A stretch of DNA of 64,000 bases, from NCBI GenBank assembly GCA_029448655.1, contig JACCLO010000007.1, forward strand, positions 2,108,001-2,172,000, in the 5' to 3' direction. Positions within the stretch are counted from its first letter, which is position 1, and each line of letters begins with the position of its first letter. Positions 1-64,000 of this stretch are shown piece by piece. The stretch comes from Wolfiporia cocos. Taxonomy: Eukaryota; Basidiomycota; Agaricomycetes; Polyporales; Phaeolaceae. The notes under the pieces are model-generated. The model did not search any database. It had not been told where the DNA came from and saw only the letters and a list, made by a program, of their open reading frames with translations. Both the position numbers and the translations under genes were made by a program.

Positions 1-3000
1 AAAGAAAACTTGGCCAAGGGATTCATAGTCCCTTCAAAATCCCCGATGGCGTCACCATTCTTTTTCGTCCCAAAGAAAGACAGCGGCCTACGACCCTGTC
101 AAGATTATCGATATCTGAACGAAGGGACGATAAAGAACGTCTATCCCTTACCACTGATCTCGGAGCTCCTGGAAAAGCTAAAAGGAGCAAAGATCTTCAC
201 AAAAATGGACCTTAGAGCGGGATACAACAACGTGCGAATCAAAAAGGGAGACGAATGGAAGGCGGCCTTCAAAACAAACCGAGGGTTGTACGAGCCCACG
301 GTCATGTTTTTCGGATTATGCAACGCACCCGGGACCTTTCAGGCAATGATGAACGAAATCCTGAAAGAAGAAATCCTCGAAGGATGGGTGCTTGTTTATA
401 TGGACGACATCCTCATTTTCTCAGAAGACGAGAAAATACACAAGGAACGGGAGCGGCGGATCCTTCAGAAACTGGTGGATAATCATCTCTTTGTGAAACC
501 CGAGAAATGCGCTTTCGGTGTCGACAGAGTTGAATTCCTGGGACTAGTCATCACCCCAGGAAATATCCAGATGGACCCAGCGAAACTCAATGGGATTAAA
601 GAGTGGCCGACTCCCCGAAATCTCAAAGAAGTCAGATCCTTCCTAGGATTTGCAAACTTCTATCGGAAATTTATCGATCACTACTCTACGCACGCCCGAC
701 CCTTGGTAGACCTCACAAAAACGGTCACAGGAACAGGATTCCAATGGACGGAGAAAGAACAGACGGCATTCGAATTCATGAAGAAAGCATTCACAACGGC
801 GCCCGCACTAGGAACACCGGACAAGGAGAAACCATTCATCCTCGAAACGGATGCATCTCAGTTCGCCACAGGAGCGGTACTGAAACAGATAGATGAAACA
901 GGGAGCGAACGGCCGGTGGGATATCTCTCACAATCCCTGACACCAACAGAACGGAATTACGAAATCTACGATCGCGAACTACTCGGAATAGTCCGAGCAT
1001 TAGAAGAATGGCGGCACCTATTGGAAGGAGCACCGCATCGGATCTTGATCCGAAGCGATCATCAAAACCTGACGTACTGGAGAAGCGCACAGCGTCTAAA
1101 TCGGCGGCAAGCGAGATGGCATCTATTCCTTTCGCAATTCGACCTGAAATTACAGCACGTCCCCGGAAGGAAACTAGTCATGGCCGACACGCTTTCCAGG
1201 TTGTATCACCTGGACGAAAGCAACGAAGACAACGAGGGAATCACCATGATTCCAGACGAACTCGTCGTCCACGCAATCCAGATCCCGATCATTGATCGAA
1301 TCAAGAGTGCTAACGATCGAGATGAATCTGCGGAACAGGCGATCCGTGCCCTAGGGGGCACAGGCGAATTCCCCGCTAGAACCACCGCGGATGAATGGCA
1401 ACAAACGGATGGTATACTGCTCTACAGAGGCAGGATGTATGTGCCGAGGGACGAGGGCCTTCGACGGGACGTCATCTCAAAATACCACGACACGATCCCG
1501 GCCGGACACCCTGGAATCTGGGGCACAACAGTACAGGTTACGACTCACTTTTGGTGGCCTGACATGAGAACAATGATAGCGGAATATGTCCGGGGCTGTG
1601 CAATCTGTCAACAGATGAAACCTGATAGGAATCCGCTAAAACCCCCTTTGCAACCAATACCGACACGGGAAGACGCCCTCCCCTTCTCACAGTGCTCAGT
1701 CGATTTTGTCACCGACCTGCCAAGAGTCGGAAAGTATGACTCCATGATGGTGATTGTCGACCATGGCCTATCCAAGGCCATCTCTCTCACCCCATGCGAC
1801 AAGACAATTACGAGCGAAGGGGCCGCAGAAATATTCCATCGAAAAATATATTCGCAATACGGCATTCCCCGAAAGATTATTTCAGACAGGGGACCGCAGT
1901 TTGCATCGAAGCTTTTCAAGGAATTATGCAAGCTGCAGGGAACGGAATCAGCAATGAGCACGGCGTACCATCCACAGACCGACGGACAGACAGAAAGGAT
2001 GAATCAACAGATCGAAGTATACCTTCGCATCTATTGCATGAACGACCCGTTCCAATGGGTACAGCGACTGCCTGACGTCGAATTTGCGCACAACACCAGA
2101 CAAACCGAAAACCGACCAGCGCCACTTGAAATAATCCTAGGATACGTCCCGAGGGGATTCCCAGATTATGACAGAGTAGGGAACGTCCCGGCAGCAGTTG
2201 ACAGGATCAAGAAGATCAAAGAGGCGCGAAAGATGGCATTCATCGCGCATGAATTAGCCCAGAAAAGAATGGCAGGGCAATTCCTCAGAGAACTGCCAAA
2301 GCTTGAGAAAGGGGACAAGGTCTGGCTCGATGCCAAGAACCTAACAATCCCCTACGAATCGAACAAACTAGCACCAAAAAGAGAAGGACCTTTCACCGTC
2401 GCAGAAAAGATGGGACCCACGACATACCGGTTGCAGTTACCGAGGAACTGGAAAATTCATCCGGTATTCCATGCTGCCTTACTAAAACCGTTCAGGGAAA
2501 CGAGGGTGCATGGACCCAATTACCTACGGCCGCCACCTGATATCATCAAGGGGCAAGAAGAATACGAAGTCGAAGCCATCTTGGCTGATAGATGGCGAGG
2601 GAAGAAGCATCAGTACTTCGTCAAGTGGAAAGGCTATGCCACGGCCGACAACTCATGGGAAGATGAGGTGGACTTGGAGCATTCCAAGGAGCTGATAAAA
2701 GACTACCACAGGACGAGAGTCAGGACAACCCCGACACTCGAAAACAAGACAGTAATAGTATGTCGACGACTCGCCACCAGCTCCCCCGCCGTACCACGAC
2801 CCCTGGCGATGCAGATCGTCGAGAAGGCCGACCGCGAGGTACGCCACCAAGAAGGTACTCCCCCCAGCATCTGCAGATTAGACACGCCCTCCTCTGGTAC
2901 AGGGCCGAGGGACCTTTTGCTGGCCGAGCCGATGGCTGGTCGGCCCTCTTCGACATCGCGCAGGACCTCACCCACGTCTACAGCTCGTACCAGAACATCA

Positions 3001-3864
3001 CCGAGGACCTCGTCCGAATGGAGGGGCAGATCAGAGCACAGAGAGAGGGACTCGAGCTACTCACCGACAGACTTATCGACCGATTGGCCGCCACTACGAC
3101 GGCCCGACTACGACACGCGCTCAACGACTTCGAGGATCGCGAGCACGTTGCTCCCAACCGACCCGAATACACACCGCGACCCGCCCGCTTTTTCACCCCC
3201 AACGAACGACGCCGAGTTGCAAGGCCGTTTGATTTTATGGAGGGCGATAGAGTATTATTTCCGTTGCCTACCGAGACTCAGAGGGCCCGCCGAACAGGAG
3301 TTAGAGACCCGACGCCACGTATTTCTGGTATGGGAGGCAACGGGAGACGTGAACCACTTGCACACCCGACGAGCCCTAGGGTTACCCCAGCGCGACAACG
3401 AAGAGCGAATAGCACGCCGCCTATTCGACGATCTCCTTCAGTGCAGAGTATTACCCGCGAGGAGTTTGAGCGAGGTGCGAGGGAGCACGAACGAGACACC
3501 GCCTCCCTACCAACGTGGGCCGCACGAAACCTCCACCGAGCCGCACACCACTGGAGATATCAGCATAACGAATACCTCCGCGATATCCCTTCCCTACGGG
3601 TACCAGCGAGGCCCTCGCCTGAGCAGCCGTGCCGACAATGTGGTTCCGCTAACCACTGGATCCTCGACTGCCCCGATTATATTTGCAGAACTTGTGGACT
3701 CAATCAACCAGGTCATCGACAGAATGAATGCCGCCAACACTTCGTATGGCGAACTCCTACGACCCCGTCCCTCAGCGGGAACGGCGACATCTACAACGAA
3801 CAGGATGCCGAGGCACTCTGAAGAGGGGAACTTGGAAAATTCGTCGAGGCCGACGAATGCTTAG
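1..3864 (+). CDS. pol: Element A: Ty3/Gypsy chromovirus pol polyprotein, 5' end outside window
   Basis: The frame is open from base 1, so the protein starts to the left of the window. In order it shows reverse transcriptase (catalytic YMDD near codon 135), RNase H (start LETDASQFATGA near codon 280), and an integrase zinc finger (two His, then CAIC, about codons 490-535). The integrase core follows, with D in SVDFVTDL, D in SDRGPQF and E in QTERMNQQIE. A GPF motif comes next (REGPFTV), then a chromodomain (EEYEVEAILADRW to NSWEDEVDLEH, about codons 855-895), which marks a chromovirus. It copies genomic RNA into cDNA and integrates it; chromodomains generally steer integration to chromatin marks. 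The frame stays open for about 380 codons beyond the chromodomain and stops at the polypurine tract. That tail overlaps a second ORF at 2760-3821, and which frame is translated there is uncertain. Element A sits inside the pol gene of element B. Confidence 0.93.
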   Translation, partial: KENLAKGFIVPSKSPMASPFFFVPKKDSGLRPCQDYRYLNEGTIKNVYPLPLISELLEKLKGAKIFTKMDLRAGYNNVRIKKGDEWKAAFKTNRGLYEPTVMFFGLCNAPGTFQAMMNEILKEEILEGWVLVYMDDILIFSEDEKIHKERERRILQKLVDNHLFVKPEKCAFGVDRVEFLGLVITPGNIQMDPAKLNGIKEWPTPRNLKEVRSFLGFANFYRKFIDHYSTHARPLVDLTKTVTGTGFQWTEKEQTAFEFMKKAFTTAPALGTPDKEKPFILETDASQFATGAVLKQIDETGSERPVGYLSQSLTPTERNYEIYDRELLGIVRALEEWRHLLEGAPHRILIRSDHQNLTYWRSAQRLNRRQARWHLFLSQFDLKLQHVPGRKLVMADTLSRLYHLDESNEDNEGITMIPDELVVHAIQIPIIDRIKSANDRDESAEQAIRALGGTGEFPARTTADEWQQTDGILLYRGRMYVPRDEGLRRDVISKYHDTIPAGHPGIWGTTVQVTTHFWWPDMRTMIAEYVRGCAICQQMKPDRNPLKPPLQPIPTREDALPFSQCSVDFVTDLPRVGKYDSMMVIVDHGLSKAISLTPCDKTITSEGAAEIFHRKIYSQYGIPRKIISDRGPQFASKLFKELCKLQGTESAMSTAYHPQTDGQTERMNQQIEVYLRIYCMNDPFQWVQRLPDVEFAHNTRQTENRPAPLEIILGYVPRGFPDYDRVGNVPAAVDRIKKIKEARKMAFIAHELAQKRMAGQFLRELPKLEKGDKVWLDAKNLTIPYESNKLAPKREGPFTVAEKMGPTTYRLQLPRNWKIHPVFHAALLKPFRETRVHGPNYLRPPPDIIKGQEEYEVEAILADRWRGKKHQYFVKWKGYATADNSWEDEVDLEHSKELIKDYHRTRVRTTPTLENKTVIVCRRLATSSPAVPRPLAMQIVEKADREVRHQEGTPPSICRLDTPSSGTGPRDLLLAEPMAGRPSSTSRRTSPTSTARTRTSPRTSSEWRGRSEHRERDSSYSPTDLSTDWPPLRRPDYDTRSTTSRIASTLLPTDPNTHRDPPAFSPPTNDAELQGRLILWRAIEYYFRCLPRLRGPAEQELETRRHVFLVWEATGDVNHLHTRRALGLPQRDNEERIARRLFDDLLQCRVLPARSLSEVRGSTNETPPPYQRGPHETSTEPHTTGDISITNTSAISLPYGYQRGPRLSSRADNVVPLTTGSSTAPIIFAELVDSINQVIDRMNAANTSYGELLRPRPSAGTATSTTNRMPRHSEEGNLENSSRPTNA
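2760..3821 (+). CDS. Element A: downstream overlapping ORF with two zinc knuckles
   Basis: This 353-codon ORF starts at an ATG just after the chromodomain and overlaps the open tail of pol in another frame. Its C-terminal part has CRQCGSANHWILDC (a CX2CX4HX4C knuckle, about residues 292-305) and then CRTCGLNQPGHRQNEC (CX2CX6HX4C, about 311-326). The middle is charged and rich in Arg and Pro. CCHC knuckles usually bind nucleic acid in Gag or nucleocapsid proteins, so an accessory RNA-binding protein is a reasonable inference. A third ORF after pol is not part of the basic Ty3 plan. The minus frames here are also largely open, so base composition explains part of the openness. The spaced Cys/His pattern is what makes this frame credible. 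Confidence 0.6.
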   Translation: MSTTRHQLPRRTTTPGDADRREGRPRGTPPRRYSPQHLQIRHALLWYRAEGPFAGRADGWSALFDIAQDLTHVYSSYQNITEDLVRMEGQIRAQREGLELLTDRLIDRLAATTTARLRHALNDFEDREHVAPNRPEYTPRPARFFTPNERRRVARPFDFMEGDRVLFPLPTETQRARRTGVRDPTPRISGMGGNGRREPLAHPTSPRVTPARQRRANSTPPIRRSPSVQSITREEFERGAREHERDTASLPTWAARNLHRAAHHWRYQHNEYLRDIPSLRVPARPSPEQPCRQCGSANHWILDCPDYICRTCGLNQPGHRQNECRQHFVWRTPTTPSLSGNGDIYNEQDAEAL

Positions 3865-3874
3865 GGAGGGGCTG
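3840..3874 (+). promoter_or_regulatory. Element A: hairpin plus polypurine tract before 3' LTR
   Basis: TTCGTC (3840-3845) and GACGAA (3852-3857) pair perfectly around the 6-nt loop GAGGCC. They are followed by AGGGAGGGG and CTGA, which abut the LTR. Polypurine tracts prime plus-strand DNA synthesis in LTR retrotransposons. A hairpin with a 6-nt loop occurs at the same place in D, E, F and G. Confidence 0.7.
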
Positions 3875-4585
3875 ATGTTACGGTTATTTTGATTTTTCGA
3901 ACGCTGACGGAACTCACCACTGGGTGAATACGATACAGGGACTTGTTGCACAACCAACCCCCTGGCTACTCGTGACTCGTACTGGGCTCATCCCCAGTTG
4001 TATTAGCGTAGAGGGCGCGTTTCATCCTTGGCAGATCCAACTCTGCCCTCGTTTCATGTTCATCGTTTATTAGTTGACAGATGGCGTTCAACCGCCATCA
4101 TCATTCCTATCTATCGTCTCAGATATATCACTACATACTTATCAAACGTTTGGAACTATAGCGTAGATAGTAGCGGTGACATCGGGGACGGACTTGACCC
4201 CTAAAACCTAACAAAGTATATAAACTCATGTACTTACTGTCGAGGCTCCTCAGCTCGACCTTGTTGTATAAACAAGAAGTCTTATACTCGTTCTCAAACG
4301 TAGGAAACTACGCTCAGTATTTTTCGCTCGAGCAACCGAACGACTAAGTCCTCGAAGTGCACACTGACTTCTCGGACTTAGGCGAGTCTTATATTCTATT
4401 AGACTCGCACCTGAACAGATTATATCCTCTAACGCGTATTGGATATTATATGATCTCCTAGGAACTTCACCTAGGACTTGAAGGCATCTAACGAGCATTT
4501 GCCTTGCATACGGCTATACGCCCACGTGCAGAAGAACGATCTATATTCGCGACTCGAATATACGAACGGGTATTCGACCCGTAAC
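3875..4585 (+). repeat. 3' LTR of element A (family A), 711 bp
   Basis: It begins TGTTACGG and ends CCGTAACA, an 8-bp terminal inverted repeat of the TG...CA type. A TATA box (GTATATAAAC) lies near 4218. Solo copies of this family occur at 14954, 31216, 38457 and 52474. The pol frame of element B resumes directly at 4586 on the minus strand, so this is the junction of A inserted in B. The matching TSD lies outside the window. Confidence 0.92.
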
Positions 4586-7500
4586 AGCGTGGACTAAGAC
4601 TTCTTTCGGAGTCTTGCCAGCTACGGGCGTCAACGAGAACTTTGTCGCCGACTTTAAACGGTACCGAGCGCTTGTGTTGATCATAGTACCAAGACCAGCG
4701 TTCAGCAGCCAATTTCATTGCTGCCTTAGCCTGTTCTTGTGCTGACCATCTGGCGTAAGCAAATTGATTTAAGTCCGAGTATTGCGTTGGCTTCAAATCC
4801 GTAGGTCCTGCATTGGGATGCCTTCCTAGTTCGACGAAGAATGGACTATTCTTGGTCGTCTCACTAGCCGCGTTATTGTATGCAAACTCTGCCGTGGGGA
4901 GATAGAACACCCAGTTATCTTTTTGGATAACGTCGATGTAGCATCGTAGGTATTGTTCTAGAATTTGGTTAATTCTGTCCGTTTGGCCGTCCGCTTGCAG
5001 GTGGTAGGCTGTCGTCATCGACCTCTGAATTCCCAATTGCTCGCACCATCCCTTGAATAACTCAGAAGAGAATTGCGGTCCTCTATCCGAAATGATTTGT
5101 TTCGGAAGTCCGTGATTCGGATAAATCCGAAGGTACAGGAGGTTCGCTAATTCCTTTGCCGAGATATTGTCTGACGTGGGAATGAAGTGTGCGCGCTTGG
5201 TCAATCGGTCCACTACTACCATGATAGCGGTGAATTGTTTGAATTCGCCGCTAGGCGGTAAGTGAACGATGAAGTCGATTGTGATTGTGTCCCAGGGTGC
5301 TTCCGGTACTGGGAGCGGTTGCAGGGGTCCATACGGGGTCTGGTTGCGGTTCTTCATGCGTTGGCATGTATCACAACCTTCCACGTATTGCTTCACCATC
5401 GTGGTCATTCCAGGCCACCAGTAATTACGTGATAGAAGTTCGTAGGTCTTCCATCGTCCGAAGTGTCCGGCAGTCACATGGTCATGATGTAACTCCAGAA
5501 TCTTCGTGCGCAATTCCTTAGGCTCTTTTGGAACGTACACTTTTCCTCGTCTGAGGAGTAATCCGGCCTCCATGTTCCATTCCTGGAGATCTTTACCGAA
5601 TTCCTTGGGACCACTTTTCAGTAGTTCCTGGTAATCTTTGGTAATCTGATCGTCCATGAGGGCTTGTCGGATTTGTCGGAGAAGGTCCTCGTCGCCTGAT
5701 TGTATCTCCTGCTGTGACGCTTCTAGCGCCCTAACCGTAAAGTATTCCGGTTTCAGCAAAATTTGATCGCGATTGTCAAGTTCCACCCCCTCTTCATGGT
5801 CTGGCCTCCGTGACAGAGGATCAGCCGTGAGCATTGTTTTACCGGGTTTGTGACACATGGTGAAGTTGAACCTTGTCAGGTAAAGACTCCAACGTGCCTG
5901 TCTCCGGGTTAGCCATTGTGCCGATTTGAAATATGTCAGATTGAGATGATCCGACCATACTTCAAATTTGTGTGGATGTCCTTCGAGGTAATGTCTCCAT
6001 TCCTCTAGAGCGCGGATGATTGCGAGCAACTCCTTATCGTAAATCTCATAGTTCCTTTCGGGTGCTGATAGAGATTTCGAGTAAAAGGCTACGGGGTGCC
6101 AGAGCTTATCCTCCGAAGAGTATTGCGATAGCACCGCACCAGTTGCGTAATCGGAAGAATCCGCTTCCACGCGGAACGGGGACTCCTGATATGGGATCCG
6201 GAGTATTGGAGCCGATGTGAAGGCTTCCTTGAGAGTTTGGAAGGCTTCCGCTTGTTCGGGTCCCCAGTTCCACTGCGTGTTTTTCTTGGACAGTTCGGTT
6301 AACGGCTTAACCACTTTGGAGAAGTCCTTAATGAACCGACGGTAGTAGTTGGCGAAGCCAACAAAGGCCTGGACGTCCTTCACCTTGGCAGGTGTAGGCC
6401 AGTCCATTACGCCGGCTACCTTCTTAGGGTCCATTTCGACTTTCCCTTTGGAAATAATCATTCCCAGGTATTCAATACTGCTTTGTTCGAAGAAGCACTT
6501 TTCAGGCTTCGCGAACAAGTCGTTGTCTTGCAAGATTTGTAATACTTGCTTGACGATACGACGGTGTTCCAACAGGTCGTTTCCGAACACAAGGATGTCG
6601 TCTAGGTAGACAATGACCTTTCCTTCTCTGATAAGGTCACCTAGAATATCGTTCATCATGTGTTGGAACGTGCTGGGTGCATTACAAAAACCGAAGTACA
6701 TGACTACAGCTTCGTAAAGGCCGTTAGGCGTAATGAATGCGGTCTTCCATTCATCTCCCTCCTTGATTCTTACGTTGTTGTAACCCCAACGCAAGTCGAG
6801 CTTCGTAAATATCGAAGCCTGGCTAAGCTTATCGATAAGCTCGTCTATGCGTGGGAGAGGGTACCTATTTTTAATGGTCAAGTCGTTTACTTTTCGGTAA
6901 TCGACTACCATTCGGGCTCCGCCGTCTTTTTTAGGGACGAAGAAGACCGGACTCGCGATAGGGGATTTCGAGTGTCGGATGTAGCCCTTCCGTAACTCTT
7001 CTTGAATCCACTGATCTAGCGAGTTCGCTTCCTGAGGAGACATCTTGTATGCCTTACTCGGGGGCGGTAGCACCGCATCATCGGGGAAGTCGATGGCGTG
7101 GTCGTATGGTTTCCGCTCGGGCATCCTTTCGGATGCGCGTTGAGAAAATACCGTGGGACCAAACTCCTGGTATTCCTCCGGAACCAAGGATTTCCATTTC
7201 TGGAGATCCGCATCTGTCAGGAATTCATCATCCGACTTCTCCGTTATCGACTGAATGGCGTCGATAAGGAGTTCCGTTCCTTTGTCAAGGGTGTTCACCC
7301 AAGCGACAAAGGGATTCTCAGGCTCCTCTAAGCCGAGAAAATCTATTGGAAAGTCGTTGATGATCTGATAGATGTTGCGGGGTTCGATTTCGTCTTCTTC
7401 CTCCGAAATTGAAACCCGTTTGCCATGCTTGCATTTTTCCGTACACCGATATGTGAAGGTTCCTTCCGGCCAGTTGAAGTCCGGGTTGTGTTTCAGGAAC

Positions 7501-8144
7501 CAGTCATATCCGAGGATCACATCCGCATTCTGTACGTCCATTACGTACAAGAATTCGGTGGACTTGTGTTCCTCGTGCACCATATAAGCCTTAAGTGCCA
7601 TATTGATATTACCGGCGGTATTAGAGGTACCGTCGGCGTTGCAAATCTCGAGAGGTGAAGGTAGTTTCTGGGTGACTAACTTCTCCTCATGGACGAGTTT
7701 CTTATCGATGACGCTTATTGATGCACCGGTGTCGATTAATGCCATGGCGTTTACTTTCTTTCCGTATACCCACAGTTCTACTTCGATGGAGAATGATTTA
7801 TTATCGTCTCGGGAATCATTTCCGTGTACATTATACAAAGTAAAAAACTTCAGCGCGGTGGGGTCAGGGTGAAAGTATTGTACAGGAGGGGCACGTGTAG
7901 CTAGTGTCCGAATCCTCCGGGCAAAGTCCATTGCCGAGTTGCCGAATATACCGAGATGGGATACCGGGTGACGCACGACCGCCTTATCTTCCCACAAAAT
8001 AAGGGGTCCTTGTGAAGCCCCTTCGTAGGGGTGCTCTTCTTCAGGGAGCTGTATGCTCCCAGCCGCTGCGGGGCTGGTGCATTCTTCACAAGACGTCTTC
8101 GAGACGCGTGGTTGGGGCGAGGGGAACCGAGATGGTTCCGACAT
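4586..8144 (-). pseudogene. pol: Element B: pol polyprotein, truncated by insertion of element A
   Basis: The ORF has about 1,186 codons of pol before it runs into the LTR of A, where the frame continues as junk to 4488. It has an aspartic protease (LIDTGAS, near codon 136), reverse transcriptase (IVYLDDILVF, near 511) and RNase H (VEADSSDYATGA, near 660). The integrase has an H2C2 finger (HHDHVTAGHF ... CDTCQRM, about 885-930) and core motifs TIDFIVHL, SDRGPQF and QTDRINQILEQ. The GPY/F region and any chromodomain are cut off. The first ATG (8144) overlaps the end of gag by 59 bp in the +1 frame, so expression needs +1 frameshifting or reinitiation. Apart from the insertion I see no stop. 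It is closely related to element C at 60906-63828. Confidence 0.92.
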
Positions 8145-9909
8145 TGGCGACGGTGGTGGCGGGGGCCGATGTTCCTGCTGATGTTGAGTCAGCCGTTACT
8201 TCTTCCCAGATCGTTCGGGCACGATACGTCTTGCCATCCGCGGGGGGCGCCGAGTACGGCTTCTTGCCAGAAGCCTGTCCCTTTCCACTACCCGAAGGGG
8301 CAGCCGTGGTCTTTCCAGACGCGGCAGCTGCATCCTTCGCCCTTTGTTGTTCGGCCCGCTGAGCGGCAGGCACGAACATTCCCGCAGCCTTGTCCGCGGC
8401 AAGCTTAGGACACTTGTTGAAATAGTGTCCCGTCTGCTTGCAGTACGTGCAAACGGCGTTGGCGGTGTCGGCGGGGGCTTTGGCGGGCGCCTTTCCCTTA
8501 TCCTTCTTTTTCTCCGACTTCTTCGCAGAAGCGGAGGACGTCTCCTTCTTTTCGGCAGGGGCCGAGTCCTTCTTGCCGGCCTTCTCGAAGATCGAGCCCT
8601 TGATCTTGTCCGGATATGACGTTTGGTACATTTCCAGAGCGAAATCGATGAGAGGCTCAATGTCGGTTGGGGCCTTGAAGAACGGGGTCTTGCCGAGGAC
8701 GTTTAAGCTGTCCTTGACCTTTTCAGGGAGTGTTTCGGTGAACTCCCACACCAGGGTCTCGTTGGCGGTTTCGGAGAGTCGGCCGAGGGTGCGGAACCGT
8801 TCGCAGTAATTGAAATAGTTTGATTCTGCCAGTTCCTTGCCCTTCGTGCCGTAGTAGCCGCGAATTTCTTTTTTCGCAATCTCCTTATCCGTCATCTTGC
8901 CGTATTGCACCATTACGGATTTGGTGAAGTCCTCCCAGGTGCCGAGAGGTTCACCGTTTCCTGCCTTCTTGATGAGAGGCGAGAAAAATTTGTATGCGTC
9001 CCCTGTGACGCGGAAGAGGGCCGTGGTGATACGGTCATGGTCGTCGTAGACCCTGAGCATACCGAAGTACAGGCCCATCTTTTCCACCCATTCCTGCGCA
9101 GTCACCTTTCCAGATGACCCAGAGAATTCGGGAGGAGGGGGAATTTTCAGGTTTTGAGGCAGACCTGGAATCTGCGGGGCGACGGCTGCTGCAGCAGCGG
9201 CTGCAGCTTGTGCAGCGGCAGCGGCCTCGGCTGCACGGGTTCGAGCAGTGCTGGGGGCCGGTGCGGGTTCTTCCGGGGGCGTGCGGACACCGGGAGGGTT
9301 GGGAACGGAGGGATTCTTTCGGCTCCTCCGGAGTTCTTCCTCAACCTTCTCCATGCGCTCGGCAAACGCATCCTCGAGGTCATCGAGCCGAGTCCGGTAG
9401 TCGTCCCGGAGCTGTTTCTCCATTTCGGAGAACTTGGCGGTGTAATCCTGTCGGAGTTCCTTGCCAAGGTCCACCAGAGTGGACACAAGCTCGTTGCGGA
9501 CTGTATTGACCGCTTCGTGTAGCTTGTCTTGGGCCATCTGTTCGATTGCCCTGGATTGCCCAGCCAGGGAGTCGATTCTGCCATGGATTCGCTCCAGGCG
9601 GGCGTACACCATCCGGCCGAGGGTGTTAACCTTGTTGTGGCTTATCGCCGCACTTCGTTGTACGGCGGCGTCGAGGATTGCCCCATGCAGGGGTGCATCC
9701 ACCTTGTGTTGTTCCTCCTCTGGGAGGTACGACTTGAGGCCTATTTCGACCTCATTGTTGGTTTGGCGTTCTGGGCCCGAGAACTCTATTTCTAGGGTTG
9801 TGACGGGCCCGATCGGTCGGGTGTAGCGAGCCGGTGGGTATCCGGGGATAGGTGTACCCGGACGCGTTCCCATGGGGTTGGATGGGGACGTCCCTTTGTG
9901 GGGGAACAT
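8086..9909 (-). CDS. gag: Element B: Gag structural protein with CCHC zinc knuckle
   Basis: This 607-codon ORF has a Pro/Gly-rich N terminus and a charged, probably coiled-coil stretch (about residues 130-200, with repeated KEL/EKQL/EEELRRS). An Ala-rich linker follows (about 225-245), then a retrotransposon capsid-like domain (FSGSSGKVTAQEWVEKMGLY to WEDFTKSVMVQYG, about 262-340). There is a Lys-rich segment and a zinc knuckle, CTYCKQTGHYFNKC, near residue 490. Gag forms the virus-like particle and packages RNA. It overlaps pol by 59 bp and the small acidic ORF upstream by 158 bp, each junction needing a +1 shift. The true start may lie in the upstream ORF if frameshifting or splicing joins them. 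Confidence 0.9.
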   Translation of the reverse strand: MFPHKGTSPSNPMGTRPGTPIPGYPPARYTRPIGPVTTLEIEFSGPERQTNNEVEIGLKSYLPEEEQHKVDAPLHGAILDAAVQRSAAISHNKVNTLGRMVYARLERIHGRIDSLAGQSRAIEQMAQDKLHEAVNTVRNELVSTLVDLGKELRQDYTAKFSEMEKQLRDDYRTRLDDLEDAFAERMEKVEEELRRSRKNPSVPNPPGVRTPPEEPAPAPSTARTRAAEAAAAAQAAAAAAAAVAPQIPGLPQNLKIPPPPEFSGSSGKVTAQEWVEKMGLYFGMLRVYDDHDRITTALFRVTGDAYKFFSPLIKKAGNGEPLGTWEDFTKSVMVQYGKMTDKEIAKKEIRGYYGTKGKELAESNYFNYCERFRTLGRLSETANETLVWEFTETLPEKVKDSLNVLGKTPFFKAPTDIEPLIDFALEMYQTSYPDKIKGSIFEKAGKKDSAPAEKKETSSASAKKSEKKKDKGKAPAKAPADTANAVCTYCKQTGHYFNKCPKLAADKAAGMFVPAAQRAEQQRAKDAAAASGKTTAAPSGSGKGQASGKKPYSAPPADGKTYRARTIWEEVTADSTSAGTSAPATTVANVGTISVPLAPTTRLEDVL

Positions 9910-10111
9910 CCTCGACTTCGTCCTCTTCCTCTTCCTCGCTCAGATGCTCCAACGTCACCAGGGGTTGAGTCCCTGAGGGCCCTGCTACCGGGGTCACCGG
10001 ACCTTCCGAGCGAAGGCGCATCATGCGACGAGTAGCGAGGGGTGCGCTGTTGGAGGAGGTGGAAGACATTGCGAATCTGTTTATGACGAATGTTAGTTTC
10101 CGGTTACTCAT
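9752..10111 (-). CDS. Element B: small acidic ORF overlapping the start of gag
   Basis: The 119-codon ORF has an Arg-rich segment (ATRRMMRLRSEGPVTPVAGP) followed by an acidic run (LSEEEEEDEVEDV). It starts 100 bp after the stop of ORF0 and overlaps the gag start. It may be the real N terminus of Gag, joined by a +1 shift, or a separate short protein. I see no family motif. Confidence 0.45.
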   Translation of the reverse strand: MSNRKLTFVINRFAMSSTSSNSAPLATRRMMRLRSEGPVTPVAGPSGTQPLVTLEHLSEEEEEDEVEDVPPQRDVPIQPHGNASGYTYPRIPTGSLHPTDRARHNPRNRVLGPRTPNQQ

Positions 10112-10214
10112 TGTCTTAGATTCTTTAAGAAGGGATTTTAGTTTGAAAGCTGCAACTTTCGTTATAGATCATACTCGCACTCTATTTCAGAGTTAAAAGA
10201 TGATAGTATTTCTA

Positions 10215-11138
10215 CTATGCAATCGCGAGTATATCCTCTTCTACCGAAGTAGTTGAGGGCCCTGCCACCTTGTCAGGTGGTGTTACACCGAAGGCAAAAG
10301 AAATTTGTAGCGCTACGCATTCCGCTATGATACGAGCCAAGTCCGTACGCCAATCCGAAAAGGAAATGTTGCCGAGCTGTTTACAGTACTTTTTCATAAT
10401 TCTCCACTCTTTGTTGGTGATCCTCCCTCGTCTCGCTCTATCCTTTACGTTATCCACCAAGTCCTCTAATTCTACTACCATAGTGTGGAAACGGATGTCG
10501 TTTTCCATATGGAAGCCTGGGTAGTTAGGGGGGTGGTTGGCGAGAGGGGTGAGACGAGTGAGAGTGCCTTCTAGCATGGGAATAACCTGTTCGCATGCTT
10601 GGAGAGGCTTCTTCTTCCCGAAGACGAGGGAAGGGTCGAGAATCTTGTGATTGGCCGGAACGGGAGGTCCGGCCGCCGGACTGGAAAGGCGGAGGGCTAG
10701 TGAAGAAGCTGCTTGCTTGGCTTCCTTGGCAGCTTGTTTGGCAGCGATTCGCTTATTCAGCTTATCGCGGGCGAGCTTGAGCTTGTTGAGTTCTCGGAGT
10801 TCGATGAGGTTCTCCATGGCGGTAATGGAAGCGGCTAGCTTCTCTTCCTCTGTCCAGATACGCTTAGCAAGTGGAACTGGCTTGGGAGGTCGAGGAGCGG
10901 GTTTCCCAGCCTCAGCGATGTGCTTTGGCATGTGGACGGGAATCTCCCAACGATGGAGCTTCCCGGTGTAGTCTTCCTTTACAGGAAGCGTGTAGGTGAC
11001 GTCCTCTGCCCGAGGAATGTCGGTGGTGTCGATGCGGCTGAGAAGGGACCGCTTTGCCGGCTTAACGTAAGGGGCAGTGGAGGAGCCACGGGTGCGACGG
11101 GTAACGCGGGGCATGATTCTAGAAAGTGCAGCCTTCAT
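10215..11138 (-). CDS. Element B: ORF0, unknown protein upstream of gag
   Basis: This is a 307-codon intact ORF in the same direction as gag and pol, the first long ORF after the leader. The N terminus is basic (MPRVTRRTRGS). Residues about 95-150 are heptad-like and charged (EEEKLAASITAMENLIELRE, then LARDKLNKRIAAKQAAKEAK), suggesting a coiled coil. The C-terminal half is mixed hydrophobic and charged with no zinc knuckle or catalytic motif. I do not recognise the family. A protein between leader and gag is unusual for Ty3/Gypsy elements; candidates are a captured host sequence or an extra structural protein. A possible 3' splice site (CTTTCTAG) lies immediately before the second ATG, near 11114. 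Confidence 0.6.
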   Translation of the reverse strand: MKAALSRIMPRVTRRTRGSSTAPYVKPAKRSLLSRIDTTDIPRAEDVTYTLPVKEDYTGKLHRWEIPVHMPKHIAEAGKPAPRPPKPVPLAKRIWTEEEKLAASITAMENLIELRELNKLKLARDKLNKRIAAKQAAKEAKQAASSLALRLSSPAAGPPVPANHKILDPSLVFGKKKPLQACEQVIPMLEGTLTRLTPLANHPPNYPGFHMENDIRFHTMVVELEDLVDNVKDRARRGRITNKEWRIMKKYCKQLGNISFSDWRTDLARIIAECVALQISFAFGVTPPDKVAGPSTTSVEEDILAIA

Positions 11139-12120
11139 GAGAAACGAAGTTTCCCAGTGATACGTCCAAGAACAGGAATAGAAGGGATTATGTAAGGTAG
11201 GGTAGTGGACTCCTTTTCAGGAGCAAAGAAGGTGTACTACGGGGCATAATTACTCTTATGTTGCGCGCAAACCCTGTGCCGAGACGGCGCGGATATTCGC
11301 ATGACCCTAACGGTCAGAGGCGCCGACTCCAGGGGTAGAGTTGCTGACTGCCAGGCCGGTTCCTGGGTCAGATGATTGGGATTCGGATACACAACACCGC
11401 CCCGGAGGGACGATGCCGGAAAGTGGCTGGGATTTTACATCCCTTAGCCTGTCCATGCTTCAACAATGAGGTTGCCGTCTACAGACTATCACGGGGTCTT
11501 TTTCAGGACATTGGAATACCATCGCGTCCACAGGTAAGTGGATTAGCCCTAAGGCGCGCAAGTGTACCCCTTTGCCCTATTTGACCCCATGACGTGCACG
11601 CCGAACTGCCCGGAGGACTTATGTTTTGTGGCTACCGCACTTGTCCTTTGGCAGGATTATCCGAAGATGATCCCCCTCACTGCTTTTCCCATAACGGGTT
11701 CAAAGCAGGGCCCTTACGCCTGGGCGGCGGCTTTGGAAAATTCCCATGCCATCATAATGATGACCCTGTGGATAGCGATGGGGCGCTGAACAACGCTTGC
11801 CATGGCAGGGGGTTGGGCGCACACAGGCAGACCGTCCCCTCTTCTCCCCAGGCGGGTCTTAACCGCTCACAGTCCAAGCTTGTCAGCGAGGACCGTGTCT
11901 CCTTGACCCTGGAGTCCGGGTTAGGTAGACCTCCTGCCTAAAAAGGCGGTGTGGCTTTCCTGGTTGCCAATCCTCTGCCGAGGATGGCGATGTATCCCCC
12001 AGATCTCAACTATCACCCCAAACTCTTTGTCAAGAGTAGGGATGTGCGCAGCAACGAGCAATAGCCCCTGTAGGATAGAAACCCAGGCCCAAGCGCAAGC
12101 GCAAGGGCGGGGGTAGGGGG
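11139..12120 (-). ncRNA. Element B: structured 5' leader shared with element D
   Basis: No long minus-strand ORF. Long blocks match the leader of D (21683-22680) with changes between them, for example GACGGTCTGCCTGTGTGCGC followed by CCAACCCCCTG, GGACTCCAGGGT and GTCCTCCGGGC. Conservation in an element without coding capacity suggests the RNA itself is selected, for example for packaging, dimerisation or translation. Function is inferred. Confidence 0.65.
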
Positions 12121-12131
12121 AGATTTGTTCT
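12121..12131 (-). promoter_or_regulatory. Element B: self-priming primer binding site
   Basis: On the minus strand AGAACAAATCT lies two bases (TT) inside the 5' LTR. It is the exact reverse complement of AGATTTGTTCT at 12266-12256 in the LTR, the presumed transcript start about 30 bp after the TATA box (TGTATATAAG, about 12300-12291). This is the Tf1-type arrangement in which the 5' end of the RNA primes its own reverse transcription. Confidence 0.8.
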
Positions 12132-12133
12132 AA

Positions 12134-12832
12134 TGACACAGACTAGACTGTGGGACTCACACTATAACCTTATAAGCGACTTGAAGAGGTTGCTGGAGGT
12201 TGGTGAGGAGACTAGTGGGCGCAAGCAGAGATGTTATGTAACTGTGCGAATGCAGAGAACAAATCTAAGGCTTATCCGCAGTGATAGCCCTACTTATATA
12301 CATGCATTGTTTGGTTACCAGTAAGGGAGCCAAACATGAAGACGGTCTGTGCGCAGACATAACTAATACAGCTAAGTCGTAAACTACAATAGACCATGTG
12401 CGCCGGTAATGGCCGCACCAGTAAGAGCGTTTGTTTGGACCGTAGGTCCATGTTGTGGAAGTGGCTGTAGCTACGTTAGTAAGCCATGCATGTGATTCTT
12501 ATATACCGGTATCGGAATATGAGTAATCGTAAGGTCATTGGCATGTGATAACGAGCGGGCCGCTTATCCAATTGTACTGACATAGCCCGGTATCGGGATA
12601 TGAGTAAGGCGCGTGACACCGGAGGTTAGTCCGCTGAGTCATTGACGCGTACAATCGTGTTATGTACGTGTTGTTATGACAAGTGGACGTATACCGCATT
12701 GTGTACGTGTTGTTTGGTTGCGTGTACGTGTAGACGGGCGCTTAGCAGCGTAAATGTCTACAAGGTCGTAGAAATACCAGATAAATAGGTAAAAATACGG
12801 GAAAAATAGTGGCATGTCCCAAATCTGTGACA
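12134..12832 (-). repeat. 5' LTR of element B (699 bp)
   Basis: In element orientation it starts TGTCACAG and ends CTGTGTCA. It holds a TATA box near 12300, the presumed start at 12266, and a strong 5' splice donor, GTGAGT, beginning at 12160, which would define a first exon of about 106 nt. It is nearly identical to the solo LTR at 41970-42628, apart from an extra segment of about 40 bp containing a repeated TACGTGTTGT motif. Confidence 0.9.
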
Positions 12833-13170
12833 CATTTAGTGTAGATGAGATACATTGTTTGAGTTCTACGATGTATCCTAATGTAGTCTATGGTTCGCGT
12901 TATATCCAAGTGTATCCGACACATCTGGATACATTTAAATACATTGGATTCTCACTGGGATTTATATCCCACAGGCAGTAGACTAAGTACATGTGTGGCA
13001 GCTAACGAGAGCCAAAGTGGTATGTAAGAGGTAGTTAGACAAGAGTAACATGGGAGTGGTGGTCATACGTGTGCGAGGTATTGTGACAAGAAGTGGAGTG
13101 TGATATATAATTAACAAGGTACAAACTGGGACAAGGTGCAGTGATTGCTGAAAATAACGATACCCCCAGC
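12833..13170. other. Flank of element B, nothing recognised
   Basis: AT-rich sequence with several TACATT/GATGTA-like words and no convincing ORF, RNA gene or terminal repeat. Confidence 0.5.
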
Positions 13171-13464
13171 ATGAGCCAAGAGGGTGAAGTTGTTATGTGT
13201 GTTAGCGATGTGGATGATCCAGGAAGCCCAAATTTGGCCGGGTCGAAGTTTCAGGTTAAGAAGGCAGGGGAAACGTGTGATCCGTAGAGGACGACCTTTG
13301 GATTTGAGGTATGCAAGGATGCCGAGTTGATCAATTTCTCTCCAGAATTCGCTGAGGAGCTCAGTAGAGGTGATGGGCGGAAGGTTAGGGCTTTTGTGAG
13401 GTCAAAGGGGGACAGAGTTGAGTTGAAGAATGTTGATGTGTTGGATATCACGTTGTATGGCAGG
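13171..13464 (+). pseudogene. Fragment of an unknown protein-coding gene
   Basis: From the ATG at 13171 one frame reads like protein for about 98 codons (GSKFQVKKAGETCDP, then FSPEFAEELSRGDGRKVRAF and SKGDRVELKNVDVLDITLYG), interrupted by one in-frame TAG near 13288. It ends exactly where an LTR-like end (TGTCACA) begins. I do not recognise the family. It may be a host or transposon gene remnant cut by the insertion. Confidence 0.35.
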
Positions 13465-13586
13465 TGTCACAATTCGACATGGCATTGCCCTTTCCCCGTC
13501 TTGAACCCATGAACTCAAGTCCAGAAGTCACCTTATTCCCCTCACCTTAGGACCTAGGCGGTGAGTCCCACAGCTAGTCTGTGTCA
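13465..13586 (+). repeat. Internally deleted LTR, 122 bp
   Basis: It starts TGTCACA and ends with the family U5 tail, GTGAGTCCCACAG to CTGTGTCA, but lacks the promoter region. The flanking bases do not form a TSD. Confidence 0.5.
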
Positions 13587-14345
13587 TGTCCTGTGGCTGA
13601 GAGAGTTAGCACATGCCAAACGTGTGCCAATGTGCCTTATCTCGACTGCATATAGTATTATGGTTTGATAGCATTGACACTGCTGGCCCTGTAGCACCTG
13701 TTTGGAATTCTTTTTTCTGTAGAAATTCAAGTAGTGATTTTCATATCTTAATATAGTGAGGTAATATAGAGCATCTAAAAATTTGAATCAATTTCCCAGA
13801 ACACATTTTCTCAATAGCTTGCTGTTTATGCTCTATGGGGATACAAATTGTTCATGTTGCAATGGTAACTTTATTAGGACTGCGTTCAGATCATGTGACC
13901 AGACATGTCACGCTTAACGTGTGCACCAGCCACACACCTGAAATTTCTGAGGCCTCTGTTATGACTGTTTGAACGGTCTGTAGTTTTTTATGCAATTAAA
14001 ATCAGCTCATAATCATTTCGAAAATCAGGCAAGCTGCTTACCACCCTATGGGCACCAGCAGCACAATGTAGACAAGCTCATACCGATGCAAAAGGATATC
14101 AAGCTGAAGACAGAGAAGATCAAGGCCCTCAGAAATGCTCTTACACACTTAGTGCACTAGAGAGCAAATGTGCAGGGATAATGGCACAAGCAGAGGTAGG
14201 ACTAGTGGAGACTCCAGTTGTTGATGGAGACCTGGGTAGAGATGACAATCAGTCTCATATAGCTTACTGATAGCTTTCTTGACATAACATTGCATGTATT
14301 TCACTCGGTGATGCTGCAATACCACTCTCTTGACAGACCATGAAC
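13587..14345. other. Nothing recognised
   Basis: AT-rich sequence without a convincing ORF, RNA gene or terminal repeat on either strand. Confidence 0.5.
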
Positions 14346-14775
14346 CAGGGTTGGCAGGGTCAAGGTTTGACCCCTTTCTCTTGACCCCTGGTCAAATCGC
14401 TTGACCCAGGTCAACACATGAATCTCATGTATATTGTGCCCACCATCTTAGCAATGTAGCTTCATGCTTAGACATTACATAATGGCCATTTTGTCCAATT
14501 GAGCATGAACCTACATGCTTTTGAGTCACAGTTGTCAGAGCTTGCATTCTACAGATCAATCTCACAGCACACACTACTAATAGCGTGACTTCTTGTCAAC
14601 TGCTGTACGAATCCAATATGGCTCTTGATGCACACAGGCAGCATCCAATCACAGCCATCTTAGTAGGTCATGCACAAGTCACGCCTTGACCCATTGACCC
14701 CCATTGACCTTTGACCCCTGGTCAAGGGTTGACCCAGGTTTGACCTGGTCAACCTGGGTCAATGCCAATGACCCA
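14346..14775. mobile_element. Short non-autonomous element with TTGACCC/GGGTCAA arrays at both ends
   Basis: The left end reads CAGGGTTGGCAGGGTCAAGG, followed by repeats of TTGACCC. The right end carries the same words inverted, GGTCAACCTGGGTCAATGCC, about 430 bp away. hAT elements often begin CAGGGTTG and have arrays of short subterminal repeats. I cannot see a clear 8-bp TSD, so the exact ends and the superfamily are uncertain. Confidence 0.45.
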
Positions 14776-14953
14776 GGAATCCGGCCTGAGGTCGGCATCT
14801 CATACTGAGGGTGCACATTTGGCCTGGGTCACCACATCAGACTAGCATGCATAGTCACAGCAGTAGAGGTTAAGGATAGAAGAGGGACACACCCCAATGG
14901 TACATTGATAAGTCTGAGGAGTACGCCTCAGACTTTAGTACATGCAATGTCGT

Positions 14954-15661
14954 TGTTACGGGTTGAATACCCGTTCGTATATTTGAGTTGTGAATATAGA
15001 TCATTCTTCTGCACGTAGGCACGTCGCTGTATGCAAGGCAAATACTCGTTAGATGCCTTCAAGTCCTAGGTGAAGTTCCTAGGAGATCATGTAATATCCA
15101 ATATGCGTTAGAGGATATAATCTGTTCGGGTGTGAGTCTAATAGAGTGTAAGACTCGCCTAAGTCTGAGAAGTCAGCGTGCACTTTGAGGACTTAGTCGT
15201 TTGGTTGCTTGAGCGAGAAATACTGAGCGTAGTTTCCTACGTTTGAGAACGAGTATCAGACTTCTTGTTTGTACAACAAGTTTGAGCTGAAGAGCCTCGA
15301 CAGTAAGTACATGAGTTTATATACTACACTGGGTTTTAGGGGTCAAGTCAGTCCCAGATGTCACCGATACTATCTATGCTATAGTACCAAACATTTGATA
15401 AGTATGGAGTGATATATCCGAGATGATAGATAGGAATGATGGCAGCTGAACGCCATCTATCAGCTAGTAAACAATGAACATGAAATGGGAGCAGAGTTGG
15501 ATCTGCCAAAGGTGGAATGTGCCCTATACACTAGTACAACTGGGGGTGTGCCCAGTAGAGTCACGAGTAGCCAGGGGGGTTGGTTGTGCAACAAGTCCCT
15601 GTATCGTATTCACCCAATGGTGAGTTCTGCCAGTGTTCGAAAAATCGAAATAACCGTAACA
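14954..15661 (-). repeat. Solo LTR, family A, 708 bp
   Basis: The ends are TGTTACGG and CCGTAACA, flanked by the 5-bp TSD GTCGT (14949-14953 and 15662-15666). The orientation is opposite to the LTR of element A. Confidence 0.93.
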
Positions 15662-16101
15662 GTCGTGCACCACTACCTAAAAGACTACCCTAAAGCAGCA
15701 CCTACAACTACCACCCAGAACAGTCCTATGGAATGCTTACATAATATGCTACAATACTATATACCCTTGAGTACCCAGTGATAACCTAAGCTCCCTATGT
15801 TAAATGCTACAGGTCATGTGATCGCTGCACACTATACCTCATGTCGCAGAATTAACTGTGACAGCCAAACCTGCCATGAACAGCCTCTGACAGCGGCATG
15901 TCACGACATGTCAATGCCACTTAGCGTCTATCCAATCTCAAATGCATGGATTTGGCAGGAGCTGGAGCTTAACCTAATCAGTTTGTGGGACACATTTCGA
16001 ACCGAGGTTGCTGCTCCCCAACTGCCACGATTCTCCCCAGAATCACATCAGGGTGCATCTTGTACTCAAACCACCACCTTCAGATTAGATGCTCATCTAC
16101 C

Positions 16102-17915
16102 ATGACTCCCCCTGTCACAGATTTCCTAGGGCATACCCTATTTTTACCTAAATTTACCACCTTCCTACGGAGCTACACATAGTTATTAGGCATTTACTCA
16201 TAGATAACCACTAGGTTACCTACACTGAATCCCTTACACGTAGTTAGTACCCCTAACCTATGTACTTGAACCCCGTGCCTGACCTCGTACAGTCCCATGA
16301 CCACAAACCCGCGCCTACGTCTAGACACATGACTACGGCACATCCCAAATCCTCCTCAGCCATTGCCTTTAGCGTAACACATGACTGTGGAACCTCGCCT
16401 GGCAGCTACTGTCCTTAGACGCACGCTGACGCGGCCTCAACTGGCGCCTATACCAAGCACCTCCCATTGACGCAGGCAGACGCGGCCCTCCAGTAGGCGC
16501 ATGCTGATGCGTCCTCCGTAGCTGCCCGTATTGACATGGCTACGCGGCTCCCGCCGCACCCTGAATCACGCACCTGGCATTACCGCCAGCACACAGACCC
16601 CTCGGCTTTAGGGTAGGCCTAGCTACACTGTTGCCGATACCTGTATATAAACCGTAATCTTCTGAGTGTACTACCTCAGAACTAATCACCTCTTGACTCC
16701 TGCTGAATCATACATCGACCTAAGCACTCAACTACCTCGCTGCCCCTTAACATCTCTCGTCAACCCCTCAAGAAGTATAAGTGAGTAGTTTGTGTCACCC
16801 CCAACACACCGTCCCCACCACCAACCACCCTTCTCTGCTAATACTGTCCCTTCTATGCGCCCCCACAACACCACCGATGCCACTTTCGCATTCACCCTTT
16901 TGTTTAACCAAGCTCAGAGCATTTTCCATGCCCATAAAAGCCACTCCTCCACCCATTCGTTGCCTCTCTGGCACTCCCACATTCCATACCTCGTTGACAC
17001 CATCACCACAGGAGCTGACCTCCTCGCTGCCAACCCTGCAGCACTCATCCGCGTCCACCAGGATGCGACTCAACTTTGCCAACACCTCGACCATCTTTTG
17101 ACCTCACCTCAACCTCATGGCACAGCACCTATGGTGCCCCATCTTTTCCACCCAAACCCTTAGCCCAACCCATGTCTCACACAAGACCATCACACATCCC
17201 ACGAGTCAAGCCTTGTGTGACACACCCACTCTGCCATCCTTTACCACCGAAACCGGATTTCTCTACCAAGAAACCGGCCATGCCTCCACCAACTATGCCT
17301 CAACCTCCACCTCTCACCCCTGATGAGGAAACCAATTCCCAATGGGAAACGGCTCCCCCCACTCCCACCCAGGACCTTTACTGTGACCTTCCTGCTGACA
17401 AATGGCACACCGCCAACCACTCCGGGAAACATTCCCCCCACCCACCATCCCAATCTGCTTCCGCACCACCAACCCTGCGTTTTCCTACTCCAGTAGCACC
17501 TATGCCACCTCGGGTACCCACACCGCAACCAATGACACCCATCACAGCACCCACTCCAGTAAGGCTGCCTCCGCATATTGCCTCACCTAGACCCACTACA
17601 TCTCCACCACCAGACTCTACCACTCCAGAGATGACCACACCTCCACCTGCATCGCATCTCGATCCCACTGGATCCACCCACGAACACGTTGGTGATCTCA
17701 CCACCCTCACAAACTCTTTTGTACCTCCACACAAATGCGCCTCGAGCCCAGTTTACAAACCACACTTGCCAATCCATGCACAAGAAATCTTCTTTAACCA
17801 ACCCATGTTTGACACCCTTCACACCATCAGCACTCCACCCCCTGATCCCCACTCTGAACCAGTCACCCAACTCAACGAACCACACCCGGCCATCCCTGCT
17901 GTCACAAACCTGTGA
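16102..17915 (+). pseudogene. Proline-rich, possibly Gag-like gene split by a solo LTR
   Basis: The start codon (16102-16104) and one Thr codon lie before a solo LTR (16113-16797). Past the LTR and its TSD the frame continues as PPTHRPHHQPPF to 17163. Its helical-looking segment (FTLLFNQAQSIFHAH to ALIRVHQDATQLCQHLDHLL) could be a capsid-like region. A second frame, 17076-17915 (279 codons), overlaps and is Pro/Thr-rich (for example PQPMTPITAPTPVRLPPH). A frameshift or a spliced intron would be needed to join them. No zinc knuckle or enzyme motif is visible. It could be the gag of a lost retroelement or a low-complexity host protein. Confidence 0.4.
16113..16797 (+). repeat. Solo LTR, 685 bp, inserted two codons into an ORF
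   Basis: The ends are TGTCACAG and TTGTGTCA. The TSD is CCCCC on both sides (16108-16112, 16798-16802). There is a TATA box (TGTATATAAAC) near 16644 and a splice donor (AAGTGAGT) at the U5 end. Confidence 0.88.
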
Positions 17916-17967
17916 CCATCCTCCACCAATGCTCTGCCCATTCTATCTGCCCCAACCCCTGATAGTG

Positions 17968-18225
17968 ACTAGTTAGTCAAGGTCGCAGACGAGTGGTCTT
18001 AAGTAGCACAGCAGAGAGGTACAGTGTAAGGGGGCCTAAGCCCCAATGAACGGATTGACAAGTCTGGGGAGTTAGCCCCAGACGGTGTGGTATATATACA
18101 GTTGAAAGTAGCAGCGCTAACTACTGGTAACTAACCATGCCCTAAAGCAACGCGGCCTGTGCGCATGCACCTAGTACACAACCAGTGACTGCTTACGTAA
18201 ATACATCATGTGACCAGCAGGCTAT
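17968..18225 (-). repeat. LTR fragment with promoter
   Basis: It holds a minus-strand TATA-like box (complement of GGTATATATACAG near 18090) and the family words CCCTAAAG and GGCCTGTGCGC. The terminal ends are missing. Confidence 0.5.
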
Positions 18226-19259
18226 CTAATCTCTCACAAGCGACTATCTAATAAGTCGGTGACAAGGGAGCACCAGTCAAGTGCAAGCAGGGTGAGAGGT
18301 GCTTCTGTGGCGCTAGCCGAGAAGAATAGAAATTAAGGACATCAAGCCCTGCCTTGAATATGTACAGGGAAAGGCACGTGCTATCGCTAGTAAGCCTACC
18401 CTAAATGAGAGTGGTCTGTGCACCATAAGGGCGCATACAGCTGAGTCAGTACTCTACAATGACAGTGGTAGGCCGGTAATGGCCGGACCAGTCATAAGGA
18501 GAGTGTGAGTCACCTTTTGGTTGACACAGAAATGAGCACAGCCCAGTTGTAAAGTAACCGGTGGTCTGGTAAGGTGAGGGAATATGGCTATTCGCAAGGT
18601 CCAAGGGCTGACTAAGGTGTAGCACTGAGTCAGTTGTGCCATTGGCTAAGCCTTGGGGGCTGAAGCTATGATGTATGGCCTAGTGGGGCCAGGGACTACT
18701 GGGCCATGAAGCTAGAGTCCAGGACTTGGCTTATGCTGGAGTCCAGAGGTGGTCCACAAGTGCTGGACCAATAGCAATAATGCCTTGTGGCTATCATTAT
18801 GCTATGGTGCCATAGTTGCACAAGCATGGCATGCTTGGTGGCATCATAAGGTCCTAGGTTCTGCAGGTGGGGGCAGTGATGTAATGGTTCTGGCCTTGCA
18901 GCTAGACTGGGTGACATAGCGATGACATAGCTTGGTCTGGACTGTAGTGATGTATACCAGGGTTAGCCTTGTGGCTGTGCTGATGGTGACGTTGCTATGC
19001 AGTCATAAGTCTGGGCTTAGGCCTTGATGGCTGTAGCTATGACATTGGGTGACGCATGAGTCCTGACTAGCATGTAATGCTGTGCCATGGCTGCTTAGTA
19101 GCGTGATTGATGTGTATGTAAGTGATAAGGCCTTGCATTAGCTTGGCATGTCGGCAATATGGGATAATCCCAGGATGACTTGTAGTTTAGATGTGGTAAT
19201 TCCGGATAAATTGCTATAGTGCGTGGAAAATTGCTAGGGTCCCAGATAAATCTGTGACA
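18226..19259 (-). repeat. Degenerate D-family LTR, one end missing
   Basis: It resembles the solo LTR at 36115-37149 through most of its length, including GCCGAGAAGAATAGAA and a GGCCGGTAATGGCC palindrome. It ends CCCAGATAAATCTGTGACA at 19259. The U5 tip with GTGAGT is not recognisable. Confidence 0.6.
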
Positions 19260-20753
19260 TGACATCCAGGAGATCCTGTTAGTGTGGGATTGCCAGTCCC
19301 CATGAGTAACTAAGAACCCAGTATTAAGGTGGTTGGGCAGTGCTTGCAGTGTGCATATGGCAAGTGAAACATGTACAGTTGTCTGCATAAGGTGGTGAGG
19401 GGTGGCACAGGAACATTGACACTCTGAATGCATTATCATTCTGCAACTGGTGTGAATGCACAACATCAGGTAGAGATGCAGAGAGTATGTAAAGTGGGCA
19501 GGATGCATGGTAGAATGAGGGGAAGGAATGAACAGTTAGAGGAAAAGGTACATGTCCACCATGATCTTCCTAAATGTGTATGTTGCAATTTCAGGTTTGC
19601 AACCATTGCAATGGCGATCAGCATGGCCACACAAAGGTATGAGCAGACAAGCTAGTGGGTAGACCGTAGTTGGTTTCTCCGGAAGGGTATATAGACAGGG
19701 AACAAGCAGATTGGCTCATTGCCAGTTTGTAAGCAACCTACATTTGACTATCCTGTACCGGGGATTCACCCCTGCGGCCACAGACTTTCCACAGTGTATG
19801 CCAGCATCGACCCAACGAATGTGCAGTAAATGTGATGACAGTAGTCTGGTGGATGACAACACAAGAAGGTAGAAATGGCCACTAGCATGTGGTAAAATTA
19901 TGTTTTCACTTGTGCAGATGCTGGAGCTAGCATCTTTCAGATGCACAAGGGTCTGGCTGGGCCACTGTCAATACTAGGTACAATAATTCTGTGGTTAAGT
20001 GGCAACAGTGCCATGGTATTGTATTACATGAAGCAATATTTGACTCCCCAAGTACTTGTATTATTTGTTTGACTATTTATCTCACCTGCATGAGAAGAAA
20101 TTACCTCACAAGATCATCTCATGGATCTATTACTCAGAAGAGATGCATCCTCAATATTGAACTTGTATAATCACCCATGGCTTCACCATGGATGTGGACT
20201 TGTCACTTAGATATGGTTTCTCAAAGCATGTGTGACTATAAGCAATTACTGGTGAAAGCTCATCAAAGTTCTCTCAAGCCTGTCCTAAAGCTGGCTTATA
20301 CTCATATTCTACCTGGGATATTGATTTGAACAGATATTTAACCCATAACAGTTACTACAAGATGCAAAAGGAGGTACTTACCATGGGGACTCCACCTGCA
20401 TAAGTAGCTGGGCCCATAATCTCAGGTGAACTGAGATTGTAGCCCTTTTGGGGTTTGGCTAATGCCTCTCATGAGTGCTGCTGCATTGGGTCTGTGGCAC
20501 ATCTTGTGATATAACTATCACAATCCTAAGACTTACCAGTAAACTGTTGAAGTAAGGGGGTAAAAACAGGGGGCAAGAGTTTAAGTGAGGATAATGCTTT
20601 GTAATTGTGTATCAATGATGTGAATAGAGCTGGGGACTTAACACCCCTGGCAACTGTCTTATATACATGTTGGGGAGGACACTAGGGACTGGTAATGGTC
20701 CCCATGTTAGTGTCATGGAAAAGTGACATGGGATTTACTTCCTATTTTCTAGG
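19260..20753. other. Mostly unrecognised; G-type LTR remnant at about 20405-20512
   Basis: No convincing gene. Bases 20405-20512 resemble the 3' half of the LTR of element G: TAGCCCTTTTGGGG, GCATTGGGTC, and CTTGTGATATA at the end. This suggests an old copy of that miniature family. Confidence 0.45.
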
Positions 20754-21682
20754 TGTCACAGATTTATCTGGGGCTTACAGCATTTTTCCCTACGATTATA
20801 GCAATTTATCCGGGATTTATACGTCTAACTACAAGTTATCTATGGGTTAACTCCCATTGCCACCACGACAAGCTCTTTACTGGACTTATCAACCACATGA
20901 CCAGCTTACATAACGCTACGGTACCTTCCGGTCCAATAGCAACACTACAGCTACGTCATAGGTCTCGCCCGTTAGAGCAAGACCAGCCACATCATAAGAT
21001 CTTAGATCATAATGATAGGCCGAGCGCGGCACGCTCGCATAATAATGTCCACAACACCAAACATCGCCACCAAGCAATGTTCTATTGGGTCGGCCTCCTC
21101 GGCTTCCCACCGTCATAAGATCCTTGATCATAATGACACCTCAGGCGCGGCACGCCTTCGCATAATTATGTCAACACGACCATACAGCACTATATTAGCA
21201 ACAAGGCAATATCGTTGTTGGTCCGGCCTTATCGGCCATCAATACCCGGGCTGTGCCCGCGTTTATCACAGATAATAATAAACCTCCTCTCTTACTATTG
21301 GTGCGGCAATTACCGGCCCACACGGCCATTGTAGATAGGATCATAAACACATAGATAAGATAAGCTTCGCCCATTGGCAAAGCCGCATAACCCGGAAAGG
21401 TAATACTATACAGTATCACATGACCTCTCCGCATACATGTATTTAAGTAGGAGCCAAGCGCTCCATACTTCAGTTCTATTCTATCGTCGTTACCACGAAT
21501 GCCCACCTGCGGAGTACCATAGGTACTCCCAGTGGACTACCATTGGTAGTCCCAAGCTTCGTCTGGTTTGCGGCTGCGCTACTTCCACTAGCAACTGCTG
21601 CACTGGGTCCATCTTCCTCGTCTAGTCGCCCTAGTACCTCAGGATAGCGACTAGGTGAGTCCCACAGGATAGATCTGTGTCA
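20754..21682 (+). repeat. 5' LTR of element D with promoter and splice donor
   Basis: It starts TGTCACAG and ends CTGTGTCA. A TATA-like TATTTAAG lies near 21440. The presumed transcript start, AGTTCTATTCT, is at 21472-21482. A perfect splice donor, AG/GTGAGT, is at 21653-21660, giving a first exon of about 183 nt. Confidence 0.88.
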
Positions 21683-21684
21683 TA

Positions 21685-21695
21685 AGAATAGAACT
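21685..21695 (+). promoter_or_regulatory. Element D: self-priming primer binding site
   Basis: AGAATAGAACT lies two bases (TA) after the LTR and is the exact reverse complement of the presumed transcript start AGTTCTATTCT (21472-21482). Confidence 0.82.
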
Positions 21696-22680
21696 TCCTA
21701 CCCCCCTGCGCCTCCTTAACTGGTTGCGCCTGGGGTTTTTCCTCCTGCAGGTGTCTGAGATGCGCGTCCGCTCAGCCTCTGCATTCCTGGCAAGGGATGT
21801 ATGCTAAATGGTATGGGATCTAGGGGGATACTCGGCGGGGGTTTGATTCCCCTGCCACCCAGTGGGGCTGCGCCTGCCTAATCAGCGGTGCGGCTCTGCG
21901 AACCTGGACTCCAGGGTTAAGGAGAGGCGGCCCATCCTGACAAGGATTGTGGCTGCCTGCGGTTGAGACCCGCCTATTGGGAAAAGGGGACGGTCTGCCT
22001 GTGTGCGCCCAACCCCCTGACATGGCAATCCCTGTTCAGGGACCCATCTCTACCAGTAGGGTCGCCATTATGGCGGCAAGGGAATCTTCCAAGCCGTTCC
22101 CTAGGCGTAAGGGGGCCCGCTTTGCCGTCCCTTGTGGACTAAAGCGGTGGGGTGGTGCGACTCGCAAGGTCGTGCCGGCCTAGGTCACTGAGCGGTAGCC
22201 AATAGCGTCAGTCCTCCGGGCGGCTCGGCGTGCTCACCTCGGGAAACTGGATCTGAGGGTCCCTCTGGAAGCCTGCGGCGTAGCCCACCATCCTAGATGC
22301 GTGGAGCGCTCGTTAAAGCGCGATCTTTGATCGACAGAGGAGTTGCCCTTGATGGACACAAGAGGGGCCTAACATGGCAAGCCTCGCCGTTGAGGCGTGG
22401 AAAGGATCGCGGTGCAATACTGCAATCCACTTTCTGGCTCGCCCTTGAGAAAGGCGGGTCGTGTATCTCTCTCCTGTACCATTCCTCCAACCCTACCCCA
22501 GGAGCGAGCGCCTCTGCTTCAAGATGCATGCGAATATCTCCGCCTTTTGGCACTGGGTTATGCGCATCCACGAAGGCACCTGCAGGGCTACTTCCGCGCG
22601 GCAACGTTCAAAAGTTGCCCCTAACCATGCCCCCGTTCTTCTTGTGTTAGACATGACCACTCAGCGTTGATCGCTGATGA
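21696..22680 (+). ncRNA. Element D: structured leader homologous to the leader of element B
   Basis: GC-rich and without a convincing ORF. It shares ordered blocks with B: GGACTCCAGGGT, GGGGACGGTCTGCCTGTGTG, CCAACCCCCTG, GTTCAGGGACCCATC and GTCCTCCGGGCGGCTCGGCG. The spacers differ. Likely role, by inference: packaging or another cis signal recognised by B-type proteins. Confidence 0.65.
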
Positions 22681-23603
22681 CTCGCTCTTTTTTAGGTTCC
22701 TTGGTATCCCAATCAAATCAGTAGTTAAGATGTAGTCTAGGCGGCTCCTTAGATAGCAATACTTGTATTAGCTTTAGTAACCGCTTGTTTGCAATGTATA
22801 TAACCTTTGGACTCCTACGTCACCGTCTGGTTCCCAGGTTATCTAACCTGGTTAGGGTCGCTATGCACATAGATAAGCAACCCTTTACGTCTTAGGTACA
22901 ATAAGTCAATCGAAAAACGATACTAGTACCTTTCTTCGACGTAGGAACATGTACGTTAGGTATAATATACGCATTCACTACCATTACTGTGGGAATACCT
23001 ATTACCAAGTCGATTAAGATTCACATAATCTATCGGCGCCCGTTTGACCTCACGGTCTTCGCTCCTGAAAAGGGGATTCGGGTTATTGAGCATTAGTCAT
23101 TTGGTCACATGTCATAAGAACCTTAGAACGGGGGCACCCCTTTCGGTAATGGAATCTCCTGACAAGGAAATTACCATCCGTTTGGGAAGAGACGTTTGAC
23201 AAGCGTCTATAAATAATTGGGTACAGCGCTGTTTCCACCAGCCACCCACGTACAAACAGATCGCAATAGATTACTCAATTGAATCTCGCAATCTGGGTTA
23301 GAGGAAAGGAAAACAAGGGACAAATGCTATTGATACGCATTCCCTTGAAGTGTAGCGGAGGTCGTCAAGACTTCCAGACATCACACTTCATTCGGCATTC
23401 ACCGCATTCATTGCCGAATCATCACACCGGTCCCAAACCGGTTACCCCCCCCGAATTGAAATCGACAAATTCGCACGCCAACCGCAAATATTGTCACGAG
23501 ACTAGCTATCTCACTTACGATTTCACTCCAATACGACCTCTTCTCTGTGGGGAGAAAAAACTGTATTTGGAAATTCACTTAGCAATACAATGCGATCGTC
23601 CGC

Positions 23604-25212
23604 AAAAGGTCTCGAAGAAGTACTAGAACCCTTCCAGAGATAACAAGGGAACCCCCCTTATTAGGACAATCAAACCGATTTGGCAATTGGTTATCATCTA
23701 TTGCTTGGTTTACGGAAACCTACGCCACCAAGACGCGTAATAAATAAATCCGGATCTGTATCCTTACGCCAAGAAAGGATAACATCTCGTCATTACATCG
23801 AATATGGGCCTGGAAAACCCTTCGATTCCGACAAACTAGGGCTTGGAAACCTTAGTATAAAAAATCTAGTCGCATATGCGAGCGACTACTGGATAACGCC
23901 TTACATGGATATACGACAACAATACCTTAGGCCCACATCCACCCACCCTTATCTGGGTTATAGAGGCGGTTTAACCTCTTTAAAAACCAAAACGATCTGG
24001 ATAGGTTCGATCGGGAGATCAAACGTGAAAGAGGGGGTGGAAACCCTAATTTCGCACCTAGGACCTCAAAAAGTTCACTATCCCACGCTTACAACAGTAC
24101 CTTACGGTCTTGAAAGCAACCAACGACATGCACTAAGAGGCCTGATTACCCTCATTCATGCTCGTACTGTCCTATTCGTATACGGACGACAACCCTGTAA
24201 TAGGAATTATAGTAGCTATCTATCCAATAGCGAAATATATCCTTCCCCAACGATCATCTCAGTTCCCACGCTTACAATGTCATACTCAATCGAAGAACGA
24301 CTTTAACGACATACAAGCACATTGGAAACTACCGTCATCGCCATCACGTGACCTCAACCCTTACGGGATATACCTATACGAGACAACTCCTGACAAGGAT
24401 GTATGTTCTCACGGTTACCCAATAAAGGCCTCACTACGGCAACGACATTACAGTATTAGGGAATACAATCATAAGCATTGACCATAATGCACGATGATTA
24501 GTACCTATACACTGGGGTTATATACGAGAAGCCTACTCGTTAATAAATAGTGCATACAACCACGACTACACAGAGTCATACCGGAACCTTACGAATCCGA
24601 AGAGATCGCTACAAAGCAATCTAACTAGGGGACACAACCCCTGTAACAAATGGGCATTGAAATAATGTCTCACGCTTAGTACTTGCGATGCTAAGGAGGC
24701 GACGCCTCATAAACGTTCATAAGGCAACGTCCTTTAATAACCGTTCAACCGCATAAGTCGTACAAAGTAGGATTACCTCTGTACAAGCACAAAGCCTAAG
24801 ACACCCGCCACGCGAATGAAGGAACTTGCAATCCCATTCACCGCTAGGCAATAGAAGTCGAAAAAGCACCGCTATGTCACATTCAATGGGTACTACAGCA
24901 TAAGCCATTATAACCGCAAAAGGACTCGAAAAGGAACTAGAAAACCTTCAGAGTTAACAGTGAAGCCCTCACTTATAGGTATCCGGCACAATGCTTATCC
25001 GAAAATCGTACAACGACATAATGCACCCTCTAATAAGCTTTGGCAAAAGCTATTGGAGTACAGATTACTAGTAGACTCAAAGGCACTATATGATGACCAT
25101 TTCCATATCGCCTTCTACTACGAGTAACGTCATAAGCAAAAGCAACAATCCAACAAAGGTCACGAAAAGGCACTAGAAAACCTTCAGCGATAACAGGAGA
25201 GCCCCTCCTATT
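23604..25212 (+). repeat. Three dispersed copies of an ACTAGAA ... ARCCC-loop hairpin module
   Basis: Copies lie at about 23604-23668, 24913-24985 and 25151-25212. Each has ACTAGAA and CCTTC, then a GATAACA- or GTTAACA-like word and a 5-bp stem closing a loop ARCCC. The stems are AAGGG/CCCTT, AGTGA/TCACT and AGGAG/CTCCT. The stem sequences differ but pairing is kept, which points to a conserved RNA shape. Confidence 0.65.
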
Positions 25213-25268
25213 AGGATCCGCTAGCACAATGACAATACACTCAAGTAACAAGACTATCCATCCCCAAC

Positions 25269-25487
25269 AACGGCATTTGACCTTTCGGTCATCACGCGTT
25301 GATAATCGCTAGTAACGGCATTTAGCACTTCGCTATCACGCGTTACAAATCACAATAAGGAATAAAATCGCTATCCCATTCAACGCTCAGGTTCCAACAC
25401 TAAGTCCTGAAACCTCATCTTATCCCTGTACACTTGACAAAGTGTAGCAGCACCTTAACGGCATTAGACATTTCGTCTTCACGCGTT
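25269..25487 (+). repeat. Three copies of an AACG ... CGTT two-stem hairpin
   Basis: The units are 25269-25300, 25314-25344 and 25457-25487. Each has the frame AACGGCATT ... TCACGCGTT with outer stem AACG/CGTT. The inner stems are TGACC/GGTCA, TAGC/GCTA and AGAC/GTCT, all closing a loop that ends TTC. Sequence outside the inner stem is nearly invariant. Confidence 0.7.
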
Positions 25488-25518
25488 ATACAGCTCTTGG
25501 GATGCATAAGAATGAATC

Positions 25519-25555
25519 GTTTCACCAGGGACGGTGAAACCTAAAGCGGGGGTAA
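25519..25555 (+). promoter_or_regulatory. Element D: hairpin plus polypurine tract
   Basis: GTTTCACC (25519-25526) and GGTGAAAC (25533-25540) form a perfect 8-bp stem around AGGGAC. Then follow CTAAAGCGGGGG and TAA, which abut the 3' LTR at 25556. Confidence 0.8.
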
Positions 25556-26316
25556 TGTCACAGATTTATCTGGGGCTTACAGCATTTTTCCCTACGATTA
25601 TAGCAATTTATCCGGGATTTATACGTCTAACTACAAGTTATCTACGGGTTAACTCCCATTGCCACCACGACAAGCTCTTTACTGGACTTATCAACCACAT
25701 GACCAGCTTACATAACGCTACGGTACCTTCCGGTCCAATAGCAACACTACAGCTACGTCATAGGTCTCGCCCGTTAGAGCAAGACCAGCCACATCATAAG
25801 ATCTTAGATCATAATGATAGGCCGAGCGCGGCACGCTCGCATAATAATGTCCACAACACCAAACATCGCCACCAAGCAATGTTCTATTGGGTCGGCCTCC
25901 TCGGCTTCCCACCGTCATAAGATCCTTGATCATAATGACACCTCAGGCGCGGCACGCCTTCGCATAATTATGTCAACACGACCATACAGCACTATATTAG
26001 CAACAAGGCAATATCGTTGTTGGTCCGGCCTTATCGGCCATCAATACCCGGGCTGTGCCCGCGTTTATCACAGATAATAATAAACCTCCTCTCTTACTAT
26101 TGGTGCGGCAATTACCGGCCCACACGGCCATTGTAGATAGGATCATAAACACATAGATAAGATAAGCTTCGCCCATTGGCAAAGCCGCATAACCCGGAAA
26201 GGTAATACTATACAGTATCACATGACCTCTCCGCATACATGTATTTAAGTAGGAGCCAAGCGCTCCATACTTCAGTTCTATTCTATCGTCGTTACCACGA
26301 ATGCCCACCCGCGGAG

Positions 26317-26875
26317 TGACACAGACTTACGTCTGTGCTACCCCTGGACTCAGGGGGAACCATACACGCCGTTGAGCGAGCCTATAAGTCACCGTGCCAG
26401 CGCTGAACGCAGAGGCAACGTGGGGGTGACTAGTCCCCTTGTGTACGTCGAGGTAACAGAGGCGGCTCACAGACTAGCACGACGCGATACGGGCCCCGGG
26501 CCAGAGAGCATCACAGCGATAGTAAGAAAGGGGCTATGCCCAATTGTCGAGAATCTTAGGAATGGGGAGTAAGCCCACATTCCGTCGTAATATATACATG
26601 AGCGATGTGACTACTAGTACTGCCCTAAAGATGAGGCCTGTGCGCCGTATCTACTGGGTCATGTGCTAAGTGACGCTACATGTAACTACTGTGACCATAA
26701 CGTGAGTACCGGAGGCGCGCGCTACCCTACAGCGCTAACCTAACGACCAGGTGACCTGCAATAACTGGGAGTGACGCTGGAGGTGACTATGGAGTAGAGG
26801 CGCGGCGTACGCCTAGCGCCGCACATACAACCTATAGCGAGGGAGTCTAAATTAATAAAGGAATAATTTGTGACA
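26317..26875 (-). repeat. Element E: 3' LTR (559 bp)
   Basis: In element orientation it runs TGTCACAAAT to CTGTGTCA. It has the same sequence as 27665-28223 as far as I can compare. Confidence 0.9.
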
Positions 26876-26911
26876 TTACCCCCCCTCTCGAAAAACGTCG
26901 TCCCTGACGTT
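26876..26911 (-). promoter_or_regulatory. Element E: polypurine tract and hairpin
   Basis: On the minus strand AACGTC-AGGGAC-GACGTT (26911-26894) is followed by TTTTCGA, a run of G with one A, and TAA, which abuts the LTR. The loop AGGGAC is the same as in D and F. Confidence 0.8.
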
Positions 26912-27649
26912 CTACCTTGAATCCTACGACGCTCGCTACCTTGGTTGCTTGTTTAACACACGGCTCATGTGGTTCATGAGGAGCTTCCATGTGCACGGTC
27001 CGTCCGCCGGTGGTGGAGCGAAGTGAGCTAGCCTGCAGGAAGAATTGGGAGTTCCACTCATCCCGGATTCCTTACATCCCGCAACGTGAGTCGACGAGGC
27101 GTGTCAGCGGTGAGCGGGCCCATCGGAGTTGGGTAATGGCCAATCATTCCGCTCCTAGGACTGACGCCAACATGGCTACGCGTGGCCTACCGACCTCGGG
27201 GTATGTGGTTCGCTCGTTGGTATTCGATAGTCTGTCGTGGTGGATTGCCTTCTGACCTTAGTGATCGCCGGTGTGGGGTTGGGTACCCTTGCGGGACCCT
27301 TCGCATACCCACAGATCAAAGTTCTTGACGATAACCCCTGCCGCCCAGGGGTAAGTGGCCGGACTGCCCTAGACCTCCACGCGCACGCGCATTCCCTTTG
27401 CAGGGGTGACGGCGGCGGGTCCTCAAACGGGGCTTACGTCGGTCGACCCCTTCTATCTTGCGTTCGAAAGAGGGCGGACTTGCTTACTCACTCCCTACGG
27501 TCGCTTTGCCAGGTGTAGCATTTCGTGGGGGCTCGTAAAACTACGGACCGACGGCGCTTCTACCGTCGGCTGCCCCGCCATGCTGCCTTGGCGACCTGTA
27601 GGTGGAGAACCCTCGGCCCCAGCGCAGGTGGCGCCGGAGGGGAGGTAAG
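26912..27649 (-). ncRNA. Element E: structured internal RNA
   Basis: No gag or pol. It is colinear with the F internal region (59545-60298). A stem CCGACGG/CCGTCGG around loop TAGAAGCG (27569-27548) is matched in F by CCTCTGG/CCAGAGG around TAGAAGCA, three double compensatory changes in seven pairs. Plus-strand ORFs here are short and not shared with F in a protein-like way. Confidence 0.7.
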
Positions 27650-27651
27650 AT

Positions 27652-27662
27652 ATTCCTAAGAT
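27652..27662 (-). promoter_or_regulatory. Element E: self-priming primer binding site
   Basis: Minus-strand ATCTTAGGAAT lies two bases (TA) inside the 5' LTR. It is the exact reverse complement of ATTCCTAAGAT (27911-27901) in the LTR, about 30 bp downstream of a TATATATTA-type box. Confidence 0.82.
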
Positions 27663-27664
27663 TA

Positions 27665-28223
27665 TGACACAGACTTACGTCTGTGCTACCCCTGGACTCA
27701 GGGGGAACCATACACGCCGTTGAGCGAGCCTATAAGTCACCGTGCCAGCGCTGAACGCAGAGGCAACGTGGGGGTGACTAGTCCCCTTGTGTACGTCGAG
27801 GTAACAGAGGCGGCTCACAGACTAGCACGACGCGATACGGGCCCCGGGCCAGAGAGCATCACAGCGATAGTAAGAAAGGGGCTATGCCCAATTGTCGAGA
27901 ATCTTAGGAATGGGGAGTAAGCCCACATTCCGTCGTAATATATACATGAGCGATGTGACTACTAGTACTGCCCTAAAGATGAGGCCTGTGCGCCGTATCT
28001 ACTGGGTCATGTGCTAAGTGACGCTACATGTAACTACTGTGACCATAACGTGAGTACCGGAGGCGCGCGCTACCCTACAGCGCTAACCTAACGACCAGGT
28101 GACCTGCAATAACTGGGAGTGACGCTGGAGGTGACTATGGAGTAGAGGCGCGGCGTACGCCTAGCGCCGCACATACAACCTATAGCGAGGGAGTCTAAAT
28201 TAATAAAGGAATAATTTGTGACA
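27665..28223 (-). repeat. Element E: 5' LTR (559 bp)
   Basis: It contains the promoter, the presumed transcript start at 27911 and a GTAAGT splice donor (27678-27673) eight bases before the U5 end. Confidence 0.9.
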
Positions 28224-28396
28224 CGGAGTACCATAGGTACTCCCAGTGGACTACCATTGGTAGTCCCAAGCTTCGTCTGGTTTGCGGCTGCGCTACTTCC
28301 ACTAGCAACTGCTGCACTGGGTCCATCTTCCTCGTCTAGTCGCCCTAGTACCTCAGGATAGCGACTAGGTGAGTCCCACAGGATAGATCTGTGTCA

Positions 28397-28577
28397 GTGT
28401 GCAAAACGCGAGCGACACGCTAGCTGCACGCTAGCGACACGTGAGCGCCTACGGCGCGAGCTCCAATTACTTATAGATATGGGTGCTTAGAGCAGTGAGC
28501 TTGAATATGCTTGCAGAAATGCGGGAAAAATAGATAAAAATATAGGAAAATTCGTAGAATGTCCCAGATCTGTGACA
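28397..28577 (-). repeat. LTR end fragment, B-like
   Basis: The tail, GGGAAAAATAGATAAAAATA to GTCCCAGATCTGTGACA, resembles the U3 end of the B LTR. Element D abuts its other side, so D may have landed in this LTR. Confidence 0.5.
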
Positions 28578-29008
28578 ACATGGTGCAGAGTGCCCAGGGG
28601 TCTGGTCTCACATGTGGAGTGTTTGGGGTCCTTGCATGTGATTGCTAGGTGGGCGCTAAGATAAGATAAGGGTTTATGGTTTGTGTCTAGTTGCTAGCCA
28701 GTTGAGAAAATCAGCTTGTGACAAGCATGCAGTGAGAGTGACAACCAAGGCCCATGGATTTTGCCCTGCGGTTGAGATTAACAGTTCTGGAGCTTAATTG
28801 CAGAATGTTGCAAAGCATATGTACATGGGTCACAGCAGAGAGACTAAGTCTATCCTAAACTATGCCAGTCCATGCAACAGTAATGGTGCATATCCACAGA
28901 GACAAACTTGTACATAATGCATATGAGTAATCTACCTATGCATGACTGAGATGCAGGCACCACTACTATCTAATATACTGGCCAGTCTATGAGATGCCTG
29001 TATGAGTG
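28578..29008. other. Nothing recognised
   Basis: No convincing ORF or repeat end. The last five bases are the TSD of the next LTR. Confidence 0.5.
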
Positions 29009-29497
29009 TGACACAAACTACAACTCACTTGTCAAGTAGGACTTGAGGTAGTTGAACTGGCGAGTTATGTAGTGTCAAGCAGAAGCTTAAGGGCTAGAGC
29101 TAATTCATGAAGTGAATAGGACTGGGGGATGTATGCCCCAGACTACTAGTATATATGCATGCAAGGTAGGACTCCTAATACTATGGGGACCTATGATACC
29201 TACAATGAATAATGATACATGCGATCATATGAGTAAGGCCAAGTGATAGCCGAGGCTAATCAGTCAGCAAGTCACACTATGCATAGTCAATATGCCTAAG
29301 CCATGAGTAAGTGGTAGAATGGTATGGAACCTGTGAGAAGGTTCCATTGACAAGAGATCTAGGCTTGGTTATCCAATATTGAGTAGATACTTTGGCTTCA
29401 TGGCAGTACATATAAGTCATGCTATATGTATTGATAAGATGAGGAGCTTTGCAAAAAGCAAGGAAAATGAATAAAAAATTGGAGAAAATCTGTGACA
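29009..29497 (-). repeat. Solo LTR, 489 bp
   Basis: The ends are TGACACAA and CTGTGACA, with TSD GAGTG (29004-29008, 29498-29502). On the minus strand it carries a TATA-like GCATATATAC and a GTGAGT donor at the U5 end. Confidence 0.88.
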
Positions 29498-29603
29498 GAG
29501 TGGTAATCTAAGCACTACAAGGTTAGACACCTTCTGGTGCCTGCACAGACATGGTGGATATGCATGGTCCAGAGACCACAGTGAAAATATGTAAAATACC
29601 TAG

Positions 29604-30182
29604 TGACACAGACTTACAAGGGCTGTGCGACCTGCTATAGGCAGGGGATAACCCCCAAGGTCTTGCGACGAGACGGCGACGAGCAACGACGAATGTAGAG
29701 GCATTCCCTCGGAATTAAGGAAGTCGTCGTACAGGATACTTGCATTGTCGAGTCGCTACCAGTCAAGCAGTAGAGGACGCCCTAAGGCGAGTCGCACGGC
29801 GCACATGTGAGAGAGGAGCCAAAGGCCCAAACGTCGAGAATCTTAAGGATGGGGAGTAAGCCCCATTCCTGTCGTATCTTATATACATGCAAGAACGGTA
29901 CGCTAAGTGTCTACCCTTAAGTGCTGGCCTGTGCGCAGCACCGCCCTAACAGCTGAGGTAAGTAAGTACGTAAGCGAGACATGTGATACAGTGTGTGACG
30001 TGTAACGTGAGTGTGATGAGGCGCGCGCTACCCTACAGCGCTAACCTAACAATCAGGTGACCAACAAGCTAAAGAGACGCACGAAGAGGTGGCTGAGGCT
30101 CAGAGGAGCGGCGTACGCCTAGCGCCGCCCGTATAACCTATAGCGAGGGTTGTTACTATATCCCCCTGGATATTCTGTGACA
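29604..30182 (-). repeat. E/F-type LTR, 579 bp, no TSD
   Basis: In element orientation it runs TGTCACAGAATATCC to GTAAGTCTGTGTCA. It shares with the E and F LTRs the words GCGCGCGCTACCCTACAGCG and GGCGTACGCCTAGCGCC. The flanks CCTAG and CACAC differ. Confidence 0.8.
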
Positions 30183-30594
30183 CACACATGGACGCCACGT
30201 TTGCCGCGTGGCGTCCATGCACGTCGTTGATCCTCCTCCCATTAGATAGGGTGCCTGCCATCCGCGGGGTTGGCCGGTGGATTCCCATGCCCGGCGCCTG
30301 AAAGGCGCGCACGCTGCTAGCTCGCATTTTGCGCACTGTTCCTGCCCCGCACCACAGGGATTCGTGCTCCACGCCACGGGGATCCGTGCCCCACACCATG
30401 GGGATTCGTTCCCACACCACAGGGATTCGTGGCCCATTCCATGGGGGTTTGTGGCCCATGCCACAGGGATTTGCATCCTGTGGCATGGGGATTTTGTAAT
30501 GTAAATACCCCACACCACGGGGATTTGTGCCCCGTGCCACAGGGATTCGTATCCCAATGCCACAGGAATTTGTGCCCCATGCCACGGGGATTTG
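30183..30594. repeat. 22-23 bp minisatellite and adjacent repeat unit, left part
   Basis: From about 30341, degenerate tandem units resemble CCACGGGGATTTGTGCCCCATG. The array resumes at 32342-32540 on the far side of a solo LTR. The sequence before it (GTTGGCCGGTGGATTCCC, GCGCCTGAAAGGCGCGC) recurs at about 33600-33645, so this is part of a larger dispersed repeat. Confidence 0.75.
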
Positions 30595-32341
30595 TGACAC
30601 AGTATACCTGTGGGACTCACCAAGGCCTATATTCTTGAGTAATAAGGCGACTTGGAGAGGAGGTAACTAGCGCAGCAGGGTGGTGAGAGTTATTCTACGG
30701 CGCAAGCCGAGAATAATAGAACTAAGGATTAGCGGCGTCAAGCCGGGTCCTTATATACATGTGTGACGGGAGGGCACGTGCTACTATATAGCTATGGCCT
30801 TACCGGGTTATGTGGCTTTGCCAAGTGGCGAAGCTTATCTTATCTACTTTGTATGGACTCTACATAGAATGGCCGTGGTTGGCCCTAATGGCCGAACCAA
30901 TCGTATGAGAGGGATTATGTGCTTATCTGGTTAGTAACGCGGGCACTGCCCGGGTATAAGGGAAGCCGGTTGCCGGATACTGTGAGGTATAATGGCTATT
31001 GGCCGTGCTTTGTTGGATGACCAAGGCGAGACGCCGAGGTCGTTATGCTATTGGACATGGTTGTACCGTAGCATGTGATATGTCCGGACCGGATGGTAAC
31101 CGGGACATGTGTTGGTCTTAGCCGTGAGGCGAGGACCGGTGTTTGGGCGACGCCGTGATGGCAGAAGCCCGGGACTTGGAGAACGCCGAGTCCGTGGGAG
31201 GCCGAGGAGGCCGTGTGTTACGGGTCGAATACCCGTTCGTATATTCGAGTCGCGAATATGGATCGTTCTTCTGCACGTAGGCTTTGTTGCCGTATGCAAG
31301 GCAAATACTCGTTAGATGCCTTCAGGTCCTAAGTGAAGTCCTTAGGAGATCGGTTAATATCCAATGCGCGTTAGAGGATATAATCTGTTCAGGTGCGAGT
31401 CGAATAGAATATAAGACTCGCCTAAGTCCGAGAAGTCAGTGTGCACTTCGAGGACTTAGTCGTTCGGTTGCTCGAGTGAGAAATACTGAGCGTAGTTTCC
31501 TACGTTTGAGAACGAGTATAAGACTTCTTGTTTATACAACAAGGTCGAGCTGAAGAGCCTTGACAGTAGGTACATTAGTTTATATACTACATTGGGTTTC
31601 AGGGGTCAAGTCCGTCCCAGATGTCACCGATACTATCTACGCTATGGTATCAAACGTTTGATAGGTATGTAGTGATTTTCCTGAGACGATAGATAGGAAT
31701 GATGGCGGTTGAACGCCATCTATCAGCTAATAAACGATGAACATGAAACGGTGGCAGAGTTGGATCTGCCAAAGGTGAAACGTGCCCTATAGACTAGTAC
31801 AACTGGGGATGCGCCCAGTAGAGTCAAGAGTAGCCAGGGGAGTTGGTTGCGCAACAAGTCCCTGTATCGTATTTGCCCAGTGGTGAGTTCTGTCGATATT
31901 CAAAAAATCAAAATAACCGTAACACCGTGACCTATAGCAATATTGCCGTGATGCTAATATTATGCTGTATGGTCGTGTTGACATTATTATGCGAGCGTGC
32001 CACGCTCGGCCTGTCATTGTGATCTAGGATCTTATGACGTGGCAGGTCTAGCTCTGACGGGCGAGACCGAGTGACGTAGCTATGACGATTGCTATTGTCT
32101 AGACGTATATGACGTATTGCGGATATCGGACCGTAAGGTTATCGGTGATAGTGCGATGATATCATTAGTCTTGTGACGTAGCGTTACGTAAGCTGGTCAG
32201 GTGGTTGATAAGCCCAGTTAAGAGCTTGTCATATGGCAATGGGAGTTAACCCGTAGATAACTGGTAGTTAGACGTATAAATCCCGGATAAATTGCTATAA
32301 TCATAGGAAAAATGCTGTAAGCCCCAGATAAATCTGTGACA
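30595..32341 (-). repeat. Solo D-family LTR, interrupted by a family A solo LTR
   Basis: The ends are TGACACAG and CTGTGACA, with TSD ATTTG (30590-30594, 32342-32346). Without the insert it is about 1,033 bp. It carries GTGAGTCCCACAG at the U5 end. It sits in the middle of the minisatellite. Confidence 0.9.
31216..31924 (-). repeat. Solo LTR, family A, 709 bp
   Basis: The ends are TGTTACGG and CCGTAACA, with TSD CCGTG (31211-31215, 31925-31929). It is nested in the D-family solo LTR. Confidence 0.93.
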
Positions 32342-32346
32342 ATTTG

Positions 32347-32695
32347 TGCTCTGTGCCATGGAGATTTGCGCCCCGTGCCACGGGGATTTGTGTCCTGTGG
32401 CATGGGGATTTTGTGATGTAAATACCCCACACCACAGGGATTTGTGCCCTGTGCCATGGGGATTTGTGCTCTGTGCCACGGGGATTTATGCCTCATGCCA
32501 TGGGGATTTATGCCTCATGCCACGGGGATTTTTGTAACATAAATTGCCTGTGCTGTAGATGCCTGCCAAAAGATTGCAAAAAATGAAGAACATTTTGACA
32601 CCACATTACACAGTATTACAAGCGAAGCGACAATGAGACCGAGGATCAGCGAGGTGTCAGAAGTGGCTGAGCAGGCAGAGACAAGTGTCACAGTT
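32347..32695. repeat. Minisatellite, right part, and repeat-unit tail
   Basis: Units of the GGGATTTGTGCC type run to about 32540. The tail (AAGCGAAGCGACAA, GATCAGCGAGGTG, AAGTGGCTGAGC) recurs at 33799-33855 and marks one end of the dispersed repeat. Confidence 0.7.
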
Positions 32696-33317
32696 CTGAC
32701 ATTTTTCCTATATTTTTACCTATTTTTCTGGTATTTCTACGAATACTTGTAGGGTTATCTTACGATAACGGGTACTTACCAAACACCTAGCTATTAACTA
32801 AGTAGTTATAGCTTACATAACACGGGTAGCTCCGTAGTCACGTCCACCTTCCATAACAACGCGTACATAACACGCTTGTCATGGTATACACGTCAGCGGC
32901 CCGCGGATTATCACAAGCTAATAGCACAGCATTAATCATATCCCGATATCGGCATATAGATTATCACATGCTTCTGCTTATTACGCTTACTCATCTGTTT
33001 CAGCCACATTGACAACACGGACCTACAGGTCCACGCTCTCTTACGATTGGTGCGGCCATTACCGGCGCACATGGTCTACTAGAGTAGTCTGACTTAGTCG
33101 TCTGGCGCATTACGGCGCACAGACCATTCTCTTATTTGGCTCATTACGGAGACCAAACACTCAATGTGTATATAAGGGTTTGCACTGAGGCTTACGCTCC
33201 TCAGTTCTATTCTCTTACAACGGCAGTTGTACATCTCATACTCTCTGCTACTTATCTTCCTCGCCTCGTCAACACCTTCAAGTTTACTTCTCGGTGAGTC
33301 CCACAGGATCTGTGTCA
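32696..33317 (+). repeat. Solo B-like LTR, 622 bp
   Basis: It runs TGTCACAG to CTGTGTCA, with TSD ACAAG (32691-32695, 33318-33322). It has a TATA region (TGTATATAAGG) near 33168 and GTGAGTCCCACAG at the U5 end. Confidence 0.9.
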
Positions 33318-34000
33318 ACAAGAGACAAAAGAGGGAAGTTGGGGAAGCCATGGGTAATGCACAGGAGATTCATGGGGGATCCACAGGTAACTTTAAAAAA
33401 ACCCTGATTATCTGAAATAGGCACACATGGATTGGAATCATATATTGAAGTGGAAAAAGCAGTGTGACCATGGCGAAGCCACGGGTAATTAAGCTAGTCA
33501 TATAATAAAGGGACGACCATTGCGTGGGAACTGCCATGTGCTTTTCCACGTGCGCCACGTGCTGTCCGTTGCCCCATAGGGCTTGCACCACCGACCCGGG
33601 GAGTTGGCCGGTGGATTCCCACGCCTGGTGCCTGCAAGGCGCGTTCAAATCCCTTCGGCGAAAAACGTTTCGCACATCCTCCCTGCGCTGTGCCATGGGG
33701 ATTTTGTAGCTGTTGTAATGTAGATGGCTGTACTGTAGATACTCATGATTAATTAAGAGAATTCAGGGAATTTTTTGAGGCACCACACAATGTTACAAGT
33801 GAAGCGACGACAACACCGAGCATCAGCGAGGTGGAGGAAGTGGCTGAGCGGGCAGAGAACAAAGGACAGGTGCAGCAGGGACATCACACACCCTGGAGGT
33901 CGGGTGGACTCATAATGTCTCCATCCAGTGTGTTTTTCTATTAGTTATCTCACTTAAGTGACAATTGATATTCGTGGCGAAACCATGGGTAATTAAACTC
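33318..34000. repeat. Second copy of the dispersed repeat unit (about 33464-33862)
   Basis: It shares with 30183-32690 the segment GTTGGCCGGTGGATTCCC, one degenerate minisatellite unit (GCCATGGGGATTTTGT) and the tail GAAGTGGCTGAGCGGGCAGA. A motif resembling GTGGCGAAACCATGGGTAAT occurs near 33472 and again near 33974. No coding capacity; class unknown. Confidence 0.5.
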
Positions 34001-34838
34001 GTATGATGTTCGGATTGTACATTTAATCAGCAATATTTAGAATGCAGTGCAGCAAATATAGAATGCAGCGCTGCAATACAAAAATTCGGCGCAGCAATAT
34101 TGTACACTGTACAGCAATATATTTTAGCAGCGCAGCAATATAAGAAATGTTGTGCAGCAATATTCAGCCATAGGCTATCACAGCAATAGCAATAGGACGG
34201 ACTTGCAATCCCTTTTAAGAGGCATAGGTCGGGGTTTAACATTTAGCATTGGGATAGCACCGTAGCACTACAACATATTTTTGCAAACTTGTACAACTGT
34301 CGCCTCGATTATAACCTCTTCTTTCAGTAGCTTACTCCTCTGCTCCTCCATTCCGCACAGCTCTTGCCACGTGAGCTCACATCACCTACCGGTGGCGGGA
34401 CCGTCTCGCATCGGCAATTGTGCCGGTTCATAGTCAAAGCAAGAGAAGCTGCCCCCATTCTTTTCTAATGACTTGATGCGAGTGAGAAAAATATCCGTGG
34501 GAGCAGGACTAGCTATCGAATGGGGAGTACTGGTACTTGGAGATTATGCTGTAGTGTAATCAATGCAGTCCAGTTGAACTCTGACCATCAAACCTAATGT
34601 AGATACAATCTCTGACTCATATCTATAGCTGTGATAAGCCCATTGCTGCATCCTTATATTGCTGCGTAGCATTTCTGCTATCACTACCCAGCGTATTATA
34701 TTGCTGCGCTGCTAAAATATATTGCTGTACAGCATACAATATTGCTGCACCGAATTTTTGTATTGCAGCGCTGCATTTTATATTTGCTGCACTGCATTCT
34801 AAATATTGCTGATTAAATGTAAAATCCGGACGTCATAC
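34001..34838. mobile_element. Non-autonomous TIR transposon with about 140-bp inverted repeats
   Basis: The left arm (34001 to about 34143) and right arm (about 34697-34838) are near-perfect reverse complements built from CAGCAATAT, GCAGCGCTGCAA and ATTTAATCAGCAATA. The core is about 550 bp with no ORF of note. No transposase and no clear TSD, so the superfamily is open. Confidence 0.75.
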
Positions 34839-34839
34839 C

Positions 34840-35829
34840 CATAGACACATACATGTACACAAACAACACATACATAACACGCTAGTAATGTTGTCACGGT
34901 TTTTACCTTGACATATGGGCCTACTTCTACCCAGGTCCGAGACCCAGGGCTTACGCCCTCCTCTCTATACGTTTACCACCTCGTCACGGACTACATAGCC
35001 AGTATGTCACGTGACCCCTAGATTAGATTGTCCTTTAGCGTTTAGATAACCGCCCCGGCCCGGCAGCCTTCTAGATTGCTTACTAATACATGACGCGTAG
35101 TTAGTGCGCACAGACCATGCCTTTAGGGCAAGTACTTACAAGTAGTACAGATGGTTCCTCATGTATATAAACCCTTGGCTGAGGTCTTACATCCTCAGTC
35201 CAATCAATCTCGGCTTTGGGCGCGTGTGCCCTCAGTCCACATCATTCTGGTCCGCTTGAGTACCGCCGTCGACTTTGCCTCATAGCTTGTCGGCATCCCT
35301 TATTACCTCGACTCACTAGTCTGGTACCCGGCTTCACCGCTGGGCCCTAGGGGGCCTCTTGTGGATGACACCAGATGAGTATTCTGTGTCAAATGTACTA
35401 TATGGAAGCAGCCCGCAGGTTTATCACAAGCCTACATCTTAGATTACTCATATCCTGATACTGGTATATATCATCACACTTACTCAGCTTACAAACCTCT
35501 GTAGCCACAATGTCAATGAGGACCCACTGGTCCAAAGTCTGTTTCTTACTGGTGCGGCCATTACTGGCACACATGGTCTACTGTAGTTTACGACTTAGCC
35601 ATAATTCTTGTACAAGTGCGCAGACCCGATACTTTAGGGCAAGCCATTACCGGCTGTTGTTGCTACATGTATATAAGTAGGAATAGCACTACGCTATTCT
35701 TTAGATTCGTTCTCTTGCATTCACAACTTCTGCACATCACTCCTCTTGTGCTCTCAGACCCCTCACCTCGCTTCAAGCCCCTCAAGCTTATCAGTCGAGT
35801 AAAGTGAGTCCCACAGTCTGTCTGTGTCA
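34840..35829 (+). repeat. B-like LTR, 5' part missing, interrupted by another LTR
   Basis: It matches B-type LTRs (CATGTACACAAACAACACAT, then CCCGCAGGTTTATCACAAG) and ends with GTGAGTCCCACAG and CTGTGTCA. A solo LTR occupies 34892-35391. Confidence 0.7.
34892..35391 (+). repeat. Solo LTR, 500 bp
   Basis: It runs TGTCACGG to CTGTGTCA, with TSD AATGT (34887-34891, 35392-35396). There is a TATA box (TGTATATAAAC) near 35163. Confidence 0.88.
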
Positions 35830-36114
35830 CATGTACTTACACCCATTATAGGGTTACCCACCATATTAACAGACTACCAGCTTACATAATACTGTACAGC
35901 AGCCAAACATGTACAAACAGTAGAATAGCATATATACTGGCCGGTGAGCTGGGTAGCACCCCAGACTCATCTTGGCCTAATACGCCTTGAGTAGCCCCAG
36001 ATCAGGAATATGCCTTTGTGGGAGTTCTATTCCCCTGAGTCATTGCTTGAGATCGTGCTTGTGTCATAAGACGAGTCTCCCCGCCTGTACAGTGGTCTTA
36101 CCCCGGCACACTAG
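35830..36114 (+). repeat. LTR-like fragment with promoter words
   Basis: It holds CATATATACTGG and GAGTTCTATTCCCC in the order seen in other LTRs, but no recognisable ends. Confidence 0.4.
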
Positions 36115-37149
36115 TGACACAGATCTAGCTGTGGGACTCACCACCTATCCAAAAGGGGAGGAAGAGAGGTAACTAGTCTAGTGCAGCAGGGTGAGAGGAC
36201 CTTCTATGGTGAATGCCGAGAAGAATAGAACTAAAGATTAAAGCATCTAGCTCTGGTCTTAAATATGTACAGTGAGATGCACGTGCTACAATGGCCATAA
36301 GTGTACCCTAAAGGAGAGTGGTCTGTGCACCAGTAGTGGCAGCACAGCTAAGTCCCTATCTACAATGATTGTGTCTGCTGGTAATGGCCAGATCAGCAAG
36401 ATGGGGAGGATTACCTTGTGGGAATCCTAGAAATGCGGGAGCAGCCTGGGTATATGGAAGGCCAGATAACTGGTGCCTTGAGGGATATTGGCCATAGGCT
36501 GTATCCGCGTAATGACTAAGTGTAGCGCATAGTCAATACTGCCATTGGCTACTAGTAGCTATGGGTGTGATGTCATAGTCTGGACTGAATGGTAACCGGT
36601 GATGACGGAGAGGCCTAGGGCCAGAGGTTGGACTTTGCCGGAAGGCTAGAAGCCCAGGACTTGGCTTACACTGGGTCCAGAGGTGGTCCATGGGTGCTGG
36701 ACCAATAGCGATAATGCTGTAGGGCTATTATTATGCTATGGTGTCATGGTTGCACAAGCCTGACATGCTCAATGATATCATTAGGGTCTAGTCCCGTGTG
36801 ATGTAATGGTCTAGCCGCAAGGGCTGGACAAGTGACGTAGTGTGATGTAGCTTGTTCTGGACTGTAGTGATGTTGTACTGGGCCGAATGGCTTAAGGTGA
36901 CATTGCTTTGAGGTCATGCGTCTAGGCTGGGGCTGGATGGCTTGTAGCAATGACATTGGATGATATATAGGTCCTTACTAGCATGTCATGCTGAGTTGTA
37001 TCAGCTTAGTAGCACGTAAGCGGTTATGTAAGTGATAACAGTTGGCAATATGGGATAACCCATGGATAACTTGTAGTTAGATGTAGAAATACCGGATAAA
37101 TTGCTATAATTTGCAGAAAAAAATGCTAGTCCCAGAACATTCTGTGACA
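36115..37149 (-). repeat. Solo D-family LTR, 1,035 bp
   Basis: The ends are TGACACAG and CTGTGACA, with TSD ACTAG (36110-36114, 37150-37154). It carries the GTGAGTCCCACAG donor segment at the U5 end. Confidence 0.92.
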
Positions 37150-37421
37150 ACTAGGGGTAAAGTGGATCATCTCCTTCACTCTTGTTTGACTTCGGTCATC
37201 TGAGCATGTGATTTGATTATTGCGCCTGCCACAGTCCAGGGCTAAGGACTACTTGGGTTCTGGGGAAATTGCATCGAACAGTGTGTAGGGGACCACTCCT
37301 ACCATTGCATTGAAGCTACTGGACCACCATCATGCAACGTGGTGTAAAGGTCTTGGGTTACACCCCCACCACAGTAATTGTGCACCCAATGTGTAATAGT
37401 CAAAGGCGTCAAGGGGCCCTG
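37150..37421. other. Nothing recognised
   Basis: Short unique-looking spacer without a credible ORF. Confidence 0.5.
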
Positions 37422-37689
37422 TGACACAGACCTATTTGTCTGTGTGACCGGCCCAGCCAGGGACCCTCTAACTATGCTACTATCCCTGTAGGCATAAGGC
37501 ACTACCACAAAGTCACCAGACCCCCCAGTCAAGTAAGAGAGAGAGAGAGCATTGGATGGCAGACCAGCGTGTGCAGAACAAAGAGGAAAGGGGCCTAAGC
37601 CCAAATGCCAAAAATTTTAGAGATGAGGTTGTAAGTCCTCATCACCCTACTTATATACATGTCGTAGTGACCGGTAATGGCTGCCCTAA
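37422..37689 (-). repeat. E/F-type LTR, truncated
   Basis: It begins TGACACAGACC. The start region (complement of AAATTTTAGAGATGAGG) and TATA (TTATATACATG) are present. It stops at CCTAA, where the next LTR starts. The U5 donor is mutated here. Confidence 0.6.
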
Positions 37690-38429
37690 TGTCACAGATT
37701 TATCTGTGGCATATATAGGTACATTTTTGCTTGTTTTCAGGGCTTATTCTGCGCCTTTTAGGTGCCCCTACAGACTTAGCGCCCGTACTGGCACTAGGCA
37801 CAACAGCAGCGCGCCTATCTGTTCTCCTTAGCACCTTAGTCCCTGGCCCATGTCCTGTGCCAGGACCAGCGCCCGGTCACATGGTAGATAGTCATTATGC
37901 TTATGCATCAGCCCAGACCCCTGGCCCGGTAGTCATGTGCTGACATATTCATGCTTATGGGACTAGGTAGTTACCATGCACAGACCGTGCCTTTAGGGCC
38001 GGCTGTCCACCTTAGAGTAGCGGCTGCCTACATGTATATATGCCCCATGCATTCTGAGGGTCTCTCCTCAGAACTAGTAATCTCGGCCACAGCCTTGATC
38101 TAGGTTGGTGTGCCTTTCTACCCATTTCCTCTTAGTGAGTGAGGCTCTATCCTAGAGCACAACTCCTCTGCATACACTTGCTAGACTGGGGGGTTCTCCC
38201 TTCGCCTTTACATCTGCCCCGTCTAGGGCTATTACGCAGGCTACAGGACTTAGGGTCATAGGGGTATGGGCCCTGGTATGTTCCACATCACTATAATATA
38301 TTGCCCTCCCCCCATCTTGAACCCAGAGACTCGTGTCGACCAGTCACGCTACCTACTTATAGCATGTATACTCCCCTAGTATAGTGGTAGACACATGCAG
38401 CCATGCTCATGTTACTTAGTAGCACCTGA
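37690..38429 (+). repeat. LTR-like segment, plus orientation, right end unclear
   Basis: It starts TGTCACAGATTTATCTG. It has CAGACCGTGCCTTTAGGGC, a TATA box (CATGTATATATG) near 38035 and TTAGTGAGTGAGG. No clean CTGTGTCA end. Confidence 0.5.
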
Positions 38430-38456
38430 CTGACACAGATCTACTGTGGGACTCAC
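38430..38456 (-). repeat. U5 tip of another LTR
   Basis: TGACACAGATC to GGGACTCAC is the U5 end (with donor) of a D/B-type LTR. It is cut off after 27 bp by a family A LTR, and the rest is not found on the other side. Confidence 0.5.
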
Positions 38457-39681
38457 TGTTACGGGTCGAATACCTGTTCGTATATCCGAGTCGTGAATAT
38501 AGATCATTCTTCTGCATGTAGTCCTACGGACGAGTGCAAGGCAAATATATCTGTGAAATGCCTTCAGGCCTTAAGTCAAAGATCCTAGGGTTCGTTCAAT
38601 ATCCAATACGCGTTAGAGGATATAATCTGTCTGGTTCACAAGTCTGATAGAATATAAGACTTGCCTAAGTCCGAGAAGTCAGTGTGCACTTTTAGGACTT
38701 AGTCGTTCAAGAGCTCAGGAAATACTGAGTGTAGTTTCCTACATTTGAGAACGAGTATAAGACTTCTTGTTTGTACAACAAGGTCGAGCTGAGGAGCCTC
38801 GACAATAAACACATGAGTTAATATACTACGTTGGGTTTCAGAGGTCAAGTCTGTCCCAGATGTCACCGATACTATCTGTGCTATTGACGCAAACTCACTA
38901 TATGATCTTCTGGTGTGGCTTCGGTATGAAGGCTTTGGCTTGAAGTCGAGAGCGAGGTGCAGTCAGAGTGTAAAGCTTAGACGGCGTGGTATGCAATTGA
39001 AAGTTCTAAGGTTGTAACGCCTTAGAACGTCGGTATATATACATGTAGGGCACTACTCAAGAACTGTCTGCCCTAATGTTACGTGGTCTGTGCGCTGAGC
39101 GGTAAGACTCAGCGTCTACGGTATGGTGCCATGATGGCGTGATATGTTCTAGCGTAAGCTAGATGTGATAAGCGGACTAAAGGCCGTAGAGCGTTAACGC
39201 GGGGCCGATGACCGATTAGTTATGACTATGTAATCCAGACTCTGACGTAGGATCTACAGGTCACGTGCCATTCTGTGGTTAGGTGTACTAACGTAGTTAG
39301 ATAGGACTTGTCGTTAGATAAGTCCTAGAAAATGCGCAGAAAATCTGGGAAAATTAGGATAATTCCTAGAAAATCTGTGACAGCTATAGTATGAAACGTT
39401 TGATAAGTATGTAGTGATATATCCGAGATGATAGATAGAAATGATAGACAGGAATGATGATGGCGGTTGAACGCCATCTATCAGCTAATAAATGATAAAC
39501 ATGAAGCGAGGGCAGAGTTGGATCTGCCAGAGTCGAAACACACCCTATACGCTAGTACAACTGGGGTTGTGCCCAGTACAGTCACAAGTAGCCAGGGGGT
39601 TGGTTGCACAACAAGTCCCTGTATCGTATTCACCCAATTGTGAGTTCTGCCAGCATTTGGAAAATCAAAATAACCGTAACA
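38457..39681 (-). repeat. Solo LTR, family A, interrupted by a 498-bp LTR
   Basis: The ends are TGTTACGG and CCGTAACA. The flanks CTCAC and GTCAC agree at four of five positions. Without the insert and its duplicated 5 bp it is 722 bp. Confidence 0.85.
38885..39382 (-). repeat. Solo LTR, 498 bp, nested
   Basis: The ends are TGACGCAA and CTGTGACA, with TSD GCTAT (38880-38884, 39383-39387). The minus strand has a TATA box near 39045 and a GTGAGT donor near the U5 end. Confidence 0.88.
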
Positions 39682-40041
39682 GTCACTTAGGACTCAGACT
39701 AGTTCACCTCCCAACCACTGTCATATAGTCCTTAAAACTTTTGACCAATAACACTTGCTTCATTGCTTGATAACCTCTATTGCTCACCCCTCAGCACTCA
39801 AGCTCGAACAACAGTAAGTCTTGAAGTGCCCCCCACTCATCTTGAACCCCTGTACTTATGTTCAGAGATCACCTGACTTGTTTAGTATCAATGTGTTACC
39901 ATTAGACTACCTAGCTATAATGGTCACCTGACATGTATCATGTAAGCTGTTTAGAGTTTAGCTTAGCGCTTTGGTAGGTATGTGCACACAGGCCATGTTG
40001 CTTTAGGGTAGCCTTGATAGAAATGCTTGCTTGCATGTATA

Positions 40042-40563
40042 TGTCACAAACTGACATTTTCTTTATTTTTGTACGTTTCCCTCTGTTTTGCGGCCTTTTC
40101 CCCTACATTATCCAGTATGGTACATCTACATTATGGTCTACACATAGCACGTCCCCTACACCCCGTGCTCTGACCTATGAGCACTGGTGGAGTGCTAGCA
40201 GGGTTATCACATGATGGTGCGGCCATTACCGGTCGCCTATCACCTGACTGTTACATGTAGTGTCACGTCATTACCTAGTTACCTTAGATAGCGCACAGAC
40301 CAGGACTTTAGGGCTAGTACTGTAGTTCCTGTGTGTCCCACATGTATATAGTCTCGCTAGCTTGAGGCTTACACCTCAAGCTTAGTATTCTCAATGTATG
40401 GGCATTGCGCCCCTTACCTCTTGCTCTGTGCATGCCGCCTATCACTGTCACTCCTATCTTGACTCGCTAGTCTGGGTCTTGCCTTGTCAGTATGAACTAC
40501 GCCATTTGGGCCTAGTTATAGGGGTTCCCCGGTACCCGGTCACACAGACATAGGTCTGTGTCA
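40042..40563 (+). repeat. Solo LTR, 522 bp, nested in a promoter region
   Basis: It runs TGTCACAA to CTGTGTCA, with TSD GTATA (40037-40041, 40564-40568), which is part of the host LTR's own TATA box. Confidence 0.88.
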
Positions 40564-40663
40564 GTATACATATCTACATCGTCTGAGGCTTACACCTCAG
40601 ACTTCTCAATTCGACTATGGGGTAGTCAATCCCCATTACTTGCCAAACCCCTCTGCTTGTGTA

Positions 40664-41259
40664 TGTCACAGATATATTCTGGGGCATTACCGCTATTTTT
40701 ACAGGGTTATTCTGCTATTATATGCCTCGTAAGTAGCCACCCTAAGTAGCGTCACACCCCCTATGCAATGGGTGCCATTACCGGTGCCACCCTCTATGCG
40801 GAAGCACCCTTACAGGCATCTTCCATCACGTTATGCCAGAGCGCCATCACTGGCATCTCTACCCCTATGCCACATGACTCAGCGCCATTATGGGTGCCTT
40901 GTCAATATGTTTACTTATGCCTATGTTACGCACACGGACCCTCGTGCCTTAGGGCAGGCTCATAGGTACTGGTGCACCCCCATGTATATATGTATATATG
41001 CGCTAGCATGAGGACTTACTTCCTCATGTTTAGCATTCTCGACTTAGGGTAATGACACCCTCTCTCGTGGGCTGCCACTCCACTCTTAGTTTGTGACATG
41101 CTAGTCTGTGGACATCGGACTTTGCCAACCTGACATACTGCCATCAAGACAGCTCATCACCCTGCCTCTCCATGGTGCCATGGGACCTGGAAGTTGGCAT
41201 GGGCTATTGGAGATATACCCTGGCTATAGGCCAGCCCCACAGACAGTATGTCTGTGTCA
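40664..41259 (+). repeat. Solo LTR, 596 bp, nested
   Basis: It runs TGTCACAG to CTGTGTCA, with TSD GTGTA (40659-40663, 41260-41264). It has TATA (TGTATATATG) near 40982. Confidence 0.88.
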
Positions 41260-41427
41260 GTGTACGCCTGCCTGCTAGTCTGGGAGAACCTCAACTTCAC
41301 TGTAGTACCTTGGACTTACCTGTGTGATGGTACATTAGGCCCCTTGGAGCCTGAAAGGCATGTGTAGGGGAGTTAGGACTAGTGGTGGTGGGGTGTGGGT
41401 GGTGGTGGTCGACACAAGTCTGTGTCA

Positions 41428-41607
41428 ATGTGGTAGAACTTCTGAATGTAGAGTGTCCTAGGCTATAGATGTCAGAGCTTATGTAAGCATATGTTACGGT
41501 TTTGCTTAGCAACAATGAATACAAGAGATGGACTTGTATGCAGATAAGGTGAGAAACATTGTAGAAATACAGGAGAAATGAATACAAATCAGGGAAAATA
41601 TGTGACA
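41428..41607 (-). repeat. LTR U3-end fragment
   Basis: It ends GGGAAAATATGTGACA, resembling U3 tips of other LTRs in minus orientation; the rest is missing. Confidence 0.45.
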
Positions 41608-41969
41608 GTCATTGGGGGCATGTCCTCTCTGACTTATTGGCCATACCTCTCTGCATGTACCTTGCCTCTTGCCTCATAAACTCAGTGACCACCCTCTTAA
41701 CTCTACCCTTGCTAGTCTGGGTGTCACAGATTATTTCATGCACCCCCTTATCTTTTTACCACATTTACCATTAGTTGTGCACTGCCGAGTCGAACCAACA
41801 ACCTGAAGTCAGTAGGTCACATGACTTAGACCACATGACTCACCTTTTTCTCAGATTAGATAGTGGCACCAGGTACCATCACAGGAATCATGTCAGGTGA
41901 CCCTCCTTCTTATCTATGATGTCAGGACTATTATTAGTCTGCCAGACTCATGTTCTAGATCCCTATGGC

Positions 41970-42628
41970 TGACACAGACTAGACTGTGGGACTCACACTG
42001 TAACCTAATAAGCGACTTGAAGGAGTTGCTGGAGGTTGGTGAGGAGGCTAGTGGGCGCAAGCAGAGATGATATGTAACTGTGCGAATGCAGAGAACAAAT
42101 CTAAGGCTTATCCGCAGTGATAGCCCTACTTATATACATGCATTGTTTGGTTACCAGTAAGGGAGCCAAACATGAAGATGGTCTGTGCGCAGACATAACT
42201 AATACAGCTAAGTCGTAAACTACAGTAGACCATGTGCGCCGGTAATGGCCGCACCAGTAAGAAACAGTGTTTGGACCGTGGGTCCATGTTGTGGAAGTGG
42301 CGTTGCTACGTTAGTAAGCCATGCATGTGATTCGTATATACCGGTATCGGGATATGAGTAATCGTAAGGGCATTGGCCTGTGATAATGAGCGGGCCGCTT
42401 ATCCAATTGTACTGACATAGCCCGGTATCGGGATATGAGTGAGGCGCGTGACACCGGAGGTTAGTCCGCTGAGTCATTGACGCGTACGAACGTGTTATGT
42501 ACGTGTTGTTTGGTTGCGTGTACGTGTAGACGGGCGCTTAGCAGCGTAAACGTCTACAAGGTCGTAGAAATACCAGATAAATAGGTAAAAATACGGGAAA
42601 AATAGTGGCATGTCCCAAATCTGTGACA
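41970..42628 (-). repeat. Solo LTR of element B family, 659 bp
   Basis: Nearly identical to the 5' LTR of B, but about 40 bp shorter. The TSD is ATGGC (41965-41969, 42629-42633). Confidence 0.93.
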
Positions 42629-42860
42629 ATGGCCTCATGCCTATTATTATAGGCCCAGACTTAGTGCGGCCCACTTACCTTACAGGTATGACATAGTGGC
42701 CCACTTACTATACATTTATGACACACAAGGCTGTACTTACCAAGCCAGGTCATCTCCTATGACATACTGTGCTATCTTTAGGATAGCACAGCATTATGAC
42801 ACCTTATGGCACCATGGGCTATACTTAGCCACTTATACACAGACCATTTTAGTTAGGGCA

Positions 42861-43379
42861 TGTCACTTTTTTCCTGTATTTTTGGTCATTTTTAGCCATT
42901 TCTACGAGTTTTCCTCTAGTTAGAGCATGGACAAGTCCCTTATCCTGCATACAACCAAATACCTAGCAGTCACATGAGAGTTATCCTTAGACTTGCCCAG
43001 ACATAGAATGATCTAGCACATTCCATACGCTTCCAGGACTTCTACTTGTTTCCACCAGTTTCTACGCTTACACATCGCCATTCCGTCAGCTCATGACTCA
43101 CTGACTGATGACCTCGGTCATGGCATGGCCTTACTAACATAGTCACATGTATTCTTACTAACATAGAGTACCATAGGACCCACTGGTATCAGGGGTCTAT
43201 ACCTGCATATATATATACCCTAGTCCTGGAGCACCTAGTCTCCGGTTCTATTCACTCTGATATTGGACTACAGCCTGACAAGCTATCTCCACTCATCTTT
43301 ACTCATGATTATATCACTCTAAGCTGACTTATACTCAACTGTCTTCAACTGTTGACTTTGTGAGTATTGACTTGTGTCA
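42861..43379 (+). repeat. LTR, 519 bp, nested
   Basis: It runs TGTCACTT to TTGTGTCA, with a TATA run (GCATATATATATACC) near 43206 and GTGAGTATTGA at the U5 end. The flanks GGGCA and GGGTG differ by two transitions, possibly a decayed TSD. Confidence 0.75.
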
Positions 43380-43699
43380 GGGTGGTCTTACTTACTTGCA
43401 GTAGTACAGATCTCCACTGTATATAAACTGTGCTGTCTAAGGACTTACTCCTTAGACTTCTCAACTTGACTATAGGGCTAGTCCCTCTTTACTGCCATAC
43501 CTCTGTTTCATGAATGTAAGCCTACTAGGCTGTGCCTTCAGAGCATCATCTGGGATGGGCCAACGGCTGGAGCATAACGGGATGCTAGTTTGAGGATGGG
43601 TCACAGGTATCATGACACTGGGCCCTCCCTTTGGGACTTAGGGATTAGGAGGTTAGGCTTAGGGCATAAGGGGCAACACAAAGGCCATAAGTTTGTGTC

Positions 43700-44518
43700 A
43701 CACTGCGTCATTCATTAGGCTCATACACATGAGTTTCCTATCATCTCATGGATTGAATGCAATTTCCTAGACATTCCTGCTGCAAGTGTAGCCTTTAAGC
43801 ATTAAATGCTGAATGTATGTATACTCCTCATAATAGTTATGTGCTGACACCCATAGTTCATTGAAGGTGGAGGTGATGTCCATATCCATCTCATGAGGCA
43901 GTGGCTATGCCAATATCTCTCAAAACCCTAATATTTGAAAACCATGTATACCATGTATATACCATATACCATATATTTACAATTCTTACATAAATATTAT
44001 GTGGTTGGAGCCTTGACCACAGTGCAGCACAGTCTGAGACTAATGGAATACTATGCAATGATTCACTATGCCACAGCATCAACTGGCAACTCTGGATACT
44101 TAAGCCACAATTGGGTAGGCTTTGCATGTCATTTTTGCAGTTGGGCATTTTCAATAGAACAAATGCAAATGGGTCTGCCTGTGAACAGCTGCATTCACAA
44201 TATCTTGCAGTTTCACATGTTATGTTATCCCCAATCAAGTTATGATAAATAAAGCTACTTGCTGTAGCAGTCAGCTGCCTTTCATAAGAGTTCTGAAGAA
44301 AATTACATGTAGAATCTATCCTAAATATGTCACATGCTGTTGTGAGACCCAACACAATATTCATCTGTAATGCAGTAACTGACTGCACTGAAAGGGCAGA
44401 ATGCCAACCAAGTTAGCATTTCTGAGTCTCAGTACTTAAGCTATTTACAGCACATGGTTGTGATGTGCTCGTGACAAAATATTTTTTAACTATATGCACC
44501 TGCTACCTTCTGTAATGG
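43700..44518. other. Nothing recognised
   Basis: AT-rich. Two overlapping ORFs of about 105 and 165 codons on opposite strands have no motif and look like chance. Confidence 0.5.
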
Positions 44519-44602
44519 TGTAGTGGGCTAGTGAGTGGTACCCTGTTACAATCTTGTAGTGTTCCACTGTCTTTGGTTTGAATCCTAGACTTACCTTTTA
44601 TT
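44519..44602 (+). repeat. tRNA-like Pol III promoter, possible SINE head
   Basis: A box-A-like GGGCTAGTGAGTGG (about 44526) and a box-B-like GGTTTGAATCC (about 44575) are spaced as in tRNA genes, followed by a T-rich run. It does not fold as a credible tRNA by eye, so a tRNA-derived SINE or tRNA relic is more likely. Confidence 0.35.
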
Positions 44603-44629
44603 TTTGCATGCAGATAATCTGCATGCAAA
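44603..44629. repeat. Perfect 27-bp palindrome
   Basis: The arm TTTGCATGCAGAT is repeated as its exact reverse complement after one central base. It adjoins the tRNA-like segment. Confidence 0.8.
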
Positions 44630-44799
44630 CCTGGCTCACAAATGAAAAATCTCCAGTTGGTAGGTTATGATAGTGACTGGAGTCCCTCGCTGTGATATTG
44701 GCTGGTATATATACAAAACTATTTTCGGCCTCGGGCTTCACTTGCTCGTCCCGTTCACTGCAACTGAAGCCCTTTCATGCTTAGATTGCTCGCCCTCCG

Positions 44800-46538
44800 T
44801 AGTGTTGCCGAAGTTGGGTTCAGTTCAGGTTCAGGGGGGTCTGGGGCTGAACCTAGAACTGAACCGACTGCAGGGAGCCTGAACCTGAACCTGAACCTGG
44901 ACTGAACCTGCTGAACTGGTTCAGCAGGTTCGGTTCATGGTTCGAACTAGGTTCGAACCACTAAATGACTTACTTTTCTAGAATGTAAAAATAATTTTGA
45001 GTCCACTGGAGTAACCGATGTGCTGCAAAATAAATGTGCCATAGACATTAGAACCATGTAAGAACACCGAGACGCGACCAAACACGCATCAAAATGACGC
45101 AGAATGCACCACGGAAAGCCAGCTGGTAGGCAGAGGCATTATGCCCATCCGAGGTGGTTTAGCCACAGCTCGACCGATCGTGATCGACCTCGATCGTGCT
45201 CGCACAGTGAACGTTGAACCTTCGCTGGTTTGCGCACAATCTGAAACGTCGCAAAAGCCCTGCGGACACTCTCTGGCTGCTCATCTAGTCAAAGACAGGT
45301 ACTATCCGACATTTCTCTAGGCTCTCTAGCATAGACAGGTCTGTCCCAACCTCGACTGCTTTCCTATAGCTTTTTCCATGTCTTGTCTCTCTAACCTCTG
45401 CGCACCACCTTAGATCTACGGTCTATCGGTCTCGTAAAATAATTTTCTAGTATTCCAGGACAATCCTCACTGTTTCAGGGTTCGTCTCCGACTTGTCTAG
45501 CTTGTAGGGTGCATACTCAAATTTTAGGGCACTCAAAATGTTGTAGAAAACCTTATAGCTCTCTATGTATTTAGGCGATGTGCAGATACGAGAAAATACA
45601 TTGATTACTGCCAAGATGAAGTTAGACGAAGAGCTGTGCTCGAGGCGTTCGCTCAGGACTTAGGGAATCAGTTACCAATGTTTTGATTTGATTTCTATTA
45701 TTCCTGATCCATTCAACGTGCCGCCGCCGTTTGGATCGCTACAAGCTGCGTGTCTCCTAGGTGCATTGCTCGCCATCGACCCCTTAAACACCTCACCTAT
45801 CGTGGCACATCCTGACCTGCCCGGGAAACCCGAGGGAAATATTTTTCTGACAACACCAAACTTCAAGGTCTGCAGTGCCTCTATTTGGTGTCTATTGGGC
45901 TGCTACATTCCAAATTGGCTCTTAGTCTTCTTTACAGTGGTAAAACATAACTTTTGATGCACAATAGTCACTCAAGGCAGCAAATTTGAGCAGTTCAGTA
46001 ATCAGAATCCATGAGCAGAATGAGTGTGAATTAGCCCGAGGCAAAGCTTAATAACAAACCTTATTAGACAGCTCTGTATATAAGCTAGGTTCATGGATAT
46101 GAAGTGAAACATTGTGAACTACATTTTTCACTTCATCTGACAGCAGTGAATGTAGCCCAGTGCCAAAGAAAGCACAGTACTTCCAACATGGGGCTGAGCT
46201 CTCATCATATTGGGAGACTGGAGTATATCAGTGCTGATGCTTGCCATTGTGAAACCAGTTATCCATAGCTTACTGCAACAATACTATAGCAAAGATGGCA
46301 AGAATATGATTGTAATTTATGCTTATCCACCAGCAGTTGCCAAGAATATGTTAATGCTATGTGGTTCAAGGTTCAGTCCGGTTCGAACCTGGTTCAAGGG
46401 TACCCATGTCCCCCCTGAACCAAGAACTGAACCTTGACATCCTACCCTGAACCGGACCTGGACTGAACCTGAACCTAGGTTCGGTTCCGGCGGTTCAGGT
46501 TCTGAACCTTGGTTCTGAACTGAACTTCGGCAACACTA
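44800..46538. mobile_element. Non-autonomous hAT-like transposon, 1.74 kb
   Basis: The terminal inverted repeat is TAGTGTTGCCGAAGTT at both ends. The 8-bp TSD GCCCTCCG (44792-44799, 46539-46546) is exact, as expected of hAT. Subterminal arrays of GGTTCAG/CTGAACC fill about 150 bp inside each end and are probable transposase binding sites. The interior has no transposase; its ORFs (such as 45688-45957) carry no domain I recognise. Confidence 0.88.
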
Positions 46539-46546
46539 GCCCTCCG

Positions 46547-46999
46547 ACTCTCAACACTAACATCCCCTGTACTGATGTCCCTTGCAGAGCTCGCAGACTG
46601 CAACGTTGGGAACTTGTCTGACTAATGTGATATTCGATGCCAATGGATGTTCTACGCATTCGGTTCTACAAGAGGATATTTCAAGGATAATACTTCCCCA
46701 TTTCACTTAGACCTCCTTCCACAAAGTGAGAATGCATCATGCAGTCATATACGTTATCAAACTCAAACAGTGTGGCGAACGGGGTCGAATTATGCACTCG
46801 AACGATTCGGGTTCTCTAAGTAATGGTAAGTGACAGTGCGCGATTATTCGAATGGACGCTCACGAGACGAGTCCGGTGGTGGAGCCAGCGACAGGAATAT
46901 ACTCGCGGCCCGACTGATTTAAAGGTCTTAGGATATCGAAAACAGCTATAATTCGCGCAATGAACAGGAATGACGTGGCGTTTGCAAGATGTAAGCCAG
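46547..46999. other. Nothing recognised
   Basis: Spacer between the hAT element and the P450 pseudogene, without a clear ORF or repeat. Confidence 0.5.
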
Positions 47000-48785
47000 G
47001 GCAGCGACTATACTGACAGAGATTCAGCGAAGAATTCTCGGAAGCGCGAAGCTATCGAACGTACCGCCGCCCGAGCCCGAAAGAGAACTCCGTGGGATCC
47101 ATTTGAGGCTCTCCTGATATCTGATGCATGTATCGATCTGGGTTGAATTGTTCTGGATTGGGGTAAGTACCAGGATCATGAAAGATTGCCCTAGACCAGA
47201 TGAGTTCTTAGTGCGAGGAAACAATTACTTGGAAGTGAATACCATGTGTTCGCAACCACCGACGATCCCTTAGGAATTCTAAAACCATGATAAACATCTT
47301 CTTCATAGGGACTGTGAGGAGTGAGTGGAGCGGGGGGATATAGGCGATGCAACTCTTTTATGAGACTGCACACGTAAGGCAGTCTTTTCTCATCGGACAA
47401 CTCGGGGAGACGAGCAGGCCCAATGACTTCATCTATCTCAGACTGTGCTTTTTTCAGTACCAATGGGTTGCATATCATGGCTAGAAAAAATGAAGCAAGA
47501 AGCGCGCTGGTCTGGAGCAAGAAATCAGATGTGTGTGATGTAAGTATCATGAACGAGCTCACAGTTCCCGTTGATCCTGTGTGCACGAGCATCAGAGGCT
47601 GATTTCCTCAAAATATTATTGTCTCACCTGAGTACAAGCTAGCAGCGGCGTGCTTAATGAAATCGTCGTCATGTGGTGTAAGGTGTCCTCTATTGGCACC
47701 CTCCGCAGATTCGATTGCGCGTGAAGTGAAAGAAGGCATAGCAGTTCCATCAGCCTGGAGGAGCTTGTATGAGTCATAATGAAATTAATCTTTGCAAAGC
47801 ACCTAGCCATTCTGCTTTTCACAAGCTCATATGGAGCATTGGCAAATTCTTCCACCACCAGCCGTGAAGCCTGTGCCCACCGTTTGAACTGGGCGCCAGG
47901 AATCCAATGTGGAATGTACTGCACTGCAATAAATGTCATGGTCGAGTCAAACGATATGCATTCGATGTCTTCTCACTCCATGGAAATGAATCGACAAGCC
48001 ATTTCCCGGGCTCGACTGCCTCCGATGTGATGCGGGAGAACCTTTTCGCCAAGGCAACGAAGTAGTCATTCCTATCTAACGCCGTGTATCCGTACGCTAT
48101 ACGTAGCGCAAGGGCCGCGATATTGCTTGACAAGATGTTAACATAATATTACATCAGACTGACTCTTACTAACTGATGTATATGAGTTCGGAAATCTTGT
48201 GGAGTCTCTACCAACGCCTTCAGAAAGGCCACAGATGCTGCCTCTTGTAAACTGCTGTACTGTTGAATTGCACGAGGGTTCAAAACATTCCACAGGGTCT
48301 TCTTAGTTGCTTTGAAGTTTTCATTATAATGCATCACCAGAATATACTTGGACCGTCCAATGAGATCGCGCGCCATTACCAAGCGAGGTCTGTTGCTATA
48401 CACAGACCCTCGCTTGTCCAACAAGTCCAACGCGGCAGCGGCCGAGTTCAAAATAACTAGCTCGCGACCGAGTGCCTGCATATACACCAAGTCGCCTATT
48501 AATGCACTTATTTCAGCACGTGAACCCACAACCAAATGGAAATCCTACCGTATGAGCGCCACTCTGCCGCATCCTTGTGGCGTACGAAGGAAGCCATTTG
48601 TAGAGCGTTACCAATAAAGGGCAACGGTTTGGGCCCTGTAAGCTGTCATAATTTGGACTTTCTCTGCCTAGCTTCCAGTAAAGCCTACCTGGTGGAAACG
48701 GTAACTTCGAACGATAATAACGGCTGCGCAGTAGTAGGAGCAGAACGCTTATTAGTAGCAAAGCGGTTGCAATGTGTACAGACAT
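47000..48785 (-). pseudogene. Cytochrome P450 pseudogene
   Basis: Exon pieces in several frames follow P450 order on the minus strand. They are an N-terminal membrane anchor (LLLISVLLLLLR) with LPFPPGR (48785 to about 48513), then SNRPRLVMARDLIG near 48400. The I-helix region follows, SALLASFFLAM. The K-helix ExxR is ELHRLYPPAP near 47350, and a heme-loop remnant is FSFGLGRR near 47065. A 51-nt GT-AG intron (47562-47512) splits the I-helix. Joined across it, the oxygen-activation motif reads GSTGT where families have a G-x-D/E-T type motif. After FGLGRR the frame breaks and the heme-ligand Cys cannot be found, while RFREFFAESLSV continues in another frame. It is therefore not a working monooxygenase. 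The substrate is unknown. Confidence 0.8.
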
Positions 48786-51700
48786 TTTCAGGGATGCTGA
48801 GGAGCTATCATCATCTCATCGCGAAAAAGACATATTTATACTTTTTTTTCGTCTGTCACGGCTTGTCCGGAATCTGCATGATGTCAGCTCCTGCGCATCG
48901 TTCCAAAGTGTTCCGGCATCCACGCAAGGAAGACACGGGTACATCATTTCTGTAGAAAGAGAAGTTGACAAGTCCTGATCAGTTTGAGGGGACAATAACA
49001 GTGGAATCAGAACAAGCTAGAGAATGGGTCCGGACGCGCTCATCAGAAGAGAAGAATAACAGTCTCGACATTGAAGATGCAGATGAGCGTCTATACGGTA
49101 ATGACGGCGGCTCTCCGCCCGAATGATAGTCAACTGAAAGCCTAATATGTAACATCAGGCGTTGTACACGATAAGCTTATCTATGAAAATATATCATACA
49201 TAATATTGCCCATCCTGACGGACAACACGCTCCACTCAGATCAGCCACCGAAGAGATGAGCAGCTTTGCCCAGCCTGTATATCAAGATTTGCCTCTATCC
49301 AGGTGACATTGTTGATGCAGGGCCTGATTCCTTATACCGTACTGCCTGTACTGTCAGTAGGTCTAGGGCTACCATTTCTCATGGCGATGTTCTTGTTCGG
49401 AACTGTCACTTGTCCCGGACCCCTGATGTTGTTGTTGCTCGGAACTGTCATATGTAAAGCAGGCACCGTCACTTGTCCCGGACCCCCTTTGTGACCGTCA
49501 CATTTCCACAGAATTTTGAAAATCTGTAGTAACTAGTCACTGCGATACCTTCCAGCAGATAGGTGCACGCTAGACAAACTCTACAGTATTCTCGACGAGA
49601 CAGCACCGCGGTTCTGCTTGCTGACAGGCAGCAAGAGCCCTCGTTGGCAGTCTGATTACAGGGCTGGCACAGTGAACATCACTGTACTCGAAGCTTAGAG
49701 CTGGAGGACTCCAGCACTCAAGATTGAGATACTGAAGTTCAAACGCTGCTGCGATTGACTGCGCATAGAGACGGCTATTATCAGCAACATTCAATGAAAT
49801 CTGCGAGAGTGAATAGTTTACGACAGCTCAATTAGCTACCGTAATGGAACTAATATGGCTCATTCAAGAACATCAAAGGTTGCCATAAGCGACGTGACAA
49901 CTCGGGTCGCTGGCGTCGTCTCTCCGACAAGCCCATGTCAAGTAGTATCCTAGGACGTCGCAATGAGTAGCATTTGACACTTTTGCATGTGCACAACGTA
50001 CAGGTATTTAGCCTGCGAACAAATAACAGCAGTCGCCCATCATGAGCACATCTGATGAGGATGCTCACAAGAGACTGAGTTTGACAGTCGTACGTACAGA
50101 CGTAAGCGATTACGTCGGCTTAACACGTTCCTTGATTTAGTGGCATCGCAGCAGATACGCTCTCATGGGAGTACAGATAACACTTCGTTCCATTCAATAA
50201 TTCAGCCATCAGCTCGCCCAAATAGATACATGGGACAGCAGTCAGTACGGAAATAGTCATCTTTGTTGCCGACTTGACAATTCTGCGCATGCGGCACTAT
50301 GGATACATTTGGATAAGGTGAGACTCAGGATCTCCTAAGACGTGAAGCCATGACTGTCCGCCAAGCCATTCCAAAGTTACATATATGGGAAGGTTGAATA
50401 TCACCTCTAGTGAATTACAAAGCCCGGGGCTATGGATCGGTTTGGAAGGGCTCGGGCTCAAGCCGCATATGGGTTACTGGTGGGAGACCTTGGATTTACG
50501 AGTTTTGACTATCCAAATAGTGGCTTGAAGCGTTCAAGATGCTTATATATTGATGATTCCTCATTATATTGGCCTAATAATGCATGTGTACCTTGTTCAT
50601 AATAATGACAAACAAATCGCAGCAATACTTATAGCACCGTTTCACGGAGTAGAAGCTCACTGAAACTGGTGCTGAAACCATTGAAAACGAGATTCCACAA
50701 GATCTCTTAACTGAAGATCCATTGTCATGATACAATAAAGCTACAGCTGCGTGGCTAAGGCCGCCGACTCAGTGCTCAGCTACGGCCGACTCACAATCAA
50801 GCCGGGCCCTGAGGGTCGGGTCGGCCCGGCATTAGTCGGATCGGACAGGCCTGGCTCACGGCTTTGAGCCGGAAGTTGCACATCACTATATTCACTTCTC
50901 ACTACGCCGCTGCAACAAAGGGTGAGGTCTCGTAATGCTAGAGCAACGGCGACAAACGTTTGCGATAATGCTCGTAGATATGTCGCTCCAAGCCGTTGCC
51001 AAAGCTGGTAATGGGCTGTAACGTGTGGTAGATATCTGACTTTACAATGTACCTGGTACCTTGGGCAGTCTCGTTACCGGACTACGAAATCGTTACGGTG
51101 TAAGCCACCCACTCTTTGCATTTATCTGTGCATCCCTCCTTCCCACTTACTATTGGGCGTCTCGTAGGTAATACAGTGCAGCGCACCGGCTGAACACGAC
51201 CCTCCATGTTCACAGAGTGCTGCCACCATTTGGTGCCTGGGCCCTGCCGCATGTTTCTGAGATGTCTTTTTAACACGTGAATATATATCTTGTGATAGAC
51301 GCATATCGTATTCACTGGTACCACTCTCGGAAAGACATTGTCACGTTAGCTTTCTAGACGTGAGATCAGTGTGTTTGCAACTGTCAAATAAACGTAAGAG
51401 CTGGGAACAATTGGCAGCTGCCAGCCATGCCGCTTGACAATCCATTTTGTGCCTATGGTGCCAACGGCCTAGTCACCGCCTCTTTTGTACAAGTCTTACT
51501 GCTCGCTCAGATTGGTGCCTAGAGACAATCGGTCTAGCCAAAATGCTTAGATTGAACATAGGAACAAAATGGCTGGGCAGATTTCTCTGAAAATCAAAAT
51601 TGAGAAATTTATATGTCCAAATTTGACCAGTTGTGGGAAAGCAGTACTATATGGAAAGTATTGACATCTCTACTTATCTGACTAACCCAAATATAGTATA
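48786..51700. other. No gene recognised
   Basis: Scattered short ORFs without motifs. Two small features: a short tandem repeat around 49397-49491 (unit containing GTCACTTGTCCCGGACCCC) and a GC-rich, palindrome-like stretch (GGGTCGGGTCGGCCCGGC) at about 50800-50880, possibly a transposon end. Confidence 0.45.
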
Positions 51701-52439
51701 TCAGTCAAGCTGACGTGTGAGGGTCTCTGGAACATGGTGGTGAGACTTGTATCGACGAGAACTGAATGCCTGCACCTGTAATTGAGCATCTTTTGTGCCC
51801 AATCCTGAGTGATAAGCATCCATCCACCTGACAACCCGGTGCTCCCATTTCCGGATTGTCTCGACACTTACCGATGCCAGTGCATCTGGCATATTGGCTT
51901 TTAATGTTGGAAACATATAATCACAGTGGTTGCGGAGATACTTCTTGACAGCACCCCAGAAGTATTCGATGAAATTCAGCTCACAGTGATATTTTGGTAA
52001 AAATATGCACATGTGGCCTGCATCCTCGATGACTTCCTGGACAAGAGTTTTCTGTTCCTTGAAGTCTGGCTGATTTTTGAGTATGTGCTTGGCACAGCAA
52101 CTGGTCACATCTGGGTCACATTTCCCGTGACACTGCATTCGTAGTCCATCAACCCAGAGGCTTCGCTCGATGAGAATTTGTCGAATCCCTTTGCGAAGAT
52201 TGGGATGATCAGGATGATTGTATGGAAAATTCATTTGTTGGATAATTTTCTGATCATCCTTCATGAACCAGCCATCACGCATTTGTGCCTGCTTTCCACC
52301 AGGGCGCAGATTCATGTGTGACACAAGAAGTGCATCCTCAGCGAAGGCAGAATGTCCTTGTGGGTGGTCAAAAGCAATTAAGGCGTGGAATCCGGGGCCA
52401 TGCAATTCTTCAAATGTCGGAATGATCTTTGTTTTCAGC

Positions 52440-53209
52440 TATGATCAATTATCTTGTGAGTCAAGTCTGCTACTGTTATGGGTCGAATACCCGTTCGTAT
52501 ATTCGAGCCGCGAATATAGATCGTTCTTCTGCACGTAGGCTTGTTGCCGTGTGCAAGGCAAATACTCGTTAGATGCCTTCAGATCCTAGGTGGAGTCCTT
52601 AGGAGATCGGTTAATATCCAATACGCGTTAGAAGATATAATCTGTTCAAGTGCGAGTCTGATAGAATATAAGACTTGCCTAAGTCCGAGAAGTCAGTGTG
52701 CACTTTGAGGACTTAGTCGTTCAATTGCTCGAGCGGGAAATACTGAGCGTAGTTTCCTACGTTTGAGAACGAGTATAAGACTTCTTGTTTGTACAACAAG
52801 GTCGAGCTGAAGAGCCTCGACAATAAGTACATGAGCTTTTTATACTACGCTAGGTTTTAAGGGTCAAGTCCATTCCAGATGTCACCGCTACTATCTACGC
52901 TATAGTACCAAACGTTTGATAGGTATGGACTGATATATCTGAGACGATAGATAGGAATGGAGATGGCGGTTGAACGCCATCTATCAGCTAATAAATGATA
53001 AACGTGAAACGAGGGCAGAGTTGGATCTGCCAAAGGTGAAACGTGCCCTATACGTTAATACAACTGGGGATGCGCCCAGTACGAGTCACGAGTAGCCAGG
53101 GGGTTGGTTGTGCAACAAGTCCCTGTATCGTATTCACCCAATGGTGAGTTCTGTCAGCGTTCGAAAAATTCGAAATATCCGTAACAGCTACAGATTTGTC
53201 ATGGCATAC
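52440..53209 (-). other. Transposase intron that contains a solo LTR
   Basis: The minus-strand donor is GTATGC at 53209 and the acceptor CATAG ends at 52440. Removing the LTR and one TSD copy leaves 52 nt. Joining the exons gives GEMFVNQ followed by LKTKIIPTFEELHGPGF, which reads through smoothly. Confidence 0.7.
52474..53186 (-). repeat. Solo LTR, family A, 713 bp, inside an intron
   Basis: The ends are TGTTATGG and CCGTAACA, with TSD GCTAC (52469-52473, 53187-53191). Confidence 0.92.
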
Positions 53210-53653
53210 CTGGTTCACAAACATCTCACCATTCCAGAAGCCATCATGATTTTTACCATATTCAAGGCCTTGTCCCGCATCCTTCAACCAACCGAATGTG
53301 GAACAGATTATGTTGCTGTGGTGGATGCCCCTGCTGGGACCCTTTTTTCGTAGTGGCTGCTCGCCTTTGAAAACCCAGCTTTTTTTGACACCATCATGTG
53401 CTTGGGCAGTCATTTTGTCATGCACCACAAACACCAGATGGCGCTCCACATAATTTTCTGTTTGCTTGTTGACCTCCTCCAAGACATTTCCAACAACATA
53501 CTCAATCATTCATTTTCGATGCTGTGCTATTGCTGGCAGGAAGACTTCTTGACGGTACCTGACAACATCCGGCCGCTCATGACCATCATAATAGAGGCTC
53601 TTCTTGTGCTCGATGTACTGGAAGCCTTCTCGATGAAGCCAATCGTGCGCAGT

Positions 53654-54102
53654 TGTCACAGATTTATCCTTATTTTTAGCTATTTTCCCCGCTTTTATAC
53701 TTCAATATCTATGTTGTAGCATAGAACCATGTATCCTTGACAATCACGTGACCTAGTGCTTAGAACTTACCGGAACCTTCTAGCAGGTTCCACATACCAG
53801 AATCACATGCGCGATGATTCAGCCTGTGACTGCTGATTCATCGCTAGTCATACATACTTAGTCACTCTCAGTAGATCACATGTAGCTTTACTCATCCTAG
53901 GTACCGTAGGTCCTAGTAGTATTAGGGGTCTTGCGACACATGTATATATACTGGAACAGCCTGAGCGTAACACCTCAGTTCTGTTCTCCTGATATTGAGC
54001 TACTAGCCTAACAAGCTATCTCTTCGCCTCTACTCTCTACTCTGTTACCCTCTAAGATGCCCCAGCAAGCAATTAGTGAGTATTGAGTCTTGGTTTATGT
54101 CA
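53654..54102 (+). repeat. Solo LTR, 449 bp, in transposase exon
   Basis: It runs TGTCACAG to TTATGTCA, with TSD GCAGT (53649-53653, 54103-54107). It has TATA (CATGTATATATAC) near 53945 and AGTGAGTATTGAG at the U5 end. Confidence 0.9.
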
Positions 54103-54821
54103 GCAGTGCTCAGGGAGGTTCCTCGGCCAACCTTCAAGTGAATCCGCAGGAAGAGTACAAGCTCCATATACTTCTTTAACCCTGCTGGCATCTCCTTACG
54201 AATGATCTCTTTCAGATACTGCTGAGCAACTGCTGGTACCATGCTGTTTTTGGTGAATTCGGTGAGTTTTTCGGGATTCATGGCCCATTTGTTTGACCAC
54301 ACGTATGAGTGTAGCTCTGCTTGCACCACAGGGTCCTGTATAGGACTTGATATGCCGGCCCTTCAAGGATATGAGAAGTTCTCGCACATTCAACCATCTT
54401 CGAGCCCACTTCCGCACCATCCTTCCACCCCATTTTGCAGAAAAGCCATGACTTTTCACTGCACATTCCCCTGCCACGGTCATGGAGTGCTTGTATTTGA
54501 CAATCAGGTGCAGATAGCTCTCAATACAGCGCATGCGGCAGGCCTGCAGACTGTTATCGCCTGAAATAGAGGTATGTCACTTTGATTTAATGAATTTCTG
54601 GATCACATAAAGTCCATTCTCGAAGGTCCGCATACGGTTCTCCTTGATGTGAGAGCGGGTAATGCGTGCTGGCACTTCAAGCTTGCGGCGCTTTGGAGGG
54701 GGGGTTGTCCGGTTGGAGCGGACAGTGCGCTGCTGCTGTGAGGGGCTGGAATCCGCAGTAAGTCCGGCCTCGTCCATTTCACTCTCTTCCTCCTCCTCAT
54801 GCATGAGTAACTGTAGCATCG

Positions 54822-55914
54822 TGACACAGATGGCTCTGTGGGACTCACCAAGCCAGTATCCTGCAATGAACTAGGCGACTTAGGTGAGGAAGAGGTTATC
54901 AGACGCAGCAGGAGGTAGGAGGTTCTTCTACGGCGTACGCCGAGAAGAATAGAACTGAGGTTATAGGCCGTCAAGGCCCTACTTATACACAAATATAACG
55001 GGTCATGTGCTACTGTATAGTGCATGCCCGATAAGGAGTGTGGGCTTGGTTGCCATAAGGGCGACCAAGTGGTACGACTACTCTACAAAGGCCGTGACCC
55101 GCCGGTAATGGCCAAGCCAATGGTAAAAGAGAGAGCGTGTGGTCTCATCGTTGGATGGACATGTGAATACGGGCGCAGCCCGGGTATGAGGGATGCCGGT
55201 TGCCGGATACCGTGAGGTATAATGGCGATTGGCCGGTCATCGGGTGCTGACCAAGGCGAGACGCCGAGGTCGTAATGCTATTGGGCCGGCAGGCACCGTT
55301 AGCATGTGATATGTCCGGACCGGAAGGTTACCGGAACATATGGTGGTCTTAGCCGTGAGGCGAGGACCGGTGTTTGGGCAACGCCGTGATGGCAGAAGCC
55401 CGGGACTTGGAGACCGCCGAGTCCGTGGGATGGCCGAGAAGGCCGAGCCTATAGCGATATTGCCTTGGTGCTAATATAGTGCTATTTGGCCGTGTTGCCA
55501 TTATTATGCGAAGGCGTGGCGCGCCTGAGGTGCCATTATGATCAAGGATCTTATGGCGGTGAGAAGCCGGGAGGGCCGACCCAATAGTACAAGGCCATGA
55601 GGCACTGTTTGTACATGTGGACATTATTATGCGAGCGTGCCGCGCTCGGCCTATCATTATGATCTACGATCTATGACGTGGCTGGTCTTGCTCTGACGGG
55701 CGAGACCTGTATGACGTAGCTGTAACTATGCTATTGGACCGGAAGGTGCCGTAGCATTATGTAAGCTGGTCATGTGGTGATAAGCCCAGTTAAGAGCTTG
55801 TCGTGGTGGCAATGGGAGTTAACCCGTAGATAACTTGTAGTTAGACGTATAAATCCCAGGTAAATTGCTATAATCGTAGGAAAAATGCTGTAAGCCCCAG
55901 ATAAATCTGTGACA
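54822..55914 (-). repeat. Solo D-family LTR, 1,093 bp, in transposase exon
   Basis: The ends are TGACACAG and CTGTGACA, with TSD CATCG (54817-54821, 55915-55919). It carries GTGAGTCCCACAG at the U5 end. Confidence 0.92.
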
Positions 55915-56775
55915 CATCGCACTTTGATGCTCCTGGCTATTGTGGATGTTCTCTTCACTTCCTTCTCCACCTTCGGCACCCACATCTCCGGTTTCGTACT
56001 CACCCTCTGATGATGAGATATCAGAGAGATATCCACAGAAAATCTCGTCTCCACTCAGTGCTGGCTGGTGAACACTTGGAATGGTATGTAAACCACCCTG
56101 TTGCTCATTCGACTGCTGTTCTGACAGCTCAGGACCCTTCTGTGTCGAGAAAAACGAGTGCATGAATTGCGCACCAGAGCTGTGCCCAAAACTCGTCAAC
56201 ACATACATTTCACCCATGAATTGTGATAAGTACCTCTTACGGTGAGCCAGTTCATCCTGAAGCTTCTTATCGTGCCTCCGTTTCGTTCTGTCTGACATGC
56301 CATTGTAACCCAGAGCCCGGTTGCTCTCTGCTTGCTTCCAGACGCTCTGAGACATTGGCCTCATTAGGATACCGAAGGCATCCCTGTTGTGTTCTTTCCT
56401 CTGCTGTGCCATCTCCAGACTCTGACGCAGCTCATCACCCTCCAACTCAGACAAATCGTTGTTGTTGTTGTCATCATCTCCGTCATCATCTCCATTGTTG
56501 CCCTCATCATCATTTAAGTCCTCTCTATCTTCATCCTTGTCCGAGGAGATCATGTAACTCACACCCCCCATCCATGATGTGCGCTCGTTATCCTCATCTG
56601 TGCTTATGCAGAGAACATCTTGCGCAGCTGATACTTGGGCTTGTGATGTGCGTGACTGCTTCCTGGCACTGGCATGTGTGCGCAACTGCTTCCCAGTACA
56701 TGCATGAGCAGCAGCAGCTTTGTGTGCTTTCTGTATCTTACTAGAGTGCGGCATGTAGTGAAATAGTATATACAC

Positions 56776-58035
56776 AACAGGCCTGCGCCGTTGCTGTATC
56801 TACACCACAACAAGCATTCAAATTTTCTCTCCATGCTGTACTATACCCAAAATGTTCAATCTCAGGGCGCCGCCAGGTACCAGCGCTTATATAAACCCTG
56901 TGTTAGGGTTAACGCGAAGTTGCCCACAGGATTTGGCCACTGTACAAAAGAGGTGGTGACTAGGCCATTGGCACCATAGCACCATTGGTATTGGCAGTCG
57001 CGGTTGCATGTGATCTATCAAAGCAGAAGCAATAGCAACTTATCAACATGCCATGTTACATGAATTTCATTGAGATGTCTCGCGTCGAAGACATTTATCA
57101 GATAGGTGCGTACAGCACACAATACCATGACCATGTGCAGCGAGTCACTCATATCAGCATCTGTCAGGAAGCATTGTGCCGAGATTGATTCCCAGTAAAA
57201 GTACCCCGTATCAGGGCCTATCAGAAGATAACGGGTACAATCTGATACAAAACCGAACGGTTGATAGCTCCGGATATGATTTTAAGCGCCCGGCATCCTA
57301 GCAGTAGCTACCATACAATACCCAATGCTATCAGAGAAGGATTTGATATGTAGCATTTATACTTCATTATACATAAGTTTTTTCCAGCATACTGAGAGCT
57401 ACTGCAAAATACCAGAGGGCCTTGTCCTCCTACTCAAAATTATCAGATTATACTCATACCTAGAGGCCTTTGCTCTTCATTCAATCAGAACATATCAATA
57501 CATTTCAAAGTCTAATCGCTAAGCTGCTGAAATCTATCAAAGGCTACTAGAACATACCCTGAACATTTCGATGCAGGTTTTGTAATATACCGAATCCTCC
57601 CACAGTGCCATGTGTGCAGACCCACAGACTCAACAAGAATACCAAGTTCCTTGCAAAACAATGCATGTGGCACTGCTGGAATTAGTGAACAATCTACAGA
57701 CACAGTATGATTTGCACACATACCCACAACATTTTCATGGCATGTAGCCAGGATGCACTGCGCATTGCATTTCCAGGCACCACAAATGTTGTGTTCAAAT
57801 TTGAACCTATTGACAGAGAATCCATACATGCACCTTGTTCCTTGTGGAACTGCGCATGTGGCGTCGCTGTCTCCAGAATGTGATTGGTGCCACTGTAGCA
57901 GTGTGTGCTCATGCACAAACTGCCATGGAATAAGCTAGTATTAAGGTGGAAAATGTTGGAAGTCGATGCACTCAGTGCATGATGGTGTAATCAGAATCAC
58001 ACATTGATTGGAGTCAATAGTACTAGTGCACCAAG
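56776..58035. other. Nothing recognised
   Basis: AT-rich flank with small motif-free ORFs (the longest is 134 codons, minus, 57512-57916). No repeat ends are seen until element F. Confidence 0.5.
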
Positions 58036-58521
58036 TGTCACGGATGTGCCCAGGGGGCCACTGTACTTCCCTCGCTATAGGTTCCACATGCGGCGCTAGG
58101 CGTACACCGCGTCTCTGGTCCTCAGCCACCTCCTGTGCGTCTCTTTAGTTTGTTGGTCACCTGACTGTTAGGTTAGCGCTGTAGGGTAGCGCGTGCCTCA
58201 GGTATCTCACGTTATGGTCACACTAGTTACATTCGTTACTGTAGTTACACATCATGTGCTCTCTTAGATAATGCGCGCACAGGCCATTACTTTAGGGCGG
58301 CCATTACTGGCCAGCTACACATGTATAAGTACGACGGATGAGGACTTACATCCTCATCCTTGAGATTCTCGTCAATGCACTAAAGTGCCTCTCTTATCAC
58401 TTCCCTGCGCGTGCTCTGGCCCGAGGGCCCCTCTTGTCTTGCTCGACTGTGTGGTGCCTCACTACGTCGCCTCTAGGAGTCCTTAGGTGGGGTTCGCCTT
58501 TGGTACAGCCGACAAGGTCAC

Positions 58522-58775
58522 TGTCACAGATAATGCGAAAGCATAATATCATAGACGTTACGGAGCAATAACTAGGGTACATTACCCGTACGTGGCGCTG
58601 GCATACATGGCCTACACCATAGAGTGTCTAATAGGCGCCGAGCGTGGGAATATGAACTGCAGATATAGCTGGACCCTCGATAGCAGCATGAGCTGTTATC
58701 GTAGCCCTTTTGGGGGAGTGGCTATTATGCCACTCATAAGCACGTTGCATTGGGTCCGCAGCGCGTCTTGTGATA
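58522..58775 (+). repeat. Element G: 5' LTR (254 bp)
   Basis: It contains a weak TATA-like ATATAG near 58670 and the presumed start GAGCTGTTAT (58690-58699). Unlike the longer LTRs, no clear splice donor is seen. Confidence 0.88.
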
Positions 58776-58777
58776 TA

Positions 58778-58787
58778 ATAACAGCTC
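58778..58787 (+). promoter_or_regulatory. Element G: self-priming primer binding site
   Basis: ATAACAGCTC lies two bases (TA) after the LTR and is the exact reverse complement of GAGCTGTTAT (58690-58699). Confidence 0.75.
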
Positions 58788-59151
58788 ACCCGGTCGCCGG
58801 TTCGAACCTGGGTGGTGGCAAATATTTCCACTGCCTGGGGCGCTTCCGAACCACTGGCGGCTGAGGGAAAAGTACCCACCACGTGACCCCCTGTATCATG
58901 GGGCCCCTCTATAACCGTAAGGTATCAGGGGATAAGATTGGTCAAAGCTTGCGTGGTAAAAACTACTATTAAATAGCCTTAACCCGCACCCAAAATCCAG
59001 GGTGTAAGTCGGGCCTTCAAGAGGTTGGCACACACGTCATAAGCCAAATGGTATAAGGGATTGGGGGTACCCTTCACCAGGCACAATGACAAAGCATAGT
59101 AGAAGTGATACTTAGTACCGGGGGCGGCTTGATGCAGCCTAAGTTATCTCC

Positions 59152-59187
59152 TTAACCAGAGACGGTTAATCCTTGAAGTGGGGGTAA
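59152..59187 (+). promoter_or_regulatory. Element G: hairpin plus polypurine tract
   Basis: TTAACC-AGAGAC-GGTTAA (59152-59169) is followed by GAAGTGGGGG and TAA, then the LTR. Confidence 0.8.
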
Positions 59188-59441
59188 TGTCACAGATAAT
59201 GCGAAAGCATAATATCATAGACGTTACGGAGCAATAACTAGGGTACATTACCCGTACGTGGCGCTGGCATACATGGCCTACACCATAGAGTGTCTAATAG
59301 GCGCCGAGCGTGGGAATATGAACTGCAGATATAGCTGGACCCTCGATAGCAGCATGAGCTGTTATCGTAGCCCTTTTGGGGGAGTGGCTATTATGCCACT
59401 CATAAGCACGTTGCATTGGGTCCGCAGCGCGTCTTGTGATA
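59188..59441 (+). repeat. Element G: 3' LTR (254 bp)
   Basis: Same length and, by eye, same sequence as the 5' LTR. Confidence 0.88.
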
Positions 59442-59533
59442 GTCACCGCTGGCGCGGCGTCGCACACGTCTTGTAGGGCGTTAGGGAGTCCCCCTGATGC
59501 CAGGGTCGCACAGACGGGTAAGTCTGTGACATA

Positions 59534-59544
59534 ATCTCAAGGAT
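59534..59544 (+). promoter_or_regulatory. Element F: self-priming primer binding site
   Basis: ATCTCAAGGAT lies two bases (TA) after the LTR and is the exact reverse complement of ATCCTTGAGAT in both LTRs (58356-58366 and 60655-60665). Confidence 0.82.
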
Positions 59545-60298
59545 ATCTTACCTCCCCTCCGGCGCGAACTGCGTTGGGGCCGAGGGTTCTCCACGTACAG
59601 GGTGCCATGGCAACGCGGCGGGGCAGCCTCTGGTAGAAGCACCAGAGGTCCGTAGTCTTACGAGCCCCCACGAAGCGTTACACCAGGCGAAGTACCCGTG
59701 CGGAGTGAGCAAGCAAGTCCGCCCCCTTTCGAACGCAAGGTAGAAGGGGTCAACCGACGTAAGCCCCGTTTGAGGACCCGCCGCCGTCACCCCTGACAAG
59801 GGAATGCGCGCGCGTGTGGAGGTCTAGGGCAGTCCGGCCAGTTACCCCTGGGCGGCAGGCACTAGTACAAGATCTCATGACCAGTGGGTATGCGAAGGAA
59901 CCCGCAAGGGTCTCCAACCCCACACCGACGGTCTCGAAGGATAGACAACAACATCCACAACCGACTACTATACTCGACTGAGCCAACCACATACCCCGGG
60001 GTCGGCGCGTCACGCTTCGCCATGTCGGCGTCAGTCCTAGGACAAGCATGCGCTAACATGACTTACTGATGGGCCCGCTCACCGCTGACAAGCCTCATTC
60101 GCTCACGTCGCGGGATGTAAGGGAAACAGGGAATGGTCACTCCGTTTCATCCCAATGCTCCCCTGAAGGCGACGCTCACTTCACTCCTCCACTGGCGGAC
60201 GGTCCGTGCACATGGACGCTCCCTATCCTACGTCGTAAGGAATAGGCCGTGTGTTAAACAAGCAACCAAGGATGCGAGGGTCGTAGGATATAAGGTAG
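59545..60298 (+). ncRNA. Element F: structured internal RNA
   Basis: Colinear with E. The stem CCTCTGG (59627-59633) / CCAGAGG (59642-59648) encloses TAGAAGCA and covaries with E. Other shared blocks are GCTCACCGCTGACA, GTCAGTCCTAGGA and CCGTGTGTTAAACAAGCAAC. No protein motif. Confidence 0.7.
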
Positions 60299-60334
60299 AA
60301 CGTTAGGGACAACGTTTTTTAGGAGGGGGGGTAA
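60299..60334 (+). promoter_or_regulatory. Element F: hairpin plus polypurine tract
   Basis: AACGTT-AGGGAC-AACGTT (60299-60316), then TTTT, AGGAGGGGGGG and TAA abutting the LTR. Confidence 0.8.
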
Positions 60335-60905
60335 TGTCACGGATGTGCCCAGGGGGCCACTGTACTTCCCTCGCTATAGGTTCCACATGCGGCGCTAGGC
60401 GTACACCGCGTCTCTGGTCCTCAGCCACCTCCTGTGCGTCTCTTTAGTTTGTTGGTCACCTGACTGTTAGGTTAGCGCTGTAGGGTAGCGCGCGCCTCAG
60501 GTATCTCACGTTATGGTCACACTAGTTACATTCGTTACTGTAGTTACACATCATGTGCTCTCTTAGATAATGCGCGCACAGGCCATTACTTTAGGGCGGC
60601 CATTACTGGCCAGCTACACATGTATAAGTACGACGGATGAGGACTTACATCCTCATCCTTGAGATTCTCGTCAATGCACTAAAGTGCCTCTCTTATCACT
60701 TCCCTGCGCGTGCTCTGGCCCGAGGGCCCCTCTTGTCTTGCTCGACTGTGTGGTGCCTCACTACGTCGCCTCTAGGAGTCCTTAGGTGGGGTTCGCCTTT
60801 GGTACAGCCGACAAGGTCACCGCTGGCGCGGCGTCGCACACGTCTTGTAGGGCGTTAGGGAGTCCCCCTGATGCCAGGGTCGCACAGATGGGTAAGTCTG
60901 TGACA
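60335..60905 (+). repeat. Element F: 3' LTR (571 bp)
   Basis: It runs TGTCACGG to CTGTGACA. The presumed start is 60655. A GTAAGT donor lies at the U5 end. Confidence 0.92.
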
Positions 60906-63828
60906 GATGTCGCGTATAACCCATTTTTGTTCTGCTTTTCTTTCCTCTTCGGTGTATTCCTCGTTTTGGAGAGGCCAGTCGTCTGGCCAAAGGTATCTGT
61001 CTCCGACTTTCCAGTTGTTGTCATCTTCTGGGTCTGCTACTGCAATCTGGTGACACGTAGAGCGTCGAGGTGGGGCTGGTGCGTTGAATGATTTGGCTTT
61101 GTACTCATTGAGCGCCTCCTCAGCACCTGTCAGGTTCTCTTCTGGTTCCCAAGTGTCGGCCTCAGCTGTATGATCTTTCCATCGTACTAGGAACTCGGTC
61201 TTATGACCTCGTTTCCTGTGGCTGAGTATCTCCTCCACTTCGTATTCTTCGGGTTCTTCTAAGTCCTTTTCGATATCGGACTCGGATTCCTCCTTGCCTT
61301 CTGGATGGTGGTATAGGACTAATTTGGACGCGTGGAATACAGGGTGGTAAGCGCGATACTGAATACCCATCTTTAGTCTGAATGTGACGGGGAATAGTTG
61401 TTCGAGGACCCTGAAAGGGCCGATGTATCGGGGCGCTAGGCTGCGTTCGGTGTCTTGGTAATCCTTGGTGCTTACAAGTACTTTATCTCTGATTGTGAAT
61501 GGGGGAGATTTCTTTCCTTGGTCCGCATACCATTTCCATCTGTCTGCGGCTAGTTGCATTGCTGCTTTCGCCTGATCCTGCGCTTGCCAGCGCTTGTGTG
61601 CTATGTCATTCAAGTCCTTGTCAGGACTTATCTGAATGTCGAGTGGACCTGCCCGTGGGTGCCTTCCTAGTTCCATGTAGAACGGCGAATACTTGGTGGT
61701 TTCTGACGCCACGTTGTTGTATGCGAACTCGGCTGTCGGGAGTAATTGGCTCCAATTGTCTTTCTCGTAAGAGTTGACGTAACAGCGTAAATATTGTTCC
61801 AACGTTTGATTCGTTCGTTCTGTCTGTCCATCAGTCTGGGGATGATAGGCGGTAGTCATGGATCATTGTATGCCAAGTTGGGAGCACCATTCTCCGAATA
61901 GTTTCGAGGAGAATTGTACGCCTCTATCCGATATGATTTGCTTAGGTAATCCATGTAACGGGTAGAATCTGCCATATAGAATGGTGGCAAGATCCTTGGT
62001 ACCGAATTTAGCATTGATCGGGTAGAAATGGGCTCTTTTGGTTAGGCGATCGACTACTACCATGATTGCATCGTAGGTAGACTTGTTGAACGTAGATTTC
62101 GGAAGATACATGATGAAGTCACAGGTGATAACTTCCCATGGTCCTTCTGGGACGGGGTTGGGCTGGAGCATGCCGTAAGGCTTCTCAGGTCGGTTCTTCA
62201 TTCGTTGACATGTGTCGCATGCTTGTACGTACTTCTTGACGTCGGTTGTCATTGATGGCCAATAATAGTTCCGTGTGATGAGTTCGTACATCTTCCATCG
62301 GCCGAAGTGGCCGGCAGAAGGATGGTCATGATGGGCTTCCATCAGACGTTGTCGTAATTCTGGAACCTTAGGGACATAGACTTTTCCGCGTCGTAATAGA
62401 AGACCGTTCTCGTAATTCCATTCTGCGAGGTCTTTCTTGAATTCTCTAGGACTGGATGAGAGAAGTTGTTTATAGTCCTTGGTTACTTCATCTGATAGCA
62501 ACGCTTTGCAGATTTCTTCCATGAATTTATCATCCTCGTTTGAGTTGATAGTAGGGTTATGGGCGGGTTCGATAGCGTGAATGGCAAGTTCATGCGTGAA
62601 AAATTCTGGTTTCAGAAATATCTGATCGCGGTTATCGTTTTCCACCCCCTCTTCATGGTCTGGCCTCCTGGACAGAGGATCTGCGGTAAGCATTGTTTTT
62701 CCAGGCTTATGGTATAGCTTGAAATTGAAGCGGGTGAGGTAAAGTGCCCAGCGGGCTTGTCGGCGTGTGAGCTTCTGCACGGTTCGGAAGTACGTAAGAT
62801 TTAGGTGATCTGTCCATACTTCGAACAGTTCCTTGTGACCTTCGAGATAGTGATGCCATTCTTCTAAGGCTCGTATGATGCCTAGAAGTTCCTTGTCGTA
62901 TATCTCATAGTTCCGTTCCGGAGCTGTCATGGTCTTCGAAAAGAATGCCACGGGATGATACATCTTGTCAGATGTGTCAAGCTGTGATAGGACGGCTCCA
63001 GTTGCAAAGTCCGATGCGTCGGACTCTACTCGGAATGGTTGGTCGTAGTTGGGGATCCGGAGGATCGGTGCGGTTGTGAAGGCTCGCTTGAGAGTCTCGA
63101 ACGCTTCCTGTTGGGGTGCTTGCCAAGACCACGGAGTGTCTTTCTTGGTCAGCGCTGTCAATGGTCTGGCCACCTTGAAGAAGTCCTTGATAAATCACCT
63201 ATAGAAATTGGCGAATCCGATAAAGGCCTGGACTTCCTTTACTTTCCGAGGTATTGGCCATGATTGAACTCCATCATACTTCTTTTGATCCATCTCGACC
63301 TTCCCTTTGGAAATGATCATGCCGAGATATTCGATCGAACTTTGTTCAAAGAAGCATTTTTCTGGTTTGGCGAACAGATCGCACTCACGGAGCCTTGTCA
63401 GGACCGCTTTTACGAGTTTGCGATGTTCCGCCAGATCGTTGCCGAAAATCAGAATGTCGTCTAGATAAACGATGACTTTACCCGATTGGATAAAGTCTTC
63501 TAGAACCGAATTCATCATTGCTTGGAAGGTTCCGGGTGCGTTACAGAAACCGAAGTACATGACAGTGGCTTCGAATAGTCCACGGTGTGTGATAAACGCC
63601 GTTTTCCATTCGTCGCCCTCCTTGATCCGAACATTGTTGTAACCCCAGCGTAGATCGATCTTGGTAAAGATAGAAGCTTGGGCTAGTTGATCTATGAGGT
63701 CGGATATTTGGGGTATGGGATATTTGTTTTGTACTGTAATTTCGTTGAGTTTTCTGTAATCTACAACCATCCGGAGACCTCCGTCTTTCTTTTTTACGAA
63801 AAAGACGGGCGATGCAAACGGGGATTTC
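60906..63828 (-). pseudogene. pol: Element C: decayed Ty3/Gypsy chromovirus pol, both ends lost
   Basis: On the minus strand the reverse transcriptase begins mid-domain (SPFASPVFFVKKKDGGLRM), with IVYLDDILIF near 63465. RNase H (VESDASDFATGA) lies near 63015. The integrase has an H2C2 finger and core motifs TCDFIMYL, SDRGVQF and GQTERTNQTLEQ. It ends with GPFRV near 61410 and a chromodomain (EEYEVEEILSHRKR to DTWEPEENL, about 61250-61130). Two in-frame TGA codons (about 63177 and 61860) replace residues that are Arg in relatives such as B (QRSMTTAYH at the second site). Element F abuts the C-terminal side and an F-like LTR cuts the N-terminal side, so protease and gag are missing. It is closely related to B. 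Confidence 0.92.
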
Positions 63829-64000
63829 TGTCACAGACTTACTCGTCTGTGCGACCCTGGAATCAGGGGGACTCCCTAACGCCTTACAAGACGTGTGCGA
63901 TGCCGCAATAGCGGTGACCCAGCGGCGCGCCCAGTGGGACATCCTTATAGGAGTCCACTGGGAGTACCAAAGGTACTCCGCAGGGCGACGTGTTGAGGCA
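63829..64000 (-). repeat. F-like LTR, continues past window end
   Basis: It starts TGTCACAGACTTACTCGTC, the complement of an F-type U5 end with GTAAGT donor, and matches the CAGGGTCGCACAG region of F before diverging. The left flank is ATTTC; the partner TSD is outside. Confidence 0.8.

Follow-up and report, generated by a model that had tools for sequence, protein, structure and literature searches.

How does an LTR retroelement begin reverse transcription when its primer-binding site matches a word in its own LTR? The 64-kb window, by which we mean the whole stretch of DNA analysed here, raises this question for five elements, B, D, E, F and G (Table 1). In 5/5 the primer-site word begins exactly 2 nt 3′ of the 5′ LTR, after a spacer that reads TT in B and TA in D, E, F and G, and it pairs exactly with a word of the same LTR, over 11 nt in B, D and G and over 12 nt in E and F if the A of the spacer is counted. 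The initial annotation had placed these words and their reverse complements at the coordinates where we find them in all five elements, and the Tf1/sushi-type self-priming layout it proposed is supported for each; its match length of 10-11 nt was right as to perfect pairing, but falls one base short for E and F (12 nt) and for G (11 nt). We are highly confident that all five are LTR retroelements that prime themselves in the Tf1/sushi manner, including a primer that is copied back into the element. The mechanism is a known one; what is new is its presence in small non-coding families, together with a U3 hairpin matched to the primer word. In the portions of the literature considered here, accounts of self-priming concern protein-coding elements.

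When 250 start positions per element were scanned, only the primer-site register gave an 11-mer with its reverse complement in the own LTR, at offset 2 in B, D and G and at offsets 1 and 2 in E and F. The first 10 nt of the words fit their own LTR in 5/5 cases and a foreign LTR in 0/20, bearing out the earlier statement that the sequence differs while the pairing does not. By simple arithmetic, an 11-mer match at a fixed offset to an LTR of 254-929 bp has a chance of ~0.6-2 in 10,000 per element, so that the five matches together lie far beyond chance; a chance origin is rejected on the strength of both the positional control and the comparison across families. When the window and the fetched stretches L001-L088 were scanned de novo for CA-NN-11mers with an upstream reverse complement, 20,562 sites yielded 42 matches; the scan gave 11 with the word reversed and 54 with it in the same sense. 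Primer words preceded by a TGTGTCA or TGTGACA end make up 23 of the 42, and the remaining 19 are not such words. Primer sites for the 3′ ends of tRNAs begin with TGG, and no primer site found here does so. The TATA-like box claimed for four of the five elements, about 30 bp upstream of the LTR word, is present in B, D, E and F with its first T at -32 to -34 (in B, TATATAAG begins 34 nt upstream of the word), and G has only a weak TATAG at about -26. The likely start step is T-G in G and either C-A or T-A in the other four elements. From this spacing and the start dinucleotide we infer that the LTR word is the RNA 5′ end.

Table 1. Features of the five elements in the window (primer function and RNA ends are predicted).
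Feature	Coordinates	Strand	Remarks
B 5′ LTR, 699 bp, TGTCAC...TGTGTCA	12134..12832	-	
B primer word AGATTTGTTCT	12256..12266	-	inferred RNA 5′ end 12266
B primer-binding site AGAACAAATCT	12121..12131	-	2 nt past LTR
B pol ORF (protease, RT, RNase H, integrase)	4488..8144	-	3′ end overlaps another LTR
B 607-aa ORF, gag position	8086..9909	-	no Pfam hit
D 5′ LTR, 929 bp	20754..21682	+	
D primer word AGTTCTATTCT	21472..21482	+	
D primer-binding site AGAATAGAACT	21685..21695	+	
D 3′ LTR	25556..28396	+	split by nested E: 25556-26316 + 28224-28396
Element E, 1.9 kb, non-coding	26317..28223	-	target duplication CTCCG
E 5′ LTR	27665-28223	-	
E primer word ATTCCTAAGAT	27901..27911	-	
E primer-binding site ATCTTAGGAAT	27652..27662	-	
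Element F, about 1.95 kb without nested G, non-coding	58036..60905	+	
F 5′ LTR	58036-58521 + 59442-59531	+	interrupted by nested G
F TATA box TATAAG	58324..58329	+	-32 from primer word
F U3 hairpin left arm GGATGAGGA	58336..58344	+	pairs with TCCTC/ATCC (58351-58359)
F primer word ATCCTTGAGAT	58356..58366	+	3′ LTR copy 60655-60665
F second helix, 5′ strand GTCA	58371..58374	+	pairs with TGAC 59527-59530
F primer-binding site ATCTCAAGGAT	59534..59544	+	
Element G, 920 bp	58522..59441	+	nested in F 5′ LTR, target duplication GTCAC
G 5′ LTR, 254 bp	58522-58775	+	
G U3 hairpin left arm CGATAGCAGC	58678..58687	+	pairs with GCTGTTATCG (58692-58701)
G primer word GAGCTGTTAT	58690..58699	+	
G primer-binding site ATAACAGCTC(A)	58778..58787	+	
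G B-box-like motif (presumed) GGTTCGAACC	58799..58808	+	outside LTR

The elements were initially described as miniature and devoid of proteins, which is wrong for B: the copy in the window is the 5′ portion of a high-copy, ~9.2 kb chromovirus with a pol ORF. The fetched copy L109 encodes RT, RNase H, integrase, SH3_Tf2-1 and a chromodomain, and among the five families a gypsy-type pol with a chromodomain was found in B only. Among the sites listed, the same pol segment lies 5.7-6.9 kb downstream of B primer sites at 14/40 scored places; the family carries a dUTPase at the Pol C-terminus, and its best hit in a protein search has 96% identity. D is long (about 5.7 kb), contrary to the description, which holds insofar as the one 208-aa ORF scanned has no pol domain; within the window neither D nor F shows a matching target duplication. 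E and F, with LTRs of 559-576 bp, are small and non-coding as described (no stop-free frame above 100 aa), but at about 1.9 kb they exceed the strict <1 kb limit for TRIMs. G, at 920 bp and with no frame of 80 aa or more, fits the description; by the strict <1 kb definition it alone (0.92 kb) would count as a TRIM among E, F and G, its LTR measuring 254 bp against the 100-250 bp, ORF-less format of that class. The GGTTCGAACC word in G we take to be a B-box-like motif of a Pol III promoter, and a near A-box is also present; a tRNA inside G was considered and rejected, as ARAGORN and Rfam found none in the window.

The genome holds hundreds of natural copies of self-complementary elements, with at least 14 different matched word pairs, most of them in ~1-2 kb elements without protein. 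Relatives of E and F account for 253 primer sites genome-wide (1 with a reversed-pattern control), the first 100 listed containing nine different words. Their eight matched word pairs, connected by at least 10 changes, show 560/561 base pairs as Watson-Crick and 0 as G-U, a count drawn from 51 copies with readable LTRs that are related and so not independent. Subfamilies of D pair ATAATAGAACT with AGTTCTATTAT in 3/3 fetched copies and TTGATAGTTCT with AGAACTATCAA in 1/1, and in a G subfamily 12/12 fetched copies combine a C-to-T change in the site with the corresponding G-to-A in the start word, this second G word pairing over 10 nt, not 11. These two-sided changes in E/F relatives, D and G support the suggested coevolution of start word and primer site. 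The corollary that the two should not mutate independently stands for shared words, in that any changed word common to several fetched intact-LTR copies has a matching partner, but not for a few one-sided changes, each confined to one fetched copy: one mismatch each in L079, L086-L088 and L097, one at the 11th base in L122, and an insertion plus a change in L099. Three further fetched copies (L095, L100 and L101) have no self-complement. Across 13 word pairs the own pairs average -13.0 kcal/mol against -3.3 for swaps, and 0/20,000 permutations reach the own value; the pairs were chosen as exact matches, and all the comparison can show is that one word cannot stand in for another.

In a self-primed cycle, the RNA would start at the LTR word, its first 10-11 nt would fold back on the primer-binding site 2 nt past the LTR, RNase H would cut the duplex, and the released 5′ end would prime minus-strand synthesis. 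Window RNAs folded from the start word to past the site give the primer duplex a mean pair probability of 0.88-0.98; with scrambled sites, a weaker control, the real fold is equalled or surpassed by 1/40 for every one of B, D, E and F and by 0/40 for G. A second short helix in E/F also covaries (200 Watson-Crick, 4 G-U and 0 mismatches of 204); none was seen in B, D or G, and the nine copies tried did not yield the third duplex of the Tf1 ‘pretzel’, their best complementary runs varying from copy to copy. Of the three duplexes of a pretzel leader, the primer duplex is seen in all five families and one adjacent covarying duplex in E/F only. For the non-coding elements the RNase H would act in trans, probably coming from chromoviruses such as B; B-like chromoviruses share LTR ends and the polypurine tract with them. 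As it brings its own primer, a non-coding element would need neither a host tRNA nor the helper's word. An inverted repeat able to form a hairpin sits between the TATA and the word, and in E/F and G the U3 arm, which would be present solely at the RNA 3′ end, may mask the word's 3′ copy by pairing with it, leaving only the 5′ copy able to prime. The E/F arm would change along with the word, as a third member.

The new DNA would then receive a copy of the primer as its primer-binding site, and a change in the start word would therefore reach the site within about two cycles, so that copying could hold the pairing perfect as the words drift. The lack of G-U pairs favours copying over selection, although the copies are related and not independent. 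That the match is instead kept by ordinary compensatory selection on the RNA helix we consider unlikely, even if it fares best among the alternatives. The second helix covaries though no known step copies it, and selection on leader structure hence does seem active; yet pairing selection tolerates G-U, and the primer helix has 0/561 such pairs against 4/204 in the second helix, albeit from few independent events. Moreover, the Tf1 self primer, to go by the title of an earlier paper (Atwood-Moore et al. 2006), is reportedly not removed, as copying requires. Very improbable is a reading of the word as a DNA or promoter repeat, namely a transcription-factor site with an inverted copy: the second, hairpin-forming inverted repeat between TATA and word would suit it, but the position is fixed 2 nt past the LTR, the sequence is free to vary among families, and the partner lies at the expected RNA 5′ end. 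Least credible of all is tRNA priming, the self-complementarity being incidental to the LTR sequence or due to chance, for although some fungal LTR elements are reported, in the part of the source considered, to use internal tRNA parts (PMC10886601), the absence of TGG and the covariation, in which words differ between close relatives and the LTR changes to match, both argue against it.

Returning to self-priming with copying, we tentatively posit, with rather less than even confidence, that the word acts as a self-inheriting key, combined with the masking of its 3′ copy by the U3 arm. Information would pass from start word to primer site in each cycle, and the word pair would drift as a single unit without compensatory selection, a private key of non-coding parasites constrained by neither tRNAs nor the helper. 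With this variety of word pairs one can test whether every cycle writes the self-primer back into genomic DNA, and how the 5′ word is selected in an RNA that has it at both ends. It also suggests a way for the parasite of a parasite to escape host tRNAs.

The fission-yeast Tf1/sushi chromoviruses (Tf1, Tf2, Tj1, Tosmo1-3 and Tcry1) are alike in having the self-primer at the RNA 5′ end, which in Tf1 comprises the first 11 bases, and, in the portions of the accounts considered, a site downstream of a CA-ended 5′ LTR, a chromodomain (here in family B) and additional duplexes next to that of the primer (PMC10085805, PMC7175516, PMC4600332). They differ in that the layout here extends to small non-coding elements with many words in one genome, that one of the two extra pretzel duplexes is found, in E/F only, and that family B also has a dUTPase. 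G shares with TRIMs two short LTRs, a primer site, a polypurine tract and the lack of an ORF within 0.92 kb, and E/F follow the same plan, but at 1.9 kb; however, TRIMs are described, in the section consulted, with a tRNA-complementary primer site (PMC6934838), whereas the sites here are self-complementary and none has an initial TGG. Helenus and TRIMp3, TRIMs with Pol III promoters, resemble G in small size, B-box-like motif and near A-box; the excerpt considered reports a tRNA-like sequence in the Helenus LTR, for which its author found no complementarity to the site (PMC10886601). In contrast, the G site is self-complementary and its B box, at 58799, is internal and outside the LTR; G does not have the Helenus arrangement, with A and B boxes within the LTR, and ARAGORN detected no tRNA in the window. 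By partial description only, the dUTPase at the Pol C-terminus of B recalls the PosPlaTy3 families of Postia placenta, as in PosPlaTy3-4, and other dUTPase-bearing fungal chromoviruses (PMC2864245). Finally, ribosomal DNA was rejected as the host of G arrays, no rRNA being found in eight flanking stretches or one unit; on short contigs, successive copies of G lie about 8.6 kb apart.

The five self-complementary word pairs proposed by the initial annotation for the LTR elements B, D, E, F and G are all present as described. LTR limits were drawn from a self-comparison of the window and the junctions then read directly: the 5' LTR begins with TGTCAC in all five elements and ends in TGTGTCA (B, D, E), TGTGACA (F) or TGTGATA (G), and in each the primer-binding site begins 2 nt past it. 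This site is the exact reverse complement of a start word within the LTR, over 11 nt in B, D and G and over 12 nt, the spacer A included, in E and F. Across 250 start positions after each LTR, the primer-site register alone gives an 11-mer with a reverse complement in the LTR; taken by their first 10 nt, the words match the LTR of their own family and none of the other four. A G-rich tract ending in GTAA, common to all five, precedes the 3' LTR. Identity between the two LTRs is 98.9-100% per aligned piece in D, E, F and G, so that these insertions look young as judged by sequence; 5-bp target duplications flank E (CTCCG) and G (GTCAC), and no matching duplication was found at D or F in the junctions read.

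The claimed coevolution of start word and site is borne out among the relatives of E and F. We searched the genome (64.4 Mb, 76 contigs) with a pattern that joins the LTR end to the sequence following the site and leaves 10 positions in and beside the site free; it fits 253 places (reversed control, 1), with nine different words among the first 100 listed. An exact reverse complement lies within 750 nt upstream in 48 of the 56 stretches fitting the pattern. Of the other eight, the window's F (L039) has its exact word farther upstream, at -1178, because G is nested in its LTR; L042 and L062 each have a first matched site that lies too close to the stretch edge and a second that is exact; and L079 and the B relative L097 have one mismatch each. 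In L077, L081 and L103 the LTR body is rearranged or foreign, the sites standing behind LTRs that include inverted pieces and sister-family LTRs. The pairs were then counted from the best match at most 700 nt upstream, with L039, L077, L081, L097, L103 and the long stretches L109-L112 and L126 left out by hand and a rule of more than two mismatches that dropped no copy: across 51 copies, 560 of 561 pairs are Watson-Crick, with no G-U and one mismatch. At least 10 changes, falling on 5 of the 11 positions, are needed to connect the eight intact start words.

These E/F copies also have a second helix, in which four bases soon after the start word pair with four at the LTR end, as GTCA:TGAC (33 copies), GACA:TGTC (14), GACG:TGTC (3) or GGCA:TGTC (1). 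Its pairs are Watson-Crick in 200 of 204 cases and G-U in four, with no mismatches; shifting the partner by 1-3 bases leaves at most 116 Watson-Crick pairs. The variable pair occurs as both T:A and A:T with each of four start words. The helix is like the duplex described beside the primer duplex of Tf1 relatives (PMC10085805); the third duplex of the pretzel, the leader of Tf1, was not found in the E/F copies tried.

Relatives of D comprise 185 sites (control, 2), the first 100 listed of which show two words. Eight of the 11 examined stretches with D-like or odd sites are exact; ATAATAGAACT is matched by AGTTCTATTAT in 3/3 and TTGATAGTTCT by AGAACTATCAA in 1/1. Of the remaining three, L095 shows no partner word, L097 has its one mismatch and L099 combines an insertion in the site with a change in the word; a self-complement was not found in L100 and L101, whose site is different. 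G has 116 sites (control, 2), with two main words among the matches listed. The 11-nt match of the first type is present in 30/30 copies examined, and in the second a C-to-T change in the site accompanies a G-to-A change in the start word in 12/12, leaving 10 matched nt, as also in L122; these copies are non-independent, since many lie at repeating positions on short contigs. The sites of B are identical in 97 of the first 100 listed of 193, and the three variants have the usual start word, giving one mismatch each; its start words are all identical among the first 100 listed of 781, an order that ranks copies with intact flanks first. As to whether site and word mutate independently, changed words that recur in several examined copies with an intact LTR all have their partner; one-sided changes, each in a single copy examined, occur in L079, L097, L099, L122 and the three B variants. 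Among 13 word pairs chosen as exact matches, the own site is bound best by the start word in 13/13 rows and 12/13 columns, and the observed sum of own-pair binding is reached by 0/20,000 permutations, in a shuffling that ignores relatedness.

Self-priming by Tf1/sushi elements is already well known, and in plants it is predicted for the Tcn1 and TAR lineages (PMC6317226). In Tf1 the RNA's initial 11 bases anneal to the site and RNase H cleaves after the last of them (PMC7175516). The TATA-like box placed about 30 bp before the word in four of the five elements is indeed found 32-34 nt upstream of it in B, D and E/F, with a pyrimidine-A step at the inferred start (C-A in 48/48 E/F copies). Along with the layout shared with Tf1, this spacing and start step support, by analogy, priming of B, D and E/F by the Tf1 route. 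In LTR reverse transcription, the new site is a copy of the primer, made during plus-strand synthesis. A changed word in the 3' LTR would accordingly enter both LTRs after one cycle and the site after the next; if so, this copying would account for words that match perfectly, drift freely and form no G-U pairs, without selection on double mutants.

The predicted folds further place a hairpin between the TATA box and the start word in B, D, E/F and G. The right half of the E/F hairpin reaches 4-5 nt into the word and its left half, the U3 arm, varies with the word (GGATG, GAGATG, AAGATG, GGAATG). Own arm and word pair better, at a mean of 0.94 over the word's first five bases, than swapped ones at 0.78, and 0/2000 permutations reach the own value; the words are alike, and in 11/21 rows at least one other word pairs equally well. 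In L059 and L108 the arm fits sister-family words no worse than its own word, which suggests recombination between LTRs. The 10-bp hairpin of G takes in 8 of its word's 10 bases; the main stem of B and of D ends at the word, into which weaker pairs are predicted over 6 and 3 nt. The arm of F starts 12 nt downstream of the T that opens the TATA box; as it lies upstream of the word, where the RNA would start, it would be transcribed only at the RNA 3' end. There it could, on the modeled folds, keep the 3' copy of the word from pairing with the site; it may equally have a part in 3' end formation.

Of the five elements described as miniature and without proteins, E, F and G are small and non-coding, and B is a protein-coding chromovirus: one ORF downstream of the window's B encodes protease, RT, RNase H and integrase; of 40 scored copies of a 400-bp segment of its pol (98-100% identity), 14, among them that of the window, are found on the strand of a B site and 5.7-6.9 kb downstream of it, by coordinates compared with the sites among the matches listed; and L109, which covers the 3' part of a further copy, encodes RT, RNase H, integrase, SH3_Tf2-1, chromodomain and dUTPase. 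In that copy the dUTPase domain closes Pol, after the chromodomain (L109:37-3615). The B word has 1259 genome matches (reversed control, 19), often paired at 135 bp, with a spacing of about 9.2-9.3 kb. The 607-aa and 307-aa ORFs after the window's B have no Pfam match, and its 3' LTR was not found within the window. D has a 3.9-kb internal region with a longest stop-free frame of 213 aa; no Pfam match was obtained for its 208-aa ORF or for a 192-aa frame in a D-like relative. The internal regions of E and F (about 0.8 kb) and G (0.4 kb) have no stop-free frame above 100 aa. All 30 stretches that have an F-like site with enough sequence beyond it (L039-L068; L033, ending too soon, was left out) show a 3' LTR starting 708-807 nt past the site, and no stop-free frame in the 1600 nt after the site exceeds 176 aa. 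We found no description of self-primed miniature elements among the papers listed in the literature searches, which is no proof of absence, subscription papers lying mostly outside the search.

A good TATA box was not found in G. It has GGTTCGAACC 110 nt after the start and just past the primer site (58690-58808 region) and TGGGGGAGTGG at +22, which we take to resemble a Pol III B box and, with one mismatch, an A box. G is thus possibly Pol III-transcribed, and would then be a Pol III-transcribed, self-primed miniature element; as the GGTTCGANNC motif occurs seven times in the window, on both strands, this reading is a lead only. G also recurs about every 8.6 kb, in L126 and at repeated positions on many short contigs (C24, C60 and C68 among them), in what may be subtelomeric or other tandem arrays; one 8.6-kb unit has two ORFs above 200 aa, and no rRNA was found in it.

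The window also holds a separate LTR family, at whose ends a scan for CA-NN-11mer gave no self-primer match among those listed, and further repeats.

Other repeats in the window
Feature	Positions	Remarks
LTR family starting TGTTACGGGT	3876-4589, 14951-15662, 31216-31924, 38457-39682, 52473-53187	five copies, about 710 bp, one split
Chromovirus pol fragments adjoining F	60855-63918	followed by a 93-bp piece, 91% like the F LTR end, without primer site
Arrays of a 22-bp unit (like ATTTGTGCCCTGTGCCACGGGG)	30338-30570, 32320-32553
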